Positions 1 through 64,000 of a stretch of DNA of 64,000 nucleotides are shown piece by piece. Made by a program: the position numbers and the translations under genes. The stretch is from Aquibium microcysteis (GTDB lineage Bacteria > Pseudomonadota > Alphaproteobacteria > Rhizobiales > Rhizobiaceae): NCBI RefSeq assembly GCF_014495845.1, contig NZ_CP061080.1:423001-487000 (forward strand). Reading direction: 5' to 3'. The notes beneath the pieces are model-generated. The model made no database searches and was not told the DNA's origin. It was given only the letters and a program-made list of their open reading frames with translations. Every line of letters starts with the position of its first letter. The first letter of the stretch is position 1.

Positions 1-180
1 CTTTCCGGTCATGCCGTGTATCTCGGCAACGCGCGCCCAGGCATCTGCGTGCGCCGGACTGCGAGCGTTCCATGCGCGCACCATCTGGAGGGAAACCGGA
101 TTGGAAGGATCGCTCTGGAGGCGGATTGCCAGATCGGCAGCCTCCCGGAACAGGCGACGATCCTCAGATGATCCAGCCAT
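1..180 (-). CDS. FecR-like anti-sigma factor, N-terminal fragment
   Basis: Only the first 60 codons are in the window; the gene continues past the left edge. The start ATG is preceded by AAGG five bases upstream. The visible residues (LFREAADLAIRLQ near residue 10, then an AWNARSPAHADAWARV stretch) match the N-terminal DUF4880 segment of FecR-type periplasmic sensors, which relay a signal from a TonB receptor to the partner ECF sigma factor. It lies 49 bases downstream of the sigma gene on the same strand, the usual sigma-then-FecR order. The FecR core and any TonB-dependent receptor lie outside the window, so the inducing siderophore or other ligand cannot be inferred. Confidence 0.75.
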   Translation of the reverse strand, partial: MAGSSEDRRLFREAADLAIRLQSDPSNPVSLQMVRAWNARSPAHADAWARVAEIHGMTGK

Positions 181-229
181 GTATCCCTTGCCTGCGCCTT
201 TCGCGGTGCTGCGGAAGGAGCCCCGACCG

Positions 230-778
230 TCAGTACGAATGTCGGGCCGGAACCTTCTGCCGTTCGGTGAAGGCTCCGCCGCCAGCCGTCAACCGTTCGT
301 CGATATGTTCGTAGGCGGTTCGGATCAGCGTCCAAGTCCGCGACACCGACAGGCCGAGTTCCGCCGCCACGGCCGCGATGGTCATCTCCTCCACGCGGTG
401 CAGCACGAATGCCTTGCGGGTCCGCTCCGGCAGTTCGGCCAGTGCGGACTGCGTCAGGGCGAGGCGCTGCCGGTCATAGACGGCCGCTTCCGCTGACGGG
501 GAAGGATCGACCACCGCCGCGAAGTCCTCGGCGGGAAGATCCACATAGGTCACAAGCCGCTCGCGACGCTGATGGTCGGTCCCGAGATTGCGGGCGGTCC
601 GGAACAGATATCCGGCGGGATTGTGGAAAGCGGTGCCGGCCCTCGGGGGTGAGGAAAGGACGCGCACGAATGTCTCCTGCGTCAGATCGGCTGCCGTGTC
701 CTCGTTGAATCCGCGACGACGAAGCGACAGCGCAATCTCGCGTGCATGCTTCCTGAAGAGAGTTTGGATGTCCCACAT
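230..778 (-). CDS. ECF RNA polymerase sigma factor, FecI-like
   Basis: A 182-residue protein of normal ECF length. Region 2 is at about residues 10-75 (RRGFNEDTAADLTQETFVRV, with the typical D-LTQETF core-binding helix) and region 4 at about 120-170 (ERTRKAFVLHRVEEMT then ELGLSVSRTWTLI, a helix-turn-helix). There is no extra C-terminal domain. The FecR-like gene follows on the same strand, so this is a cell-surface-signalling sigma factor of the FecI group, usually used for iron-complex uptake. Promoter elements for it would lie in the roughly 700 bases upstream, where I recognise nothing definite. Confidence 0.88.
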   Translation of the reverse strand: MWDIQTLFRKHAREIALSLRRRGFNEDTAADLTQETFVRVLSSPPRAGTAFHNPAGYLFRTARNLGTDHQRRERLVTYVDLPAEDFAAVVDPSPSAEAAVYDRQRLALTQSALAELPERTRKAFVLHRVEEMTIAAVAAELGLSVSRTWTLIRTAYEHIDERLTAGGGAFTERQKVPARHSY

Positions 779-1506
779 TCATCGCCTGCCTGCCCAGTCT
801 CGTCCAACGCCGGGAGACCGCCGACATGGGCGGCCGTCCGGCGCTCGATCAGCCAGGGCCCTATCTGGCGATGTTCCGGGTAAGGTGCCTGATCGCCAAA
901 TCCTGACTAATCAAAGAAGGTTTTGATGACAAGCCGAAACTGAGACCGGTGGTGCGGGAACGGTCATGCCCGCGCGGGTGCTGTCTCTCGACGGCACTGG
1001 AGATGGGCGCGTTGGCAGGTGAAGCGCGGGCTGTGCGAACCGGCGAACCATGGCCGACCACCGACGAGATGACGATCTTCCGCGCCGGGCGGAGACCTTC
1101 CCGACGCGGATTTCCGGCGTGATGTGCCCGGCGTATCGTGCCGGTTGCCGCGCCGAAGGATGACGCCGCCCGAGCCTCGGCCGGTATCGGTCTTCAGCCC
1201 TCTCCGTTCAGTTGCCCGAGCAGGAGCCTTCGCCGCGCGAAGGCCGGATTGCCGAGAGGCGCGGAGCCTGCGGCCGCGCGGCGGCCTTGTCGGCGAGCGT
1301 CCTGTTCCGGACGGGCTCGCGCGTGGCCGGCATGGCGCCCCAGGGTGTCCACTGCGCGGGGCGGGCGCGGGAGCGATCGGACTGTCTGACATGCAGGGTC
1401 ATGCGTCTGCCTCCTCTTTCCGTATGGTTAACAGTTTGGGTGGCAAACCGTCCGGATTTGAGGCCGAGGCATCGCCGAAATGTGGCGACGGCGGATGGCG
1501 CCGCGT
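779..1506. other. Gene-poor interval between the sigma factor and rlmB
   Basis: About 730 bases with no convincing gene. Short open frames on both strands are rich in Arg, Pro and Ala, as expected for frames opened by high GC, and none shows a recognisable motif or good ribosome-binding site. The part near 880-930 is less GC-rich and could hold the promoter of the leftward sigma gene. I saw no tRNA or repeat here. Confidence 0.4.
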
Positions 1507-2364
1507 TCAGGAACCGCCGTCGAGATGCCGGCGGGCGGCGTAGAGCGACACGGCCGCCGCATTGGAGACGTTGAGCGAACGGATCGCGCCCGGCATCTCG
1601 AGCCGGGCGAGCGCGGTCACCGTCTCGCGCGTCTTCTGGCGCAGGCCCTTGCCCTCGGCGCCGAGCACCAGCGCCAGGCGGTCGCCGGAGAGCGTCCCCT
1701 CGAGCACCGCCGGTCCTTCGGAGTCGAGACCGATGCTGGTGAAGCCGGCCGCGTGGATCTCGTCCAGCGCGGCTGCAAGGTTCTTCACCTCGATCATGTC
1801 GATGTGCTCCAGCGCGCCCGAGGCGGCCTTGGCCAGCACGCCCGATTCGGCCGGGCTGTGGCGCGACGTCGTCACCAGCGCGCCGGCGCCGAAGGCCACC
1901 GCCGAGCGCAGGATCGCGCCGACATTGTGCGGGTCCGTCACCTGGTCGAGCACCAGGATCAGCGGCGTGTCCGACAGCGCCGACAGCGCCTTGGGCTTCA
2001 GCGGCTTCGCCTCGATCATCGCGCCCTGGTGCACCGCGTCGCTGCCGAGCAGCCGGTCGATGGCGCGCGGCTCGACGATCTCGACCGGGAAGGGGAGGGC
2101 GGCCGGATCGGCGACGCCGAGCCGGTCGAGCGCGTTCTTCGTCGCCATCAGGCGGGTGACCTTGCGCCGCGGGTTGTCGAGCGCCGCCCGCACCGTGTGC
2201 AGGCCGTAGAGCCGAACCAGACCGTCCGGCGGCGGCTCGCCGGCAATCGGCGGCCCCGCGCGCCGCACGGGCGCGCCGGCCGGGCCGTTCTGGTCGCGAT
2301 GGGTGCGCCGCAGCCTGGCGTAATGGCTGTCCTTCGGCGTCCCGCTCTTTTTCTCGTCGCTCAT
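1507..2364 (-). CDS. rlmB: 23S rRNA 2'-O-methyltransferase RlmB / TrmH-family SPOUT enzyme
   Basis: A 285-residue SpoU/TrmH-family methyltransferase, expected to methylate G2251 of 23S rRNA with S-adenosylmethionine. The N-terminal substrate-binding domain begins at about residue 45 (LYGLHTVRAALDNPRRKVT). The C-terminal knotted domain carries the three SPOU motifs: TDPHNVGAILRSA (catalytic Arg), LVLGAEGKGLRQ and RSLNVSNAAAVSLY. I chose the ATG at 2364 (MSDEKKSGT) because the frame upstream of it is low-complexity Arg/Gly translation that overlaps the next gene. RlmB and other TrmH-family members cannot be fully separated by eye. Confidence 0.88.
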   Translation of the reverse strand: MSDEKKSGTPKDSHYARLRRTHRDQNGPAGAPVRRAGPPIAGEPPPDGLVRLYGLHTVRAALDNPRRKVTRLMATKNALDRLGVADPAALPFPVEIVEPRAIDRLLGSDAVHQGAMIEAKPLKPKALSALSDTPLILVLDQVTDPHNVGAILRSAVAFGAGALVTTSRHSPAESGVLAKAASGALEHIDMIEVKNLAAALDEIHAAGFTSIGLDSEGPAVLEGTLSGDRLALVLGAEGKGLRQKTRETVTALARLEMPGAIRSLNVSNAAAVSLYAARRHLDGGS

Positions 2365-2435
2365 GCCGCCTCTATAGCGGGGCCGCGCGTGGAAGGATAC
2401 GGCCGCGGCGCGGCGATCGCGCCGTTGCCCGCCGG

Positions 2436-2858
2436 TCAGCCGGCCGGCTCGTGCGCCTTCGGCCAGTAGGTGCCGAAGCTCCAGACGTTGCCTTCGGGAT
2501 CGCGGCAGATGAACTCGCGGCTGCCGTAGTCGCGCTCGACCAGACCCTGCAGGATCTCTGCACCCGCCGCCCGCGCCCGTTCGAAGGCGGCGTCCGCATC
2601 GTCGACGGCGAGATAGAGCGCCTTGCCGCTCCGCCCGTCGGCCGCGCCCACCATGGCGCCGAAGGCGTCGTCCTTCTCGTCGCCGCACATGATCATCGAG
2701 GAGCCGAAGGCGAGTTCGGCATGGATCACCTTGCCGGCGTCGTTGGTGTACTTCGCATGCACGGCGAAGCCGAAGGCGTCGCAGAGAAAGGCGATCATCC
2801 TTTCGGCATCGCGGAAGCGCAAGGCGGGGTAGAGGCGGGGGGCTTCGATGGCGGTCAT
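2436..2858 (-). CDS. VOC-family (glyoxalase/bleomycin-resistance-like) protein
   Basis: A 140-residue protein with the two beta-alpha-beta-beta-beta halves of the vicinal oxygen chelate fold. It opens with a PALRFRDAERMIAFLCDAFGF segment split over residues 8-28 and closes with YGSREFICRDPEGNVWSFG. This ending is typical of PhnB-like and glyoxalase-like proteins, often of unknown substrate. The ATG at 2858 (MTAIEAP) is preferred over an upstream ATG at 2891 because family members begin just before the first strand. It is a single gene upstream of rlmB on the same strand, with 71 bases between them. Substrate unknown. Confidence 0.8.
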   Translation of the reverse strand: MTAIEAPRLYPALRFRDAERMIAFLCDAFGFAVHAKYTNDAGKVIHAELAFGSSMIMCGDEKDDAFGAMVGAADGRSGKALYLAVDDADAAFERARAAGAEILQGLVERDYGSREFICRDPEGNVWSFGTYWPKAHEPAG

Positions 2859-2951
2859 GGCGTGTTTCCCTTGTTGGAGCCGACGCTGCACCCTCGCACC
2901 GGCGCCGCTGTCCGGTCTTGAAGAAATGGTACCTCGGCGAAAGATACCGGA

Positions 2952-3800
2952 TCAGGCGATCACCGGCGCCCGGGCCGGCAGTGCCACCGCGGTCGGCGGG
3001 GCGCCCGCGAAGTCGCGGAACTCACGCACCAGATGCGCCTGGTCGGCATAGCCGCAGGCGGCCGCGATGTCGGCCCAGTCGCGCGCCGCGTCGCCCTTCG
3101 CCAGCGCCAGCACCCGGTTGAACCGCGCCATCCGCGCCACCGCCTTCGGCCCGAGCCCGATCTCCTCGCGGAAGCGCTGGTTCAGGTGCTTGCGGCTCCA
3201 GTCGAGCCCGCGCGCGACGTCGCCGATGCGAACCGCCCCGCCCGAGCCGAGGATCCGGCTATAGGCATGCGCCACGGCCGCGTGGGGCTTCGGTCCGTGC
3301 GCCAGCCGGTTCGACAGGAAGGCCTCCACCCGGTCGAACCGCCGCTCCCAGTCCGGCTCCTCCGCGAGCCGCAGACGCAGGTCGCGCAGGTCTCCGTCGG
3401 CCAGTTCGTCCAGCGTCACCATCCGGCTGGCGATCGCCCGCATCGGCAGGGCGAAGAAGCGGAAGGCGCCGATCGGGGTGAAATCCACCTGGATGCACTC
3501 CGCCCCGCCCGTCGAACGGATCGTCACGAACCCCGGATGCAGGCCGGAGGTGAAGCTGCCGTAGCGGTCTTCGGCGGAAGGCGCGCGGCCGAGCGCGATC
3601 TCGAAGGGTTCTGCGAACGAGAGGATCAGCGGCACCACCAGCGGCGCCATCTCCACCGAGCCGGACAGCCCGAACCCGGTCTCGCGATAGCCGACGATCG
3701 ACGCCACCAGCCCGCGATGCTCCTCCCGCACCGCGCGGCGGCGGAACTCCGGCGCATGGCGGGCCGGTACCGTCGAATTCCGCCCGGCATCGCCATCCAT
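2952..3800 (-). CDS. AraC-family transcriptional regulator
   Basis: A 282-residue regulator. The C-terminal 100 residues hold two helix-turn-helix motifs: IGDVARGLDWSRKHLNQRF and DIAAACGYADQAHLVREF, followed by the G-P terminal helix (GAPPTAVALP) typical of AraC. The N-terminal 180 residues form a sensor domain without a recognised ligand motif. The start at 3800 has a strong GGAGGT Shine-Dalgarno seven bases upstream; the longer upstream frame runs through a repeat and is not expected to be coding. The VOC gene downstream could be a target, but no operator was identified. Confidence 0.85.
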   Translation of the reverse strand: MDGDAGRNSTVPARHAPEFRRRAVREEHRGLVASIVGYRETGFGLSGSVEMAPLVVPLILSFAEPFEIALGRAPSAEDRYGSFTSGLHPGFVTIRSTGGAECIQVDFTPIGAFRFFALPMRAIASRMVTLDELADGDLRDLRLRLAEEPDWERRFDRVEAFLSNRLAHGPKPHAAVAHAYSRILGSGGAVRIGDVARGLDWSRKHLNQRFREEIGLGPKAVARMARFNRVLALAKGDAARDWADIAAACGYADQAHLVREFRDFAGAPPTAVALPARAPVIA

Positions 3801-3910
3801 TCCGTTCACCTCCGTTGCCGGCAGGATAGGGCAGGTGGGCGGGGACGGCAAAGGTTCAGATACGTCGTCACGGAGCCGAAGCCTCCGCCCCGATCGTCCG
3901 CACCCCGTCG

Positions 3911-4063
3911 CGCCCCCCTCTGCCTGCCGGCATCTCCCCCACGAGGGGGGAGATCGATGTCGCCGCGGACGCAGCCATTCTTCGACGTTGCAGAATGAAC
4001 GCCCGGTCGGAAGCTGCCGATCTCCCCCCCTCGTGGGGGAGATGCCGGCAGGCAGAGGGGGCG
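3911..4063. repeat. Large GC-rich intergenic inverted repeat
   Basis: Two arms of about 46 bases (3911-3956 and 4018-4063) are near-perfect reverse complements separated by 61 bases. Each arm contains its own smaller hairpin of the form CATCTCCCCCACGAGGGGGG. The layout, with CTGCCTGCCGGCATCTCCCC at the outer side, resembles intergenic mosaic or palindromic elements abundant in Rhizobiales. It sits between the divergent AraC and TerB-like genes and carries no open frame. Confidence 0.8.
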
Positions 4064-4167
4064 CCACGGAGCGCAGGCGCGTGCAATCCCGGGATTCGAC
4101 GCTGGAACCCCGTTCCCACCCCGCGGGAATCCCGCTACTCTCCGGGCCAGACCCATGGGGGACGACG

Positions 4168-4599
4168 ATGGCGGACGGATTCCTGTCGCGGATCATGTAG
4201 CTCTTCGAAGGCGATCCCGGCATCCGCCGCGTTGCCGACGATCCCGTGCTTACCGCCGAACTCCTGCTGCTCTTCCGCATGATCCTCGCTGACGGCGCGG
4301 TCGAGGAAAAGGAACTCGCCACCTTCAAGCGCATCTGCACGGACTCCTTCGGCATCCCGAAGGAAAGCCTCGTCGGCGTCATCCGCTACCTGCAGGACTA
4401 TGGCTACGAGACCACCGGCGCCCAGGCGCTGGCGCTGTTCCAGACCCTCGACCGCGACCGCCGCATCCAGCTCGGCCGCCATCTCGCCGAGATCGCCAAG
4501 GCCGACGAGGACCTCTCCGAGCACGAGGTGCGGCTGCTCAAGCGGACGCTGGAAGTGCTCGACATCGACGCGAAGGAGATCGTCGGCGAAGGTGTTTGA
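4168..4599 (+). pseudogene. TerB-like (tellurite-resistance TerB family) gene interrupted by an early TAG
   Basis: The reading frame starts at a good ATG (4168, GGGGA upstream) as MADGFLSRIM, meets TAG at 4198-4200, then continues in the same frame with LFEGDPGIRRVADDPVLTAE and a normal TerB-like body (LLLFRMILADGAVEEKELAT to the end at 4599). The acidic DGAVEEKE and EDLSEHEV segments are the two metal-binding-like EF-type loops of the family. The frame is otherwise intact, so this may be a recent nonsense mutation, a sequencing error, or a gene now starting at the internal GTG at 4246, which would drop 26 residues. Function of the family is poorly known. Confidence 0.7.
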
Positions 4600-4602
4600 T
4601 TC

Positions 4603-5073
4603 TCACGTCCGCCAGCGCGCATAGGAGTCCACAAGTTCGCGGAACGCGCCTGCATCAGGGAAACGGTCGTAGCTGCGAACGGCGCCGGTCTCGGCGAAAG
4701 GCAGTTTCTCGATCGTGTATGTCTCCGCAAAGACCGCGAACCAGGACAGGTCCTGGAACAGGGTGGGCCGCACGTTGACGAGGCCTTCCAGCCCCGGCGG
4801 CCGCGTGAACATCCAGCTCATGCAGGCCGGGCAGAAGAAGTGCTGCAACGCCCCTCTCATTCCGCCCAGAACCGGTTCGCCTTCCACGACCTCGAAATCG
4901 TCCGCCGAAAACAGCGCGGACAGCGAGTAGGCCGAGGCAGACATCTTCTGGCAGCCGGTGCAGTGGCAGGCGCAGGTGAACAGCGGCGCGCCCTTGACCC
5001 GCATCCGGACACCGCCGCAGCGGCAGGTGCCGTCGAGTGGAAGCGAAATGGCCGACATGTCGCGCGTCTCCAT
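4603..5073 (-). CDS. GFA / CENP-V domain zinc protein
   Basis: A 156-residue protein of the GFA (glutathione-dependent formaldehyde-activating enzyme) superfamily. Zinc-binding cysteines are visible as TCRCGG near residue 17, CACHCTGCQ near 34-42 and FFCPACMSW near 80. The start ATG at 5073 directly follows the TAG of the upstream ABC ATPase gene, so it is probably the last gene of that operon; a second ATG five codons in is possible. Most GFA proteins do not act on formaldehyde and the substrate here is unknown. Confidence 0.8.
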   Translation of the reverse strand: METRDMSAISLPLDGTCRCGGVRMRVKGAPLFTCACHCTGCQKMSASAYSLSALFSADDFEVVEGEPVLGGMRGALQHFFCPACMSWMFTRPPGLEGLVNVRPTLFQDLSWFAVFAETYTIEKLPFAETGAVRSYDRFPDAGAFRELVDSYARWRT

Positions 5074-6698
<1,625 letters not shown>

Positions 6699-6699
<1 letters not shown>

Positions 6700-7568
6700 C
6701 AGCGTTCCCGCCTCAGCCGCGGGTCGAGCACGTCGCGCAGCCCGTCGCCGAGCAGGTTGAGCCCGAGCACGGTGACGACGATGGCGAAGCCCGGGAACAG
6801 CGCCAGGTGCGGCGCCACCATCATGCGCGTCTGCGCGTCGAACAGCATGCGCCCCCAGGAGGGCGCCGGCGGCTGCGCGCCGAGCCCGACATAGGAGAGG
6901 CCGGCTTCCGCCAGGATGCCCAGCGCGAACTGGATCGTGCCCTGCACCAGGAGCATCGAGGCCACGTTGGGCAGGATGTGCTCGACGGTGATGCGCGCCT
7001 TGCCCTTGCCGGCGGCGCGTGCGGCCAGGATGAACTCGCGCGGCCAGATCGACAGCGCGCCGGCCCGGGCCACGCGGGCGAAGACCGGGATGTTGAAGAT
7101 GCCGATGGCGATGATGGCGTTGATCGCGCCCGGGCCGAAGATCGCGGTGATCAGCACCGCCGAGAGCAGCGCCGGAAAGGCGAAGACGAGGTCGTTGAAG
7201 CGCATCAGCGCCTCGTCGACCAGCCCGCCGCGCGCCGCCGCCCAGGCGCCGAGCGGCACGCCGATGCCCATGCCGATGCCCACCGCCACGATCGCCACCG
7301 CGATGGAGTTGCGCGAGCCGATCATGATCATGGTCAGGATGTCGCGGCCGAAATGGTCGGTCCCGAACGGGTGTTCCCAGGACAGGCCCTGCATGCGGTC
7401 GGCCACTTCGAGGCGCGTGATGTCGTAGGGCGCCCAGACGAAGGAGAGGAGCGCCATCGCCGCGATCAGTCCGGTGATGACCAGCCCGGCCACGAAGGAC
7501 CGGTTTGCGAGCGCGGCGGCCAGGAACGACCCTTCCTGCGCTGCGGGCGAAATCGGTTCGGCGCTCAC
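6699..7568 (-). CDS. Peptide-type ABC transporter permease, DppC-like
   Basis: A 289-residue inner-membrane permease with about six transmembrane segments. It has the N-terminal PFGTDHFGRDIL motif of DppC/OppC proteins and the EAA-type ATPase contact loop ARAAGKGKARITVEHILPN near residue 195. I place the start at the GTG at 7568, which overlaps the stop of dppB by four bases (GTGA); the longer upstream frame is antisense-like to dppB. It works with the DppB-like permease, the fused ATPase and the binding protein of this operon. Confidence 0.9.
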
Positions 7569-8512
7569 GCGTTCGACCTCAGGCGGGGATCGACCAGCGC
7601 GTAGCAGATGTCGACCACGATGTTGACCAGGATGACGGAGGCGACCAGCAGCATCACCACGCCCTCGACCACGATCAGGTCGCGCTGCGTGATCGCCTGG
7701 AAGACCAGGCGGCCGAGGCCGGGCAGGTAGAAGACGTTCTCGATGATGATCGTGCCGGCGAGCAGGAAGGCGAACTGCAGGCCGAGGATCGTCAGCACCG
7801 GGATCATCGCGTTGCGCAGCGCGTGCCGCCACAGGACGTGGCGCCGCGGCATGCCCTTGGCGCGCGCGGTGCGGATGTAGTCCTCGCCCAGCACCTCGAG
7901 CAGCGCCGAGCGCGTGACGCGCGACAGGATGGCGGCCTGGGGGAGGGCGAGCGCGACGGCCGGCATCAGCAGCGCCTTGATGCCGGGCCAGACGCCCGCA
8001 TCCCAGCCGGGAAAGCCGCCGGAAGGCACCAGCCGCAGCCAGACCGCGAAGATGTAGATCAGGATCAGCGCGAACCAGAAATTCGGCACCGCGACGCCGA
8101 TCTGAGCCGCACCCATGGTGATGGTGTCGGCCGCCTTGCCGCGCCGTGCGGCGGCAAACAGCCCGACCGGAATCGCGATGACGGTGGACATCGCCAGCGC
8201 GATCAGCGCCAGCGGCAGCGACACCACCGCGCGCTCGGCGATGAGATCGAGGACCGGCGAGGAATAGGTGAAGGATCGGCCGAAATCCCCGGTCAGCAGG
8301 CCGCCGATCCAGCTCGCGTAGCGGACGAGCAGCGGCTGATCGAGGCCCATCTGCTCGCGCAGCGCCGCCACCGCCTCGTCGGTCGCGTTCATGCCGAGCA
8401 TCAGCTGCGCCGGATCGCCCGGCAGCACCTCCAGCACCGCGAAGACGACGACGGACGCGACGATGAGCGTCACGAAGCCGACCGAGAGTCGTTTGGCGAG
8501 AAAGGCGATCAT
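7565..8512 (-). CDS. Peptide-type ABC transporter permease, DppB-like
   Basis: A 315-residue permease that opens with the signature N-terminus of DppB proteins (MIAFLAKRLSVGFVTLIVAS) and has about six transmembrane segments. The ATPase contact loop is ARAKGMPRRHVLWRHALRN near residue 220, and the C-terminus (VDICYALVDPRLR) is typical. It is separated from the binding-protein gene upstream by 148 bases that contain a perfect hairpin, and is coupled by overlap to the dppC-like gene downstream. Confidence 0.92.
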   Translation of the reverse strand: MIAFLAKRLSVGFVTLIVASVVVFAVLEVLPGDPAQLMLGMNATDEAVAALREQMGLDQPLLVRYASWIGGLLTGDFGRSFTYSSPVLDLIAERAVVSLPLALIALAMSTVIAIPVGLFAAARRGKAADTITMGAAQIGVAVPNFWFALILIYIFAVWLRLVPSGGFPGWDAGVWPGIKALLMPAVALALPQAAILSRVTRSALLEVLGEDYIRTARAKGMPRRHVLWRHALRNAMIPVLTILGLQFAFLLAGTIIIENVFYLPGLGRLVFQAITQRDLIVVEGVVMLLVASVILVNIVVDICYALVDPRLRSNA

Positions 8513-8588
8513 GTCATGTCGGACGGTTTCCGTCCCCCGGCATGCGGGAAGACGGACGGGGCAGGGAACGCGGGACAGCCGGACCGGA

Positions 8589-8613
8589 GAAGGGCGGCGC
8601 GAGGCCGCCCTTC
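8589..8613 (-). terminator. Hairpin between binding-protein and permease genes (attenuator)
   Basis: A perfect 10-bp stem (GAAGGGCGGC / GCCGCCCTTC) with a 5-base loop, located 48 bases after the stop of the solute-binding-protein gene. There is no T-run, so it more likely protects the 3' end of the upstream message or reduces read-through than fully terminates. Such hairpins often raise binding protein over permease levels. Confidence 0.6.
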
Positions 8614-8660
8614 ATGTCCGTGATCTGTCGGCCCGCGGCTCGGCGCGACGGCGCCTGGCC

Positions 8661-10142
8661 TCAATCCGCCCACTTCACCCCGGTCAGGTCCGTGGCCTGG
8701 ATCGGCGCGTTCTCCCACATGCCTTCGAGCTTGGCGTCCCACACGCCGACCTTCGGCAGCTGGAACAGGAAGCCGTTCACCGCGTCCTTGGCGAGGATTT
8801 CCTGCGCCTGCTTGAACAGCTCGTTGCGCTTGGCCGGGTCGGAGGCGACGTCGAGCTCGGCGATCACCTTGTCGAAGTCCGGGTTGTCGTAGTTGAAGTA
8901 GTAGTCCTTGCGGGCATAGATCCCGATGTCGTTCGGCTCCGTGTGCGAGACGATCGTCAGGTCGTAGTCCTTGCCCTTGAAGGCCTGCTCCAGCCACTGC
9001 GCCCATTCCACCGGGATGATCTCGAGCTCGATGCCGATCTCGCGCAGCTGCGAGGCGATCACCTGGCCGCCGTCGCGGGCATAGGCAGGCGGCGGCAGCT
9101 TCAGCGTCGCCTTGAAGCCGTCCGGATAGCCGGCCTCCGCCAGCAGCGCCTTGGCCTTCTCGATGTCCTTCGGATAGGTGCCGGTCAGGTCGACATAGGC
9201 CTCGTTGGCGGGCGAAAAATGCGAGCCGATCGGCGTGCCGAGGCCCGACGAGCCGGCCGCCATGATGGCCTCGCGGTCGAGCGTGTGCGCGATCGCCTGG
9301 CGAACCTTCAGATTGTCGAAGGGCGCCTTCTTGTTGTTGGTCGCCAGAACCGTCTCGCCCTCCGTCGCGCCGATCACCACCTTGAAGCGTGGGTCGGACT
9401 GGATCTGCGGCAGCGCGTCGCCTGCCGGCATGTTCGGGAAGGCCTGCACGTCGCCCGACAGCAGCGCCGGCACGGCCGCCGCGGCATCCGGGATGATGCG
9501 GAACTCGGCCTTGTCGAGCGCCACGGCCTCGCCCCAGTAGTCCGGGTTCTTGACGATCGTGATCGACGAGCCCTTGGCCCAGCTGTCGAACTTGAAGGGG
9601 CCGGTGCCGATCGGCTTTTCCTTGTTGCCGTCGGCGCTCTCGGGCGCGACGATCACGGCGTCGCCCCAGCCGAGATTGTAGAGGAACGAGCCCTGCGGCT
9701 GCTTCAGCGTCACCTTGACCGTCGTGGCATCCACGGCCTCGACGGAATCGATCTGCGCGAACAGGCCCTTCTGGGCATTGGTGGAATCCTCGGCGCGGGC
9801 GCGGTCGAGCGAGAACTTGACGTCCTCCGCGGTCAGTTCGGTGCCGTCGTGGAATTTCACGCCCTCGTGCAGCTTGAAGGTGTAGACCTTGCCGTCCTCC
9901 GAGATGTCCCAGCTCGCGGCCAGCGCGGGCTCGACCTCGCCGGCGGGGCCGATGCTGGTCAGGCCCTCGAAGACGTTGGCATAGACCACCTCGTCGATGG
10001 CGGCGGCGGCGCCGGCCGTCGGATCGAGATGCGGCGGCTCCAGCACCACGCCCACCACCACGTCGGTGCGGGCGGCGAAGGCCGCCGTCGACGAGGCCAG
10101 CGCCAGCGCCGTCGCGGCCAGTATGCTTTTCCAGGCACTCAT
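8661..10142 (-). CDS. ABC transporter periplasmic substrate-binding protein, family 5 (DppA-like)
   Basis: A 493-residue periplasmic protein with a clear Sec signal peptide (AATALALASSTAAFA, cleavage expected near residue 25) followed by the family 5 opening VVVGVVLEPPHLDPT. It has the LAASWDISEDGKVYTFKL and KLHEGVKFHDGT segments of the SBP_bac_5 domain. The start at 10142 is chosen because GGGAG lies eight bases upstream; an in-frame ATG at 10157 lacks one. It is the first gene of the leftward operon with permeases, ATPase and GFA protein. Family members bind peptides, nickel, or other small solutes; specificity is not evident. Confidence 0.9.
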   Translation of the reverse strand: MSAWKSILAATALALASSTAAFAARTDVVVGVVLEPPHLDPTAGAAAAIDEVVYANVFEGLTSIGPAGEVEPALAASWDISEDGKVYTFKLHEGVKFHDGTELTAEDVKFSLDRARAEDSTNAQKGLFAQIDSVEAVDATTVKVTLKQPQGSFLYNLGWGDAVIVAPESADGNKEKPIGTGPFKFDSWAKGSSITIVKNPDYWGEAVALDKAEFRIIPDAAAAVPALLSGDVQAFPNMPAGDALPQIQSDPRFKVVIGATEGETVLATNNKKAPFDNLKVRQAIAHTLDREAIMAAGSSGLGTPIGSHFSPANEAYVDLTGTYPKDIEKAKALLAEAGYPDGFKATLKLPPPAYARDGGQVIASQLREIGIELEIIPVEWAQWLEQAFKGKDYDLTIVSHTEPNDIGIYARKDYYFNYDNPDFDKVIAELDVASDPAKRNELFKQAQEILAKDAVNGFLFQLPKVGVWDAKLEGMWENAPIQATDLTGVKWAD

Positions 10143-10184
10143 TGTTTTTGCTCCCATTGTTGCCGGATCGGTGCGCGATCAAAG

Positions 10185-10211
10185 CGCGATTTCCGGCGGG
10201 AGTAAATCGCG
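10185..10211. promoter_or_regulatory. Inverted repeat upstream of the peptide-transporter operon
   Basis: Arms CGCGATTT (10185-10192) and AAATCGCG (10204-10211) are exact reverse complements with an 11-base spacer, extendable outward with one mismatch. It lies 42-69 bases upstream of the chosen start of the binding-protein gene, a position suitable for an operator. No cognate regulator is evident nearby. Confidence 0.4.
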
Positions 10212-10374
10212 TTTCGCATGAGCCAGCCCGCCGTCACCGTTTTTTCCCCGCGTGCCGCGCGACCTGCCGCCTCGCGGGCCACTGCCGCCCGAGAGGAGGC
10301 CATGCAACGCATGGATCGCGCCGCCTCGATCCTGTAGAAAGGCCGCGACGTTCAGCCACGCGGGACCCGCAGAC

Positions 10375-11046
10375 ATGATCACCGTCCACTACCTCGAAAA
10401 GTCGCGCGCCCACCGCGCCCTCTGGCTGCTCGAGGAACTCGGCCTCGACTACGAGGTGAAGACCTACCGCCGCACGAAGGATTTTCGCGCGCCCGAGAGC
10501 CTCAAGGCGGTCCACCCGCTCGGCAAGTCGCCGGTGATCGAGGACGACGGCCGCGTCGTCGCCGAAAGCGGCGCGATCACCGAGTATCTCGTGGAGAGGT
10601 ACGGCGGCGAGGGCCTGCGTCCGGCCGCCGACACCGAGGAGCGGCTGCGCTACACCTACTGGATGCACTATGCGGAAGGGTCCGCGATGCCGCTCCTGGT
10701 CATGAAGCTCATCTTCTCGCGGCTGCCCGCGCAGATGCCCTTCGTCCTGCGCCCGGTGGCCCGCATGATCTCCGGCGGCGTCAACGGCAAGCTGATCGAC
10801 CCGCAGCTCGCCGACCATCTGGCGCTCTGGAAGACCGAGCTCGCCCGCGACGGGTATTTCGCGGGCAAGGAGTTCTCGGCAGCCGACATCGCCATGAGCT
10901 TTCCGGTCGAGGCGGGCCTGACGCGCATCGCCGACGGCCAGGACGTCGCGGTGCTGCGCCGCTGGCTGGAGGCGATCCGCGCCCGTCCGGCCTACAAGCG
11001 GGCCATTACGCGCGGCGGCGACACCTACGGCTATTCGAAGACCTGA
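10375..11046 (+). CDS. Glutathione S-transferase family protein
   Basis: A 223-residue cytosolic GST. The N-terminal thioredoxin-fold half (residues 1-80) has HPLGKSPVIEDDGRVVAES, where the cis-Pro loop and the E-S pair bind glutathione. The C-terminal helical half includes the conserved FSAADIAMSFPVEAG segment. The start ATG at 10375 begins directly with the first beta strand (MITVHYLEKSRA). It lacks an obvious catalytic Cys in the N-terminal motif and may use Ser. It stands alone, divergent from the peptide-transporter operon. Substrate unknown. Confidence 0.88.
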   Translation: MITVHYLEKSRAHRALWLLEELGLDYEVKTYRRTKDFRAPESLKAVHPLGKSPVIEDDGRVVAESGAITEYLVERYGGEGLRPAADTEERLRYTYWMHYAEGSAMPLLVMKLIFSRLPAQMPFVLRPVARMISGGVNGKLIDPQLADHLALWKTELARDGYFAGKEFSAADIAMSFPVEAGLTRIADGQDVAVLRRWLEAIRARPAYKRAITRGGDTYGYSKT

Positions 11047-11068
11047 CGCGCGCCGCCGGAGGCCGCCC

Positions 11069-11503
11069 TCAGGGCTCGACGACGATCATGACGTTGTCGA
11101 GCCCTTCGCGTTTCGCCATCTCGAACAGGATCGCCGCGTTGTCGGGATGCAGCCGCACGCAGCCCGCCGAGGCCGGCTGGCCGAGCTTCGAGACGCTCGT
11201 CGTGCCGTGGACGGCGTAGTTGCCGTTGTAGAAGATCGAGAACGGCATCGGCGCGTTGTCGTAGAGGCTGGACTTGTGGTTCTTCGACAGCCACTTCGCC
11301 TTCCAGCTTCCCACCGGCGTCACCTTGCCGCGCCGGGCGGTCGAGACCGCCCAGGTGTGCACCGGAAGGCCGTTGTAGCTCACCGTCATCTGCTGCTGCG
11401 CGATGCTCACCCGTGCAACCACGGTTGCCGCCTGAGATGCCGCGGGCGTCGTCACAGCGAGCGCGCAGAAGACGAGCGTGGCGGCGATTGCGTTGCGTAT
11501 CAT
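11069..11503 (-). CDS. Secreted L,D-transpeptidase (YkuD family)
   Basis: A 144-residue protein with a signal peptide (MIRNAIAATLVFCALAV... ending near residue 25) and a single YkuD domain. The catalytic motif HGTTSVSKLGQPAS followed by AGCVRLHPDNA is intact, with the active-site Cys in SAGCVRL. Such enzymes make 3-3 peptidoglycan cross-links or attach outer-membrane proteins to peptidoglycan in Rhizobiales. A close paralogue lies at 13080-13511; both are minimal forms without a LysM or peptidoglycan-binding domain. Confidence 0.9.
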   Translation of the reverse strand: MIRNAIAATLVFCALAVTTPAASQAATVVARVSIAQQQMTVSYNGLPVHTWAVSTARRGKVTPVGSWKAKWLSKNHKSSLYDNAPMPFSIFYNGNYAVHGTTSVSKLGQPASAGCVRLHPDNAAILFEMAKREGLDNVMIVVEP

Positions 11504-11599
11504 GGAGACCCCCGTTTTACCCGTATGTGCTTCTGTTCAAACAAGGATCGGGTTACGGTCCAGTCAACGCGCGTTCACATCTTCGTCAGCGCGATGCTC

Positions 11600-12871
11600 T
11601 CAGCCGCCGCGCAGCAGCCTGTCGAGGCTCATCGCCATGACCTTGGCCGATTCCACCATGTCGGCGATGCCCACCCACTCGTCGGGCGTGTGGGCGAGGT
11701 CCAGAATCCCCGGGCCGTAGGCCACGCAGTCGTGCAGATGGCCGATGCGCGCGATGTGCTTCTGGTCGTAGGTGCCGGGGGAAACGACGTAGTCCGGCTC
11801 CTTGCCCAGCACCGCGCGGATGCCGGCGGCGATCGCCTCGGCCACCGGCGCGTCGCGCTCGGTCATCAGCGGCAGCACCTCCATCAGGTCCTTGACCACG
11901 TAGTCGAAGCGCGGCCGGTCCTGCTTCAGACGCTCCAGGATCGACAGCACCTCGCCCTTCACCGTCTGGATGTCCTCCTCCAGCAGGAAGCGCCGGTCGA
12001 TGACGATGCGGCAGGAATCCGGCACGTTGGGGGAGGGCAGGCCGGGGAAGAAATCCTCGGTCTGGCCGCCATGGATGGAGTTGATGTTCATCGTCGAGCG
12101 CCGCGCCCCTTCCGGCACCACCGGCGTGCGCGTCTGCTTCTGGTCGAGGGCCGGGAACAGCTGCTCCTCGAAGGCATGCAGCACCGCACCCATGTGCCGC
12201 ACCGCCGAATCGCCGAGGAACGGCATCGAGCCATGCGCGATCGTGCCCTTGGTCTCGATCTCCGCCCACCACACGCCGCGGTGTCCGAGGCAGATGCGGT
12301 CCTTGTTCAGCGGCTCGGGAATGATCACGTGGTCGACGCGCGGCTTGGAGAAATAGCCGAGCTTCGCCAGATGGGCGACGCCGCCGAAGCCGCCGGATTC
12401 CTCGTCCACCGTGCCCGACACCTCGATGGCGCCCGGATAATCCGGATTGACCGCGAGGAAGGCCTCCACCGCGATGATCGAGGCGGCGAGCCCGCCCTTC
12501 ATGTCGCAGGCGCCGCGCCCGTACACCCGGCCGTCCTTCACCACGCCGCCGAACGGGTCCATGGTCCAGCCTTCGCCGGCCTCCACCACGTCGATATGCG
12601 AGTTGAAATGCACCGTCGGTCCCGGCCTGCCGCCTTCGCGCCTGGCGATCACGTTCGTGCGCGGATAGCGGTCCGAATCGCCCGGCGCCCCTTCGCCGCG
12701 GATCAGCGTCGTCTCGAAGCCCGAACGGCGCATCCGCTCCCCGATGAACTCGGCGCAGGGCGTGTAGGCGTCGCCCGGCGGGTTCACGGTCGGGAAGCGG
12801 ATCAGGTCCGAGGTGAGGGTGACGAGGTCGTCGGTGCGGGCCTCGATGGCGGCGAAGAGCTGTTCATTCAT
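11600..12871 (-). CDS. M20-family metallohydrolase (ArgE/DapE-like deacylase)
   Basis: A 423-residue zinc-dependent amidohydrolase of the M20 family (acetylornithine deacetylase / succinyl-diaminopimelate desuccinylase group). Metal ligands are visible: FNSHIDVVEAG (His), GRGACDMKGG (bridging Asp), VDEESGG (catalytic and metal Glu), IIPEPL, and a C-terminal TYDQKHIARIG His. The lid domain lies between. A DapE-versus-ArgE assignment cannot be made by eye and many such genes act on other N-acyl amino acids. It stands between the two L,D-transpeptidase genes. Confidence 0.85.
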   Translation of the reverse strand: MNEQLFAAIEARTDDLVTLTSDLIRFPTVNPPGDAYTPCAEFIGERMRRSGFETTLIRGEGAPGDSDRYPRTNVIARREGGRPGPTVHFNSHIDVVEAGEGWTMDPFGGVVKDGRVYGRGACDMKGGLAASIIAVEAFLAVNPDYPGAIEVSGTVDEESGGFGGVAHLAKLGYFSKPRVDHVIIPEPLNKDRICLGHRGVWWAEIETKGTIAHGSMPFLGDSAVRHMGAVLHAFEEQLFPALDQKQTRTPVVPEGARRSTMNINSIHGGQTEDFFPGLPSPNVPDSCRIVIDRRFLLEEDIQTVKGEVLSILERLKQDRPRFDYVVKDLMEVLPLMTERDAPVAEAIAAGIRAVLGKEPDYVVSPGTYDQKHIARIGHLHDCVAYGPGILDLAHTPDEWVGIADMVESAKVMAMSLDRLLRGG

Positions 12872-13079
12872 GATGGGCGAATTGAGCAGGCTGGCCCGGC
12901 GTTTTGCAAGCGCAAGCCTGTGGAAAGGTCTGGCCCAGCGGCAGCGGCACGGTGGCGCAGCCGCGGCCGGCGCCGAAACTCTTCGGTAACGGTCTGTTGC
13001 ACGAGTGTAAAACTGTTCACTGACGGTTCACCGGCGTGCCCGTACCGTAGCGTCATCGGCAACATTTCAAGGTGACGTC

Positions 13080-13511
13080 ATGAGAAAATTCGTACTGATG
13101 GTTCTGGCCGCTGCGGGGATGCTGGCCGCAGCCGCATCCGCGAGCTTCGCCAGCACGCTCGTCGCGCGGGTCGACGTGTCGAGCCAGACCATGACCGTGT
13201 CGAAGCACGGCCGCGTGCTCTACACCTGGCCGGTGTCGACGGCCCGTTCGGGCTACGTCACGCCGCGCGGCCAGTACAAGCCGACCCGGATGCACAAGAT
13301 GTGGTATTCGCGCAAATACGACATGTCGCCGATGCCCTATTCGATCTTCTTCCGCGGCGGCTACGCCATCCACGGCACCAACTACGTCAAGCAGCTCGGC
13401 CGCCCGGCCTCGCATGGCTGCGTTCGCCTGCACACCGCCAACGCCGCCCGGCTCTACGCGCTGGTCAAGGAAGTCGGCGCCGGCAACGCCCAGATCGTCG
13501 TCACGAACTGA
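13080..13511 (+). CDS. Secreted L,D-transpeptidase (YkuD family), second copy
   Basis: A 143-residue paralogue of the protein encoded at 11069-11503, with a signal peptide (MVLAAAGMLAAAASASFAS) and the same minimal YkuD domain: HGTNYVKQLGRPASHGCVRL, with catalytic Cys in SHGCVRL and the His in AIHGTN. A strong GC hairpin followed by a short T-run lies 23 bases after the stop, so it is probably a single-gene transcript. It cross-links meso-diaminopimelate residues or anchors outer-membrane proteins by family knowledge. Confidence 0.9.
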   Translation: MRKFVLMVLAAAGMLAAAASASFASTLVARVDVSSQTMTVSKHGRVLYTWPVSTARSGYVTPRGQYKPTRMHKMWYSRKYDMSPMPYSIFFRGGYAIHGTNYVKQLGRPASHGCVRLHTANAARLYALVKEVGAGNAQIVVTN

Positions 13512-13533
13512 ACCCGTCCTCCCGGGCAGGACC

Positions 13534-13570
13534 GGCGGCCGCGCGCAACGTCCACGCGGCCGCCCTTTTC
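13534..13570 (+). terminator. Rho-independent terminator after the L,D-transpeptidase gene
   Basis: Stem GGCGGCCGCG (13534-13543) pairs perfectly with CGCGGCCGCC (13555-13564) around an 11-base loop and is followed by CTTTTC. It separates the transpeptidase transcript from soeABC. Confidence 0.75.
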
Positions 13571-13641
13571 GTTGGTCCAGGGGTGCGAACGCGCGATGAC
13601 GGTCGCCAAATCGCCGGGCCAGGCAATTCCCATGCGGCGCG

Positions 13642-13656
13642 GTCTTGTATAGGACT
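13642..13656 (+). promoter_or_regulatory. Degenerate copy of the sulfosugar operator upstream of soeA
   Basis: The 15-mer GTCTTGTATAGGACT matches 12 of 15 positions of the right half of the operator at 35076-35098 (ATCTTATATAAGACT); the three differences are all A/G transitions. It lies 20 bases before the soeA start, closer than the two strong sites lie to their genes, and could also simply contain a -10 element (TGTATAGGA). Suggestive only. Confidence 0.4.
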
Positions 13657-13676
13657 CCTCCGCATGAGGGCTCCGA

Positions 13677-16526
13677 ATGACCGCTGAACCGCGCCTGGCG
13701 CTGTCCGAACCCGTCGGCGACACGGTGCGCAAGACCACCTGCTACATGTGCGCCTGCCGCTGCGGCATCGACGTCCATCTGAAGGACGGGAAGATCCGCT
13801 ACATCGAGGGCAACCGCGACCATCCGGTCAATCGCGGCGTCCTCTGCGCCAAGGGCTCGGCCGGCATCATGCAGCACAACGCGCCGGCGCGGCTGAACGG
13901 CCCGATGCTGCGCACCGGTCCGCGCGGTTCGGGGCAATTCCGGGAGATCTCCTGGGACGAGGCGCTGACACTGGCGAGCGGCTGGCTGGGCGATGTGCGC
14001 CGCACCGACCCCAAGAAGCTCGCCTTCTTCACCGGCCGCGACCAGAGCCAGGCGCTGACCAGCTTCTGGGCGCAGCAGTTCGGCACGCCCAACTATGCCG
14101 CCCATGGCGGCTTCTGCTCGGTCAACATGGCGGCCGCGGGCATCATGACCATCGGCGGCGCCTTCTGGGAGTTCGGCGCGCCCGACTGGGACCGCACGAA
14201 GCTCTTCGTGATGTTCGGCGTGGCGGAAGACCATGATTCCAACCCGCTGAAGATCGGCATCTCGAAGCTGAAGAGCCGCGGCGCCCGCTTCGTCTCGGTC
14301 AATCCGGTGCGCACCGGCTATTCCGCCATCGCCGACAACTGGATCGGGGTGCGGCCCGGCACCGACGGCCTGCTGATCCTGTCTCTCGTGCACGAACTGC
14401 TGAAGGCGCGGCGCATCGACGTCGACTACCTCCTCCGCTACTCCAACGCCGCCTGGCTCGTCATCGACGCGCCGGGCACCGCCGATCACGGGCTTTTCGC
14501 CCGCGACGGCGAGGGCAGGGCGCTCGTCTGGAACACCGCGACCGCGGAGGCCATGGCCGACGGCCCCGGCGTCCGCCCCGCGCTCTCCGGCCGCTTCACG
14601 CTGCCCGACGGCCGCGCGGCCGTCCCGTCCTTCGCGCTCCTTGCCGAGACCTATCTCGACGCCCGCTACGCACCCGAGACCGTCGCCGCCGAGACGGGCG
14701 TCTCCGCCGACACGATCCGGGGCCTGGCCAGCGAGATCGGCCGCGTCGCCTTCGACGAGGCGATCACGGTCGAGCAGGCCTGGACCGACATGCACGGGCA
14801 GGCGCACGCCCGGTTCGTCGGCCGGCCGGTCTCCTTCCACGCCATGCGCGGCATCTCGGCCCATTCCAACGGCTTCCAGACGGCGCGCGCGCTGCACATG
14901 CTGCAGGTGCTGATCGGCGCCGTCGACTGCCCCGGCGGCTTCCGCTTCGAGCCGCCCTATCCCAAGCCCGTCGAGGCGCATCCGCGCCCGCACGGCAAGG
15001 CCGAGCATTTCGGCTCCTCGCAGCCGCTGGCCGGCCCGCATCTCGGCTTTCCGCGCGGTCCCGAGGACCTTCTGATCGACGCCGAGGGCAATCCGGCGCG
15101 CATCGACAAGGCCTTCTCCTGGGACGCGCCGATCTCGGCCCACGGGCTGATGCACATGGTCATCTCCAATGCCCATGCCGGCGATCCCTATCCGGTCGAC
15201 GTGCTGTTCCTCTACATGGCCAACATGGCCTGGAACTCGTCGATGAACACCGGCGGCGTCATCCGCATGCTGGAGGAGAAGGATTCCGAAACCGGCGAAT
15301 ACCGCATCCCGAAGATCATCGTCTCGGACGCCTATTCGTCGGAAATGGTCGCCTATGCCGATCTCGTCCTGCCCGACACGACCTATCTCGAGCGGCACGA
15401 CTGCATCTCGATGCTCGACCGGCCGATCTCGGAGCCCGACGCGGTGCAGGACGCGATCCGCTGGCCGGTGGTCGAGCCCGACCGGCCCGGCCACCACGGG
15501 GTGCGCGGCTTCCAGTCGGTGCTCCTCGATCTCGGTGCGCGGCTGCGCCTGCCGGGCTTCGCCGACAGCCGGGGCACGCCGCTCTACCGCGACTATGCCG
15601 ATTACATCGTGCGCCACGAGCGCCGCCCCGGCATCGGTCCGCTCGCCGGCTTCCGCGGCGCCGATGGCGACCGCGCCGGGCGGGGTGCGGCCAATCCGGA
15701 CCAGCTCCGGCGCTACGTCGACAACGGCTCGTTCTTCGTCCAGCATCTGCCGGCCGAAGCCCTGTTCTTCAAGCACGCCAACCGCGCCTATCAGGATTTC
15801 GCGGTGAAGATGGGCTTCTTTGATACGCCACAGCCGGTCACCTTCCAGCTCTACCAGGAGACGCTGCAGAAGTTCCGCCTGTCGGCAGAGGGCCTGCGCG
15901 AACCGGTGGCGCCTGCCACCCACCGCGACCGCATCCTCGCCGCCTTCTCGCCGCTGCCCTCATGGTATCGCCCGCTGGAGGAGGCCGCGATCGACCGCGA
16001 CGCCTTCCCGCTGCACGCCATCACCCAGCGCCCGGCGGCGATGTACCATTCCTGGGGCTCGATGAACGCCTGGCTGCGCCAGATCCACACGCGCAACCCG
16101 CTCTACGTGCCGGGCGCCGTCTGCGACGCGGCCGGCCTCGCCGACGGCGACTGGGCCTGGCTTGTCTCGCCGCACGGCCGCATCAAGGTCGAGGTCGCGC
16201 GCATGGAGGCCGTCAACGGCGCAACGCTGTGGACCTGGAACGCCATCGGCAAGCGCAAGGGCGCCTGGGGCCTGTCGCCGGACGCCCCCGAAGCGAAGCG
16301 CGGCTTCCTGCTCAACCACCTCATCAACGAACTCCTGCCGCCGAAGGCGGACGGCCTGCGCTGGTCGAACTCCGATCCGATCACCGGTCAGGCCGCCTGG
16401 TACGACCTGCGTGTGCGGATCGAGAAGGCGGAGCCCGGCGGGGAGGCCGAGCCGCAGTTCCCGCCGGTGGCTGCGTCCGGATCGAGCCCGGCGGAGCTGC
16501 GCTACGGACAGGAGTGGAGCAAGTGA
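13677..16526 (+). CDS. soeA: Sulfite dehydrogenase (quinone) molybdopterin catalytic subunit SoeA
   Basis: A 949-residue molybdopterin-guanine-dinucleotide oxidoreductase of the DMSO-reductase superfamily. The [4Fe-4S] site is at the N-terminus (CYMCACRCG, residues 22-30, and VLCAKG about 30 residues on), and the probable Mo ligand is Cys in GGFCSVNMAAAG near residue 150. There is no Tat signal before the cluster, so it faces the cytoplasm, as for SoeABC of Allochromatium and roseobacters. With a four-cluster ferredoxin subunit and a DmsC-like membrane subunit downstream, the set fits SoeABC, which oxidises sulfite to sulfate and reduces quinone. Formate dehydrogenase or thiosulfate reductase catalytic subunits are similar but less likely given the partners. 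Confidence 0.82.
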   Translation: MTAEPRLALSEPVGDTVRKTTCYMCACRCGIDVHLKDGKIRYIEGNRDHPVNRGVLCAKGSAGIMQHNAPARLNGPMLRTGPRGSGQFREISWDEALTLASGWLGDVRRTDPKKLAFFTGRDQSQALTSFWAQQFGTPNYAAHGGFCSVNMAAAGIMTIGGAFWEFGAPDWDRTKLFVMFGVAEDHDSNPLKIGISKLKSRGARFVSVNPVRTGYSAIADNWIGVRPGTDGLLILSLVHELLKARRIDVDYLLRYSNAAWLVIDAPGTADHGLFARDGEGRALVWNTATAEAMADGPGVRPALSGRFTLPDGRAAVPSFALLAETYLDARYAPETVAAETGVSADTIRGLASEIGRVAFDEAITVEQAWTDMHGQAHARFVGRPVSFHAMRGISAHSNGFQTARALHMLQVLIGAVDCPGGFRFEPPYPKPVEAHPRPHGKAEHFGSSQPLAGPHLGFPRGPEDLLIDAEGNPARIDKAFSWDAPISAHGLMHMVISNAHAGDPYPVDVLFLYMANMAWNSSMNTGGVIRMLEEKDSETGEYRIPKIIVSDAYSSEMVAYADLVLPDTTYLERHDCISMLDRPISEPDAVQDAIRWPVVEPDRPGHHGVRGFQSVLLDLGARLRLPGFADSRGTPLYRDYADYIVRHERRPGIGPLAGFRGADGDRAGRGAANPDQLRRYVDNGSFFVQHLPAEALFFKHANRAYQDFAVKMGFFDTPQPVTFQLYQETLQKFRLSAEGLREPVAPATHRDRILAAFSPLPSWYRPLEEAAIDRDAFPLHAITQRPAAMYHSWGSMNAWLRQIHTRNPLYVPGAVCDAAGLADGDWAWLVSPHGRIKVEVARMEAVNGATLWTWNAIGKRKGAWGLSPDAPEAKRGFLLNHLINELLPPKADGLRWSNSDPITGQAAWYDLRVRIEKAEPGGEAEPQFPPVAASGSSPAELRYGQEWSK

Positions 16527-16591
16527 GCGCGAGATTCATGTGCGGCGGGCGGTTCCGGGTGGACGCAACGACCGCGAGGTCTGCGCGTGCG

Positions 16592-16680
16592 ATACCCCCA
16601 CCCCTTACCCCTCCACTCAAGGGGGAGGGGGACGTGAGACGTCGGCGCTCCCCCTCCCCCTGGAGGGGAGGGGCTATCCC
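16592..16680. repeat. GC-rich inverted repeat between soeA and soeB
   Basis: Within the 211-base soeA-soeB gap, two C/G-rich segments (about 16592-16631 and 16648-16680) are imperfect reverse complements, each containing CCCCTCCA and GGGGGAGGGG and so able to fold alone. It has the style of the repeats at 3911 and 57819. It carries no open frame and probably inserted into a once tighter operon. Confidence 0.65.
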
Positions 16681-16737
16681 GCCCGCTGCGCTTGAAGAGA
16701 GTATCCCCCGCTCCGAATCCCAGCCGGCCACCCCCGC

Positions 16738-17502
16738 ATGACCTCCCTCCCGACCCACCCCACCCCCAAGAAGCTCGGCCTCGTCATCGATCTCGACGTC
16801 TGCATCGGCTGCCATGCCTGCGTGGTGAACTGCAAGGAGTGGAACACCGGCGGCTACGGCGCGGCGCTGTCCGACCAGCAGCCCTGGGGCGCCGACGTCT
16901 CCGGCGCCTGGCTGAACCGCATCCACACCTTCGAGGTGGTGCCGGAGGGCGGCGAGGTCGTGGGCGAGGCGGGCGATGCACGCATCGTCCACTTCCCCAA
17001 GAGCTGCCTGCACTGCGAGGATGCGCCCTGCGTCACCGTCTGCCCCACCGGCGCCTCCTACAAGCGCGCCGCCGACGGCATCGTGCTCGTCGACGAGGAC
17101 AAGTGCATCGGCTGCGGGCTGTGCGCCTGGGCCTGCCCCTACGGCGCGCGCGAGATGGACGTGGCGGCCGGCGTGATGAAGAAGTGCACGCTCTGCATCG
17201 ATCGCATCTACAACGAGACCTTCGAGGAGGTCGACCGCGTGCCCGCCTGCGTGCGCACCTGCCCGGCCAATGCGCGCCATTTCGGCGATTTCGCCGATCC
17301 GGCCTCGAACGTCTCGCGGCTGACGGCGGCGCGCGGCGGCATCGACCTGATGCCGGAGCAGGGCACGCGGCCGGTCAACAAGTACCTTCCGCCGCGCCCG
17401 CGCCAGCCGCTCGCGGGGATGGCCTCCGTGCCGCTCGCCGAAAACACGGCGGCCGCGAAGGGCTTCTTCGCCTGGCTCGACGGCATGCTGGACAGGATCT
17501 GA
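16738..17502 (+). CDS. soeB: Sulfite dehydrogenase iron-sulfur subunit SoeB
   Basis: A 254-residue four-cluster ferredoxin-type electron-transfer subunit. Cysteine groups are visible in order: CIGCHACVVNC (residues 22-32), CLHCEDAPCVTVC, CIGCGLCAWACPYG and CTLCIDR with CVRTCPANARHF. This is the DmsB/NrfC pattern of 16 cysteines in four [4Fe-4S] clusters, carrying electrons from the molybdenum subunit to the membrane subunit. No signal peptide, matching a cytoplasmic SoeA. The gap to soeA holds an inverted repeat; soeC follows 66 bases downstream. Confidence 0.85.
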   Translation: MTSLPTHPTPKKLGLVIDLDVCIGCHACVVNCKEWNTGGYGAALSDQQPWGADVSGAWLNRIHTFEVVPEGGEVVGEAGDARIVHFPKSCLHCEDAPCVTVCPTGASYKRAADGIVLVDEDKCIGCGLCAWACPYGAREMDVAAGVMKKCTLCIDRIYNETFEEVDRVPACVRTCPANARHFGDFADPASNVSRLTAARGGIDLMPEQGTRPVNKYLPPRPRQPLAGMASVPLAENTAAAKGFFAWLDGMLDRI

Positions 17503-17568
17503 CGTGACCCGCCCCGCCATGCCGCAGTTCCGCGCCACACCGTTCGGCCGGCACGCCGGAGACGCCTG

Positions 17569-18489
17569 ATGCATCCGGCACCCTCGATCATCCTCTTCAC
17601 GGTCTGCTCTGGCCTCGGCTATGGCCTCGCGGTCATGCTGGGCCTTGGCCTGCTCCAGCCCGGGGCGCTCGCCACCAAGCTCGCGCACGTCCTTTCGCTC
17701 GCGCTGATCGGCGGCGGCCTGCTGTCGTCGACGCTCCACCTCGGCAATCCGCAGCGCGCCTGGCGCGCCTTCTCGCAATGGCGCTCGAGCTGGCTGTCGC
17801 GCGAGGGCGTCATGGCGGTGGCGACCTTCGTGCCGCTGACGCTCTCGGCTGCGCTGGCGCTGTTCGCCGACCGCTTCGTGCTGCCGCTCGGCCTCGTCGG
17901 CGCCGCGATGGCGGTCGCCACGGTCTACTGCACGGCCATGATCTACGCCTCGCTGCGCACCGTCGACGCCTGGGCCACGCCGCTCACGTCGGCCTGCTAC
18001 GTCGCCTTCTCGCTCGCCGGAGGGGCGTTGCTGGCGACGCTCCTTTCCGCGCTCGGCGGCGGCGAAGCGCGCGGCCCCGGGCTCGCCGCCCTTGTCTTGC
18101 TGGCGGTCGCCTGGGGCACGAAGCGCGCCTGGAGACGGCGCATGACCGGCCTCGTCCCAGCCTCGACGCCTGAGACGGCCACCGGCCTCGGCGCCATCGG
18201 CGCCGTGCGGCTGCTCGAGCGTCCGCACATGACGGAGAACTACCTGACCCGGGAGATGGGCTTCAGGGTCGCGCGCAAGCACGCCGCCAAGCTCTGGCGC
18301 ATCGCCGTCGGGCTCGGCGCCCTGCTCCCGGCCGGAGCACTCGTCCTGCTTCTTGCGGTGCCTCAGGGAATGCTGGCGACCGCCGCCGCGGCGCTCGCCA
18401 GCCTCGGCTTCGTCCTTGCCCTGCTCGTGGAGCGCTGGCTCTTCTTCGCGCAGGCGCGGCACGCCGTGATGAACTATTACGGCGGCTAG
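17569..18489 (+). CDS. soeC: Sulfite dehydrogenase membrane anchor SoeC (DmsC-like)
   Basis: A 306-residue integral membrane protein with about eight hydrophobic segments and the DmsC-family motif LHLGNPQRAWRAFSQWRSSW near residue 63. It anchors the complex and passes electrons to quinone. The last gene of the soe operon; its 3' end overlaps the convergent lpxXL-like gene by four bases. DmsC-type (not NrfD-type) anchors are what I recall for SoeABC, supporting the assignment. Confidence 0.82.
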   Translation: MHPAPSIILFTVCSGLGYGLAVMLGLGLLQPGALATKLAHVLSLALIGGGLLSSTLHLGNPQRAWRAFSQWRSSWLSREGVMAVATFVPLTLSAALALFADRFVLPLGLVGAAMAVATVYCTAMIYASLRTVDAWATPLTSACYVAFSLAGGALLATLLSALGGGEARGPGLAALVLLAVAWGTKRAWRRRMTGLVPASTPETATGLGAIGAVRLLERPHMTENYLTREMGFRVARKHAAKLWRIAVGLGALLPAGALVLLLAVPQGMLATAAAALASLGFVLALLVERWLFFAQARHAVMNYYGG

Positions 18490-19475
18490 CGCTCGGTGTC
18501 CCGCGGCTTCGGGCGCCGGAAGCGCTGCCGCAGCCGCATTTCCCAACGGCGGTGGAACCACATCCACTGGCCGGGATCCTCGCGGATCCAGCCCTCCACC
18601 ACGTCGTTGAGCAGCTGCGCGGTGGCGTTCACGTCGATCGTACCCTTTTCCGTGCGCGGCAGGTCGAGCTTCTCGTGCAGTTCGAGCCGGAACCGGTTGC
18701 CGGGCAACCGCACGCAGCGGGCGGGGTGGACGGGGCAGTCGTACTGGCGCGCGAGCTTGGCCAGCAGCGGGTTGGTCTGGCACGGGCGCCCGAAGAAGGT
18801 CGTCGCGATGCCGCCGGAGAACTTCTGGTCGACCAGCAGGCCGATGTTGCCGCCCCTGTCGAGGATGCGGGCCAGCGTGAAGGCGGAACCGCGGCCCGAG
18901 GCCACCAGGTCTCCCATGCTCTCGCTGCGCGTCTCCATCAGCTGTGCGGCGAGGAACGGATTGTTCGGGGCCCGGAACAGCGCGCTGATCTCGAGGTCGT
19001 AGGCTGCCGCGACCGTCGGCAGGATTTCGAAATTGCCGAGATGCCCGGTGAAGAAGATGTGCGGTCCCTTCTCCTCGCGCAGCCGCACGAACAGCTCTTC
19101 GCCGACGATCTCGATGTTGGCGGGGAGCCCCGTCGCCGGATCGGCCTGCGTCAGTTGCGCCATGTAGACGTATTCGCCGACCAGCCGGGCCATGTTGCCC
19201 CACATGTCGAGCGCGATGGCCAGGATCTCCGCCTCGTCCTTCTCCGGATAGGCGGCGCGCAGGTTGGCGAGGGCGGCGCGGTGGCGGCCCATCAGCGGGC
19301 CGATCCGCCGCGCGGTGCGGTCGAGGAAATTGAGCGAGGCCGCCGCCGGCAGCAGGCGCAGGATCCGCAGCACCGTCAGCGCCAGCTGGGCCACGATCCA
19401 GTAGTTGACGTGGCGCGTGATCTTCAGCGCGCGGGCGACGAGGGGTCTGATCCTGCTCGCGGCCCGCGACGGCAT
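18486..19475 (-). CDS. lpxXL: Lipid A very-long-chain fatty acid acyltransferase LpxXL
   Basis: A 329-residue LpxL/HtrB-family inner-membrane acyltransferase. The catalytic HX4E motif is seen in FFTGHLGNFEI near residue 135, and LLVDQKFSGG and FFGRPCQT are the other conserved blocks. It is the last gene of the leftward acpXL cluster, whose members make 27-hydroxyoctacosanoic acid and transfer it to lipid A. The start at 19475 overlaps the upstream dehydrogenase stop (ATGA). The context makes LpxXL more likely than a general lauroyltransferase. Confidence 0.87.
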   Translation of the reverse strand: MPSRAASRIRPLVARALKITRHVNYWIVAQLALTVLRILRLLPAAASLNFLDRTARRIGPLMGRHRAALANLRAAYPEKDEAEILAIALDMWGNMARLVGEYVYMAQLTQADPATGLPANIEIVGEELFVRLREEKGPHIFFTGHLGNFEILPTVAAAYDLEISALFRAPNNPFLAAQLMETRSESMGDLVASGRGSAFTLARILDRGGNIGLLVDQKFSGGIATTFFGRPCQTNPLLAKLARQYDCPVHPARCVRLPGNRFRLELHEKLDLPRTEKGTIDVNATAQLLNDVVEGWIREDPGQWMWFHRRWEMRLRQRFRRPKPRDTER

Positions 19476-20512
19476 CAGGACGAGACGCGCAGCACGATCT
19501 TGCCGAAGACCGCGCGACCTTCCATCCGCTCCAGCGCCGTGCCGATCCCGTCGAAACCGATCTCGGTGTCGATCACCGGATGAACGATGCCGCGGGCCAT
19601 CTTCTGCATGGCGTCGGCCATGTTCTCCATGCGGCAGCCGAAGGAGCCGAGGATCTTCAGCTGCTGCTGGAACAGCTGCATCAGATTCATCGACGTCGAC
19701 ACGCCGGAGGTCGAGCCGCAGGTGACCAGCCGGCCGCCGCGCTTCAGGCACAGCATCGAGCCCGCCCAGGTGTCGGCGCCGACATGCTCGAAGACGACGT
19801 CGACGCCCTTCTTCTTCGTCAGCTTGCGCACCACGCCCTCGAAGCGGTCCGACCGGTAGTTGATGACGTGGTCGGCGCCGAGCGCCTTCGCCTTGTCGAT
19901 CTTGTCGTCGGAACCGACGGTCGTGATCACCGTGCAGCCCATGCGCCTGGCGAGCTGGATGGCCGCCGTGCCGATGCCGGAGCCGCCGGCATGGACGAGG
20001 ATGGTCTCGCCGGGCTCGAGCTTGGCATTGTCGAACAGCATGTGCTCCACCGTGCCGAAGGTCACGGGGGCGAGCGCGGCGCCGACGTCGTCGACGCCCG
20101 TAGGGGCGGGCACCAGCAGCCGTGCGGGAAGGTTCATCTTCTCCTGCGCGAAGCCGTCGAGATGGAAGCCGTGCACGCCGGCGACGTTCTCGCAGAGATT
20201 GTCGCGCCCGGCGCGGCAGTGGCGGCAGAGACCGCAGGTCCGCGCGCCGTAGATCGAGACGAGCTGTCCCGGCAGCAGTCCGGAAACGCCCGGGCCCACG
20301 GTCTCGACCACGCCCGAGGCCTCGGCACCGACGGTCAGCGGCATCTTGCGCTTGGCGAAGGCCATGCCGCGCCAGCCCCAGACGTCGATGTGGTTCAGCG
20401 CGACGACCCGGATCGCGACCGTCACCTCGCCGAGACCCGGCGGCGGCGGCGGCGCCAGGTCGACGGTTTCGAGGCGGCGTTCGTCGACGAGTTGCAGTGC
20501 GCGCATGGACAA
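19475..20512 (-). CDS. Zinc-type alcohol dehydrogenase of the VLCFA cluster (AdhXL)
   Basis: A 345-residue medium-chain dehydrogenase/reductase. The GroES-like domain contains the structural-zinc-like CGLCRHCRAGRDNLCE; the Rossmann segment has VHAGGSGIGTAAIQLAR near residue 165. Its place between fabF1XL and lpxXL is conserved in rhizobia (adh2XL), where it is thought to help make or reduce the very-long-chain hydroxy fatty acid. Exact reaction unproven. It is coupled to lpxXL by a four-base overlap and lies 28 bases after fabF1XL. Confidence 0.85.
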   Translation of the reverse strand: MSMRALQLVDERRLETVDLAPPPPPGLGEVTVAIRVVALNHIDVWGWRGMAFAKRKMPLTVGAEASGVVETVGPGVSGLLPGQLVSIYGARTCGLCRHCRAGRDNLCENVAGVHGFHLDGFAQEKMNLPARLLVPAPTGVDDVGAALAPVTFGTVEHMLFDNAKLEPGETILVHAGGSGIGTAAIQLARRMGCTVITTVGSDDKIDKAKALGADHVINYRSDRFEGVVRKLTKKKGVDVVFEHVGADTWAGSMLCLKRGGRLVTCGSTSGVSTSMNLMQLFQQQLKILGSFGCRMENMADAMQKMARGIVHPVIDTEIGFDGIGTALERMEGRAVFGKIVLRVSS

Positions 20513-20540
20513 GGCGGACCCCGTTGGAAGGCTGGTCCGC

Positions 20541-21812
20541 TTAGACCGGTTCGCGGGTCATGACAAGGCAGGCGTTCTGGCCGCCGAAACCGAACGAGTT
20601 CGACAAGACGCTCGCCACCGGCCGCTCCCGCCGGACGTTCGGCACCACGTCGAGATCGATCGCCGGATCGGGATTGTCGTGGTTGATCGTCGGCGGGATG
20701 ACCCCTTCCTGCATCGTCATCAGCGAGATCGCCGCCTCGATCGCACCCGCCGCCGACAGCGTGTGGCCGATCATCGACTTGTTCGACGACACCGGAATCG
20801 AGCGGATGCGCTCGCCGAAGACGGTCGACAGCGACAGGTGCTCCATCTTGTCGTTCTCGGGCGTCGAGGTGCCGTGCGCGTTGACGTAGTCGATCGCGTC
20901 CTCGCCCATGCCGGCATCGGCGAGTGCGGCACGCACGGCGGCGATCGCTGGCGAGCCGTCGGGCTTGGAGCGGGTGCGGTGGAAATCGTCCGCCTTCTCG
21001 CCGCAGCCGGCCATCACGCCGAGGATGCGGGCGCCGCGCGCCGTCGCCGCCGCCAGCGATTCCAGCACGAGTGCGGCCGACCCTTCCGCCAGCACGAAGC
21101 CGTCCCGATCCTTCGAGAAAGGCTTGGACGCCTTGTGCGGCGGGTCGTTCTGCGTCGACAGCGCCGACAGCAGCGCGAAGCGGATCAGCGCCTCGGCCGT
21201 GGCCGAGCCGTCGGCGCCGATCGCCAGCGCGCGGTCGCATTCGCCGCGCCGGATCGCCTCGACGCCGAGCTGGATCGCGGTCGCGCCGGACGCGCAGGCC
21301 GTCGACAGCGTGATCGGCAGGCCACGCGTGCCGAAGCCGTCGGCCAGACGCTCCGCCACCGCGCCGAACTGCGTGTCTTCCTCATAATTCTCGCCCGGCA
21401 CCCCGTGCGCGGCCGCAAGCAGCCGCTCGTAGCCCTGCTGCCCGGCCCCGCCGCGCGCGTAGAGCTCGAAGCGCTGGTTCCAGCCGAGTTCCACGGGCGG
21501 CGCGGCGAGAAACAGCGGCCCGCCGAAATCGCCGCCGATGCCGGCCTGGCCGGTCGCCTCGCGGCCGGCGAGTTCGGCCATCTCGTGCGTCAGCGCGCTG
21601 GCGCTGCGGCCGCTCGAGGCGAGGAAATCGACCGTTCCGGCGATACGGGTGTTGAGGTGGTCGGTCGGGAAGCGGGTGATCGGGTGGATCCCGGACTTCC
21701 CCGCCGTCAGCGCGGCCCAGTTCTCCGCCTTGCCGACGCCGAGCGAGGTGACGATGCCGATGCCGGTAACGACGACGATCGGCCGTCCGAAGCTGTCCGT
21801 CATGCTGCGCAT
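20541..21812 (-). CDS. fabF1XL: Beta-ketoacyl-ACP synthase FabF1XL
   Basis: A 423-residue KAS II-type condensing enzyme. All three catalytic residues are present: Cys in LSTACASGATAI, His in YVNAHGTSTPEND and His in NKSMIGHTLSAAG, with a normal GFGGQNACL C-terminus. By cluster context it elongates acyl chains on AcpXL toward C28. The ATG at 21812 has GGGAG seven bases upstream; a second ATG three codons in is possible. Its partner FabF2XL, immediately upstream, lacks two of these residues, so this protein is probably the active half of a pair. Confidence 0.9.
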   Translation of the reverse strand: MRSMTDSFGRPIVVVTGIGIVTSLGVGKAENWAALTAGKSGIHPITRFPTDHLNTRIAGTVDFLASSGRSASALTHEMAELAGREATGQAGIGGDFGGPLFLAAPPVELGWNQRFELYARGGAGQQGYERLLAAAHGVPGENYEEDTQFGAVAERLADGFGTRGLPITLSTACASGATAIQLGVEAIRRGECDRALAIGADGSATAEALIRFALLSALSTQNDPPHKASKPFSKDRDGFVLAEGSAALVLESLAAATARGARILGVMAGCGEKADDFHRTRSKPDGSPAIAAVRAALADAGMGEDAIDYVNAHGTSTPENDKMEHLSLSTVFGERIRSIPVSSNKSMIGHTLSAAGAIEAAISLMTMQEGVIPPTINHDNPDPAIDLDVVPNVRRERPVASVLSNSFGFGGQNACLVMTREPV

Positions 21813-21843
21813 GGCACTCTCCCTGTCGGTTCCGTCAACCGGC

Positions 21844-23022
21844 TCAAGCGGCCGAGACGACGGCCGCGCCCTCGTAGCGGCGCGAGCCCACGCTCGTCGC
21901 CAGCACGCGATCCTGCACCGGCGCCGGCGCCGCGAACGCCGCGTCGAAGGGCGAAAGCGTCGCGCCGTGCCGCACCGCGATCGCCGCCAGGGCCACGGCG
22001 AAGGGAAACTGCGCTTCCTTCATGTGCCCCGTCAGCGTGGAAAAGCCCCGCACCGCGTGCAGCCCGCGGCCGTCGAGCGCCGCCTTCTCCGCCGCCGTCG
22101 CGGCATGCGCGCCGGAGGCGGCCGAGATCACCGGCAGCCCGTCGCCGCCGACGGTGTCGATCATCGCTCCGATCGCCGCCGCGAGGTCCTCGCTGCCGCG
22201 CCGGGCGCGGCCGGACGCCACCGTGCCGATCGCGGCATAGCCTGCGCGGCTGCGGCCCGCGGCGTGTTCGCGCGATTCGATCACCAGGAAGGCGGCGCCG
22301 GAGCCGGGTACGATGCCGCCGCCCCGCATCCCCTGGCGTTCCCACACCGGCGCCCAGGCGTCGCGGTGCAGCGCGCCGCCGACCTCGAAGCCGAGCAGAT
22401 GGTCGGGATGTTCGGTGTTGAAGGCGGCCCCCACGAGCACGTGGCTCGACTGTCCCGCATGGATGCGCGCCACCGCCGTCCCGATCGCCGAGACGCCCGC
22501 GCCTTCCTCGCCCATGAAGGTGCGCGAGGAGCCCGTCACCTTGTGGACGATCGAGATGTTGCCGGCGAGCAGGTTGGAGAGCTGCGCCAGGAACAGCGTC
22601 GGCCGCAGTTCGGTGGTCAGCTTCTCGTTGATCAGCACGCCCCGGTCGTTGCGCGTCAGCGAGGCTTCCAGGATGGCGCCGTCCACCGCCGCGTCGCGCT
22701 CGCCGCCGCCGGCCGCCACGATCATGTCCATCGTCGCCGACAGCGTCTCGTCGCCCTTCAGTCCGGCATCGTCGAGTGCCAGGCCTGCCGCATAGGTGCC
22801 CAGCCGCTGCCAGGCCTCCATCTGGCGCAGGTCGCCGCGCTTGGCGATCTGGCTGCCCCAGTCGATCTCGGGCAGCGGATGGACGGTGTAGGGTGCGAAG
22901 CGCCCGGCATCGAGCACCGGCCGGGGCTGCGGCGCGGTGAGGGCGGACAGATGTGCCGCGGGTCCCTCGCCGAGCGAAGAGACGATCCCGATGCCGGTGA
23001 TGATTGCGTCGTGCTGGTTCAT
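21844..23022 (-). CDS. fabF2XL: Beta-ketoacyl-ACP synthase-like FabF2XL with a degenerate active site
   Basis: A 392-residue thiolase-fold protein with KAS N-terminus (IITGIGIVSSLGEGP). Aligning GSSRTFMGEEGAGVSAIG with the active-site loop of FabF-type enzymes places Glu where the nucleophilic Cys should be. The first catalytic His segment (NAHGTS) is replaced by AASGAHAATAAEK, while the second is kept (LTGHMKEAQ). It resembles chain-length factors or KSQ-like partners more than an independent condensing enzyme. I start it at the ATG at 23022 (MNQHDAIITG). It lies between acpXL and fabF1XL as in other rhizobia. Confidence 0.82.
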   Translation of the reverse strand: MNQHDAIITGIGIVSSLGEGPAAHLSALTAPQPRPVLDAGRFAPYTVHPLPEIDWGSQIAKRGDLRQMEAWQRLGTYAAGLALDDAGLKGDETLSATMDMIVAAGGGERDAAVDGAILEASLTRNDRGVLINEKLTTELRPTLFLAQLSNLLAGNISIVHKVTGSSRTFMGEEGAGVSAIGTAVARIHAGQSSHVLVGAAFNTEHPDHLLGFEVGGALHRDAWAPVWERQGMRGGGIVPGSGAAFLVIESREHAAGRSRAGYAAIGTVASGRARRGSEDLAAAIGAMIDTVGGDGLPVISAASGAHAATAAEKAALDGRGLHAVRGFSTLTGHMKEAQFPFAVALAAIAVRHGATLSPFDAAFAAPAPVQDRVLATSVGSRRYEGAAVVSAA

Positions 23023-23121
23023 GCGCGGATCATGTGACGTCGCGGCTCGCATGCGTCAAGCCCGCCGGGTCCGGGCCGCGCGTCGCCCGCAGGACCCGTG
23101 CTCGCCGGTCGGGCCAGCGCG

Positions 23122-23403
23122 TCAGGCCGACTTGGCGGCCACCAGCGCGTCGATCTTGGCGCAGAGGTTCTTCATCACGAAGTACTCTTCGGTCGACGCC
23201 TTGCCGTCGTTGACCTCCTGCGTCCACTTTTCGAGCGGGATCTTGATGCCGAATTCCTTGTCGATCGCGAAGACGATGTCGAGGAAATCGAGGCTGTCGA
23301 TGCCGAGGTCGTCGATGGTGTGGCTTTCGGGGGTGATGGTGTCGCGGTCCATCTCGCTCGTGTCGGCGATGATGTCGGCCACCTTATCGAATGTCGTGGA
23401 CAC
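23122..23403 (-). CDS. acpXL: Acyl carrier protein AcpXL
   Basis: A 93-residue acyl carrier protein specialised for the very-long-chain fatty acid of lipid A. The phosphopantetheine attachment site is [13 protein letters not shown], and the long C-terminal part ([16 protein letters not shown]) is characteristic of AcpXL rather than housekeeping AcpP. The GTG at 23403 gives the usual AcpXL length; the upstream ATG frame would overlap the divergent promoter. First gene of the leftward cluster, but fabZXL, which normally follows, is absent here. Confidence 0.92.
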
Positions 23404-23544
23404 GGTTGGGATACCTCGAGAGTCTTGGGGGGAGGGACTGTCGCGCGTCTCTAATCCGTTTTCGCGCGAAGTCAAAGACCCAATCGATTCGCATCTCCGC
23501 GAAGCCGTCCCGTCGCCGATATGCCTCGGCGACGGTCTCGCGTC

Positions 23545-23567
23545 AGTCTTGTAACTTATATAAGACT
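23545..23567 (+). promoter_or_regulatory. Palindromic operator upstream of the sulfofructose-kinase operon
   Basis: A 23-base imperfect palindrome with outer arms AGTCTT and AAGACT and an inner CTTATATAAG. It matches the element at 35076-35098 at 19 of 23 positions, including an identical 13-base right half (CTTATATAAGACT), and has almost the same spacing to the downstream ATG (54 versus 56 bases). Probable target of the GntR/UTRA regulator encoded at 34276-35001. Confidence 0.72.
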
Positions 23568-23621
23568 CGGTATCCTGACCTCTCCCGCATCGAAGCGGGC
23601 CAGGATCCTCCGGCTGGCGAC

Positions 23622-24518
23622 ATGACCACCATCCTCACCGTCGGGGTCGCCGTCATCGACATCGTCATGTCGATCGACGCGCTTCCCCGCAAAGCAGAGA
23701 AGTACCGTGCCCGCGACGCCGCCATCGTCGGCGGCGGCTGCGCGGCCAATGCGGCGGCGGCGGTCGCGCGGCTCGGCGGCCGTGCCCTGCTCGCCGCGCG
23801 CTGCGGGCAGGATCCGGTCGGCGACATGATCGTCGCCGGCCTCGAGGCCGAAGGCGTCGACTGCAGCCTCGTGCGCCGCATTCCCGGCGGCCGCTCGTCC
23901 TTCTCCTCGATCTATGTCGACGCCGCCGGCGAGCGGCAGATCGTCAATTTCCGCGACGGGGCGCTGAGCTTGGACGGCGCCTGGCTCGAAGGCCGCATCC
24001 CCGACGGGGTCGACGCGATCCTGGCCGATACCCGCTGGCCGCAGGGCGCCGCCGTCGCCATGGCCGCGGCGCGCGACCGCGGCATCCCCGGCATCCTCGA
24101 CGCCGAGGCCCCGGTGCGCGAGGCCGCGGACGCGCTGCGGCTGGCCTCGCACGCCGCCTTCTCGGCGCAGGGCCTGCGCGACCTGACCGGGATCGCGGAT
24201 CTCGACGCGGCGCTGAAGGCCGCGCGCGACGAGACCGGCGCCTTCGTCTGCGTCACCGACGGCGCCGCGGGCGTCACCTTCTTCGAGGACGACGGCCTCG
24301 CCCGCGAGCCGGCCTTCGCGGTCGACGTGGTCGACACGCTCGGCGCCGGCGACGTCTGGCACGGCGCCTTCGCGCTCGCGCTCGGCGAAGGGCAGGGCGC
24401 CCGCGCCGCCATCCGCTTCGCCGGCGCGGTCGCCGCGCTCAAATGCACCCGCTTCGGCGGCCGAACCGGCACGCCGGACCGCGCCGAGGCCGAAGCCTTC
24501 CTGAGGATGAGGACATGA
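23622..24518 (+). CDS. PfkB-family kinase, probable 6-deoxy-6-sulfofructose kinase (YihV-type)
   Basis: A 298-residue ribokinase-family enzyme with [18 protein letters not shown] near residue 36 and the ATP-site motif [13 protein letters not shown]. Against the E. coli YihV sequence as I recall it, the alignment is nearly ungapped, and the three residues reported to bind the sulfonate (Lys27, Asn109, Arg138) are present at the same numbers: EKYRAR, QIVNF and LADTRW. It should phosphorylate sulfofructose at O1. The aldolase gene overlaps its stop by four bases (ATGA), and a shared operator lies upstream. Another hexulose kinase role cannot be excluded without assay. Confidence 0.8.
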
Positions 24519-25564
24519 TCGACCTTTCGCCCGGCAAGCTCTGGGGCATGCGCCGCATGGCCGATGCCGCCGGCCGCTTCAAGATGACGGCGGTCGACCA
24601 GCGTCCGCCGATCAAGAATCCGATCGCCCGCCACTACGGGCTCGCGGACGCGCCCTGGGAGGACGTCGCCGGCTTCAAGACGCTGCTGATCGAGACGCTG
24701 CAGGAGGAATCCTCCGCCATGCTGCTCGACCCGCATTATGCCATCCCGCGCGGCATCGGCCGGCTGTCGGCCCAGAAGGGCCTGATCGTCACGCTCGAGG
24801 ATTCCATCTTCGTCGAGACGCCCGAGGGGCGCCTGTCGTCGGAGATCGACGACTGGTCGGTGGAAAAGATCAAGCGCATGGGCGCCGATGCGGTCAAGGT
24901 GCTCGCCTGGTACCGCCCGGATGCCGGCGATGCGGTGAATCGCCATCAGAAGGACTTCGTCCGGCGCATCGGCGAGGCCTGCCACCGCTTTGACATTCCT
25001 TTTCTTTTCGAACTCCTCGTCTATCCGCTGGCAAAGGACGCGCACCAGACGAGCGACTATGTCGAGATGAAGGGCAAGAAGGCCGACGACGTGCTCGCCT
25101 CCGTCGAGGAGTTCGCCAGGCCCGATTATGGCGTCGACGTCTTCAAGCTGGAGAGCCCCGTCAATGCCGGCGACGCGCCGGGCGTCGGCGGCGAGGGCTG
25201 GGAGGAGGTCCAGGCCGTCTTCGACGAACTCGGACGGCTCGCCGGACGGCCCTGGGTGATGCTGTCGGCCGGCGCCGGCAAGGCCGATTTCCGTGCCCTC
25301 CTCACCCATGCCTACAGGGCCGGCGCGTCGGGCTATCTCGCCGGCCGCGCCATCTGGCTGGAGGCCTTCGGCCACTTCCCGGACTGGCCGGCGATGCGCA
25401 CCGGGCTCGAAGGCGGTGCCGTCGGCTACATGCGCGACCTCAACGCGCTCACCGACGCCGAAGCGCTCCCCTGGTACCGCCATCCGGCCTACGGCCCGGA
25501 AGGCGCGGTCTTCCGGCCGGCCGACGCCTCCTTCCGGCACGTCTATGGCGGGATGGAGGTCTAG
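24515..25564 (+). CDS. Class I aldolase of the LacD/YihT family, probable sulfofructose-1-phosphate aldolase
   Basis: A 349-residue TIM-barrel aldolase related to tagatose-1,6-bisphosphate aldolase LacD and E. coli YihT. Conserved segments: FKMTAVDQR (residues 22-30), DAVKVLAWYRPD, VDVFKLESP with the Schiff-base Lys at 211, and SGYLAGRAIWLEAF with the Arg that binds the anionic end of the substrate. It should split sulfofructose-1-phosphate into dihydroxyacetone phosphate and sulfolactaldehyde. It is translationally coupled to the kinase. LacD-like activity on tagatose or fructose bisphosphate is the main alternative; the YihV-like partner argues for the sulfo-substrate. Confidence 0.78.
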   Translation: MIDLSPGKLWGMRRMADAAGRFKMTAVDQRPPIKNPIARHYGLADAPWEDVAGFKTLLIETLQEESSAMLLDPHYAIPRGIGRLSAQKGLIVTLEDSIFVETPEGRLSSEIDDWSVEKIKRMGADAVKVLAWYRPDAGDAVNRHQKDFVRRIGEACHRFDIPFLFELLVYPLAKDAHQTSDYVEMKGKKADDVLASVEEFARPDYGVDVFKLESPVNAGDAPGVGGEGWEEVQAVFDELGRLAGRPWVMLSAGAGKADFRALLTHAYRAGASGYLAGRAIWLEAFGHFPDWPAMRTGLEGGAVGYMRDLNALTDAEALPWYRHPAYGPEGAVFRPADASFRHVYGGMEV

Positions 25565-25625
25565 ACCGATGCCGTGCGGACCGCTGAAGGGCAGGGGGCA
25601 GGGGCGCGCCGGAAGGCGTGCGGCT

Positions 25626-26180
25626 TCAGTTGAAGATGATCCGCGCCTGGACCGACAGCATGGCGTCGCCCGGCCTCACGATCAGCGCCTCGCCCTCGCG
25701 GGCCGCGCGTCCGGTCAGCGCCTGTATGGTCGCCAGGTCCGTTACCAGCACGATGTTGTCGGAGCCGCGGTAGCTGCGCACGAGGTCGAGCACCGCCTGA
25801 CGCGCCTCCGCGCCGTATTCGGCGTCGCCCACGGGCGGGTCGAGCGGCGGGAACGCCTCGATCGGAATGCGCTGGAAGGCGAGTTCCGCCGTCGACAGGG
25901 CGCGGCAGAGCCGGCTCGAATAGACCTTCTCGACGGGCGCGGCGCGCGCTGCCAGCAGCGCCCCCAACTTGCGCGCCTGCAGCTTGCCGCGGTCGGAGAG
26001 ATTGCGCTGCGTGGCGCAGTCCTCGATGTCGAAGGCCTCGGCGTCGGTGGTGCCGAGCGTGTAGGCGTGCCGCAGCAGGATGACATGCCCGCCTTCGCGC
26101 AGCAGCGCCCAGCCGGCCTCGGTGGCCTGCGCCGGCAGCGCGAACAGCAGCAGAGCTGCAGCAAGGATGGTACGGATCAT
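25626..26180 (-). CDS. Secreted histidine-phosphatase-fold protein with a changed active-site residue
   Basis: A 184-residue protein with a signal peptide (ILAAALLLFALPAQA) and a phosphoglycerate-mutase-like histidine phosphatase domain: the phospho-accepting His is in ILLRHAYTLG and the Arg pocket in VYSSRLCRAL. The second catalytic His, expected in a VTH-type motif, is Asp here (IVLVTDLATIQALTG; GAC in place of CAC). Its tandem paralogue at 26271-26828 keeps that His. It may be inactive or altered. ATG at 26180 has GGAGG four bases upstream. It lies on the opposite strand inside the sulfosugar block; no functional link is evident. Confidence 0.78.
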   Translation of the reverse strand: MIRTILAAALLLFALPAQATEAGWALLREGGHVILLRHAYTLGTTDAEAFDIEDCATQRNLSDRGKLQARKLGALLAARAAPVEKVYSSRLCRALSTAELAFQRIPIEAFPPLDPPVGDAEYGAEARQAVLDLVRSYRGSDNIVLVTDLATIQALTGRAAREGEALIVRPGDAMLSVQARIIFN

Positions 26181-26270
26181 GAATCCTCCGGTTGGAACGT
26201 CTGGATACAGGCAAAGTGCAGCCGAAGCAAAGCGCCGGTATCCGCGGTCCTGGTCGCGCCTGCTGCCTGG

Positions 26271-26828
26271 CTAGTCGAAGCGGATGCGGCCGACGACGGC
26301 GACGCCGTCCCCGTCCGGCTCCACCACGACCGCCTCGCCCTGACCGGGCACGATGCCGGTCAGGGCGGTGATGTTGACCTGGTGCGTCACCATCACCTGA
26401 ACGCCGTCGCCATCGAAACCCGCGATCCGCGCCTTCGCCGCCGCGGTCTGCGCAGGCTCCGACGTGCGGTCGCCGAAGAAGGAATCGATCGGCGGATACG
26501 GTTCCACCCGGTCGGCGCCGAAGGCGAGCCGCGCCGTCTCCAGCGACCGGCACCAGCGGCTGGACAGCACCGCGTCCACCTCGACGCCCCATTCCGCGAA
26601 GCGTTCGCCGATGCGCCGCGCCTGGGCGCGCCCTTCCTCCGAGAGGTTGCGCTGGGTGGCGCAGTCGGCGAGGTCGAAGCCGGCCGGGTCGCCGGTCCCC
26701 GGTGCCGTTGCATGCCTGATCAGCACGGTGCGTCCGCCTTCCGAGAGCAGCAGCCGGTCGGCCTCGTCGGCCCGCGCCGGGGTCGTCGCGAGCAGACCCA
26801 TCGCCAGGAAAACCAACAGAAATCGCAT
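26271..26828 (-). CDS. Secreted histidine phosphatase family protein
   Basis: A 185-residue periplasmic protein with a signal peptide (MRFLLVFLAMGLLATTPARA) and a histidine phosphatase domain: TVLIRHATAPG holds the nucleophilic His, SSRWCRSLETA the Arg pocket, and VMVTHQVNITALTG the second catalytic His. The start at 26828 has GGAGG eight bases upstream and gives a clean signal peptide; an ATG at 26861 would add 11 residues. It is about 90 bases upstream of its paralogue on the same strand. Substrate unknown. Confidence 0.82.
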   Translation of the reverse strand: MRFLLVFLAMGLLATTPARADEADRLLLSEGGRTVLIRHATAPGTGDPAGFDLADCATQRNLSEEGRAQARRIGERFAEWGVEVDAVLSSRWCRSLETARLAFGADRVEPYPPIDSFFGDRTSEPAQTAAAKARIAGFDGDGVQVMVTHQVNITALTGIVPGQGEAVVVEPDGDGVAVVGRIRFD

Positions 26829-26874
26829 CGTCGTCGCCTCCGCGTCCCGATGCAGAGCCATCTAGGGGACCGCC

Positions 26875-28287
26875 ATGCCGGGTGAAGGAACCGCGACCAT
26901 CGGGCGCGTCGGGCTCTTGCCGCTCGGGCGGCCGACCTTCGACGTGCCCTTCGCCGGGGAGAACCTCGCCGCCATGCTGGCCGCCCTCGACCGCGCCGGC
27001 ATCGAGACCGTCGGGCCGCGGTCACTGCTGTTCGATGCCGACGCCACCCGCGCGGCGATTGCGGCCCTGAAAGGCGAGACCATCGACCGGCTGCTCGTGC
27101 TGCAGGTCACCTTCACCGATGCCGGGATGGTGGCGGAGGTGGCGAATGCCTTCGCAAAGCCGCTGGCGCTCTGGTCGATCCCCGAGCCGCGCGCCGGCGG
27201 GCGGCTGCGGCTCAACTCCTTCTGCGGATTGAATCTCGCGGCCCACGCGCTGGGGCTCGCCGACCGCGCCTTCGGCTATCTCCATGCCGCGCCCGACGCC
27301 TCCGGCATCGGCGCCGCGCTGACCGACCTGCTGTCGGGCGCAAGGCAGGCCGTCCCGGTCGGCACGCGCGCAGCGACCGGCGACGATCCGGCAGGTGTCG
27401 CCGCCGCGCAGGCCATCCGCGGCGCCCGCATCGCCCGCATCGGCCGGCATCCGGACGGTTTCCCCACCTGCGCCTACGACAAGCATGCCATCGCAGCACT
27501 TGCCGGCGCGACCGTCGACGAACTCGACCTGTCCGACCTGTTTGCCCGCGCCGGCGCCATCTCTTCCGAGGCGCTCGCGGAGACCCGTGCGGCGGCCAGC
27601 GTCGACCTCGTCGGCCTCGATGCCGTTGACCAGCAGCAACTCGACCGGTCGCTGCGCCTGAAACCCGCCATCGATGCGCTGCGGGCCGAGGGCCGCTACG
27701 ACGCCTTCGCCATCCGCTGCTGGCCCGAGACCTTCACCGAATATGGCGGCGCGGTCTGCGGACCCGTCTCGATGATGGGCGAGGCGCGGGTGCCCTGTGC
27801 CTGCGAGGCCGACGTCTACGGCGCGCTGTCGACGCTGCTCCTCCAGACGATCGCCGACGCGCCGGCCTTCCTGACCGACCTCGTCGACCTCGATGCCGAG
27901 GACGACACCGGCGTCGTCTGGCATTGCGGCCAGGCGCCGGTCTCGATGGCCGACCCCGATGCCGTGGCACGCGCGACCATCCACACCAACCGCAAGATGC
28001 CGCTGCTCTACGAATTCCCGCTGAAGCCCGGCCGCGTCACGTTCTTCCGCATCAGCCAGGCGCGCGGCCGCCCCGTCGCCGTCATCGGCGGCGGCGAGGT
28101 GCTGAAGCGGCCGATGGCCTTCACCGGAACCTCCGGCGTCGTCCGCTTCGACACGCCGGCAAGACACCTGCTCGACCGCATCATGGGCGCGGCGCTCGAG
28201 CATCACATGGCGCTCGCCTATGGAGACCACCGGAATGCTCTCGACGCCGCTGCCCGATCGCTCGGCCTTCCCGTCCTCGATCTCTGA
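26875..28287 (+). CDS. FucI/AraA-fold sugar isomerase, probable sulfoquinovose isomerase
   Basis: A 470-residue protein of the L-fucose/L-arabinose isomerase family. The metal-site region is seen in AIRCWPETFTEYGGAVCG near residue 280, and further conserved parts are MMGEARVPCACEADVYGAL and VVWHCGQAP. The family interconverts aldoses and ketoses using a divalent metal. Members of this fold serve as sulfoquinovose isomerases (SqvD-type) in several sulfoglycolysis variants, and the neighbouring kinase and aldolase call for exactly this step. It is followed after 10 bases by the Gfo/Idh/MocA gene. ATG at 26875 has AGGGGA upstream. An L-fucose-like or other aldose substrate is possible. Confidence 0.7.
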   Translation: MPGEGTATIGRVGLLPLGRPTFDVPFAGENLAAMLAALDRAGIETVGPRSLLFDADATRAAIAALKGETIDRLLVLQVTFTDAGMVAEVANAFAKPLALWSIPEPRAGGRLRLNSFCGLNLAAHALGLADRAFGYLHAAPDASGIGAALTDLLSGARQAVPVGTRAATGDDPAGVAAAQAIRGARIARIGRHPDGFPTCAYDKHAIAALAGATVDELDLSDLFARAGAISSEALAETRAAASVDLVGLDAVDQQQLDRSLRLKPAIDALRAEGRYDAFAIRCWPETFTEYGGAVCGPVSMMGEARVPCACEADVYGALSTLLLQTIADAPAFLTDLVDLDAEDDTGVVWHCGQAPVSMADPDAVARATIHTNRKMPLLYEFPLKPGRVTFFRISQARGRPVAVIGGGEVLKRPMAFTGTSGVVRFDTPARHLLDRIMGAALEHHMALAYGDHRNALDAAARSLGLPVLDL

Positions 28288-28297
28288 CGCGCGGCCG

Positions 28298-29383
28298 ATG
28301 ACCATCCGCTACGGCATCATCGGCTCGGGCATGATGGGGCGCGAGCACATGCGCAACATCGCCCTGCTCGACGGCACCGAGATCACCGCCGTCTCCGACC
28401 CCCATCCCGAAAGCCGCCAGCTCGCCGCCGGTCCCTATGGCGAACGCTGTCGCGCCTTCGCCGATCACCGCGACCTCATCTCGTCCGGCCTCTGCGACGC
28501 GATCGTCATCGCCAGCCCCAACGACACCCACGCCGCCATCCTGCGCGACGTGCTCTCCACCGACCTGCCGATCCTGGTCGAGAAGCCGCTCTGCGCCACG
28601 GTCGACGACTGCCGCGCCATCCTGAAAAGCGCCGAGGGCAGGGCAGCCCCCGTCTGGGTGGCGATGGAATATCGCTACATGCCGCCGGTGGAGCGCCTGC
28701 GCGCCGAACTCGCCGCCGGCACGGCCGGCCGCCTGCGCATGATCGCCATCCGCGAGCACCGCTTCCCCTTCCTTGCCAAGGTCGGCGACTGGAACCGGTT
28801 TTCCGCCCGCACCGGCGGCACGCTGGTCGAGAAATGCTGCCACTTCTTCGACCTGATGCGGCTGCTCGCGCAGTCCGAGGCCGTCCGCGTCTACGCCTCG
28901 GGCGCCATGGACGTGAACTTCCTCGACGAGCGCTATGATGGTCGCGCGCCCGATATCCTCGACAACGCCTTCGTCGTCGTCGACTTCGCCAACGGCGTCC
29001 GCGCCATGCTCGATCTGTGCATGTTCGCCGAAGGCTCCTGGTGGCAGGAACAGGTTGCCGTCACCGGCGACGCCGCCCGCATCGAGGCCTTCGTCCCCGG
29101 CCCCGCCCGCTTCTCCCCCGACGGACGCGAGCGGATGTCGGAGGTCGTCATCTCGCCGCGCGCCACCAAGCAGCCCGTGCGCGAGGAGATCCACGTCGAC
29201 GAGACCATCCTCGCCGCCGGCGACCACCACGGCTCCACCTTCTTCCAGCACCGGAAATTCCTCGACCTCGTCCGCCGCGGCGGCACGCCCGAGGTGACGC
29301 TCGACGACGGCCTGAAATCCGTCCTCATCGGCGCCGCCGCCGAAGAGAGCGCACGGACGGGCAGGGCGGTGGATCTGCGGTAG
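28298..29383 (+). CDS. Gfo/Idh/MocA-family protein, candidate NAD-dependent sulfoquinovosidase
   Basis: A 361-residue NAD(P)-dependent protein. The N-terminal Rossmann motif is YGIIGSGMMGREHMRNI, followed by the family's ILVEKPLCATVDD lysine motif near residue 95; the C-terminal domain has LVEKCCHFFDLMR with a probable catalytic His. Most relatives are sugar or inositol dehydrogenases, but some are NAD-dependent glycosidases, including a sulfoquinovosidase family reported from sulfoglycolysis clusters (GH188). Cotranscription with the isomerase supports a role in releasing or preparing sulfoquinovose. A plain dehydrogenase is the alternative. Confidence 0.6.
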   Translation: MTIRYGIIGSGMMGREHMRNIALLDGTEITAVSDPHPESRQLAAGPYGERCRAFADHRDLISSGLCDAIVIASPNDTHAAILRDVLSTDLPILVEKPLCATVDDCRAILKSAEGRAAPVWVAMEYRYMPPVERLRAELAAGTAGRLRMIAIREHRFPFLAKVGDWNRFSARTGGTLVEKCCHFFDLMRLLAQSEAVRVYASGAMDVNFLDERYDGRAPDILDNAFVVVDFANGVRAMLDLCMFAEGSWWQEQVAVTGDAARIEAFVPGPARFSPDGRERMSEVVISPRATKQPVREEIHVDETILAAGDHHGSTFFQHRKFLDLVRRGGTPEVTLDDGLKSVLIGAAAEESARTGRAVDLR

Positions 29384-29406
29384 AAATGCGGGACGTGCGG
29401 GAGGTA

Positions 29407-29487
29407 CGGGGACAGTTTACTTAATTCGACCTGAAGACGTCTCGGGAAACGTTCAGGATTCGGCCCGAATTAAGTAAACTGTCCCCG
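29407..29487. repeat. Perfect 22-bp inverted repeat (REP-like)
   Basis: Arms 29407-29428 and 29466-29487 are exact reverse complements with a 37-base spacer; the outer part reads GGGGACAGTTTACTTAATTC. This GGGGACAGTTTACTT sequence recurs in many proteobacterial genomes as intergenic palindromes linked to REP-type tyrosine transposases. It is much more AT-rich than its surroundings and lies between the 3' ends of the Gfo/Idh/MocA gene and bchJ, where it could also act as a bidirectional terminator. Confidence 0.8.
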
Positions 29488-29518
29488 GATTTCTCACCGC
29501 ATTTCCCGCCCGCATGTC

Positions 29519-30115
29519 TCACCGCCGCCGCCGCTCCAGCCGCATCGCGAAGCGGCAGACGCCGCCCGACCCCGCCTGCGCCCCGCACTGCACCTCGCGG
29601 CAGCGGCAGCGGTCGTCGACCAGCGCGCGATACAGCCCCTCGAACACGGCCGCATGCCAGACGCAGACGGGATGCGCCGACGTCTCGCCCTGCACGAAGG
29701 AATTGCCTGCGATCTCGAAGGTCCAGGGATCGACCGCCCGGAACCGGCCTGAGCCCGCGAAGGTCCAGGCGTGCCGCGCGATGGCGGCCGACAACAGCCG
29801 CGCGGCAGCTCCGGCCGGCAGCAGCCGCAGCAGCCCCCGTGCCGATGCCGGGATGCGGTTGGCGAGGATGTAGTCCGCGGTCCGCGCGCCGGCCTCTGCC
29901 AGCAGCGCGGGCCAGAGCACGGGCTCGGTCGCGCGGACGGCGCGGTGCAGCCGCACCGCCTCGCCTTCAGGGATCATCGTCGTGCCGTCGGGCGGACCGG
30001 CGAGCCCGGCCGCCATCAGCAGCGGGCGGACGCGCGCCGCGCCCAGCCGCTCCTCCACCACCGGCAACAGCTGCAGCACCGCGTTCGGGCCGATCCGCCC
30101 GCCCGCCGCCCGCAC
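29519..30115 (-). CDS. bchJ: Bacteriochlorophyll biosynthesis V4R-domain protein BchJ
   Basis: A protein of about 198 residues ending in a V4R (4-vinyl reductase) domain: WTFEIAGNSFVQGETSAH then VCVWHAAVFEGLYRALV and a Cys-rich end (DDRCRCREVQCGAQ). BchJ was once called 4-vinyl protochlorophyllide reductase and is now thought to be an accessory or substrate carrier in bacteriochlorophyll synthesis. I place the start at the GTG at 30115, four bases after the bchE stop, with GGAGG about 12 bases upstream; an ATG at 30160 inside bchE is the alternative. Confidence 0.82.
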   Translation of the reverse strand: MRAAGGRIGPNAVLQLLPVVEERLGAARVRPLLMAAGLAGPPDGTTMIPEGEAVRLHRAVRATEPVLWPALLAEAGARTADYILANRIPASARGLLRLLPAGAAARLLSAAIARHAWTFAGSGRFRAVDPWTFEIAGNSFVQGETSAHPVCVWHAAVFEGLYRALVDDRCRCREVQCGAQAGSGGVCRFAMRLERRRR

Positions 30116-30119
30116 ATCC

Positions 30120-31745
30120 TCAGGCGCCCTCCATCTGCTGCGTGCCGCCGCCGCAGGCACGCACCTCCGACCGCTCCTTCATCTGCGCGCGCACCGCTTC
30201 CCGCCGCTCCGCGGCGCGGGCGGCGCGGTCGGCCGAGGCTTCCCAGTCATCCATCTGCGCCTCGGCGAGGGTCCGCGTCTCGTCGAAGCCGAAATCGACG
30301 CTCGTCTTCGTCTGCGGTCCCCAGTAGCCGGCCTTGCCGAGGTCGTAGAAGGTCCGCTGCACGCCCGCCTTCAGGAAGGCCTTCAGGCAGCCGAGCAGGT
30401 AGCGCCGGCGGAACCCGCTGCCGCGCCAGGGATAGTGGAACAGCGCCTTGCGCATGTAGAAGCGCCGGTAGTTCTTCATCACGCCGTCGAGCAGTTCGCC
30501 GCGTTCCATCGCCGCCGGCTTCATGATCGGCGTGACGAAATTGTACTTCGAGAAGTCGAAGATCTCGACCTGGTCGCGGATCTCACGGAACAGCGGCGTG
30601 AACGGCCAGGGCGTGTACATCGACCAGTTGGCGAGGTCGGGCTGCCAGTCCCAGGCCATGCGGAAGGTCTCCTCCAGCGTCTCCGGCGTCTCGTTGTCGA
30701 GCCCGACGATGAACTGCGCCTCCACCAGGATGTCGGCCTCGCGCAGGAGCCGGATCGCCGTCTTGTTCTCCTCGACCTTGGTTTCCTTGTTGAAGCGGTC
30801 GAGCTTCAGCTGTGCGGCGGCCTCGGTGCCGAGGCTGACATGCACGAGCCCCGCCCTGCGATAGAAGGAGAGCAGGTCGCGATCGCGGAAAATGTCGGTG
30901 ACGCGCGTGTTGATGCCCCACTTGACCCTCTCGGTCAGGCCGCGCGCGATCAGCTCCTCGCAGAAGGCGACGAACTTCTTGCGGTTGATGGTCGGCTCCT
31001 CGTCGGCCAGGATGAAGAAGCCGACGCCGTGGTTGTCGACGAGGTCCTCGATCTCGTCGACGACGTCCTTCGGGTCGCGCACGCGGTAGTCGCGCCAGAA
31101 CTTCCACTGCGAGCAGAACGAACAGGTGAAGGGGCAGCCGCGCGCGAGGTTGGGGATCGCCACCCGCGTGCCGAGCGGGATGTAGATGTATCTCGACCAG
31201 TCGAGCACCGACCAGTCCGGCTTGATCGTCGCCATGTCCTTGACGGTGCCGGCCGCGGCCGTCGCCACGATCTTGTCGCCGTCGCGGAAGGCGATCCCCC
31301 GGATCGCGTGCCGGTCGGCCGGCCAGCGCCCGTCGCGCACCGCCTCCATCAGCGCCGTGCAGATCTCCTCGCCCTCGCCGCGCACGATCACGTCCACCCA
31401 GGGTGCCTCGGTCAGCACCTGATTGTACATGAAGGTGGCATGGACGCCGCCCAGCATCCGCAGCGCATCCGGCACGACGGTGGAGGCGATCCGCAGCACC
31501 TCCTCGGCGCGGTAGATCGACGGCGTGATGGCGGTCACCCCCACCACGTCCGGCGCGATCTGCGCCATCCGCCGCGCCAGATCCTCGTCGGATACGTCCT
31601 CGGTCATGGCGTCGATGAAATGAATGTCGTCGAAGCCCGCGCGCCGCAGATGCCCCGACAGATAAGCCACCCAGGCGGGCGGCCAGGTGCCGGCGATCTC
31701 GGCCCCGCCGGAATGATAGTTCGGATGAACGAAAAGGATCCTCAC
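30120..31745 (-). CDS. bchE: Mg-protoporphyrin IX monomethyl ester anaerobic cyclase BchE
   Basis: A 541-residue cobalamin-binding radical-SAM enzyme that forms ring E of bacteriochlorophyll without oxygen. N-terminal B12-binding domain ([26 protein letters not shown]), then the radical-SAM cysteines in [15 protein letters not shown] near residue 195, and long conserved core ([31 protein letters not shown]). The C-terminus is an Ala/Glu/Arg-rich helix. Start at GTG 31745, with GGGAGG nine bases upstream. It is the first gene of a bchE-bchJ operon outside any visible photosynthesis cluster; PpsR- and FnrL-like sites lie directly upstream. Confidence 0.93.
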
Positions 31746-31765
31746 CGCCGTCGCCCTCCCTGGAC

Positions 31766-31783
31766 TGTCAATAAAGATTGACA
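31766..31783 (-). promoter_or_regulatory. PpsR/CrtJ-type site in the bchE promoter
   Basis: TGTCAATAAAGATTGACA is a perfect TGT-N12-ACA palindrome with 7-base arms, the consensus for the redox/light repressor PpsR (CrtJ). It lies 20 bases upstream of the bchE start, where binding would block the promoter. Confidence 0.75.
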
Positions 31784-31802
31784 CATAGAAGGACAATACC
31801 AA

Positions 31803-31816
31803 TTGACACAGATCAA
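31803..31816 (-). promoter_or_regulatory. FnrL-type site upstream of bchE
   Basis: On the minus strand TTGAT-CTGT-GTCAA, one mismatch from the FNR consensus TTGAT-N4-ATCAA. Its centre is about 64 bases before the GTG; if used as a class II activator site, transcription would begin near 31768, inside the PpsR site. Anaerobic activation suits an oxygen-sensitive cyclase. Confidence 0.7.
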
Positions 31817-32133
31817 GCCCCGAGAGGCTCTTCGCCAGACCCGCTGCCGCCCGCCATCACTCGTTCCAGCGTCTCACCCGGGTGACTGGGCGCTACGCAC
31901 CCGACAGTCGTGAGCGGGCGGGGCGTAGGTCGCGTATCGGGAGGGGACGCGTCGCGCTGCCCCTGTGCCCGCAAATCCGTTGCCGGCGAAGGAATTCTTG
32001 ATCCACGTCAACGAGCGTCCGCCTGCCGCTGCTAGGCTGGTGGACGGCCAACGGGATCGGACGGTGCGGGGCTCGCCGGGCAGCGGTCCTTCCGTGCGAT
32101 CGGGCAGGCCGGGATGAGCGAGGGGAAGGCCGC

Positions 32134-33237
32134 ATGATGCAGAAGACGTTCCAGGACGCCGGCGGCGAGGCCGAGCCTGCGCTGTCGGCCGCCGCCGAGG
32201 CCGGGCTCGCCGACGAGCAGACGCGGGCCGCGCATGGCGCGGCGGCGGCGGCGGCGCAGAGCCTCGCGGCCGATGCCGACCTCGACGCCGAGCTGCGCGG
32301 CGGCATCGGCGCCATCATCGACGGGGCTGCGCCCGACGACGCCGCCCTGCTCAGCGAGGCCTTCGGCCTGCCGAAGCCGAAGGGCAAGCCGCGCCGCACC
32401 AGCGACGAACTGTCGGACGACTGGCGCGACGGCCGCTATCCCTACCGCTTCAAGATGCTGCGCCGCGACTACGAGCGCGAGAAGTTCGTGCTGCAGACCG
32501 AGCTCCTGAAGCTGCAGTCCTGGGTCAAGGAGGCGCGCCAGCGCCTCGTCATCCTGTTCGAGGGGCGCGACGCCGCCGGCAAGGGCGGTGCCATCAAGCG
32601 CTTCATGGAGCATCTCAACCCGCGCGGCGCCCGCGTGGTGGCGCTGGAGAAGCCGAGCGACGTGGAGCGCGGCCAGTGGTACTTCCAGCGCTATGTCGAG
32701 CACCTGCCGACCACGGGCGAGATCGTGCTCTTCGACCGCAGCTGGTACAATCGGGCCGGCGTCGAGCGCGTCATGGGCTTCTGCAGCGAGGAGGAATACC
32801 GCGAGTTCCTCCGCCAGGTGCCCGACTTCGAGCGCAACCTGGTGCGCAGCGGCACCCATCTGATCAAGTTCTGGTTCTCGGTCAGCCGGCAGGAGCAGGC
32901 GCGCCGGTTCAGGGAGCGCAAGGTCCATCCGCTGAAGCAGTGGAAGCTGTCGCCGATCGACATGGCCTCGCTCGATAAGTGGGACGACTACACCCAGGCC
33001 AAGGAGGCGATGTTCTTCCACACCGACACCGCCGACTCGCCCTGGACGGTGATCAAGTCCGACGACAAGATGCGGGCGCGGCTGAACGCGATGCGCTGCG
33101 TGCTGCACGCGCTGCCCTATTCCGGCAAGGACCCGGCGCGCATCGGCCGGGTCGACGACCTGCTCGTCGGCCGCGCCAGCGTGGTGCACGAACGCGGCGA
33201 GTACGACGCGGCCGGCGGCTGGAGGACGGGCGAATAG
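32134..33237 (+). CDS. ppk2: Polyphosphate kinase 2 (PPK2)
   Basis: A 367-residue PPK2-family enzyme that transfers phosphate between polyphosphate and nucleotides. Walker A is VILFEGRDAAGKGGAIKRF, Walker B LFDRSWYNRAGVERVMGF, and the lid motif includes RQEQARRFRERKVHPLKQW. About 90 Ala/Asp/Glu-rich residues precede the core, longer than class I enzymes of about 300 residues. An ATG three bases on is an equal start. It is a single gene between bchE and the AEC transporter; which nucleotide class it uses cannot be read by eye. Confidence 0.9.
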   Translation: MMQKTFQDAGGEAEPALSAAAEAGLADEQTRAAHGAAAAAAQSLAADADLDAELRGGIGAIIDGAAPDDAALLSEAFGLPKPKGKPRRTSDELSDDWRDGRYPYRFKMLRRDYEREKFVLQTELLKLQSWVKEARQRLVILFEGRDAAGKGGAIKRFMEHLNPRGARVVALEKPSDVERGQWYFQRYVEHLPTTGEIVLFDRSWYNRAGVERVMGFCSEEEYREFLRQVPDFERNLVRSGTHLIKFWFSVSRQEQARRFRERKVHPLKQWKLSPIDMASLDKWDDYTQAKEAMFFHTDTADSPWTVIKSDDKMRARLNAMRCVLHALPYSGKDPARIGRVDDLLVGRASVVHERGEYDAAGGWRTGE

Positions 33238-33308
33238 GGCGCCGGGGCCGAGAAGGCCCGTTCCGGCAGGCCTTTCGGAAGCCTCCGCTTTCCCCTATCA
33301 CCCGGCGC

Positions 33309-34256
33309 ATGTCTCCCCAGGTCGAAGCCGCGCTGTTCATCTTCGGTCTCGTCGCCATCGGCTATCTGGCCGGGCTGACGGGCTATCTGCGCGCCGAGAC
33401 GGGCGAGGCACTGGGCGAGTTCGCGGTCGGCGTGGCGCTGCCGCTGCTGCTCTTCCGAACCATGCTGTCGGCCGATTTCCACGGCGCCGCACCCTGGGCG
33501 CTGTGGGCGGCCTACTTCTCCTCGGTCGCCATAGCCTGGACCCTCGGCCATCTGATGACGACGCGGCTGTTCGGCCGCGACGCGCGGGCGGGCGTCGTCG
33601 GCGGCGTCTCGGGCTCCTTCTCCAACACGGTCCTGCTCGGCATCCCGCTGGTGCTCGGGGTCTACGGCCAGGCCGGCTTCGAGGTGCTGGCGCTGATCGT
33701 CTCTGTGCATCTCGGCGCCATGATGGCCGCCACCATCGTGGTCTTCGCGGTACTGGAGGGCGGCGACAGGGGCTTCCGCCCGCTCGACCTCGCCCGCACC
33801 TTCGTCGGCAAGCTCGCCGTCAACCCGCTGATCGTCGGCATCGTCGCCGGCCTCGCCTGGCGCATGACCGGCGTGCCGCTGCCCTCGCTCGCCGCGCGCT
33901 TCGTCGACGGGCTGGGCAACATCGCCGGCCCGCTGGCGCTGTTTTCCATGGGGCTCGGGCTCCGGCGCTACGGCATCTCGGGAAATCTGCGGCCGGGCCT
34001 GACGCTGGCCTTCCTGAAGCTGATGGTCATGCCGGCGATCATGCTCGGCATGGCGACGCTGTTCGGACTGCCGCCGCTGGTCGCCTCGGTCGCCGTGCTG
34101 ACGGCCGCACTTCCGGCGGGCGTCAACTGCTATCTGATCGCGGTCCAGTTCGGCACCGGCCAGGCGCTCGCCTCCAACACGATCACGCTCGCCACCGGCC
34201 TCGGCGTCGCCACCACCTCCTTCTGGATCATGGTCCTGCACGCCGTCTACGGGTGA
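33309..34256 (+). CDS. AEC-family membrane transporter
   Basis: A 315-residue protein with about ten transmembrane helices, of the auxin efflux carrier (AEC) family, whose bacterial members move small organic acids such as malate and malonate. Conserved features: the GYLAGLTGYL start, SNTVLLGIPLVLG in helix 4, the NPLIVGIVAGL segment opening the second half, and LPAGVNCYLIAVQFG near the end. It is convergent with the GntR gene of the suy locus, so it could carry sulfolactate or a related acid, but it is not in that operon. ATG at 33309. Confidence 0.82.
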   Translation: MSPQVEAALFIFGLVAIGYLAGLTGYLRAETGEALGEFAVGVALPLLLFRTMLSADFHGAAPWALWAAYFSSVAIAWTLGHLMTTRLFGRDARAGVVGGVSGSFSNTVLLGIPLVLGVYGQAGFEVLALIVSVHLGAMMAATIVVFAVLEGGDRGFRPLDLARTFVGKLAVNPLIVGIVAGLAWRMTGVPLPSLAARFVDGLGNIAGPLALFSMGLGLRRYGISGNLRPGLTLAFLKLMVMPAIMLGMATLFGLPPLVASVAVLTAALPAGVNCYLIAVQFGTGQALASNTITLATGLGVATTSFWIMVLHAVYG

Positions 34257-34275
34257 GGACGGCGCGGGCCGCCCG

Positions 34276-35001
34276 TCAGCCGAGCTCGGACGAATAGTGC
34301 ACGGCCTGCGTCAGGCAGCGCGAGACGCGCAGCTCGACCGGCTTGTTCTCGAGGTCGAGGGCGATGCGGGTGACGGCGAGCAGCGGCGTGCCGGGCGCGC
34401 AGCCGAGTGCGGCCGCATCGGTCTCCGTGGCGGCGATCGCCTTCAGTCTCTCGCTCGCCCGGCCGATGGTGATGCCCCAGCGTTCGGAATAGAGGCCGTA
34501 GACGTTGTTGGGGATCGCTTCGAGGTCGCCGAAACCGGGCACGCGCGCGTCGGGCAGGGTCAGCGTCTCGACGAGCAGCGGCGCGCCGTCGAGCGTGCGC
34601 ACCCGCTCGACGCGCCAGACGCGATCGCCGGCGGAAAGGCCGAGCGAGTCGACCTCCGCCGCCGTCGCCGCAGCCGGCCGCCGGTCGAGGATGGCGGAAT
34701 CGGGAAAGCGCGGCTTGCCGTCGTCCGGCACCAGCCGGAAGAACTGGAACAGGATGCGGCTCTCCTCCGGCCGCGCCACGAAGGTGCCGCGCCCCTGACG
34801 CCGGATCAGGAGGTTCTCGGCCGTCATCGCGTCGAGCGCCTTGCGGATCGTCCCCTGGCTGACGCCGATCTCGCGCGCCAGCTCGATCTCCGACGGAATG
34901 TGCTGGCCCGGCTGCCACTCGCCGTCGATGAGCCGGCGCACGAGCTGGTCGCGCACCTGCACGTAGAGGGGCCGATAGGCGAAGGCGGTCTGGTCCATCA
35001 C
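34276..35001 (-). CDS. GntR-family regulator with UTRA domain, probable sulfolactate/sulfosugar regulator
   Basis: A 241-residue HutC-subfamily regulator. The winged helix-turn-helix spans about residues 8-78 (PSEIELAREIGVSQGTIRKA is the recognition region, QGRGTFVARP the wing) and a UTRA effector domain covers about 95-235. It is transcribed away from suyAB, and a palindrome lies in the 153-base gap between them. A second copy of that palindrome lies upstream of the sulfofructose kinase operon, suggesting one regulator for both. The effector is probably a pathway intermediate such as sulfolactate or a sulfosugar phosphate. An in-frame Met directly follows the first. Confidence 0.85.
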   Translation of the reverse strand: MMDQTAFAYRPLYVQVRDQLVRRLIDGEWQPGQHIPSEIELAREIGVSQGTIRKALDAMTAENLLIRRQGRGTFVARPEESRILFQFFRLVPDDGKPRFPDSAILDRRPAAATAAEVDSLGLSAGDRVWRVERVRTLDGAPLLVETLTLPDARVPGFGDLEAIPNNVYGLYSERWGITIGRASERLKAIAATETDAAALGCAPGTPLLAVTRIALDLENKPVELRVSRCLTQAVHYSSELG

Positions 35002-35075
35002 GACGTCCGGTGTCGAAAACCCGAAGGCAAGCGTCTCCTGATAGCACCCGCCGGATTGACTCTGCCAGCATTTCC

Positions 35076-35098
35076 TATCTTATATCTTATATAAGACT
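35076..35098 (+). promoter_or_regulatory. Palindromic operator between the GntR gene and suyA
   Basis: A 23-base element TATCTTATAT followed by CTTATATAAGACT. It sits 74 bases before the GntR start (minus strand) and 56 bases before suyA. The inner CTTATATAAG is a perfect palindrome, and the site contains two overlapping TCTTATAT half-sites. It is the counterpart of the site at 23545-23567. Confidence 0.75.
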
Positions 35099-35154
35099 GC
35101 CGGCGTCGAACGGCGCCAACTGACTGCGCCGCCGGGCGCGAAGAGGATACGCGC

Positions 35155-35442
35155 ATGGGCATTCCGCATCTCCTGGTTCACGAGCACGACGACAATGTCG
35201 GCGTCGTCGTGGTGGAGGGCCTCGAGGCCGGCACGACGATGCTGGCCGTGGTCACCGCCGACAATTCGTCGTTCGAGATCGAGGCGAAGGCCGACATCCC
35301 GATCGGCCACAAGGTGGCGCTGAAGGATCTCGCGGCCGGCGACACGGCCATAAAGTACGGCGAGGACATCGGCCGCTTCGTCGCCGCCGTCGCGCGCGGC
35401 GAGCATGTCCACGTCCACAATCTCAAGACCAAGCGCTGGTAG
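35155..35442 (+). CDS. suyA: (2R)-sulfolactate sulfo-lyase small subunit SuyA
   Basis: A 95-residue SAF-domain protein. The start (MGIPHLLVHEHDDNVGVVVV), the middle (IPIGHKVALKDLAAGDTAIK) and the end (GEHVHVHNLKTKRW) fit SuyA as I recall it from Paracoccus and Chromohalobacter. With SuyB it eliminates sulfite from (R)-3-sulfolactate, giving pyruvate. UxaA-type altronate dehydratases share this SAF domain, but there it is usually fused or has a different C-terminus. ATG at 35155, AAGAGG upstream. First gene of the suy operon, 72 bases before suyB. Confidence 0.88.
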   Translation: MGIPHLLVHEHDDNVGVVVVEGLEAGTTMLAVVTADNSSFEIEAKADIPIGHKVALKDLAAGDTAIKYGEDIGRFVAAVARGEHVHVHNLKTKRW

Positions 35443-35514
35443 CGGCGGAGCGCCGCGCGCGGCCTCGCCCGCGCCCGACGCTCGGTCACATTCGTTTCAG
35501 GGAAGGGCGGTCTG

Positions 35515-36696
35515 ATGGCCTCGAAGTATTCCAACATGACGATCCGCGCCTATCGCCGCGAGAACGGCCGCGTCGGCGTGCGCAACCATGTCGTCATCCT
35601 GCCGGTCGACGACATCTCCAACGCCGCCTGCGAGGCAGTGGCCAACAACATCAAGGGCACGATGGCCCTGCCGCACGCCTATGGCCGGCTGCAGTTCGGT
35701 GCCGACCTCGACCTGCACTTCCGCACCATGATCGGCACCGGCGCCAATCCCAACGTGGCGGCCGTGGTGGTCATCGGCATCGAGCCGGGCTGGACCAAGC
35801 GCATCGTCGACGGCATCGCCGCCACCGGCAAGCCGGTCGCCGGCTTCTCGATCGAGCAGAACGGCGACCTCAGGACCATCATGGACGCCAGCCGCGCGGC
35901 CAAGGACTTCGTCCACTATGCGACCGAACTCCAGCGCGAGGAATGCTCGATCTCCGAGCTCTGGGTCTCGACCAAATGCGGCGAGAGCGACACCACGACC
36001 GGCCTCGGCTCCTGCCCGACGGTCGGCAACATGTACGACAAGCTGCTGCCGGAGGGCATCTACGGCTGCTTCGGCGAGACGTCCGAGATCACCGGCGCCG
36101 AGCACATCGCCAAGGCCCGCGCGATCAACCCGGAGGTGGGCGAGCGCTGGTACGCGATGTGGAAGGGCTACCAGGAGGACGTGATCGAGCAGTTCAAGAC
36201 CGACGACCTTTCGGAGAGCCAGCCGACGCGCGGCAACATCGAGGGCGGGCTGACGACCATCGAGGAGAAGGCGCTGGGCAATCTGGAGAAGATCGGCCGC
36301 ACCTCGCGCTACATCGACATCCTGGAGCCTGCCGAGACGCCGAAATCGGGCAGGGGCCTCTATTTCATGGACAGCTCGTCGGCCGCGGCCGAATGCGTGA
36401 CGCTGATGGCGGCCGGCGGCTTCGTCATCCACACCTTCCCGACGGGGCAGGGCAACGTGGTCGGCAACCCGATCGTGCCGGTCATCAAGATCACCGCCAA
36501 CCCGCGCACGGTGCGCACCATGGGCGAGCATGTCGACGTCGACGTCTCGGGAATCCTGCGCCGCGAGATGACCATCGACGAGGCCGGCGACGCGCTGATC
36601 GACATGATCGTGCGCACCGCCAACGGCCGCAGCACGGCGGCCGAGGCGCTGGGGCATCGGGAATTCGTGATGACGAAGCTCTACCGGAGCGCGTGA
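35515..36696 (+). CDS. suyB: (2R)-sulfolactate sulfo-lyase large subunit SuyB
   Basis: A 393-residue UxaA-family lyase subunit. Diagnostic stretches include [20 protein letters not shown] near the start, [17 protein letters not shown] near residue 155, [20 protein letters not shown] and [19 protein letters not shown]. The KCGESD region holds the probable iron-binding Cys. The whole length matches SuyB, which with SuyA splits (R)-sulfolactate to pyruvate and sulfite. Released sulfite would be detoxified by SoeABC encoded at 13.7-18.5 kb. Downstream the coding strand is interrupted by the opposite-strand hepT-mntA pair before slcC. Confidence 0.9.
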
Positions 36697-36699
36697 GGG

Positions 36700-37053
36700 T
36701 CAGGTGCGTTGAATGCCGGACTTTGCGAGCATCTGGAGCATCGTGTGGCGGAGCGCTGGCAGTTCCAGCTCATAGATATTCCAGAGGACATCGGTCCGGA
36801 TCGCGAAGTACCCGTGCCTGATGCGATTTCCGATGCCGGCAATCTCGCCCCATTCGATCATGGGAGAAGCCCGTTTGTAGGTCTCTGGAATGTTGCCCGA
36901 CGCCTCGCTGATAATCATCACGAAATGACTGACCGCACCCTGACGCATACGGTCATTTTCGAACGCGGATCGGTTGACGCCGGAAAGTGTGCTGTTGATG
37001 TCGTCGATGGCGTCGATGATATCCTCCAGCCAGTCGGTGTCGAGGCGCTTCAT
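36700..37053 (-). CDS. hepT: HepT-type toxin (DUF86) with changed active-site motif
   Basis: A 117-residue HEPN-domain protein, the toxin half of a HepT-MntA module. The HEPN catalytic motif is Rx4HxY in active members; here the segment is AGIGNRIRHGYF, so the His and Tyr remain but the Arg position is Gly (GGA instead of CGA). The Tyr is the residue normally AMPylated by MntA. Its ATG overlaps the mntA stop by one base (TGATG). It lies four bases after suyB on the opposite strand. A weakened or inactive ribonuclease is likely. Confidence 0.83.
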   Translation of the reverse strand: MKRLDTDWLEDIIDAIDDINSTLSGVNRSAFENDRMRQGAVSHFVMIISEASGNIPETYKRASPMIEWGEIAGIGNRIRHGYFAIRTDVLWNIYELELPALRHTMLQMLAKSGIQRT

Positions 37054-37352
37054 CAGAACACCGTCAGGAGATCGTCGGAAATCCTCTGCTTGAAGCGGGG
37101 CTTCATCTGGGCCGACTCGTCGATCAATCGCGTCTCAATTCCGAGTTCGTCGGACAAATCCGGTCCGATCCCGAAGAAGTCGAAGCCTGATGCGTTCGGC
37201 GGCGGATCATACTCCACCAGCAGGTCCAGGTCGCTGTCCTCGCGGTTGTCGCCGCGGGCGCGCGAGCCGAACATCTGCAGGCGCGTGATGCCGCGGGCTC
37301 GGAGCGCCGGCTCCATCTCCTTCAGCCGGGCGATGATCTCGTCGCGGGTCAT
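37053..37352 (-). CDS. mntA: MntA-type antitoxin, minimal nucleotidyltransferase
   Basis: A 99-residue minimal nucleotidyltransferase. The motif MFGSRARGDNREDSDLDLLV contains GSx10DxD, the catalytic site that AMPylates the partner HepT toxin on a Tyr. The C-terminal part (DELGIETRLIDESAQMKPRF) is shorter than usual family tails but plausible. It precedes hepT in a two-gene leftward operon placed between suyB and slcC. Confidence 0.87.
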   Translation of the reverse strand: MTRDEIIARLKEMEPALRARGITRLQMFGSRARGDNREDSDLDLLVEYDPPPNASGFDFFGIGPDLSDELGIETRLIDESAQMKPRFKQRISDDLLTVF

Positions 37353-37498
37353 GGCGGGTGGCCGTGGTTCGTCTCGGGACCCTTCGAATATAGTGCATTT
37401 CCAGCCGTTACGCGAGCCGGCCGGACGCGCGGCGTGTCGGGGGAGTGCCGATGCGGCATTCGTCCGACATGCGGCGAGCGATCGCGAGGGAGGCGCAC

Positions 37499-38428
37499 AT
37501 GCCTGACGTCGTCATCACCGAATTCATGGACGAGGCGGCCGTCGGCCGGCTGAAGGCCCGCTTCGACACGCTCTACGACCCGGCGCTCGTCGACCGGCCG
37601 GACGATCTGCGCGCCGCCGTGGTCAGCGCACGGGCGCTGATCGTCCGCAACCGCACGCAGGTGCGCGGCGCGCTGCTGGACGCGGCGACGTCCCTGACCT
37701 GCGTCGGCCGCCTGGGCGTCGGGCTCGACAACATCGACGTCGACGCCTGCCGGGCGCGCGGCATCGCGGTCTGTCCCGCCACCGGCGCCAATGATCTCTC
37801 GGTGGCCGAATACGTCATGGCGGCGGCGATGACGCTGCTGCGCGGCGCCTTCTTCGCCTCGGCAGACGTGGCGGGCGGCGCCTGGCCGCGCCAGAGGCTG
37901 ATCGGCCGCGAACTGGCGGGCAGGACGATGGGGCTCGTCGGCCTCGGCGCGATCGCCCGCGAGGTCGCCTGGCGGGCGCAGGCCTTCGGCATGACCGTAT
38001 TGGCATACGATCCCATGCTGATGGCCGATCATCCCGCCTGGCAGCTGGCGCGCAACGTCTCGCTGGACGGCCTGCTCAGCCTGTCCGACGTCGTCAGCCT
38101 GCACGTGCCCCTGACGGACGCGACCCGCAACATGATCGATGCCGCCCGGATCGCGGCGATGAAGCCCGACGCCGTCCTGATCAACGCCGCGCGCGGCGGG
38201 GTGGTCGACGAGGCGGCGCTGGCGACGGCACTGCGGGAGAAGCGGCTGGGCGGCGCGGCGCTCGACGTCTTCGCCGAGGAGCCGCTGTCGGCGGCCGGCG
38301 GCGAGCGGTTCAGGGGCATCGATAACCTGATCCTCACCCCGCACGTCGCCGGCGTCACCGTCGAATCCAACGTGCGCGTGTCGGAACTGATCGCCGGTAC
38401 CGTCATCGCCCATCTGGAGAAGGCCTGA
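37499..38428 (+). CDS. slcC: (S)-sulfolactate dehydrogenase SlcC
   Basis: A 309-residue D-2-hydroxyacid dehydrogenase. NAD-binding motif GLVGLGAIAREVAWRAQ near residue 143, and the catalytic triad Arg (NAARGGVVDE), Glu (FAEEPL) and His (LTPHVAGVT). The N-terminus PDVVITEFMDEAAV and GVGLDNIDVDACRARGIAV resemble SlcC. It oxidises (S)-sulfolactate to sulfopyruvate; ComC then reduces it to the (R) form used by SuyAB. Start at 37499 with GGGAGG five bases upstream; an earlier ATG at 37451 is less well supported. The stop overlaps the comC start by one base (TGATG). Confidence 0.85.
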   Translation: MPDVVITEFMDEAAVGRLKARFDTLYDPALVDRPDDLRAAVVSARALIVRNRTQVRGALLDAATSLTCVGRLGVGLDNIDVDACRARGIAVCPATGANDLSVAEYVMAAAMTLLRGAFFASADVAGGAWPRQRLIGRELAGRTMGLVGLGAIAREVAWRAQAFGMTVLAYDPMLMADHPAWQLARNVSLDGLLSLSDVVSLHVPLTDATRNMIDAARIAAMKPDAVLINAARGGVVDEAALATALREKRLGGAALDVFAEEPLSAAGGERFRGIDNLILTPHVAGVTVESNVRVSELIAGTVIAHLEKA

Positions 38429-39435
38429 TGCCGGACACCACGCTCACGATCGCCGGGGCGCACGCGCTGGTCTGCGCGGCGCTGACGGCGTCGAGGACGT
38501 CTGTGGAGAACGCCGCGATCGTCGCCGACGCGCTGATCGGCGCCGAGCTCGCCGGGCAGGGTGGGCATGGCCTGCGCCGGGTGCCGGCCTACGCCGCGCA
38601 GGCCAGGGCCGGCAAGGTCGACGGCCATGCCGTGCCGACCGCCACCCGCGTCCGTCCGGGCGCCGTGGCGATCGACGCCGCGAGCGGCTTCGCCTATCCG
38701 GCCCTCGAGCTTGCGGCGCGCGAACTCGCCGCCATGGCGCCGGCGCAGGGCATCGCCGCCGCCGGCATCCGCCGTTCGCATCACGCGGGGGTCGCCGGCC
38801 TGACGGTGGAGGCGCTGGCCGAGAAGGGCCTGGTGGCGCTGCTCTTTTCCAACGCGCCGGCCGCCATCGCGCCCTGGGGCGGACGCCGTCCGCTCTTCGG
38901 CACCGATCCGATCGCCTTCGCCTGCCCGACGGCCGACGGGGAGACCATCGTCGTCGACGTCTCGATGTCGAAGGTCGCGCGCGGACGGATCATGGCGGCG
39001 AACCAGAAGAACGAGCCGATCCCGGAAGGCTGGGCTCTCGACGTCGACGGCCATCCGACCACCGACGCGAAGGCGGCGCTCGCCGGCACGATGGTGCCGC
39101 TCGGCGATGCCAAGGGCACGGCGCTGGCGCTGATGGTGGAACTGCTCTGTGCCGGGCTGACGGGCGCGAACTACGGCTACGAGCAGACCTCCTTCTTCGA
39201 TGCCGAGGGGGAGGCGCCCGGAACGGGGCAGCTGCTGATCGCCATCGATCCCGAAACCTTCGGCGGCACCCGGGCGTTGGACCGCTTCGCGGCGATGGCG
39301 GCGATGGTTGCCGGCACCGACGGCGCCCGGTTGCCAGGGTCGAGGCGGCAGGCTATTCGTGACCGCCTCCGGCGCGACGGCCTTTCGGTCGAGACCGCGC
39401 TCGTCAGGGAAATCGAAGTGTTGGCCGCCGGCTGA
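38428..39435 (+). CDS. comC: (R)-sulfolactate dehydrogenase ComC (malate/L-lactate dehydrogenase family)
   Basis: A 335-residue NAD(P)-dependent oxidoreductase of the Ldh2/YlbC family. Conserved parts: GQGGHGLRRVPAYAAQA near residue 43, the catalytic-His segment IRRSHHAGVAG near 112, GTDPIAFACPT and the glycine-rich GDAKGTALALMVELL. In sulfolactate clusters this family is ComC, converting sulfopyruvate to (R)-sulfolactate. Translationally coupled to slcC; the pair epimerises sulfolactate. Family members also act on ureidoglycolate or other 2-hydroxyacids, so the name rests on context. Confidence 0.83.
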   Translation: MPDTTLTIAGAHALVCAALTASRTSVENAAIVADALIGAELAGQGGHGLRRVPAYAAQARAGKVDGHAVPTATRVRPGAVAIDAASGFAYPALELAARELAAMAPAQGIAAAGIRRSHHAGVAGLTVEALAEKGLVALLFSNAPAAIAPWGGRRPLFGTDPIAFACPTADGETIVVDVSMSKVARGRIMAANQKNEPIPEGWALDVDGHPTTDAKAALAGTMVPLGDAKGTALALMVELLCAGLTGANYGYEQTSFFDAEGEAPGTGQLLIAIDPETFGGTRALDRFAAMAAMVAGTDGARLPGSRRQAIRDRLRRDGLSVETALVREIEVLAAG

Positions 39436-39454
39436 GGCGGCAGGAGGCGTACCG

Positions 39455-40912
39455 ATGCTGCAGAAATCCAACCACTACATGCGACAGGCCAATCTGATCG
39501 GCGGCGAGTGGGTCCAGGCCGATTCCGGTGCGACGATCGACGTGACCAATCCGGCCAACGGCCAGAAGCTCGGCACCGTGCCGAAATCCGGCAAGGCCGA
39601 GACCCGCCGCGCCATCGAGGCGGCCGACAAGGCCTTCCGGACCTTCCGCAAGACGACCGCCAACGAGCGCTCCAAGATGCTGCGCAAGCTGCACGACCTG
39701 ATCCTGGAGAACCAGGATGCGCTGGCCGAGCTGCTCACGCTGGAGCAGGGCAAGTCGCTGGCCGAGGCCAAGGGCGAGGTCGGCGCGTCGGCCGCCTACG
39801 TGCTCTGGTTTGCCGAGGAGGCGCGCCGCACCTATGGCGACGTCGTGCCGTCGCCCTGGGCCGACCGCCGCATCATCGTCACGCGCGAGCCGGTCGGCGT
39901 CATCGCCGCCATCACGCCGTGGAACTTCCCGTCCTCGATGCTGGCCCGCAAGATCGGCCCGGCGATCGCCGCCGGCTGCACCACCGTCGTCAAGCCCGCG
40001 TCGCAGACGCCCTATTCGGGCCTCGCCTGGGGTGCGCTGTGCGAGGAGGCCGGCATTCCGGCCGGCGTGGTCAACATCGTCACCGGCTCGGCCGGCGAGA
40101 TCGGCGACGAGATCTGCGCCAACCCGCTGGTCAAGAAGATCACCTTCACCGGCTCGACCGAGGTCGGCAAGATCCTGATCGAGAAGTCGGCGGCGACCGT
40201 CAAGAAGGTCTCGATGGAACTCGGCGGCAACGCGCCGTTCCTCGTGTTCGACGATGCCGACGTCGACCGCGCCGTCGAGGGCGCCATGGTCGCCAAGTAC
40301 CGCAATTCCGGCCAGACCTGCGTCTGCACCAACCGCTTCTTCGTCCAGGCCGGCGTCTACGACGCCTTCGTGGAGAAGCTCGCCGCCGCGTCGGCGAAGC
40401 TCAAGGTCGGCCCCGGCATCGATGCCGGCGTGCAGCAGGGACCGCTGATCGACGGCAAGGCGGTCGAGAAGGTCGAGGAACTGATCGGCGACGCCACCGC
40501 CAAGGGCGGCACGGTGGTCACCGGCGGCAAGCGTCACGCGCTCGGCGGCTCCTTCTTCGAGCCGACGGTGATTTCGGGCGCCACGCCCGACATGCGCTTC
40601 ATGAAGGAGGAGATCTTCGGCCCCGTCGCACCGGTGTTCCGGTTCGAGACCGAGGAAGAGGCCGTCGCGCTCGCCAACGACACCGAATACGGCCTCGCCT
40701 GCTATTTCTACAGCTCCGACCTCGGCCGCGTCTTCCGGGTCATGGAGACCCTGAAATACGGCATGGTCGGCGTCAACGAAGGCCTGATCACCACCCCCGA
40801 GGCGCCCTTCGGCGGCGTCAAGGAAAGCGGCCTCGGCCGCGAGGGTGGACACCAGGGCATCGAGGACTATCTCGACACCAAATACGTCTGCATCGGCGGC
40901 CTCGGCCTCTGA
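39455..40912 (+). CDS. NAD(P)-dependent aldehyde dehydrogenase, probable sulfolactaldehyde dehydrogenase
   Basis: A 485-residue succinate-semialdehyde-type aldehyde dehydrogenase. Cofactor segment ITPWNFPSSMLARKIGPA near residue 155, FTGSTEVGK, catalytic Glu in SMELGGNAP and catalytic Cys in NSGQTCVCTNRF near residue 290. This GabD-like family provides sulfolactaldehyde dehydrogenases (SlaB-type) in sulfoglycolysis. It would oxidise the aldolase product to (S)-sulfolactate, which SlcC takes on. GGAGG lies seven bases before the ATG at 39455, and the gene is 19 bases after comC in the same operon. Confidence 0.85.
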   Translation: MLQKSNHYMRQANLIGGEWVQADSGATIDVTNPANGQKLGTVPKSGKAETRRAIEAADKAFRTFRKTTANERSKMLRKLHDLILENQDALAELLTLEQGKSLAEAKGEVGASAAYVLWFAEEARRTYGDVVPSPWADRRIIVTREPVGVIAAITPWNFPSSMLARKIGPAIAAGCTTVVKPASQTPYSGLAWGALCEEAGIPAGVVNIVTGSAGEIGDEICANPLVKKITFTGSTEVGKILIEKSAATVKKVSMELGGNAPFLVFDDADVDRAVEGAMVAKYRNSGQTCVCTNRFFVQAGVYDAFVEKLAAASAKLKVGPGIDAGVQQGPLIDGKAVEKVEELIGDATAKGGTVVTGGKRHALGGSFFEPTVISGATPDMRFMKEEIFGPVAPVFRFETEEEAVALANDTEYGLACYFYSSDLGRVFRVMETLKYGMVGVNEGLITTPEAPFGGVKESGLGREGGHQGIEDYLDTKYVCIGGLGL

Positions 40913-40980
40913 TCGGCGCCTGAACGGGCAGGGCGCCCCCGGCAACGGCGCCCGCATCGTCTGGCTGAGGGGAGCGGCGA

Positions 40981-42000
40981 ATGGCGGATGTCGAGGAGTT
41001 CGGGACCACGCCCGAGGGCGAGCCCGTGCACCGCGTCGAGATCAGGGGCGGCGGGCTGACCGCCCGCATCCTCACCTGGGGGGCGGTGGTTCAGGACCTG
41101 CGGCTGGCCGAGCACGACGCGCCGCTGGTGCTGGGCTTCGAGCGCTTCGAGGACTACCCGGTCCATTCCGCCTATTTCGGCGCCATCGCCGGTCGCTACG
41201 CCAACCGCATCGCCGGCGGCCGCTTCACCATCGAGGGCCAGCGGTTTCAGGCCGACACCAACTTCCTCGGCAGGCACACGCTGCATGGCGGCGCGAAGGG
41301 GACCGGCAAGCGCGTCTGGCGGCTCGCCGATCGCGGGACCGATTTCGTCACCCTGGCGCTCACCGACCCGGACGGCGCGATGGGCTTTCCGGGCAACCTC
41401 GAGATCGTCTGCACCTACCGGCTGAAGCTGCCCGGCGCGCTCTCGGTCCAGCTGTCGGCCACCACCGACCAGCCGACGCTGTGCAACCTCGCGCACCACT
41501 CCTATTTCAACCTGAACGACGGCGGCATGAACGACGTGCTCGGCCACCGGCTGATGATGCCGGCGCAGGCCTACACGCCCGTCGACGAGGACCTGATCCC
41601 GACGGGCGTCGTGCAGCCGGTGGAAGGCACGCCGTTCGATTTCCTGCTGCCGCGGCCGATCGGCATGAAGGTGGATGGCGAGCAGGTTATCTACGACCAC
41701 AATTTCTGCATCGCCGCCGCGCGCGGCCCGCTCCGGCAGATGGCCTGGGCGCAGGGGCCGAATTCGGGCGTCGAGATGGAGGTCTGGTCGACCGAGCCCG
41801 GCCTGCAGTTCTACGCCGGCCACAAGGTCGCCCGCACGGTCCCCGGCCTCGGCGGCCGCACCTACGGGGCCTATGCCGGCTTCGCCATGGAGCCGCAGGT
41901 CTGGCCCGATTCGCCGAACCGGCCGTACTTCCCGCAGGCGCTCCTCTATCCCGGCGACCGCTACCGCCAGACGACGGAGTATCGCTTCAGGCTGGGATAG
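40981..42000 (+). CDS. Aldose 1-epimerase, possible sulfoquinovose mutarotase
   Basis: A 339-residue galactose-mutarotase-like protein. Catalytic residues are visible: His in GRHTLHGGAKG near residue 100, His in LAHHSYFNLND near 172, and a C-terminal Glu region (TTEYRFRLG). The family speeds interconversion of alpha and beta anomers. As the last gene of the slcC-comC-aldehyde dehydrogenase operon it may act on sulfoquinovose, as the E. coli YihR mutarotase does, though a general aldose substrate is possible. Its 3' end overlaps the convergent sugar kinase gene by 14 bases. Confidence 0.83.
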   Translation: MADVEEFGTTPEGEPVHRVEIRGGGLTARILTWGAVVQDLRLAEHDAPLVLGFERFEDYPVHSAYFGAIAGRYANRIAGGRFTIEGQRFQADTNFLGRHTLHGGAKGTGKRVWRLADRGTDFVTLALTDPDGAMGFPGNLEIVCTYRLKLPGALSVQLSATTDQPTLCNLAHHSYFNLNDGGMNDVLGHRLMMPAQAYTPVDEDLIPTGVVQPVEGTPFDFLLPRPIGMKVDGEQVIYDHNFCIAAARGPLRQMAWAQGPNSGVEMEVWSTEPGLQFYAGHKVARTVPGLGGRTYGAYAGFAMEPQVWPDSPNRPYFPQALLYPGDRYRQTTEYRFRLG

Positions 42001-42928
42001 TTCCCGTCGCGAAGGCCTGCCGCAGCACCTCGAACGGCGCCAGCGCCCCGCGCACCTGGACGACGGCGGCGGCGACCGCGTGCGCCTTGCGAACGGCGCG
42101 GTCGGGCGCATCGCCGGCGAGGCGGGCGGCGAGGTAGCCGCCGTTGAAGCTGTCGCCGGCCCCGGTTGTGTCGACCGGATTTTCCACGCCGACCGCCGGA
42201 ATCGTCTCGTTTCCGTCGGCCCAGACCACCAGTGCTGGATCGGCGCCGTCCTTGACCACGATCTCGGAGACGCCCGCCTGCTTCAGCCGCGTGGCGGTGT
42301 CGGCGGGCATCGCGTCGCCGAACAGCGCCTGTTCGTCCGGGAAGGTGGGCAGCGCGACGTCGCAGACGGCGAGCGCCTCGCCGATCGCTGTGCGGGCCGC
42401 ATCGGCGGAGGACCAGAGCCGCGGGCGGTAATTCGGGTCGAAGGCGACGCGGGCACCGGCCCGGCGCGCGTCTGCGATAGCGGCGAGCAGCGTCCGGCGC
42501 GACCCTTCGTCCAGGATGGCGAGCGTGATGCCCGAAAAATAGACCAGCGCGCGGTCCGGCAGCGAGGCGGCGAGTGCCGCGGGATCGTCGGCGAGCCGCC
42601 GCGCCGCGGCATCGGCGCGCCAGTAGGTGAAGGAGCGCTCGGCGCCGGTGAGCGTGATGGCGTAGAGGCCGGGCCGCGCGCCGGGGATGACCAGGCTCGC
42701 CGCGATGCCGATGCCGGCGTCCCGCATGAAGGCGATCTGCCGCTCCGAGAACGGATCGTCGCCGAAGGCGCTGACATAGTCTGCCGGACGGGAAGCGTCC
42801 GTCAGCGCGCGCAGCGCCCAGAGCGTGTTGAACGTGTCGCCGGCAAAGCCCATGCGCCAGGCGTCGCCGCCGGTGCCGGACAGTTCCAGCATGCATTCGC
42901 CGATCGACGCGATCCCCTGGCCTGCCAT
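41987..42928 (-). CDS. PfkB-family sugar kinase, KDG-kinase-like
   Basis: A 313-residue ribokinase-family protein resembling 2-keto-3-deoxygluconate kinase: IGECMLELSG start, MGFAGDTFNTLWALR near residue 27, SFTYWRADAAARRL (sugar-acid contact region) and the ATP motif DTTGAGDSFNGGYLAARL. It lacks the lysine/arginine set seen in the YihV-type kinase at 23622, so it is not a second sulfofructose kinase. ATG at 42928. It is transcribed toward the mutarotase gene and stands alone; role likely in hexuronate or sugar-acid catabolism, perhaps with the enzymes at 56-61 kb. Confidence 0.82.
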   Translation of the reverse strand: MAGQGIASIGECMLELSGTGGDAWRMGFAGDTFNTLWALRALTDASRPADYVSAFGDDPFSERQIAFMRDAGIGIAASLVIPGARPGLYAITLTGAERSFTYWRADAAARRLADDPAALAASLPDRALVYFSGITLAILDEGSRRTLLAAIADARRAGARVAFDPNYRPRLWSSADAARTAIGEALAVCDVALPTFPDEQALFGDAMPADTATRLKQAGVSEIVVKDGADPALVVWADGNETIPAVGVENPVDTTGAGDSFNGGYLAARLAGDAPDRAVRKAHAVAAAVVQVRGALAPFEVLRQAFATGTIPA

Positions 42929-43104
42929 GTGTCTCTCCCTTTGCGGCTCCTCTACACGTGCAGCCGAGCGAAGGCGAGGGCGTCGACGTCCGGCCTTGAC
43001 CTTCCCGTGACGGGAAGCCTTAGGGTCCGTCTCGTGATGCGGGAGGGACAGGCTCCGGCATCGGGCAAGCCGCCGCCGGCGCGGCCGTGCAGTTTGGAAC
43101 GACC

Positions 43105-43533
43105 ATGAAGAAGCTGATCTACGTCCTCGTTGCCGTCGTGGTTCTCGCCGCCGCCTTCGTCGGCTGGCGCATGATGATGCCGCCGCCGAACGACCTCGAT
43201 CTCGCCCGTTCCAAACCGACGGAGGCCGGCACGTTCGTGGTCGCCGTTGCACCGGAGAGCGAACCGCTGCGCCAGGGGCCGCTGCACAGCTGGATCGTAA
43301 CCGTGACGACGCCTGCCGGCGCGCCGGTGGAGGACGCGACGATCGCGGTCGACGGCGGCATGCCGCAGCACGGCCACGGCCTGCCGACCGCGCCTGCCGT
43401 GACCGCCGCGCTCGGCGACGGCCGCTACCGCATCGAGGGCGTTCGCTTCAACATGAGCGGCTGGTGGGAACTGAAGCTCGCCATCTCCGCCGGCGGCGCC
43501 AGCGACGCCGTCACCTTCAACCTCGTCCTGTGA
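43105..43533 (+). CDS. Membrane-anchored FixH/YtkA-like protein
   Basis: A 142-residue protein with one N-terminal transmembrane helix (LIYVLVAVVVLAAAFVGW) and a periplasmic immunoglobulin-like domain of the FixH/YtkA type: SWIVTVTTPAGAPVEDATI and MPQHGHGLPT, with His and Met residues typical of copper-related domains. The di-heme peroxidase gene follows seven bases after its stop, so the two are probably one operon. Function unknown; a copper-chaperone or partner role is inference only. Confidence 0.72.
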   Translation: MKKLIYVLVAVVVLAAAFVGWRMMMPPPNDLDLARSKPTEAGTFVVAVAPESEPLRQGPLHSWIVTVTTPAGAPVEDATIAVDGGMPQHGHGLPTAPAVTAALGDGRYRIEGVRFNMSGWWELKLAISAGGASDAVTFNLVL

Positions 43534-43540
43534 GGCGGCC

Positions 43541-44803
43541 GTGCGCCCGGATCGGCTGAGCATCGTCGCGGTCGCCCTGGCATCGGTGCTGACGGTGGCC
43601 GGCTGCAAGCCGTCCAGCCTGACGGAGGAGGAGGCGCGCATCGTGGCCACGCTGTCGCTGTCGGCCCTGCCGCCGCTGCCGGCCGATCCGTCGAACCGGG
43701 TCGCCGACGATCCGGCGGCCGCCGCACTCGGGCAGGCGCTGTTCTTCGATCATGACCTGTCGGCCGACGGCTCGGTGTCCTGCGCCTCCTGCCACCAGCC
43801 GACGCGGCGCTTCCAGGACGGCATCGCGCGTGCGATCGGCGTCGGCGAGGCCGACCGCCGCACCATGCCGCTGGAGGGCGTCGCCTGGAGCCCGTGGCAG
43901 TTCTGGGACGGCCGCGCCGACAGCCTGTGGGCGCAGGCGCTGGGTCCCTGGGAGAACCCGCTCGAACACGGCGGCAACCGTGTCGCGCTGGTGCGCCGCG
44001 TCGCCGAGGCGTACCGCGCCGACTACGAGGCGGTGTTCGGGCCGCTGCCCGACCTGTCGGGACTGCCCGAGAACGCCGGGCCGCTCGGCACCGACGCGGA
44101 GCGCGCGGCCTGGGCGGCGCTGCCGGAGGAGGAGCGTCTCCGCGTCGACCGCGTCTTTTCCGACATGGGCAAGGCGATCGCCGCCTTCGAACGCCGGATC
44201 GTCCCGGTCGCGACCCGTTTCGATCGCTTCGCCGACGCCGTTGCCGCCGGAAGGCGGCCGGATGGCGAGGCCGCGCTGTCGGACCTCGAGGTCGAGGGGC
44301 TGAAGCTCTTCGTCGGCACGGCCGCCTGCGTCAACTGCCACAACGGGCCGCGCCTCACCGACGACCATTTCCACAACACCGGCGTTCCCGCCGTGCCCGG
44401 CCTGCCCGAGGATCGCGGCCGGGCCGTGGCCGTGGCCAGGGTGCTGGCCGATCCGTTCAACTGCCTCGGCGCCTTCTCCGATGCCGCCCCTTCGCAATGC
44501 GGCGAGATCCGCTTCATGGTCAAGGAGGGCGAGGAACTGGAACGCGCCTACAAGACGCCGTCGCTGCGCGGCGTCGCCGGCCGGGCGCCCTACATGCACT
44601 CCGGCCAGATCGCGACGCTGGAACAGGTGGTCGACCACTACGCGCTGGCCCCCGAGGCGCCATCCGGACACACCGAACTGGAGCCCTTCGTGCTGACGGA
44701 CCGGGGGCGGATGGCGCTGATCGCCTTCCTGAAGACGCTGGAACCGGCGGGCGAAGAGGCCGGCGCGGCGGTGCTTGCCGGTCGAACGTCGCCCGGACGT
44801 TGA
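43541..44803 (+). CDS. Di-heme cytochrome c peroxidase / MauG-family lipoprotein
   Basis: A 420-residue exported di-heme cytochrome. The N-terminus is a lipoprotein signal with lipobox TVAGC (Cys22). Two heme-c motifs, CASCH near residue 81 and CVNCH near 265, and the C-terminal KTPSLRGVAGRAPYMHSGQ with the axial Met region match cytochrome c peroxidase/MauG proteins. It would reduce peroxide or carry out an oxidative modification in the periplasm. The frame starts at GTG 43541, overlapping nothing and seven bases after the FixH-like gene. No electron-donor gene is adjacent. Confidence 0.88.
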   Translation: MRPDRLSIVAVALASVLTVAGCKPSSLTEEEARIVATLSLSALPPLPADPSNRVADDPAAAALGQALFFDHDLSADGSVSCASCHQPTRRFQDGIARAIGVGEADRRTMPLEGVAWSPWQFWDGRADSLWAQALGPWENPLEHGGNRVALVRRVAEAYRADYEAVFGPLPDLSGLPENAGPLGTDAERAAWAALPEEERLRVDRVFSDMGKAIAAFERRIVPVATRFDRFADAVAAGRRPDGEAALSDLEVEGLKLFVGTAACVNCHNGPRLTDDHFHNTGVPAVPGLPEDRGRAVAVARVLADPFNCLGAFSDAAPSQCGEIRFMVKEGEELERAYKTPSLRGVAGRAPYMHSGQIATLEQVVDHYALAPEAPSGHTELEPFVLTDRGRMALIAFLKTLEPAGEEAGAAVLAGRTSPGR

Positions 44804-44847
44804 TCCGCCGCAAGGCCGCCGGCCCGCGACAGGGCTAGAGAAATCCG

Positions 44848-45279
44848 ATGCTCGTCAATCTCGCCCTCGGCACCTTCGTCATCGCGCTCACCGTCGTCAT
44901 CCACACCTGGGGCCTGATCGCGGTCACGCACATGATGCGCATCCTGACCGCCCGGTTCCGCGTCCACAGGCACAGGAGCCGGACGCTGGCCATGGTCACG
45001 ACCGTCATCGGCATCTTCGCCATCATGACCGTCGAGGTCTGGCTGTGGGCCGCCTTCCATCTCTGGCTCGGCGTGTTCGGCGATTTCGAGACCGCGCTCT
45101 ACTTCTCCACCGTGACCTTCTCGACGCTCGGCTACGGCGACGTCGTGCCTGCCGCCGAATGGCGCCTGTTCGCCGCGCTCGAAGGCGTCAACGGCTTCCT
45201 GCTGATCGGCTGGTCCACCGCCTACCTCGTGGCGGCCGGCGTGCGCATCGGCCCTTTCCAGACCGGCGAACACTTCTGA
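44848..45279 (+). CDS. Two-helix potassium channel family protein
   Basis: A 143-residue membrane protein with three or four hydrophobic segments and a K+-channel pore: FSTVTFSTLGYGDVVP holds the TLGYGD selectivity filter at about residue 92. There is no cytoplasmic RCK/TrkA-N domain, so gating is unknown. It has an extra N-terminal helix relative to minimal two-helix channels. It stands 44 bases after the peroxidase gene on the same strand. Confidence 0.87.
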   Translation: MLVNLALGTFVIALTVVIHTWGLIAVTHMMRILTARFRVHRHRSRTLAMVTTVIGIFAIMTVEVWLWAAFHLWLGVFGDFETALYFSTVTFSTLGYGDVVPAAEWRLFAALEGVNGFLLIGWSTAYLVAAGVRIGPFQTGEHF

Positions 45280-45371
45280 GAGACGCAGCCGGCGAATGTC
45301 GGGAAGCGAAGCGGAATCAATAGCTTCGGCGCCGTGCCTGAATCATGTCCTGCACCGCGTCGCGGCCGGCG

Positions 45372-48002
45372 TCAGCTTTCCGGCCGCCAGTCGATCATCC
45401 GCAGCGCCCGGCCGCCGAGGCGGGCGAAGGCGCGCTGGCGGCAGGAGAAGACGATGATCTGCTGGTCGGCCGACTGGCGGTGCAGCGCGTCGAACATCTT
45501 CTCGATCCGGTCGTCGTCGGAATAGACCAGCGCATCGTCGAGGATGACCGGCGCCGGACGGCCGTCGCGGGCGAGCAGCCGCGCGAAGGCCAGCCGTGTC
45601 AGCACCGACAATTGCTCGCGCGTGCCGCCGCTCAGCCGCTCGACGTCCTCCTCCGCGCCGCCGCGCATGATCTTGTGCGGCAGCAGCGTCTTCTCGTCGA
45701 AGGTGATCGACAGGTCGTCGAAGAGCAAGGCCAGCAGCGGGCGAAGCTCCATCATCACCGGTTTCAGATAGAGGTCGCGGGCGGCCGAGCGCGCAGCCTG
45801 CAGTGTGACCTGCAGCCGCTCGAGGAGCGCGACCTCCGCCGCGAAGGCCGCCACGCGGCGGTCGGCCGCGTCGAGCGCCTCGCGCGTTTCCCGCCACTGT
45901 TCCTCCACGGCCTCGTCGGCGCGGGCCCGGATCGTCCCGTCGAGCCCGGCGATGCGTTCGCGCAGGTCTGCGATCTGCTTCGTCGCGGTCTCTTCGGCGG
46001 AGCGCAGGCGCTTCACCGCGGCTTCCGCCGAGGCGATGTCGGGGGCGGCCTCCATGAGCCGCGTCGCCTTCGCCTCCGCCTCGGCCGCCTGTTCCGCGGC
46101 GAGGTCGGCCTGTTCGGCGAGCGCCCGCTCGCGCTCGGCGCGGGCGTCCGCGGGGCCGAGCGAGGCTTCCACCTGCGCGCGTTCGCCCTGAAGCGCCGCC
46201 AGAGCCGTCTCGGCCTTGCGCAGCGCGTCCTCCGCGAGGCCGCGTGACGGCTGCGCTTCGCGCAGCGCGAGCCGGGCGGCGCCGACGCGCCGGCTCGCCT
46301 CTTCGGCATCGAGCCGGGCCACCTCGGGATCGCCCTTGATTTCCAGGTCCGGCAGTGCCGTGGAGGCGAGCCTTGCGATCTCCTCGCGCAGCGCGGCCAG
46401 GCCCTGCGGCGCCAGCGCCTCGATGCGGGCGGCGAGGCGATCGATGTCGGCCTTCGCGCGCTGCGCCGCCGCCTCGCGCTGCCGCACCTCAGGCAGGCCG
46501 GCTGCACCGAGCTTGGCCAGCAGGCCGTCGCGCTCGGTCACGGCCTTGCGCAGCGCCGCGTCGTCGCCGGCCGGGCGGCTGGTCCGCAGCGTCACCGTCC
46601 CGATGCCGGGGATGTCGAGCCGGGCCGGATCGGCGAGGCCGCGCTCCTCGCCGTCGTCGAGCGTGACGCCGTCGAGCGTCACACGGGCGGTGGCACCGGC
46701 CTCGTAGGCGATGGCGAGCTTCGGCTCGCGCGCCGATGCCAGCGCCGCCAGCCCGGCGATCTCGACCTCCAGCGCCTGCAGCCGCTCGACCGATTTCGCC
46801 GGCACGGCGAGCGGCGCCAGCGCGGCCTCGGCGGCCTCGCGCTCCGTCCGCAGCGTCTCGACGGTCTCCAGCGTCGTCGCGAGCGCCGCGACCCGCTCGG
46901 CCCGGTCCTTCGCCTTCAGCGCCGCGTCGAGCCGCGCGAAGAGGTCGCGCGCCTGCTTCTCCCCGGTCTCGGCCGCCTGCGCGGCGGCCTCGGCCCGGGC
47001 GATCGCGTCCGTCGCCGCCCGGTGCCGGGCAAGCGCCGCGTCGCGCGCCTGCTCCGCGGCGGCGATCCGGCCGGCGAGTTGGACGGACGTCGCCAGCGCG
47101 CCGCGGAAGGCCTCGCGTTCGCGCCCGGTCGCGTCGCGGCGGCTGCGCGCATGCGCGAGCGCCGCCTGCGCCGTCTTCAGCGCCTCGCCATGCGCCCGGG
47201 CGGCGTCGAGCGCGGCCTGCGCCTTGTCGAGCGCCTGGCGCCGGGCGGCCCGTTCGTCCGGGTCGTCGATTTCCTTCAGGTGCTTCGCCGCGGTGGCGCG
47301 CTCGTCGAGATCCTTGCGCAGGGCGTCGACGTCGGCCCTGAGCCGCGCCTCTTCCGCCGCCAGCCGCTTCTGCTCGGCCGTTGCTGCCTCGTAGGGACCG
47401 CCGGCCTTCGGGCGTCCGCTGGCGGTGACGAGGCGGCCGAGTTCCTCCGCGCAGCGCGCCGAGACCTCGGCCATGCGGCGCCCGCCGGTGACGGCCTCGA
47501 CCTCGCCCTGCACCGATTCGAGCAGGCTCGCGCGCACCCGGCGCTCGTCCTCCTCCTCGCGCCGGTCGCGATCCTCGATGCCGGTGATGCCCTGCCGCAC
47601 CCACAACAGGCCGGCCGGCCCCGCCGTGCCGCCCCGCGTCAGCCCGGCGATGAAGGCCTCGGCCTCGTCGGCCTGCGCCACCAGCCGGCCGCTGCCGATG
47701 TCGGTGACCGTGGCGCGCTTGCCGCCGAGGAACTGCTTGGCGAGCCGGTAGCGCCCCGCCTCGGTCTCGATGTCCGCCTCGATCACCGGGTTGCCGCCGC
47801 TGTAGGGCTGGAGCCGCTTCACGTCCTTCGGCTGGCCGGTATGGGCCTGGAAGAACAGCGCGTGCAGCGCCTCGAAACTCGTCGACTTGCCGAACTCGTT
47901 GGCGGCGCAGAGCACGTTGACGCCGTCGCCGATGTCCTCGATGGCGACGCCGCGGCCGGCGAAACGCTTGACGTTGAAGAGCCGGAGCGCGGTGATCTTC
48001 AT
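45372..48002 (-). CDS. YhaN/SbcC-like AAA ATPase with coiled coils
   Basis: An 876-residue SMC-like ATPase. The N-terminal half-site has FNVKRFAGRGVAIED and the Walker A CAANEFGKST (usual form GANEAGKST); the C-terminal half-site has RLSGGTREQLSVLTRLAF and PVILDDALVYSDDDRI, the ABC signature and Walker B. Between them are long Ala/Arg/Glu-rich coiled coils without the CxxC zinc hook of SbcC/Rad50. It pairs with the nuclease gene that it overlaps by four bases, as in Bacillus YhaNO. Role: DNA end processing or repair. ATG at 48002 is used rather than one six codons upstream. Confidence 0.84.
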   Translation of the reverse strand: MKITALRLFNVKRFAGRGVAIEDIGDGVNVLCAANEFGKSTSFEALHALFFQAHTGQPKDVKRLQPYSGGNPVIEADIETEAGRYRLAKQFLGGKRATVTDIGSGRLVAQADEAEAFIAGLTRGGTAGPAGLLWVRQGITGIEDRDRREEEDERRVRASLLESVQGEVEAVTGGRRMAEVSARCAEELGRLVTASGRPKAGGPYEAATAEQKRLAAEEARLRADVDALRKDLDERATAAKHLKEIDDPDERAARRQALDKAQAALDAARAHGEALKTAQAALAHARSRRDATGREREAFRGALATSVQLAGRIAAAEQARDAALARHRAATDAIARAEAAAQAAETGEKQARDLFARLDAALKAKDRAERVAALATTLETVETLRTEREAAEAALAPLAVPAKSVERLQALEVEIAGLAALASAREPKLAIAYEAGATARVTLDGVTLDDGEERGLADPARLDIPGIGTVTLRTSRPAGDDAALRKAVTERDGLLAKLGAAGLPEVRQREAAAQRAKADIDRLAARIEALAPQGLAALREEIARLASTALPDLEIKGDPEVARLDAEEASRRVGAARLALREAQPSRGLAEDALRKAETALAALQGERAQVEASLGPADARAERERALAEQADLAAEQAAEAEAKATRLMEAAPDIASAEAAVKRLRSAEETATKQIADLRERIAGLDGTIRARADEAVEEQWRETREALDAADRRVAAFAAEVALLERLQVTLQAARSAARDLYLKPVMMELRPLLALLFDDLSITFDEKTLLPHKIMRGGAEEDVERLSGGTREQLSVLTRLAFARLLARDGRPAPVILDDALVYSDDDRIEKMFDALHRQSADQQIIVFSCRQRAFARLGGRALRMIDWRPES

Positions 48003-49123
48003 GACGCGGCCGACGCGCAATAGGAGAACAGCCGCTGCAGCGCGCCGCGCGCGACCTCGCGGTCCGCCTCCGCGCGCGCCTCGTCGCGGGCCTCAGCCAT
48101 CAGCATGTCGGCGGCGTCGCGCAGCGCGCCGGTGCGGTCGATCCGGTCGAGATCGGTCGTCTCGTATTCGGTCGCCAGCGCGGCCGCGTCGAGTTCGAGC
48201 AGCGCGAAGTCGGGCGCGGCCGCCTCGACGGCGGCGGCAAGCGCGGTGCGGCCGGCGATGCCCGCGCGGCCGGAGGCGGCGACGCGCAGCAGCGTCTGCC
48301 GGCGCAGGTGCGGCGGCGGCAGGAGGGCCGCCAGCGCCGCTTCGCAGTCGTCTGCCGGCAGCAGGTGCAGCGGTTGCGTCCTCCAGCCGAACAGACCGGT
48401 CTCGACCGGCGTGACGGCGGGCTCCGCCCCCGCGGCCTCGATGCCGACCAGGAGCGCCTGACCTGGCCGGTCGTGCTTGAACCGGTCGGGTTCGGGCGTT
48501 CCGCTGTAATGGGTGCGCGCGTCGATGGCGACGGCGCCGTGCCAGTCGCCGAGCGCCAGATAGTCGAGCCCCGCGCGCCGTGCCCGGTCCGGCGCCAGGA
48601 TGTCGGACGCGCCCGTGTCTTCCGAAAAGCTCTGCACCGGCCCATGGGCGAGACCGATGCGGACGGCGCCCTCGGGCGTCGCGGCGGCGTCCATCCATTC
48701 GCTCAGGTCGCGGCCTGGCCGGCGCGTCGTGCAGGGGGCCGGCAGAAGAACGACGCCCGGCGCGAGCGGAAGCGGCGCGGCTTCGGTGGCGAGGATCACG
48801 TTCTGCGGCAGGTCCTTGCGCAGCGCCGACCATAGCGGCGCGGCCTGCAGCGAATCATGGTTGCCGGGCAGGATCACGAAGCGCAGCGGCGCGTGCTGGG
48901 CCATCGCCGCGATCGCCTGGCGGCGGATCTCGGGCGCCGGGGTCTCGCTGTCGAAGGTGTCGCCGGCCAGCAGCACGACGTCGGCCCCATTCAGCCGCGC
49001 CTGCTCGGCCAGCCGGCCGATCGCGCCGTGGCGCGCCTCGCGCAGCCGGCCGCGCAGATCCTCGGCCAGGTTGCCGAAGCGCTTGCCGAGGTGCAGGTCG
49101 CTCGCGTGAAGGAAACGGATCAA
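47999..49123 (-). CDS. SbcD/YhaO-like DNA repair exonuclease
   Basis: A 374-residue calcineurin-like metallophosphoesterase. Metal-binding motifs are visible near the N-terminus: IRFLHASDLHLGK, VVLLAGDTFDSE, VILPGNHDS and later ALGDWHGAVAI, the Mre11/SbcD order. The likely start is TTG at 49123 (GGGAG upstream), because the conserved first strand begins there and no ATG or GTG fits; the frame above is low-complexity. Its stop overlaps the ATG of the YhaN-like gene. Together they should form a nuclease complex for DNA double-strand ends. Confidence 0.85.
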   Translation of the reverse strand: MIRFLHASDLHLGKRFGNLAEDLRGRLREARHGAIGRLAEQARLNGADVVLLAGDTFDSETPAPEIRRQAIAAMAQHAPLRFVILPGNHDSLQAAPLWSALRKDLPQNVILATEAAPLPLAPGVVLLPAPCTTRRPGRDLSEWMDAAATPEGAVRIGLAHGPVQSFSEDTGASDILAPDRARRAGLDYLALGDWHGAVAIDARTHYSGTPEPDRFKHDRPGQALLVGIEAAGAEPAVTPVETGLFGWRTQPLHLLPADDCEAALAALLPPPHLRRQTLLRVAASGRAGIAGRTALAAAVEAAAPDFALLELDAAALATEYETTDLDRIDRTGALRDAADMLMAEARDEARAEADREVARGALQRLFSYCASAAS

Positions 49124-49290
49124 GAGGCTGGCGGCTCCCGGTGGTGTCGCCGGACTATGACCCGGCCGGCGGGCGCGTCCAGCCTCGCCTGGCGATTGCG
49201 GTCGGCGCGGCCGGGATATCCACAGATGCTCGCCGCGCGCGGCCGGTGCCGCTGCCGGCGCGGTCGTGTCCGGCGGGCGCGAGTGGGCGT

Positions 49291-50304
49291 TCACCCCGCC
49301 GGCGGTGCGTCCCCCGGCTCCGCGGATTCGACGGCACTCTGCGGCGCTGCGAGGCCGTAGCGGTCGCGCAGGTAGCCCGCCCAGACGTCGTCGGCGGGCG
49401 CTTCGGCGATGAGCGGATGAAACAGCGCCTCGGTCGACTGGCCGACGAAGCTTTCGGGGTCGGCGAGCAGGCTGCGAAACACCGCGAACGCGTCGTCGCC
49501 GAGCGCGCGCAGGGCGGGCGAGGTGACGCGGCGCAGGCGCCAGTTGCCGGCGGGCGCCACGTGCAGCACCCGCACGCGCTCCGCTCCGTCCTCCTTGGCC
49601 GCCTGCATGCGATGCGCGAGGATCTGCTGGCGCATGAGCTGGTAGAACGGGTCCCAGAACAGGTCGGCGGGCTTCAGCCCGGCATCGCTGCGGATCGGTC
49701 CGAAGGGCGCGAAGATGAGCTTCTGGTAGCGGCGCAGGCGCTCGGCCTCGCGCTTCCCTTCCGGCGGCGTTCCGTAGGACTCGGTGTACTTCCATTCCAC
49801 GAGCAGGGTCTCGACGCGCCCGGCCTGCCGGAAGCGCAGGATCGCGTCGGCCGAGGTGACGTTGGCGCCGCGCCGGGGCTGGCCGCTGCGCGGCCATTCG
49901 TTGAGATGGTCCGCCCTGCCGATCCATTCGAAACCGACGTGCCACGGCGCGCCGTCCGGTCCCGTCTCGACCGGCAGCATCTCCGGCAGGTCGCCGCCGA
50001 CGGCAGACTGGACGAGCCGGGCCAGCGCGTCGGGCCGCGTGGCGAGCGGCATGAGAAAGTTCAGGCAGGCTGCCTGCGAGGACAGGCCGTGCGCTGCGTG
50101 CTGGTGCCAGGCGATGGCGTTGTCGGCGAAGTATCGCTCCGCCGTCTCGCGGATGGCGGGGTTGAGATTGAGGCACCGCTCTTCCGGCGGCAGGCGGTAG
50201 GCGCTGCCCTCGTGCCCGGCATGGCCGGGAATCGTCGCGGCGAGGAAGGCCGATTGCAGGGCGCGCTGTTCGGCGACGAAGTCGGGGCGGACGGGTGTGT
50301 TCAT
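49291..50304 (-). CDS. PD-(D/E)XK nuclease-like protein of unknown role
   Basis: A 337-residue protein that resembles the PGN_0703-type putative restriction endonucleases. The candidate catalytic core is ADAILRFRQ then LLVEWKYTESYG at about residues 165-190, an E-x-K arrangement expected of the PD-(D/E)XK fold. N-terminal region has LNPAIRETAERYFADN. The ATG at 50304 (MNTPVRPDF) is used. It lies 167 bases upstream of the SbcD-like gene on the same strand. No methyltransferase is nearby, so a classical restriction system is unlikely. Confidence 0.6.
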   Translation of the reverse strand: MNTPVRPDFVAEQRALQSAFLAATIPGHAGHEGSAYRLPPEERCLNLNPAIRETAERYFADNAIAWHQHAAHGLSSQAACLNFLMPLATRPDALARLVQSAVGGDLPEMLPVETGPDGAPWHVGFEWIGRADHLNEWPRSGQPRRGANVTSADAILRFRQAGRVETLLVEWKYTESYGTPPEGKREAERLRRYQKLIFAPFGPIRSDAGLKPADLFWDPFYQLMRQQILAHRMQAAKEDGAERVRVLHVAPAGNWRLRRVTSPALRALGDDAFAVFRSLLADPESFVGQSTEALFHPLIAEAPADDVWAGYLRDRYGLAAPQSAVESAEPGDAPPAG

Positions 50305-50521
50305 GCGGCGTTGCTCCGTTTGGCGCCTCTCGGCAGCGACGTCGCCCCGGTGCCTGGCTCTGCCGCGACGACGCGGCCGGGCCAGGAGACGAAACCGGCG
50401 GGGCCATCGTCGCGGCTGCATCGGCGACCGCGGGATGGCCGCCGACGCGATTGCGTCGGGACTGTTAGCGCCCGCCATCCCCGCCGTCTACACCGCCGGG
50501 ATCGCCCTATGGGGGCACCGC

Positions 50522-50809
50522 CTATTTCGGGAGGCTCCTGTTCGCGGTCCCCGCGGGCTTGAGCGTGGTGGTGGGCTTGCGCAGCGCCTCTCCGCTCAGG
50601 GTCGGCTTCCGGCCCTCCAGCATGGCCCCGCAGAGGCCCCAGTGGAAGATCGCGCCTTCGTCCTGCAGCCCGAGAAGGCAGCACTTCCCGCTTCCTTCGG
50701 AGCTTTCGCAGGATTCCTTGGTCGCATAGGCGAAGGCCGGCGTGCCGGCCGCGACACCCGTGGCGACGATGGACGCGCTCAGGATGGTTCTCACGAGTGA
50801 AACTTTCAT
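50522..50809 (-). CDS. Small secreted cysteine-containing protein, unknown
   Basis: A 95-residue protein with a good signal peptide (VRTILSASIVATGVAAGTPAFA, cleavage near residue 27) and a short mature part with four Cys (SCESSEGSGKCCLL and WGLCG). A ribosome-binding site (AAGGGGAA) lies near the ATG. I do not recognise the family. The C-terminal 30 residues are Lys/Pro/Thr-rich and probably unstructured. Confidence 0.5.
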   Translation of the reverse strand: MKVSLVRTILSASIVATGVAAGTPAFAYATKESCESSEGSGKCCLLGLQDEGAIFHWGLCGAMLEGRKPTLSGEALRKPTTTLKPAGTANRSLPK

Positions 50810-51273
50810 CGACTTCCCCTTTGTTGTGATGCGCGACGATGCGTCTGCGTCATGTCCGGACCTGCATGGAGGCCGGTGTCATGAACACTGGCATGGCGTG
50901 CCTGAATGCCGGCCTGCCGGTCCGTTCATCCGACGTTCAAGCGGCGGGCGCTTTCGGGCGCACGGCGCAGTCGGTGGGACCCCGGCCGTCGACCCCGCGG
51001 GCAGCGGTGCGGTTCACCGGTGACGCGCCGGCCTCGGTCGCGGCCCGGACCTCCGCCCCTCCCGCGACGGTGGCGACGCGCTTCAGTCGAGGCGCGATGG
51101 CGGGCCGGGAAGCCGCGCGGGCTGCATTCGACGTTCGCTCACCCCGTTGACAAGGCGCCCGACCGGCACTATCCGTCTCCTGCATTCTGGATTCTATAGA
51201 ATGTAGGGTTGAAGCAGAGAGGATGGCGGCGTCGGGAGGTTCGGGCGCCGGCCGTCACGCAAGGGAGGAATGC
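50810..51273. other. Intergenic region upstream of the CUT1 transporter operon
   Basis: About 460 bases between the small secreted gene and the sugar-binding-protein gene. The open frames are short and have no recognisable motif. The last 100 bases are less GC-rich and hold a perfect 12-bp palindrome (51191-51202) and a strong ribosome-binding site AGGGAGG before 51274. Confidence 0.5.
51191..51202. promoter_or_regulatory. Palindromic operator candidate, ATTCTATAGAAT
   Basis: A perfect 12-bp palindrome 71 bases before the sugar-binding-protein ATG, with an extra CATTCT half-site at 51183-51188. FadR-type GntR regulators often bind sites such as ATTGTATACAAT, and one is encoded inside this operon (54488-55168). 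Confidence 0.5.
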
Positions 51274-52632
51274 ATGACCAGATTTCATGAAGCAGCAGGC
51301 TCGGTGTCGCGCCGCGCCTTGATCGTCGCGGCCGCCTCGACGGTCGCCGTGGCGGCCTTCGGCGGGGCGGCGGCGCGGGCGCAGGACGGGCTCGGCACGC
51401 CCGAGCAGCCGGTCGAGGTGCGGATGATCGCCAACGAGGCCTTCGCCAACCAGTGGCAGACGCTGATGGTGCCGGAGTTCAACAAGGCCTATCCGAACAT
51501 CAAGGTCACGATCGACGGCGTGCCCTATGTCGAACTCCTGGCCAAGAGCATGCTCGACGCCACCGGCCCGAGCCCGACCTACGACATCATCATCGCCGAC
51601 GATCCCTGGGTGCCGCAGCTGGCCGAGGTCGGCGCGCTGATGGACCTGAAGAGCGCCGAGGCGGCCGCCAGGACCGACGCCGGCTACGACTGGGACGATT
51701 TCAACGCCGCGCCGCTGGCCGCGGGCGAGTGGAAGGGCGTCCAGTACGGCGTGCCGCTGCGTTCCAACATGCTGATGATGTTCGTCAACAAGGCCCTCTA
51801 CGAGAAGGCGGGCGTGCCGCTGCCGACGCCGGACCTGACCTGGGAGCAGTATCTGGAGCAGGCGCCGAAGCTGGTGCAGGACACCGACGGCGACGGCAAG
51901 GTCGATGCCTGGGCGGTCGACACCTACTTCGTGCGCGAGCCGCTGACGCCGACCATCTGGCAGACGATCATGAACTCGAACGGCGGTCAGCTGCTCGATG
52001 CGGACGGCAAGCCCGCCTTCGACACCGAGATCGGCATCGCCGCGCTGGAGACCCACAGGAAGCTGCTCGAATACGCGCCGACGGGTGCCGTGAGCCACGG
52101 CTTCTCGGAATCGCTGCAGGCGTTCCGCCAGGGCCTCGTCGCGACGATGTTCAACTGGGGCAGCGTCTACAAGGGCTCGGCGATCGATGAGAAGACGACG
52201 ACGCTGAAGCCGGATCAGGTCGGCATCCAGGTCCTGCCGGCGGGCTCCGTCGGCCCCGGCGCGCATCGCGGCATCTGGAACGGCACGGTCTCGGCCAAGA
52301 GCGAGAACAGGCAGGCCGCCTGGACCGTCATCCAGTGGCTGTCCTCGAAGGAGGGCGAGGCCTGGCACTCTGCCAATCTCGGCGTCTTCCCGGCGCGCAA
52401 GTCGACGCTCGCCGCCAAGCCCTCCGTCGAGTGGCTCGGCCCGGTCTTCGCCGCGCTCCAGCAGGCCTATGACGCGGCCGAAAAGGGCAAGATGTGGCGC
52501 ATCCGCCATCCGCGTTCCGATGCGGCGCAGCAGATTCTCGCCGACGAACATTCCCGCTTCATGGCCGGCAACGTCAGCGCCGCGGAAGCCTTGCAGGTCG
52601 CGGCCGAAAAGATCGAGAAGGTCCTCGACTGA
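51274..52632 (+). CDS. ABC sugar transporter solute-binding protein (family 1, CUT1)
   Basis: A 452-residue periplasmic binding protein. The signal sequence includes SRRALIVAAASTVAVAAFGG, a twin-Arg that may be a Tat signal, with cleavage near AAARAQ. Family 1 features are EFNKAYPNIKVTIDGVPY, ATMFNWGSVYKG and WLSSKEGEAWH. It starts at the ATG at 51274 with AGGGAGG six bases upstream. First gene of an operon with two permeases, a GntR regulator and an ATPase. The ligand is a sugar or sugar acid; sulfoquinovosyl glycerol is conceivable because family 1 proteins bind it in Agrobacterium, but nothing in the sequence shows this. Confidence 0.88.
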   Translation: MTRFHEAAGSVSRRALIVAAASTVAVAAFGGAAARAQDGLGTPEQPVEVRMIANEAFANQWQTLMVPEFNKAYPNIKVTIDGVPYVELLAKSMLDATGPSPTYDIIIADDPWVPQLAEVGALMDLKSAEAAARTDAGYDWDDFNAAPLAAGEWKGVQYGVPLRSNMLMMFVNKALYEKAGVPLPTPDLTWEQYLEQAPKLVQDTDGDGKVDAWAVDTYFVREPLTPTIWQTIMNSNGGQLLDADGKPAFDTEIGIAALETHRKLLEYAPTGAVSHGFSESLQAFRQGLVATMFNWGSVYKGSAIDEKTTTLKPDQVGIQVLPAGSVGPGAHRGIWNGTVSAKSENRQAAWTVIQWLSSKEGEAWHSANLGVFPARKSTLAAKPSVEWLGPVFAALQQAYDAAEKGKMWRIRHPRSDAAQQILADEHSRFMAGNVSAAEALQVAAEKIEKVLD

Positions 52633-52657
52633 TCGGACGTTGCGGGAGGGCTTCGCC

Positions 52658-53584
52658 ATGAGCACAGTGACGGCAGCGGGCGCACGCAGGGCGCGACCCC
52701 GCGCATGGACGAGACTGTCGGACGTCGCGTCGCGCTGGGCGTTCATGGGACCCGCGGCCGTCATCCTCGGGGCGATGCTCGCCTATCCGATCTTCTACAC
52801 CATCGAGATCAGCTTCTCCCGCTTCGACCTGATGACCTTCGGCGCGGTCGAATGGATCGGCTTCGAGAACTACGCACACGTGCTCGACGACTACCGCTTC
52901 TGGTCGTCGATGAAGGTGACCCTGGTCTATCTGGTCTTTGCCTTGCCGCTGCAGATCGTCCTGGGATTCGGCATTGCCTTCCTCATCAATGCCGACTGGC
53001 GCGGACGCGGCACCGTCCGCGCCCTCTTCATCATCCCCATGGTCGTGGCCCCGGTCGTCGCGGGCGGCATCTGGCGCATGATCCTCGACCCGCTCTGGGG
53101 CATCATGAACTGGGTGATCGGCCTGGCGGGTTTCGGTCCGCTCGACTGGTTCGGCGATCCGAACCTCGCCATGGCCGCGATCGTCATCATCGACACCTGG
53201 CGGTGGACGCCCTTCGTCGTGCTGATCGCCACCGCAGCACTTCTGTCGCTGCCGCGCGACCTCTTCGAGGCGGCCGAGATCGACGGCGCCGGCTGGTGGT
53301 CGATGCTCTGGTCGATCACGCTGCCGCTGCTCGTGCCGATCATCGCCGCCACCTTCGTGGTGCGCTGGCTGGGCGCGGTCAAGATGTTCGACATCGCGCT
53401 GGCGGCCACCTATGGCGGGCCGGGCGGCGCGACCAACGTCATCAATCTCTTCATCTACGAGGAAGCCTTCCGGTCGCTGCGCTTTGCCGAATCCGCCGCC
53501 ATGGCCGTCATCGTGCTGGTGCTGACGATGCTGCTCACCGGCCTCTTCCTGTTCGGCACCCGCAAGCTGGAGCAACGCTATTGA
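52658..53584 (+). CDS. ABC sugar transporter permease (MalF/UgpA-type)
   Basis: A 308-residue permease with six transmembrane helices, starting with a 30-residue Arg-rich cytoplasmic tail. The ATPase contact loop is EAAEIDGAGWWSMLWSITLPLL near residue 200 (first part EAAEIDGA). FYTIEISFSRFDL and YEEAFRSLRFAESAA are typical of UgpA/MalF-like proteins. It lies 25 bases after the binding protein, and its stop overlaps the next permease's TTG start (TTGA). Confidence 0.92.
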   Translation: MSTVTAAGARRARPRAWTRLSDVASRWAFMGPAAVILGAMLAYPIFYTIEISFSRFDLMTFGAVEWIGFENYAHVLDDYRFWSSMKVTLVYLVFALPLQIVLGFGIAFLINADWRGRGTVRALFIIPMVVAPVVAGGIWRMILDPLWGIMNWVIGLAGFGPLDWFGDPNLAMAAIVIIDTWRWTPFVVLIATAALLSLPRDLFEAAEIDGAGWWSMLWSITLPLLVPIIAATFVVRWLGAVKMFDIALAATYGGPGGATNVINLFIYEEAFRSLRFAESAAMAVIVLVLTMLLTGLFLFGTRKLEQRY

Positions 53585-54441
53585 CCGCCGCCGCACTCCA
53601 CCCTCCGCTGCGGAGGAGGTCGCGGTTCGGCCGCAAGGTCCGCATCGCCGCCGGCGTCTTCGCCTGTCTCGTCTTCCTGTTTCCCGTGTTCTGGATGGTG
53701 CTGAGCTCCTTCAAGGAGCAGCGCGACATCTTCACCGTGCCGCCGACCCTGTTCTTCACGCCGACGCTCGAGACCTATGTCAGCTATATGCAGCGGGCCG
53801 ACATCTCGCGGCGCCTGATCAACACCATCATCGTGGCCGTCGGCTCGGGCCTGCTGTCGATCGTCGCCGGCGCCATGGCCGGCTATGCGCTGGCCCGCAT
53901 CAGGCTGCGCGGCGCGGGTACCATCGGCGTGCTCATCCTCCTGTCGCGCGGCGTGCCGCCGATCGCACTCGCCGTGCCGATGTTCCTCGTCGCCCGCTCG
54001 CTCGGCGTCACCGACATGCACATCACGCTGATCCTGGCCTACTGCACCTTCCTCATCCCCTACGTGATGTGGCTGATGCGCGGCTTCTTCCTGGCCCTGC
54101 CGAAGGAGCTGGAGGAGTCGGCCATGATCGACGGCTGCAGCCGCTTCGGCGCCTTCTTCAAGATCATCGTGCCGATCTCGATGCCGGGGCTGCTGTCGAC
54201 CATGATCTTCAGCATGATCCTCGCCTGGGAGGAACTGCTCTTCGCGCTGGTGCTGACCAACCGCTACGCCTCGACGATCCCCGTCGCCATCGCCGGCATC
54301 GCCGGCGACACGGTGAACGGCGCGAACTGGGGCGCCCTGACGGCGGTCGGAACCATAACCGTCATCCCCGTGGTGGTCTTCGCCCTGCTGGTCCAGAAAT
54401 GGCTGATCCAGGGACTGGCCGACGGCGCGACGAAGGGGTGA
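53581..54441 (+). CDS. ABC sugar transporter permease (MalG/UgpE-type)
   Basis: A 286-residue permease with six transmembrane helices. The contact loop LEESAMIDGCSRFGAFFKI near residue 180 is the EAA motif, and FPVFWMVLSSFKEQRDIF near the start is typical of MalG-like proteins. The start is a TTG that overlaps the stop of the first permease by four bases, with GGAG nine bases upstream; no ATG or GTG would keep the N-terminal helix intact. Partner of the permease at 52658. Confidence 0.88.
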   Translation: MTAAALHPPLRRRSRFGRKVRIAAGVFACLVFLFPVFWMVLSSFKEQRDIFTVPPTLFFTPTLETYVSYMQRADISRRLINTIIVAVGSGLLSIVAGAMAGYALARIRLRGAGTIGVLILLSRGVPPIALAVPMFLVARSLGVTDMHITLILAYCTFLIPYVMWLMRGFFLALPKELEESAMIDGCSRFGAFFKIIVPISMPGLLSTMIFSMILAWEELLFALVLTNRYASTIPVAIAGIAGDTVNGANWGALTAVGTITVIPVVVFALLVQKWLIQGLADGATKG

Positions 54442-54487
54442 ACCGGATGACCGACATGACGGACGCAATGCAGGGGCGGGGGAAACG

Positions 54488-55168
54488 ATGACGCAGCCGC
54501 ATATCTATCTGTCCAAGGCCGACCTCGCACGCCGGCACATCGAGGAACTGATCATCTCCCGGAAGGTCAAGCCGGGCGACCGGATCACGACCCGCGAGAT
54601 CTCCGAGGCGCTCGGGATTTCCGAAACCCCGATCCGCGAGGCGATCCGCAGCCTCGCCTCCGAGGGCTGGCTCGAGGTCCAGATGCATGTCGGCGCCGTG
54701 GTGGCGAGCGCCGGGCGCGAGCAGCTGCGCGAGATCTACGCCCTGCGCGGCCTGATCGGTGCGCTCGCGATCGAACTCGGCGCGGCGAGCTACGGCCCGA
54801 AGCGGCTCGCCGAGATCGACGCCAACATCGAGGCGGCGACCGAGGCGGTCGCGGCGCAGGATGCGGCGCGCTACATCCAGCTCAACCACGAGTTCCACAC
54901 GCTGCTCTACGACACGCCGCATTCGCAATGGTCGCTGCGCATGCTGATGAACCTGAGCGCGCTGACCTCGGTCCACAGCGGCTTCAAGATGATCACCGGC
55001 CGCATGGCGGACTCGCTGTCCGAACACAAGGCGATCCGCGACGCCATCCGCGCCGGCGCCTTCGAGGCGGCGGCGGCGCTCGTCAAGCTGCACGAACGCG
55101 CGGCCTACGAGGCGATCACCCGCGACCTCGAATCCGACGATCCGGCCAGGGCCAGGAACGTCGGCTAG
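54488..55168 (+). CDS. GntR-family regulator, FadR/FCD subfamily
   Basis: A 226-residue regulator. Winged helix-turn-helix in residues 10-75 ([20 protein letters not shown] is the recognition region); FCD domain in 80-215 with metal-type residues in [10 protein letters not shown] and [13 protein letters not shown]. It is within the transporter operon, between the permeases and the ATPase gene, so it probably controls that operon in response to the imported sugar or a sugar acid. Candidate operator ATTCTATAGAAT at 51191. ATG at 54488 with GGGGG upstream. Confidence 0.88.
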
Positions 55169-55233
55169 CCGACCGCCGACAGACACGAGACAGACCGGCA
55201 GCAAGCCGGCAGGAAACAGGGAGGGCAGGGGCC

Positions 55234-56313
55234 ATGGGCACAGTCGCGATCAGGAGCGTCCGCAAGACCTACGGGCAGCTGGAGGTGATCCACGGCGTTT
55301 CGCTCGACATCGCCGACGGCGAGTTCGTCGCACTCGTGGGGCCGTCGGGCTGCGGCAAGTCGACCCTGCTGCGCATGATCGCGGGGCTCGAGGAGATCAC
55401 CGGAGGCGAGATCGCCATCGGCGGGCGCGTCGTCAACGACGTGGTCCCGAAGGACCGCGACATCGCCATGGTGTTCCAGAACTACGCGCTCTATCCGCAC
55501 ATGAACGTGCGCGACAACATGGGCTTCGCGCTGCGCCAGCGCCGGCTGCCGCGCGCCGAGATCGATGCCCGCGTGGCGGACGCCGCACGCATCCTCGGGC
55601 TGGAACAGCTGCTCGACCGCAAGCCGCGCGCGCTGTCCGGCGGGCAGCGCCAGCGCGTCGCGATGGGCCGTGCGATCGTGCGCCAGCCCAACGTCTTCCT
55701 GTTCGACGAGCCGCTTTCCAACCTCGACGCCAAGCTGCGCGTGCAGATGCGCTCCGAACTGAAGGAACTGCACCAGCGGCTGGGCGTCACCACCGTCTAC
55801 GTCACGCACGACCAGATCGAGGCGATGACGCTCGCCGACCGCGTCGTCGTGATGAACGGCGGCATCGTCGAGCAGATGGGGCCGCCGCTGGACCTCTACG
55901 ACCGGCCGGGCAGCCTGTTCGTCGCCGCCTTCATCGGTTCGCCGCCGATGAACTTCCTCGAGGGCATCGTCGACCGCGACGAGACCCTGGTGCTCGACGA
56001 CGGGTCGCGCCTGGCGCTGCCGCTGCCCGTCCGCGGGAAGGCCCGGGTGACGGTCGGCATCAGGCCGGAACATCTCGCTCTGGCTGCGGCCGGCTGGCCG
56101 GCGGTCGTCTCGGTCATCGAGCCGACCGGCTCGGAGACCCAGATCACCGCGCGCCTGGGCGAGAACGTGATCCGCGTCCTGATCCGGGGCCGCACCGAGG
56201 TGCGGCCGGGCGAGACGATCCACCTCGCCGCGCGCGCCGGAGACGTCCACGTCTTCGACACCGGCTCGGGACGGCGGCTGACGGCCAGGGCGCTGGAAGG
56301 AGCGGACCGGTGA
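55234..56313 (+). CDS. ABC sugar transporter ATPase (UgpC/MalK-type)
   Basis: A 359-residue ATPase with Walker [10 protein letters not shown] near residue 38, Q-loop [10 protein letters not shown], signature [16 protein letters not shown], Walker [17 protein letters not shown], His-loop [11 protein letters not shown], and a C-terminal TOBE regulatory domain from about residue 240 ([13 protein letters not shown]). It energises the CUT1 permeases encoded upstream. ATG at 55234. The stop overlaps the GTG of the aldehyde dehydrogenase gene (GTGA), so the enzyme genes are translationally coupled to the transporter. Confidence 0.93.
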
Positions 56314-57767
56314 GCCACACGGGAGACCATGCCATGATCGAACTGCGCGATGTCTACATCGACGGCCGCTGGGTGCCCTCCCGTTCCGACGCCCGGCAGA
56401 CGCTGGTCGACGCCTCGACCGAAGAGGTTTTCGGCACCGTCGCGCTGGCAGGCGACGCCGACGTGGATGCCGCAGTGGCCGCCGCCAGGCTGGCCTTCCC
56501 GGCCTGGGCTGCGACCGCGCCGGAAACGCGCATCGTCGTCGTGGACAGGATGCGGGCGATCCATCTCGAACGGACCGAGGACATGGCCCGCGCCATCTCG
56601 CGGGAGATGGGCGCGCCGATCGACCTCGCACGCGCCGCGCAGGCCGGATCCGGCCCGCGCCACATGGCCAATTTCATCGCCGCGGCGAAGGATCTCGACT
56701 TCGTGCGGCCGCTCGGAGCCCATGCGCCGGACGACCGCATCGTGCTGGAGCCGGTGGGCGTTGCGGCGCTGATCACGCCCTGGAACTGGCCGATCAGCCA
56801 GATCACGCTGAAGGTCGCCGCCGCGCTGATCGCCGGCTGCACGGTGGTGCTGAAGCCCTCCGAGATCGCGCCCTTGTCGGCCATCGTCTTCGCCGAGATC
56901 GTCGACGCGGCCGGCCTGCCGCCCGGCGTCTTCAACCTCGTCCATGGCGACGGCCCGGGAGCCGGAAACCGGCTGGCCACCCACCCCGACGTCGACATGG
57001 TGAGCTTCACCGGCTCGACGCGGGCCGGCATCACGATCACGAAGGCCTCCGCCGACAGCCTGAAGCGGGTGGCGCTGGAACTCGGCGGCAAGGGCGCCAA
57101 CCTCGTCTTCGCCGATGCCGACGATACCGCCGTCGAGCGCGGCGTGCGCCAGTGCTTCGTCAACAGCGGCCAGAACTGCAATGCGCCGTCGCGCATGCTC
57201 GTCGAGCGCTCGATCTACGAACGCTCCGTCGAGACGGCGGGCGAGATAGCCAGGTCGATCGCCGTCGGTCCGCCGAGCCAGCCCGGCGCGCATATCGGCC
57301 CGGTGGTGTCGCAGCGCCAGTTCGATCGCATCCAGGGCCTGATCGAGACGGGCATCGCCGAGGGCGCGCGGCTCGTCGCCGGCGGGCCTGGCCGGCCGGC
57401 CGGGTTCAACCGCGGCTATTTCGTCCAGCCGACCGTCTTCGCCGACGTGACCAATGAGATGACCATCGCGCGCGAGGAGATCTTCGGGCCGGTGCTGTCG
57501 ATCATTCCCTTCGATACGGAGGACGAGGCGATCGCCATCGCCAACGACACGCCCTACGGGCTGACCAACTACGTGCAGAGCCAGGACGGCGCGCGCCGCA
57601 ACCGGATCGCCCGGCTGCTGTGGTCCGGCATGGTGGAGATGAACGGCAAGCCGCGGGGCGCCGGCTCGCCCTTCGGCGGCGTCAAGGCTTCGGGCCGGGC
57701 GCGCGAGGGCGGACGCTGGGGCATCGAGGAGTTCACCGACGTGAAGTCGATTTCGGGCTGGGGGTGA
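56310..57767 (+). CDS. Aldehyde dehydrogenase (NAD(P)-dependent)
   Basis: A 485-residue aldehyde dehydrogenase. Cofactor segment [19 protein letters not shown] near residue 150, [10 protein letters not shown], catalytic Glu in [10 protein letters not shown] and catalytic Cys in [12 protein letters not shown] near residue 285. It begins at a GTG overlapping the ATPase stop; an ATG eight codons in ([11 protein letters not shown]) is a good alternative. With the enolase-superfamily enzyme and GMC dehydrogenase it suggests oxidation of an imported sugar or its aldehyde product. Distinct from the sulfolactaldehyde-type enzyme at 39455. Confidence 0.87.
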
Positions 57768-57818
57768 AGTTGATGCGCCTCCCAGTCTCTTGAACGAAAG
57801 GAATGCCCGGCGGCAACC

Positions 57819-57965
57819 ACCCCCTCACCGTCCGCTTCGCGTCCACCTCTCCCCCTGCCCGGGGGAGAGGAAGCCAGGCTGGACAAGTGCCGGCAGCGCG
57901 GCAGCACTTTTCCTCTCCCCCGGGCAGGGGGAGAGGTGGCACGCGAAGCGTGACGGTGAGGGGGT
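57819..57965. repeat. Large GC-rich inverted repeat
   Basis: Left arm 57819-57872 and right arm 57910-57965 are near-perfect reverse complements separated by 37 bases, again with internal hairpins (CTCCCCCTGCCCGGGGGAG). Same architecture as 3911-4063 but different sequence. It lies between the aldehyde dehydrogenase gene and the enolase-superfamily gene and may terminate or stabilise the upstream message. Confidence 0.8.
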
Positions 57966-58044
57966 GCTTCGCGCGGATCGAACTCATCCAACTGCGCCGG
58001 CAAGTGCCGAGCGCTTCATCAGCAGACTACTCTGAAGCCGAGGA

Positions 58045-59277
58045 ATGACCGTGAAGAACAAGGCGATCGTGGGCGAGGTGAAGACGCTGTCCTGCAGCAA
58101 CTCGTTTCGCAACTACCACTTCCTGAAGATCACCACCGAGGACGGCGTCGTCGGCTGGAGCGAATACGACGAGAACTTCGGCTCGCCGGGCGTGACCTCG
58201 GTGATCGAGCAGATCAGCCACCGCGTCATCGGCCAGAGCGCCATGCTGCACGAGCACATCCGCGAGGACCTGCACAACGTCACCCGTCCGGCGTCGGGCG
58301 GCGTGGTCGGCCAGGCGCTCGGCGCGATCGAGAACGCGCTGCTCGACGCCAAGGCGCGGACGCTCGACGTCCCCTGCCACGTGCTGCTCGGCGGCAAGGT
58401 GCGCGACAGGATCCGGGTCTACTGGTCGCACTGCGTGGCCTACCGGATGCGCACCGAGCATTTCTCGCCCGGCATCGTCGACGCCGATGGCGTGCGCCAG
58501 ATCGCCCGCGACGTGCGCGACGAGGGCTACACTGCGCTCAAGACCAACATCTTCCACTATGACGCGGACGACCGCATCGAGGCCTGGTCGCCGGGCTTCG
58601 GCCGGCCGCACGAGCCCTCGCTCAACGTCGAACGCAAGACCTTGAAGGATCTGCGCAAGCATCTGGAGATCATGCGCGAATCGGCCGGGCCGGACATCGA
58701 CATCCTGCTCGACTTGAACTTCAACGCCCGCACCGAGGGCTTCCTGAAGATCCTGCGCGAGACGGCCGATCTCGACCTGTTCTGGGTGGAGATCGACACG
58801 CTCGACCCGCAGGCGCTGGCCTATATCCGCGCCCACAGCCCGCACCCGATCTCGTCCTGCGAGACGCTGATCGGCCTGCAGCAGTTCCTGCCCTATTTCC
58901 AGAACCAGGCGGTCGACGTGGCCATCATCGACACGCCCTGGAACGGGGTCTGGCAGTCGCTGAAGATTGCCGCCGCGGCCGCCGCCTACGAGATCAACGT
59001 CGCGCCGCACAATTTCTACGGCCACCTCTGCACGATGATGAACGCCCATTTCAGCGCGGTCGTGCCCAACATGCGCATCATGGAGACCGACATCGACCGC
59101 ATCGCCTGGGATGCGGAGGTGTTCACCCACGCGCCGGAATACAAGGACGGCCATCTGATCCTGCCCGACCGGCCCGGCTGGGGCACCGAACCCGACGAGG
59201 CTGCGCTGGCGAAGTATCCGCCGCTGCGGAAGACCGGCCTGATCAACCGCACCCAGACGCCGCGCCTGGCGCTCTGA
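58045..59277 (+). CDS. Enolase-superfamily (mandelate racemase/muconate lactonizing-like) enzyme
   Basis: A 410-residue protein of the enolase superfamily, probably a sugar-acid dehydratase or epimerase. Visible features: the capping domain in the first 125 residues, ALKTNIFHYD (KxN-like catalytic segment) near residue 173, metal ligands in ILLDLNFNARTEG (Asp), FWVEIDT (Glu) and ISSCETLIG (Glu), and VAPHNFYGHL with a catalytic His. The reaction and substrate cannot be predicted by eye. ATG at 58045. It is followed 17 bases later by the GMC gene, forming a second catabolic operon after the transporter. Confidence 0.8.
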   Translation: MTVKNKAIVGEVKTLSCSNSFRNYHFLKITTEDGVVGWSEYDENFGSPGVTSVIEQISHRVIGQSAMLHEHIREDLHNVTRPASGGVVGQALGAIENALLDAKARTLDVPCHVLLGGKVRDRIRVYWSHCVAYRMRTEHFSPGIVDADGVRQIARDVRDEGYTALKTNIFHYDADDRIEAWSPGFGRPHEPSLNVERKTLKDLRKHLEIMRESAGPDIDILLDLNFNARTEGFLKILRETADLDLFWVEIDTLDPQALAYIRAHSPHPISSCETLIGLQQFLPYFQNQAVDVAIIDTPWNGVWQSLKIAAAAAAYEINVAPHNFYGHLCTMMNAHFSAVVPNMRIMETDIDRIAWDAEVFTHAPEYKDGHLILPDRPGWGTEPDEAALAKYPPLRKTGLINRTQTPRLAL

Positions 59278-59294
59278 ACCGCCGGGCATCCCTC

Positions 59295-60908
59295 GTGAAC
59301 CGCTCGAAGATCAACGATCCCGTCGACGTGCTCGTCATCGGCGCCGGCGCGTCGGGCGCGGCGGTCGCCTGGAGCCTCGCCGACACCCGCATGCGCATCC
59401 TGTGCCTGGAGCAGGGCGACTGGCAGCAGTCGTCGCGCTATCCGAGCACGGGCCGCGACTGGGAGGCGCGGCAGTTCGAGGACTATGCGATCAGTCCCAA
59501 CCGGCGCGCCATGCCGGCCGACTATCCCGTCAACGACGACGACTCGCCGATCAAGGTGGCGAACTTCAACGGCGTCGGTGGCGGCACCATCCTCTATGCC
59601 GGCCATTTTCCGCGCATGCACCCGTCGGACTTCCGGGTGCGGACCCTCGACGGCGTCGCCGACGACTGGCCGATCGACTACCGCACGCTCGAGCCCTTCT
59701 ACGCGCTCAACGACCGCATGACGGGCGTGGCCGCGCTCGAAGGCGATCCGGCCTATCCGCCGAAGGAGGCGGTGATGCCGCCGCTGCCGCTCGGCCGCAC
59801 CGGCGAGGTTCTGGGGCAGGCGATGAACGGGCTCGGCTGGCACTGGTGGCCCTCCGACACCGCCATCAATGCGCGCGAGCACGAGGGCAGGGCGGCCTGC
59901 ATCAACCTCGGCCATTGCGGCCATGGCTGCGCGCAGGGCGCCAAGGCCTCGACCGACATCACCTACTGGCAGGAGGCTCTGCGCGCCCGCGTGGAGCTGC
60001 GCACGCGCTGCCGGGTCAGCCGCATCGAGACCAGTGACGACCGGATGGCGACCGGCGCCTGGTATTTCGACGCCGATGGCGAGGAGGTCTTCCAGCCGGC
60101 CGAGATCGTGATCATGGCCTGCAACGGCATCGGCACGCCGCGCATCCTCCTGAACTCGGCGTCGGAGCGCTTTCCCGACGGCCTCGCCAATTCGAGCGGC
60201 CAGGTCGGACGCAACCTGATGTTCCACCCCTATGCGCTGGTACGCGGCCGCTTCGACCAGCCGATGGACGGCTATCGCGGCTCGCGCGTCTTCATGTGGT
60301 CGATGCAGTTCTACGAGACCGATCCGGCGCGAAATTTCCTGCGCGGCTACTGCTACCAGTTCACGCGCGGCGCCGGGCCGGTGGCAACCGCCATCAACGG
60401 CATGGCCGACGGCCTGCTGCCCTGGGGGGAGGGGCATCACGCCGCCTTCCGCAGACTGTTCGACCATCAGGCGGGCATGGTCTCGATCTGCGAGGACCTG
60501 CCGGAGCCGATCAACCGCGTGACGCTCGACCCTCGATTGCGCGACGGCAACGGCATTCCGGCGCCGAAGATCACCTATCGCCTGAGCGCAAACACGCAGC
60601 GGATGCTCGACCATTCGGTCGCCCGCGGCACCGAGATCCTGAAGGCCGCCGGCGCGCGCGACATCGTCACCCGCGCGCCGCTCTCCTATGCCGGCTGGCA
60701 TCTGATGGGCACCGCGCGCATGGGCACGGATCCGGCGACGTCGGTGGTCAACGAATGGGGCCGCAGTCACGACGTGAAGAACCTGTTCATCGTCGACGGC
60801 AGCGTCTTCGTCACCTCCGGCGGCGTCAATCCGACGTCGACCATCCAGGCGATCGCGCTCTACGTCGCCGACCAGATCAAGAGCCGCATCCATGACCTCT
60901 TCGACTGA
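59295..60908 (+). CDS. GMC-family FAD oxidoreductase (membrane sugar dehydrogenase large subunit)
   Basis: A 537-residue flavoprotein of the glucose-methanol-choline group. FAD-binding motif VIGAGASGAAVAWSLADT near residue 14, GGGTILYAGHFPRMHP, and the C-terminal catalytic part YAGWHLMGTARMGTDP with SVFVTSGGVNPTSTI. It resembles the large subunit of gluconate 2-dehydrogenase or related sugar dehydrogenases that feed electrons to cytochrome c or quinone. The small subunit gene overlaps its end by 17 bases. GTG start at 59295. No cytochrome subunit is visible. Confidence 0.86.
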   Translation: MNRSKINDPVDVLVIGAGASGAAVAWSLADTRMRILCLEQGDWQQSSRYPSTGRDWEARQFEDYAISPNRRAMPADYPVNDDDSPIKVANFNGVGGGTILYAGHFPRMHPSDFRVRTLDGVADDWPIDYRTLEPFYALNDRMTGVAALEGDPAYPPKEAVMPPLPLGRTGEVLGQAMNGLGWHWWPSDTAINAREHEGRAACINLGHCGHGCAQGAKASTDITYWQEALRARVELRTRCRVSRIETSDDRMATGAWYFDADGEEVFQPAEIVIMACNGIGTPRILLNSASERFPDGLANSSGQVGRNLMFHPYALVRGRFDQPMDGYRGSRVFMWSMQFYETDPARNFLRGYCYQFTRGAGPVATAINGMADGLLPWGEGHHAAFRRLFDHQAGMVSICEDLPEPINRVTLDPRLRDGNGIPAPKITYRLSANTQRMLDHSVARGTEILKAAGARDIVTRAPLSYAGWHLMGTARMGTDPATSVVNEWGRSHDVKNLFIVDGSVFVTSGGVNPTSTIQAIALYVADQIKSRIHDLFD

Positions 60909-61374
60909 CGGAAAACAGGCTTTCCAACCGCAACCGCCGCTTCTTTCGGCGGCCGAGACCGATTGCCTGCGCTGCATCGCCGGGCACATGATCCCGGCGA
61001 GCGCGGCGTTCGGCGTTCCCGGCGCGGACGACGAGGCCATCCTGGCCGACATGGCCGGCCCGCTCGGCCGGGACGGCCCAGCTCTCGCGGTCCTCCTGAA
61101 AAGCGTGGACGCGGCGGCGGGCGGACGTCTGGTCGATCTCGATCCCGCCGCCCGGGCGTCGCTGCTGTCGGCGATGCGTTCGGCCGAGCCCGCGGCCTTC
61201 GCCGTCGTGGAGGCGGTCGTGACCCGCGCCTATTATCGCGACGACCGCGTGCTCGCGTCGATCGGCATGGAGGCGCGGCCGCCCTTTCCGCAGGGCTACG
61301 ACCTGCCCGCGACGGACTGGTCGCTGCTCGATCCGGTCCGGCAGCGCGGTCCGCTCTGGCGGCCGGCCGACTGA
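60892..61374 (+). CDS. Gluconate 2-dehydrogenase subunit 3-like protein
   Basis: A 160-residue protein with LLSAAETDCLRCIAGHMIPASA near the start (the ATG at 60892 overlaps the GMC gene) and ARPPFPQGYDLPATDWSLL near the end, both typical of the small (gamma) subunit of membrane gluconate or fructose dehydrogenases. Family members often carry a Tat signal; none is seen here, so export of the pair, if any, is unexplained. It likely supports assembly of the GMC subunit. Confidence 0.75.
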   Translation: MTSSTDGKQAFQPQPPLLSAAETDCLRCIAGHMIPASAAFGVPGADDEAILADMAGPLGRDGPALAVLLKSVDAAAGGRLVDLDPAARASLLSAMRSAEPAAFAVVEAVVTRAYYRDDRVLASIGMEARPPFPQGYDLPATDWSLLDPVRQRGPLWRPAD

Positions 61375-61419
61375 TGCGGCCGGGAACCGGCGTGGTGGCC
61401 CCCAGCCGGGCGCTTTGCC

Positions 61420-62634
61420 TCACACGTCTGCAGGCGCGGCTGCCGGGGCGGGCGCGGAGCGCCGCCCCAGTCCCTTCGAAAGCCAGAGGGCGCTGACCGC
61501 CAGCACGGCGGCCGACAGGAAGTAGACTGGCGGCAGCCCCCAGCGGTCGACGATCGGCGCGACCAGCGCCACGCCCGCCGACTGGGCGACGAACAGGCTG
61601 GTGGCGAACAGCGCCACGCCGGTTCCGCGCGCCGCCGGGATGATCTGCGTGGCATGCACCTGCAGCGGGTTGTGGATCAGGTAGAAGCCGAAACCCAGCA
61701 CGGCGACGGCGATCGGCATCGACCAGAGATAGGGGCTCGCGCCCAGCGTGCAGAGGCCGACGGCCGCGAAGCCGCCGCCGGCGGCGATCATCGAGGTCTG
61801 CCCGTAGCGTTTCAGGAGACGCGAAAGCCAGAACGAATAGACCAGACCGCCGAGCGGAAAGCAGGCGATGACGAGGCCGACCGTGCCGAGATCGATCCCG
61901 AAACGGTGGTGCAGGCTCGCACCGGTGAAGGCGAGCGGCCCGAAGAAGGCGATGCCCTCGATGACGACGCCGCCGAGCACGATGAGACCGTAGCGGTTGT
62001 GCCGCAGCGCGCCGAGATGCGTCATCATGCTCATGCGTTCGGGCGGAGCAGCCAGGCTCCGGCGCGTGAAGCGGGTTCCCCAGGCGAGCGCGGCGGCCAC
62101 GACCAGGAAGCCGGCGGCGAAGACGATGGTCGTCATCCGCCAGCCGAAATGCTCGGCCAGGATCCCGCCGATCACCTGGCCCAGCAGGCCGCCCGAGATC
62201 GTGCCGGACATGTAGCGCGCCATCACCGGCTGGCGCTCGGCCATCGGCACGTGGTCGCCGATCCAGGCCATGGCGAGCGGCACGATGCCCGAGGCCGCGA
62301 CCCCCGCGAACAGCCGCGCCACCGCGAGCTGGCCGATCGACGCCGCGAGGCTTGCGGCGGCGCTGGCCACCGCGCTGAGCAGGCACAGGATCATGATCAG
62401 CCGGTACTTGCCGAACCGGTCGCCGATCAGCCCGACCGCGAACTGGCAGGCGCCATAGCCGAGCGCATAGGCGGTGATGACGACCGACGCCTGCCCGACC
62501 GTGACGCCGAAATCCGCCGAGAGGCTCGGCAGCATGATGTCCATCGACCGCAGGTTGACGCTGGCGGCGAATCCGGAGGCCGACAGGAGCAGGACCGTGC
62601 GTCCGATCTGAACGGAGGCGGCGTTCTGTTTCAT
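61420..62634 (-). CDS. MFS transporter
   Basis: A 404-residue major facilitator with about 12 transmembrane helices. Loop motif GLIGDRFGKYRLIMI near residue 65 is the conserved MFS loop 2-3 signature, and ARLFAGVAASGIVPLAMAW follows it. Resembles drug/H+ antiporters of the YbjJ/Bcr-type group. It is convergent with the GMC operon and divergent from the binding protein at 62883. Substrate unknown. Confidence 0.85.
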   Translation of the reverse strand: MKQNAASVQIGRTVLLLSASGFAASVNLRSMDIMLPSLSADFGVTVGQASVVITAYALGYGACQFAVGLIGDRFGKYRLIMILCLLSAVASAAASLAASIGQLAVARLFAGVAASGIVPLAMAWIGDHVPMAERQPVMARYMSGTISGGLLGQVIGGILAEHFGWRMTTIVFAAGFLVVAAALAWGTRFTRRSLAAPPERMSMMTHLGALRHNRYGLIVLGGVVIEGIAFFGPLAFTGASLHHRFGIDLGTVGLVIACFPLGGLVYSFWLSRLLKRYGQTSMIAAGGGFAAVGLCTLGASPYLWSMPIAVAVLGFGFYLIHNPLQVHATQIIPAARGTGVALFATSLFVAQSAGVALVAPIVDRWGLPPVYFLSAAVLAVSALWLSKGLGRRSAPAPAAAPADV

Positions 62635-62803
62635 CGCGCGGCCCGCGGTGCGGTCCGGGGCGACGCCGGATCAAGGCCTGGTTCGGCAGGACGGGGGAGG
62701 CGGCAGATGGCGGTTCTTATCACGACGTGCACACGGATTAAGCAGAAACGAAAATCGTCACAAAAACAGGCTTAACAGCTTGACAAGCCGCTGGCCATGG
62801 GAA

Positions 62804-62820
62804 TTTTATAAATTATAAAA
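62804..62820. promoter_or_regulatory. AT-rich perfect palindrome upstream of the NMT1-like gene
   Basis: TTTTATAA-A-TTATAAAA: perfect 8-bp arms around one base, in otherwise GC-rich DNA, 62 bases before the start at 62883. It could be an operator or promoter core. Confidence 0.45.
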
Positions 62821-62882
62821 AACGTGGGGAACGTCCAAGGCGGATCGTTGTGCAGCTCGAAAGCGAACAAGGAACCGCCGTC

Positions 62883-64000
62883 ATGTCTGGAATTCGATAT
62901 CTCAAGGTCACGGGCTCACTCGGAGGCAGCGCCTGGCTCCGGGCCGCCATCACCGGTGCGTCCGTCCTCGCCCTGCTTCCCGTCGTTGCCGCCTCGGCGC
63001 AGGACATGAAGAAGGCCACCATCGTGCTCAGCACGACCGACCAGGACGTCTCCTACGAACCCTACGGTCCGCTCGCCGCGCAGCTTGGCTATTTCGAGGA
63101 GGAAGGTCTCGACGTGACGATCGAGACCGCCGGCACGAGCGGCCAGGTGATGCAGCTCCTGCTCTCCGGCCAGGCGCAGTTCGCCATGCTCGGACCCGAC
63201 AGCGTCCTGCTGACCGCCGAGAAGGGCGGCGACCTGCCGGTCAAGATGATCTACGTGCTCATCCGCAAGAGCATCTACACCGCCGCCGTGCTCGACGGTT
63301 CGCCGATCCAGGACTTCGGCGATCTGGCCGGCAAGGTCGTGGGCATGCCCGCGCTGTCGACCACGCTCGAAGCCTTCACCAGGATCCGCATGGACGACGA
63401 CAAGGCCGAGGCGCCCGCCAGGAGCGTGGTCGAGACCGGTTATGGCGTGACCTCGATGGAAGCGCTGAAGTCGGGCACCATCGACGCCTTCATTGCCTGG
63501 CCCGGCCTGTTTGCCGCCTACCAGAACGCCGGCTACGACCTGCGGCTGCTGCCCTACGGCGACTGGCAGAACGACTATTACGGCATCGGCCTCGTCGCCC
63601 GCGACGACTACATCGCCGCCAACCCCGACATCGTCGAGACGATCGCCCGCGGCGTCGCCAAGTCGGCGGTCTTCATCAAGACCAATCCGGAGAAGGTGGT
63701 CGAGACCTTCTGGGAGACCTATCCCACGCGCGCACCGCTGCCGGGCGAGGACGTCGCGGCTGCGATGAAGAAGGAGATGCGCATCCTCGGCGCCACCATC
63801 GGCCAGATGCGCATCGACGAGTTCCCGATCGACTTCATGTGGGGTTCGCAGGATGCGGCCACCTGGCAGCGCCACTACGATCTCCTGAAGAAGACGGGCC
63901 AGATCAAGACCGACTTCGACCCGACCCGGTTCTTCACCAATGAATTCAACGCCAAGGCGAACGAATTCGACCGCGCACCGATCATGCAGGCGGCCAGCCA
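62883..64000 (+). CDS. ABC transporter solute-binding protein, NMT1/SsuA-like (cut by right edge)
   Basis: 372 codons of a periplasmic binding protein are visible and the frame is still open at the window end. A signal peptide ends near VVAASAQD (about residue 40). The NMT1/THI5-like fold is shown by the GPLAAQLGYFEEEGLDVTIE segment, VMQLLLSGQAQFAMLGPDS and GVTSMEALKSGTIDAFIAW. This family binds sulfonates (SsuA, TauA), nitrate, thiamine precursors and others; the ligand is not clear. Transport partner genes would lie to the right. Confidence 0.85.
   Translation, partial: MSGIRYLKVTGSLGGSAWLRAAITGASVLALLPVVAASAQDMKKATIVLSTTDQDVSYEPYGPLAAQLGYFEEEGLDVTIETAGTSGQVMQLLLSGQAQFAMLGPDSVLLTAEKGGDLPVKMIYVLIRKSIYTAAVLDGSPIQDFGDLAGKVVGMPALSTTLEAFTRIRMDDDKAEAPARSVVETGYGVTSMEALKSGTIDAFIAWPGLFAAYQNAGYDLRLLPYGDWQNDYYGIGLVARDDYIAANPDIVETIARGVAKSAVFIKTNPEKVVETFWETYPTRAPLPGEDVAAAMKKEMRILGATIGQMRIDEFPIDFMWGSQDAATWQRHYDLLKKTGQIKTDFDPTRFFTNEFNAKANEFDRAPIMQAAS

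Follow-up and report, generated by a model that had tools for sequence, protein, structure and literature searches.

The window, by which we mean the whole 64,000-nucleotide stretch of DNA analysed, carries genes that probably form a route from sulfoquinovosides to DHAP, pyruvate and sulfate, with operons that would be co-regulated by a GntR regulator through a shared palindrome; we give this reading a probability of roughly 0.78. The original prediction that one cell could run sulfo-EMP to DHAP and pyruvate and on to sulfate is supported by the protein families, the conserved neighbourhoods and the palindrome before all three loci, and every gene that it named is present at about the expected place, as judged from Pfam, NCBIfam and start codons. 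From the genes, families, neighbourhoods, palindromes and genome-wide positions observed here, we infer the following substrates and reactions. An ABC importer would take up the sulfosugar glycoside, and SqgA would release sulfoquinovose by transient NAD-dependent oxidation, after which a mutarotase and an SftI-type isomerase would yield sulfofructose. A YihV-type kinase would convert this to sulfofructose-1-phosphate, and a class I aldolase would split the product into DHAP and (S)-sulfolactaldehyde. A GabD-type dehydrogenase would then form (S)-sulfolactate, SlcC and ComC would turn it through sulfopyruvate into (R)-sulfolactate, SuyAB would cleave the latter to pyruvate and sulfite, and SoeABC would oxidise sulfite at the membrane, feeding quinone.

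The three loci are tied together by the palindrome GTCTTATATAAGAC, which, allowing up to 2 mismatches, occurs at 4 sites in the whole 6.1 Mb genome, against 0 for the reversed-pattern control. These sites lie before soeA, the sulfofructose kinase gene, suyA and a distant ABC sugar importer. The operator-like copies in the window are GTCTTGTATAGGAC (13642..13655), 21 bp before the soeA start, AACTTATATAAGAC (23553..23566), 55 bp before the kinase start, and ATCTTATATAAGAC (35084..35097), in the intergenic region between GntR and suyA; the soeA and kinase copies have 2 mismatches each. The pattern CTTATATAAGAC gave 6 matches in the window against 0.07 expected. Beside suyA is encoded a GntR-UTRA regulator (34276..35001, reverse strand; Pfam), likely the repressor of the regulon. 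The common palindrome suggests that four operons, three in the window plus that of the importer, are likely turned on together, and since the window's three operons share it, they would switch on as one unit. Across the source genome and nine relatives, 35 of the 43 palindrome sites fell at the four promoters, and the reversed pattern gave 16 sites. In six of these relatives (G001, G002, G003, G004, G006 and G009) the palindrome is present at all four, namely the kinase operon, suyA, soeA and importer. The copy before soeA lies in the same place in 7 relatives; within 2 mismatches it was not found in three of the nine (G005, G007 and G008), nor did we find a palindrome at soeA of the DeoR-type locus L035.

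As a test independent of site selection, we took the best 14-mer in the 150 bp upstream of each gene. The regions came from named genome loci built around the isomerase; of 231 such loci the best 80 were used, each with up to 10 kb on either side. Upstream of the kinase, all 17 loci that have a GntR ortholog gave a 14-mer with 0–2 mismatches, and 51 of the 53 others one with at least 5, while none of 265 regions upstream of the isomerase, SqgA, ComC, dehydrogenase, mutarotase and SuyB genes came below 5. GntR orthologs, at an identity of at least 57%, occurred in 17 of these best 80 loci; all 17 contained the palindrome, which in 16 cases lies immediately upstream of GntR. On this co-occurrence, the GntR regulator beside suyA is predicted, and likely, to bind GTCTTATATAAGAC. 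Within 1 mismatch, palindrome and isomerase were found together in 4 of 41 relatives, the palindrome alone in 3 and the isomerase alone in 1. GntR is predicted to act by repression. Its effector would be an intermediate from late in the route, for example sulfolactate, because the same palindrome precedes suyAB in two relatives where the isomerase gene was not found.

The palindrome could alternatively be the site of another regulator, or a promoter element, and not the GntR operator. By eye it may overlap the suyA −10 region, six of the best 80 loci carry it with no GntR match within up to 10 kb on each side, and one relative (G017) has suyAB without it. We consider this improbable given the full co-occurrence with GntR orthologs described above; moreover, four of the six GntR-less loci (L009, L010, L014 and L018) have a GntR–suyA pair with the palindrome elsewhere in the genome, and a sequence with only 4 sites in 6.1 Mb is therefore no general promoter element.

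The original prediction spoke of three loci; soeABC is indeed separate, but the upper and suy blocks are one cluster, interrupted by V4R, BchE and PPK2 genes (29519–33237; Pfam), and in Nitratireductor (loci L011 and L012) the same cluster is contiguous. Counting tblastn matches at E up to 1e-10 within 10 kb on each side of the isomerase in the best 80 of 231 loci, we found the kinase in 75, the aldolase in 71 and the sulfoquinovosidase in 71, a grouping beyond chance. Two histidine phosphatase family proteins lie on the reverse strand between aldolase and isomerase (25626..26180, kept in part of the relatives, and 26271..26861), and a HepT/MNT pair (36700–37352, reverse strand) sits inside the suy operon. 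An AEC-family permease (33309..34256, forward strand, ATG at 33309; Pfam) inside the block has the same position in Nitratireductor and a match in 5 of the best 80 loci. The block also contains a KDG-kinase-like PfkB kinase (41987..43252, reverse strand), found at the same place in Nitratireductor and A. oceanicum. The pathway genes could also be two independent modules adjacent by chance, a sulfo-EMP cluster that excretes sulfolactate and a suyAB–soeABC unit that scavenges sulfolactate or cysteate from outside. Characterised sulfo-EMP bacteria do excrete DHPS or sulfolactate, according to the available text of PMC8873060 and PMC12890257, A. oceanicum has both modules about 0.93 Mb apart, and the two relatives with a palindrome at suyAB and no isomerase found point the same way. 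Such independence is nevertheless unlikely, as the palindrome stands at the kinase operon, suyA, soeA and importer both in the source genome and in six of nine relatives, and the genes for two upper-half enzymes, the predicted sulfolactaldehyde dehydrogenase and mutarotase, follow suyAB on the same strand.

For the joint pathway, several enzyme names rest on gene position. Among solved structures the kinase is closest to YihV and SqgA to sulfoquinovosidases; the isomerase, SuyB and ComC fall below NCBIfam equivalog cut-offs. The predicted sulfofructose kinase, a YihV-like PfkB protein (23622..24518, forward strand, ATG at 23622), has YihV (7ag6) as its closest solved chain with 230 bits, against 173 for the runner-up, which places it in the YihV kind with predicted sulfofructose kinase activity. 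Its stop codon is overlapped by the start (ATG at 24515) of the predicted class I sulfofructose-1-phosphate aldolase of the DeoC/LacD/YihT family (24515..25564, forward strand; Pfam, PDB, NCBIfam). This protein passes the NCBIfam cut-off of PRK12858 and belongs to tagatose-bisphosphate aldolase families; among solved chains it scores only 64 bits with YihT and 324 bits with a DUF2090 chain of unstated function. What we take to be the catalytic lysine of LacD is conserved in the alignment. This aldolase is absent from A. oceanicum and PRO29.

The FucI-C protein (26875..28287, forward strand) is a predicted sulfoquinovose isomerase related to SftI. NF048012, the sulfoquinovose isomerase model, is its only NCBIfam match, at 260 bits over the full length and below the cut-off of 700; the AlphaFold model (pLDDT 90) was assigned by Foldseek to the L-arabinose/L-fucose isomerase fold, and its Pfam family is PF02952, not the AGE family (PF07221) to which YihS belongs. 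The Gfo/Idh/MocA protein noted earlier (28298..29383, forward strand, ATG at 28298) could be refined from its best solved relatives to a predicted NAD-dependent sulfoquinovosidase, SqgA (GH188), scoring 399–424 bits with 8qc3, 8qc2 and 8zn9 against 79 bits for the next family. We checked eight catalytic and substrate-contact positions of the GH188 sulfoquinovosidase taken from PMC10755693, and K107, Y136, R166, L170, K172, E189, H193 and H321 are all identical in the alignment to 8qc3 (shift 13). That sulfofucose (6-sulfo-galactose) is instead the substrate of the kinase, aldolase and isomerase, through a tagatose-like route, would suit the aldolase families, the isomerase fold and the PF00294 kinase and PF01791 aldolase of the Paracoccus sulfofucose cluster, but is very improbable, as those two Paracoccus proteins were not significantly raised on sulfofucose in the available text of PMC12421959, SqgA with its sulfoquinovose-contact residues sits in the operon, the isomerase matches only a sulfoquinovose isomerase model and the kinase is nearest to YihV. 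The sulfo-ED marker PF00920 (sulfogluconate dehydratase) was not found among the scanned subset of window ORFs.

The suy block holds the following predicted pathway genes, all on the forward strand. SuyA (35155..35442), the predicted SAF-domain small subunit of (R)-sulfolactate sulfo-lyase, has a Pfam score of 22.4 bits against a cut-off of 21, and SuyB (35515..36696; Pfam GD_AH) would be the large subunit; the two are split and encoded side by side. The SuyB name is carried by 25 of the 120 relatives listed, the others being called UxaA hydrolase or galactarate dehydratase or left unnamed. SlcC (~37499..38428), a 2-hydroxyacid dehydrogenase predicted from position to be the (S)-sulfolactate dehydrogenase, has phosphoglycerate dehydrogenases as best models and solved relatives. 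ComC (38428..39435; Pfam), the predicted (R)-sulfolactate dehydrogenase, scores 192 bits with NF040650, below the cut-off of 500. The GabD-family aldehyde dehydrogenase (~39455..40912), predicted by position to act on sulfolactaldehyde, passes the general SSADH cut-off of NCBIfam and resembles E. coli GabD more closely than it does the characterised sulfolactaldehyde dehydrogenase; it has both proposed sulfonate arginines, as does E. coli GabD. It may serve GABA as well, because it is the only close GabD in the genome (the next has 46%). The aldose 1-epimerase (40981..42000; Pfam), by position a predicted sulfoquinovose mutarotase, passes only the general galM subfamily cut-off of NCBIfam.

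The separate locus encodes, again on the forward strand and by Pfam, a predicted molybdopterin subunit SoeA of sulfite dehydrogenase (13677..16526), a SoeB-type 4Fe-4S subunit (16738..17502) and a SoeC-type DmsC membrane anchor (17569..18489), the full subunit set of the SoeABC type. Four of the 120 SoeA relatives listed are named SoeA, most others have generic names and three are named formate dehydrogenase; the best NCBIfam model of SoeA is PhsA (169 bits, cut-off 694), and no Soe model appeared among the NCBIfam matches. As to uptake, the earlier remark that no dedicated importer was evident holds within the window, but an ABC sugar-importer operon with the palindrome 81 bp upstream lies about 3.2 Mb away and is a candidate for the missing importer; its binding protein matches SmoF weakly (25.9 bits).

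The coupling to SuyAB had been called unusual. Characterised sulfo-EMP bacteria do excrete a C3 sulfonate, but there are precedents in Actinobacteria, Thermotogae, Chloroflexi and Paracoccus, the last three as far as the available text of the papers goes. SuyAB beside sulfoglycolysis is thus already in print, and what is new here is the palindrome and its four genome positions. GH188 clusters of Actinobacteria (IMCC26103, Clavibacter) contain SFP aldolase, SF kinase, fucose isomerase and SuyAB (PMC11465081); they have Tyr in place of Leu170, which the window's SqgA retains, the main text of that paper mentions neither a regulon nor soeABC nor a function for them, and the system in the window is alphaproteobacterial. 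The accessible part of PMC9594981 describes extended sulfo-TAL clusters of Thermotogae and Chloroflexi that join sulfoquinovose cleavage and SuyAB, as here, but with a transaldolase instead of kinase and aldolase. Paracoccus wurundjeri has a proven tandem pathway from sulfofucose to sulfite, in which SlcC, ComC and SuyAB follow sulfolactaldehyde in the same cell, as predicted for the window, whereas its upper part is a sulfofucose Entner–Doudoroff route, without a SlaB/GabD homolog in the text available (PMC12421959).

The sulfo-EMP of Arthrobacter AK01 and E. coli isomerises, phosphorylates and aldol-cleaves sulfoquinovose, as predicted here, and Arthrobacter shares the GabD-type dehydrogenase and SqgA; these bacteria use YihS in place of an SftI kind of isomerase, and they excrete the product, whereas the route in the window would cleave sulfolactate and oxidise its sulfite. 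Sulfo-ASMO and sulfo-ASDO also free the sulfoquinovose sulfur in one cell, but by an oxygenase that cuts the C–S bond of the whole sugar to give glucose, with no sulfolactate and no SuyAB in the portion of PMC12890257 available. A sulfo-EMP-like cluster of Aliiruegeria (Pseudoruegeria) haliotis (L045; PMC8873060, as available) has the same kinase–aldolase–isomerase–SqgA order, together with a TRAP importer and a DeoR regulator; neither palindrome nor suyB was found within up to 10 kb on each side.

The yearly turnover of sulfoquinovose is very large, about 10 billion tons according to PMC10755693 and PMC12890257, and C–C cleavage routes are described in PMC9594981 as depending on further bacteria for mineralisation of the C3 sulfonate. 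A conserved alphaproteobacterial regulon would perform both halves in one cell, and with promoters and an importer candidate named it is directly testable. We lean slightly towards a broader view in which a sulfolactate regulon captured a whole sulfoglycolysis module, so that a single GntR repressor, responding to a C3 sulfonate late in the route, would run everything from import to sulfite oxidation through the one palindrome. Relatives would exchange one importer type for another, ABC and TRAP systems each standing under the palindrome, and likewise the desulfonation end, with SuyAB or, in DeoR-bearing Rhodobacterales, ComDE in that role. The outcome would be single-cell sulfoquinovose mineralisation by C–C cleavage across Alphaproteobacteria. 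The palindrome also provides a short sequence by which such bacteria could be found and, in the genomes examined, helps to distinguish those suyAB operons that are wired to sulfosugar genes. Between soeABC and the kinase (18.5–23.5 kb) lie lipid A acyltransferase, zinc alcohol dehydrogenase, ketoacyl synthase and acyl-carrier genes with no evident link to the pathway, and the source genome (complete, 6.11 Mb, Aquibium group) also has pufLM.

Pfam searches recovered the gene set of the original prediction as claimed: soeABC at 13677–18489; a PfkB kinase, a DeoC/LacD aldolase, a FucI-C isomerase and a Gfo/Idh/MocA protein (SqgA) at 23622–29383; and GntR, SuyA, SuyB, SlcC, ComC, an aldehyde dehydrogenase and a mutarotase at 34276–42000. 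Judged from the sequences, a route from sulfoquinovose to sulfate within one cell appears to be real, conserved and probably complete. The genome consists of a single contig of 6,109,263 bases, of which the window is G000:C1:423001–487000. The genes had been described as lying in three loci; they are present, but their arrangement reads differently in the light of the relatives. In Nitratireductor arenosus and N. alexandrii the whole set is contiguous, in the order kinase, aldolase, histidine phosphatase, isomerase, SqgA, AEC permease, GntR, SuyA, SuyB, SlcC, ComC, dehydrogenase, mutarotase and KDG-type kinase, and the two middle loci of the window are therefore one cluster, opened by a V4R-BchE-PPK2 stretch (29.5–33.2 kb). 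Neither this stretch nor the lipid A acyltransferase/ketoacyl synthase set between the loci at 18.5–23.5 kb has a link to the pathway by family. An inverted repeat, CGGGGACAGTTTACTTAATTCG ... CGAATTAAGTAAACTGTCCCCGG, lies at 29405–29490 between SqgA and the V4R-BchE-PPK2 stretch and may mark the insertion that split the cluster. The BchE protein scored 829 bits against an NCBIfam cut-off of 481, a domain search found two matches to the reaction-centre family PF00124 in the genome, and we infer a phototrophic host.

We compared the neighborhoods of isomerase homologs in named genomes, using the best 80 of 231 loci and matches at E ≤ 1e-10; some of these loci end at contig ends. Matches were found near the isomerase for the kinase in 75 loci, aldolase in 71, SqgA in 71, SlcC in 51, mutarotase in 38, dehydrogenase in 33 and SuyB in 14. 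The isomerase is 86% identical to that of A. carbonis and 89% to that of Aquibium sp. ELW1220 (loci L009 and L010), both of the same genus as our genome in the genome collection, and 77% and 68% identical to those of two further Aquibium; SuyB is 97% identical to its ELW1220 counterpart. In plasmid records, all relatives of the isomerase fell below 60% identity. Of the 80, 54 loci are full, extending ≥8 kb upstream and ≥6 kb downstream; 13 of these contain SuyB and 14 a TPP-enzyme pair, with no overlap, and 27 have neither. One such pair (L022:15833–16890) exceeds the NCBIfam cut-offs for both sulfopyruvate decarboxylase subunits, ComD and ComE. Since the pairs and SuyB are mutually exclusive, ComD/ComE is predicted to be an alternative desulfonation end; in Rhodobacterales clusters such pairs come after SlcC. 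Six Silicimonas/Boseongicola loci (L027, L030, L034, L054, L078 and L080) carry isomerase-kinase-dehydrogenase-SlcC clusters with no aldolase or SqgA match in the flanking DNA, and A. oceanicum (G010) and PRO29 have no homolog of the window's aldolase at E ≤ 1e-20. A different aldolase may operate in lineages lacking that of the window.

The promoters point to a shared regulation. A palindrome, GTCTTATATAAGAC, is recurrent in the GntR–suyA intergenic regions of relatives, and its 14-mer form CTTATATAAGAC gave six matches with at most two mismatches in the window (0.07 expected), representing three palindromes read on both strands, which precede soeA by 21 bp, the kinase gene by 55 bp and suyA by 57 bp. 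The whole genome contains four 14-mer sites at this threshold and none for the reversed-pattern control; a 12-mer with one mismatch was found in three places, with a control count of 2. Were four sites placed at random, three or more would share a single 64 kb window with a probability of 4.6e-6. The pathway operons are probably under one operator.

The comparison was extended to nine further genomes reached via named loci. With at most two mismatches and our own genome included, 35 of the 43 sites stand directly before suyA, the kinase gene, soeA or the same binding-protein gene. By genome, the sites at these four promoters among all sites are 4/4 in our own and in A. carbonis; 4/5 in ELW1220, N. 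arenosus, N. alexandrii, a Mesorhizobium MAG and ECS31B3; 3/3 in PRO29; 2/4 in Stappia albiluteola; and 2/3 in Rhizobiales 65-79. Near the remaining eight are distant paralogs of pathway genes (25–36% identity) or none, and the reversed-pattern control totals 16 in the ten genomes, so that one or two chance sites are expected per genome. A count over the best 80 of 231 loci gave 61 sites, whereas 40 composition-matched control palindromes gave 0–10. The palindrome precedes the kinase gene, suyA, DctQ and DctP in five loci from Hoeflea (L043, L050, L056, L072 and L081).

Within the best 80 loci, the palindrome is present in all 17 that have a GntR ortholog at ≥57% identity; in 16 it stands immediately upstream of GntR, and in L032 the suyA copy has three mismatches. 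Of two weaker GntR matches, the one at 39% has a two-mismatch site and the one at 31% has none. For an unselected test, we took the best 14-mer in the 150 bp preceding every gene start. Upstream of the kinase gene it had 0–2 mismatches in 17/17 loci with the GntR ortholog and at least 5 in 51/53 loci without it, the latter group excluding four loci that have GntR at another place in their genomes. The region upstream of suyA had 0–2 mismatches in 22/23 cases (15/16 among those from the 80 unselected loci), and upstream of six other pathway genes fewer than five mismatches occurred in 0/265. The counts for soeA (8/9) and the importer (8/8) are weaker proof, as the relatives' promoters were mostly fetched around sites and are thus selected. 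For the kinase and suyA promoters this test supersedes an identity footprint of 31 hand-picked sites (core 0.89–0.96, flanks 0.28–0.58), which is an illustration only because its sites were chosen by consensus match.

A dedicated importer had been considered not evident, and within the window this stands; the fourth site, at 3,681,916, gives a candidate outside it. The site lies 81 bp before genes for a solute-binding protein (PF01547), two permeases and a MalK-type ATPase, and this distant ABC transporter, found via the operator, is our importer candidate. TRAP importer genes occur in 44 of the 54 full loci, and because AEC (4 loci) and DctP (44 loci) never occurred together in these, the AEC permease was an earlier candidate. 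It was lowered because an ABC importer has a palindrome and AEC has none of its own. The ABC transporter at 51.2–56.3 kb was rejected because its binding protein, at 29.6 bits, does not resemble SmoF (the best chain scores 98) and because no palindrome with up to two mismatches accompanies it. A TRAP ortholog in the genome was rejected, the best DctP having 35% identity.

The palindrome extends beyond sulfoglycolysis. In 41 genomes (40 relatives and our own), a site with at most one mismatch was found in 7, the isomerase in 5 and both in 4. In G015 and G033 the palindrome accompanies suyAB-SlcC-ComC, and no isomerase match was found; the element therefore seems tied primarily to the use of sulfolactate, sulfoglycolysis being connected to it in certain lineages. 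This suggests sulfolactate or a neighboring compound as a possible effector of the regulator. G011, a 69%-complete genome with a site and no isomerase, has sites at suyA and soeA, and G017 has a TRAP/DeoR cluster and suyAB lacking the palindrome. A. oceanicum, where the suy and kinase loci are ~0.93 Mb apart, has kept the palindrome at suyA and soeA and shows two three-mismatch copies at the kinase promoter.

The enzymes are identified with differing clarity. The clearest assignment is SqgA, which scored 424, 422 and 399 bits against the solved chains 8qc3, 8qc2 and 8zn9 and 79 bits against the next; 8QC2 is a GH188 crystal structure (PMC11465081). Eight catalytic and substrate-contact residues given in PMC10755693 are all identical in the alignment, with a numbering shift of 13. 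The isomerase matched the SftI model (NF048012, sulfoquinovose isomerase) end to end with 260 bits but below the cut-off of 700; no solved relative was found by sequence search of the PDB, and a structure search with its AlphaFold model (pLDDT 90) gave an L-arabinose/L-fucose isomerase fold. For the kinase, YihV is the nearest solved relative, and the residues that we take to be its sulfonate contacts, K27, N109 and R138, are all conserved. The aldolase is of class I, the nearest chain being a DUF2090 protein of unstated function, followed by LacD and YihT. These family assignments suggest a hybrid upper pathway composed of a SftI-type isomerase, a YihV-type kinase, a LacD/YihT-type aldolase and a GH188 entry. 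The GabD-like dehydrogenase carries both arginines proposed as sulfonate-holding (PMC10599462), but E. coli GabD has them as well. The names of SlcC, ComC, mutarotase and SoeABC rest mostly on family and position: SlcC scored best with phosphoglycerate dehydrogenases, the match of the mutarotase is to a general galM model, and the best NCBIfam model for SoeA was PhsA, far below its cut-off, and 4 of 120 relatives among the matches listed are named SoeA.

Related clusters have been described. Actinobacterial GH188 clusters contain SLA dehydrogenase, SuyAB, SFP aldolase, SF kinase and fucose isomerase (PMC11465081). Extended sulfo-TAL clusters carry SuyAB and mineralization by two species is also named (PMC9594981); sulfofucose is converted to sulfite within one Paracoccus, a coexistence called unusual (PMC12421959); sulfo-EMP ends in sulfolactate or DHPS and complete mineralization is assigned to oxygenase routes (PMC12890257); SqgA is associated with sulfo-EMP and four other pathways (PMC10755693); and a figure of related sulfo-EMP clusters includes Pseudoruegeria haliotis (PMC8873060), the accession being that of our locus L045. 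The accessible parts of these six papers and of PMC13372026, PMC10599462 and PMC12330013 make no mention of the palindrome, a regulon sharing soeABC or the ABC importer. Our literature search found nothing joining sulfoquinovose with Nitratireductor, a weak absence as subscription papers mostly fall outside it; in the text available, sulfoquinovose with TRAP transporter returned a taurine-respirer paper alone, and with sulfopyruvate decarboxylase a gut study with ComDE in a figure legend.

Several neighboring features were observed. PPK2 genes lie near both the sulfosugar cluster (32134–33237) and the distant ABC importer (L097:9122–10042), probably by coincidence. In 39 of the 54 full loci a MauG-type di-haem peroxidase neighbors the TRAP importer (e.g., L043:5833–7272 and L082:6350–8083); it is not known to take part in sulfoglycolysis, and the window's own MauG (43541–44803) shows only distant similarity. 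A small recurring ORF beside MauG in relatives ("x216"), first taken as a gene, looks like an antisense shadow. Between SuyB and SlcC, on the opposite strand within the suy operon, a HepT-like/MNT nucleotidyltransferase pair (36700–37352, minus strand) is a possible toxin–antitoxin module; A. oceanicum has a similar-sized gap in its place. At 45372–50478 (minus strand), an SMC/SbcC-like ATPase, a metallophosphoesterase and a REase-ARP nuclease possibly form a defense system, the gene calls of the latter two being uncertain because their ORFs overlap. The sugar ABC importer, GntR-FCD regulator, aldehyde dehydrogenase, MR/MLE dehydratase and GMC oxidoreductase at 51223–60908 are a separate cluster for sugar-acid uptake and oxidation.
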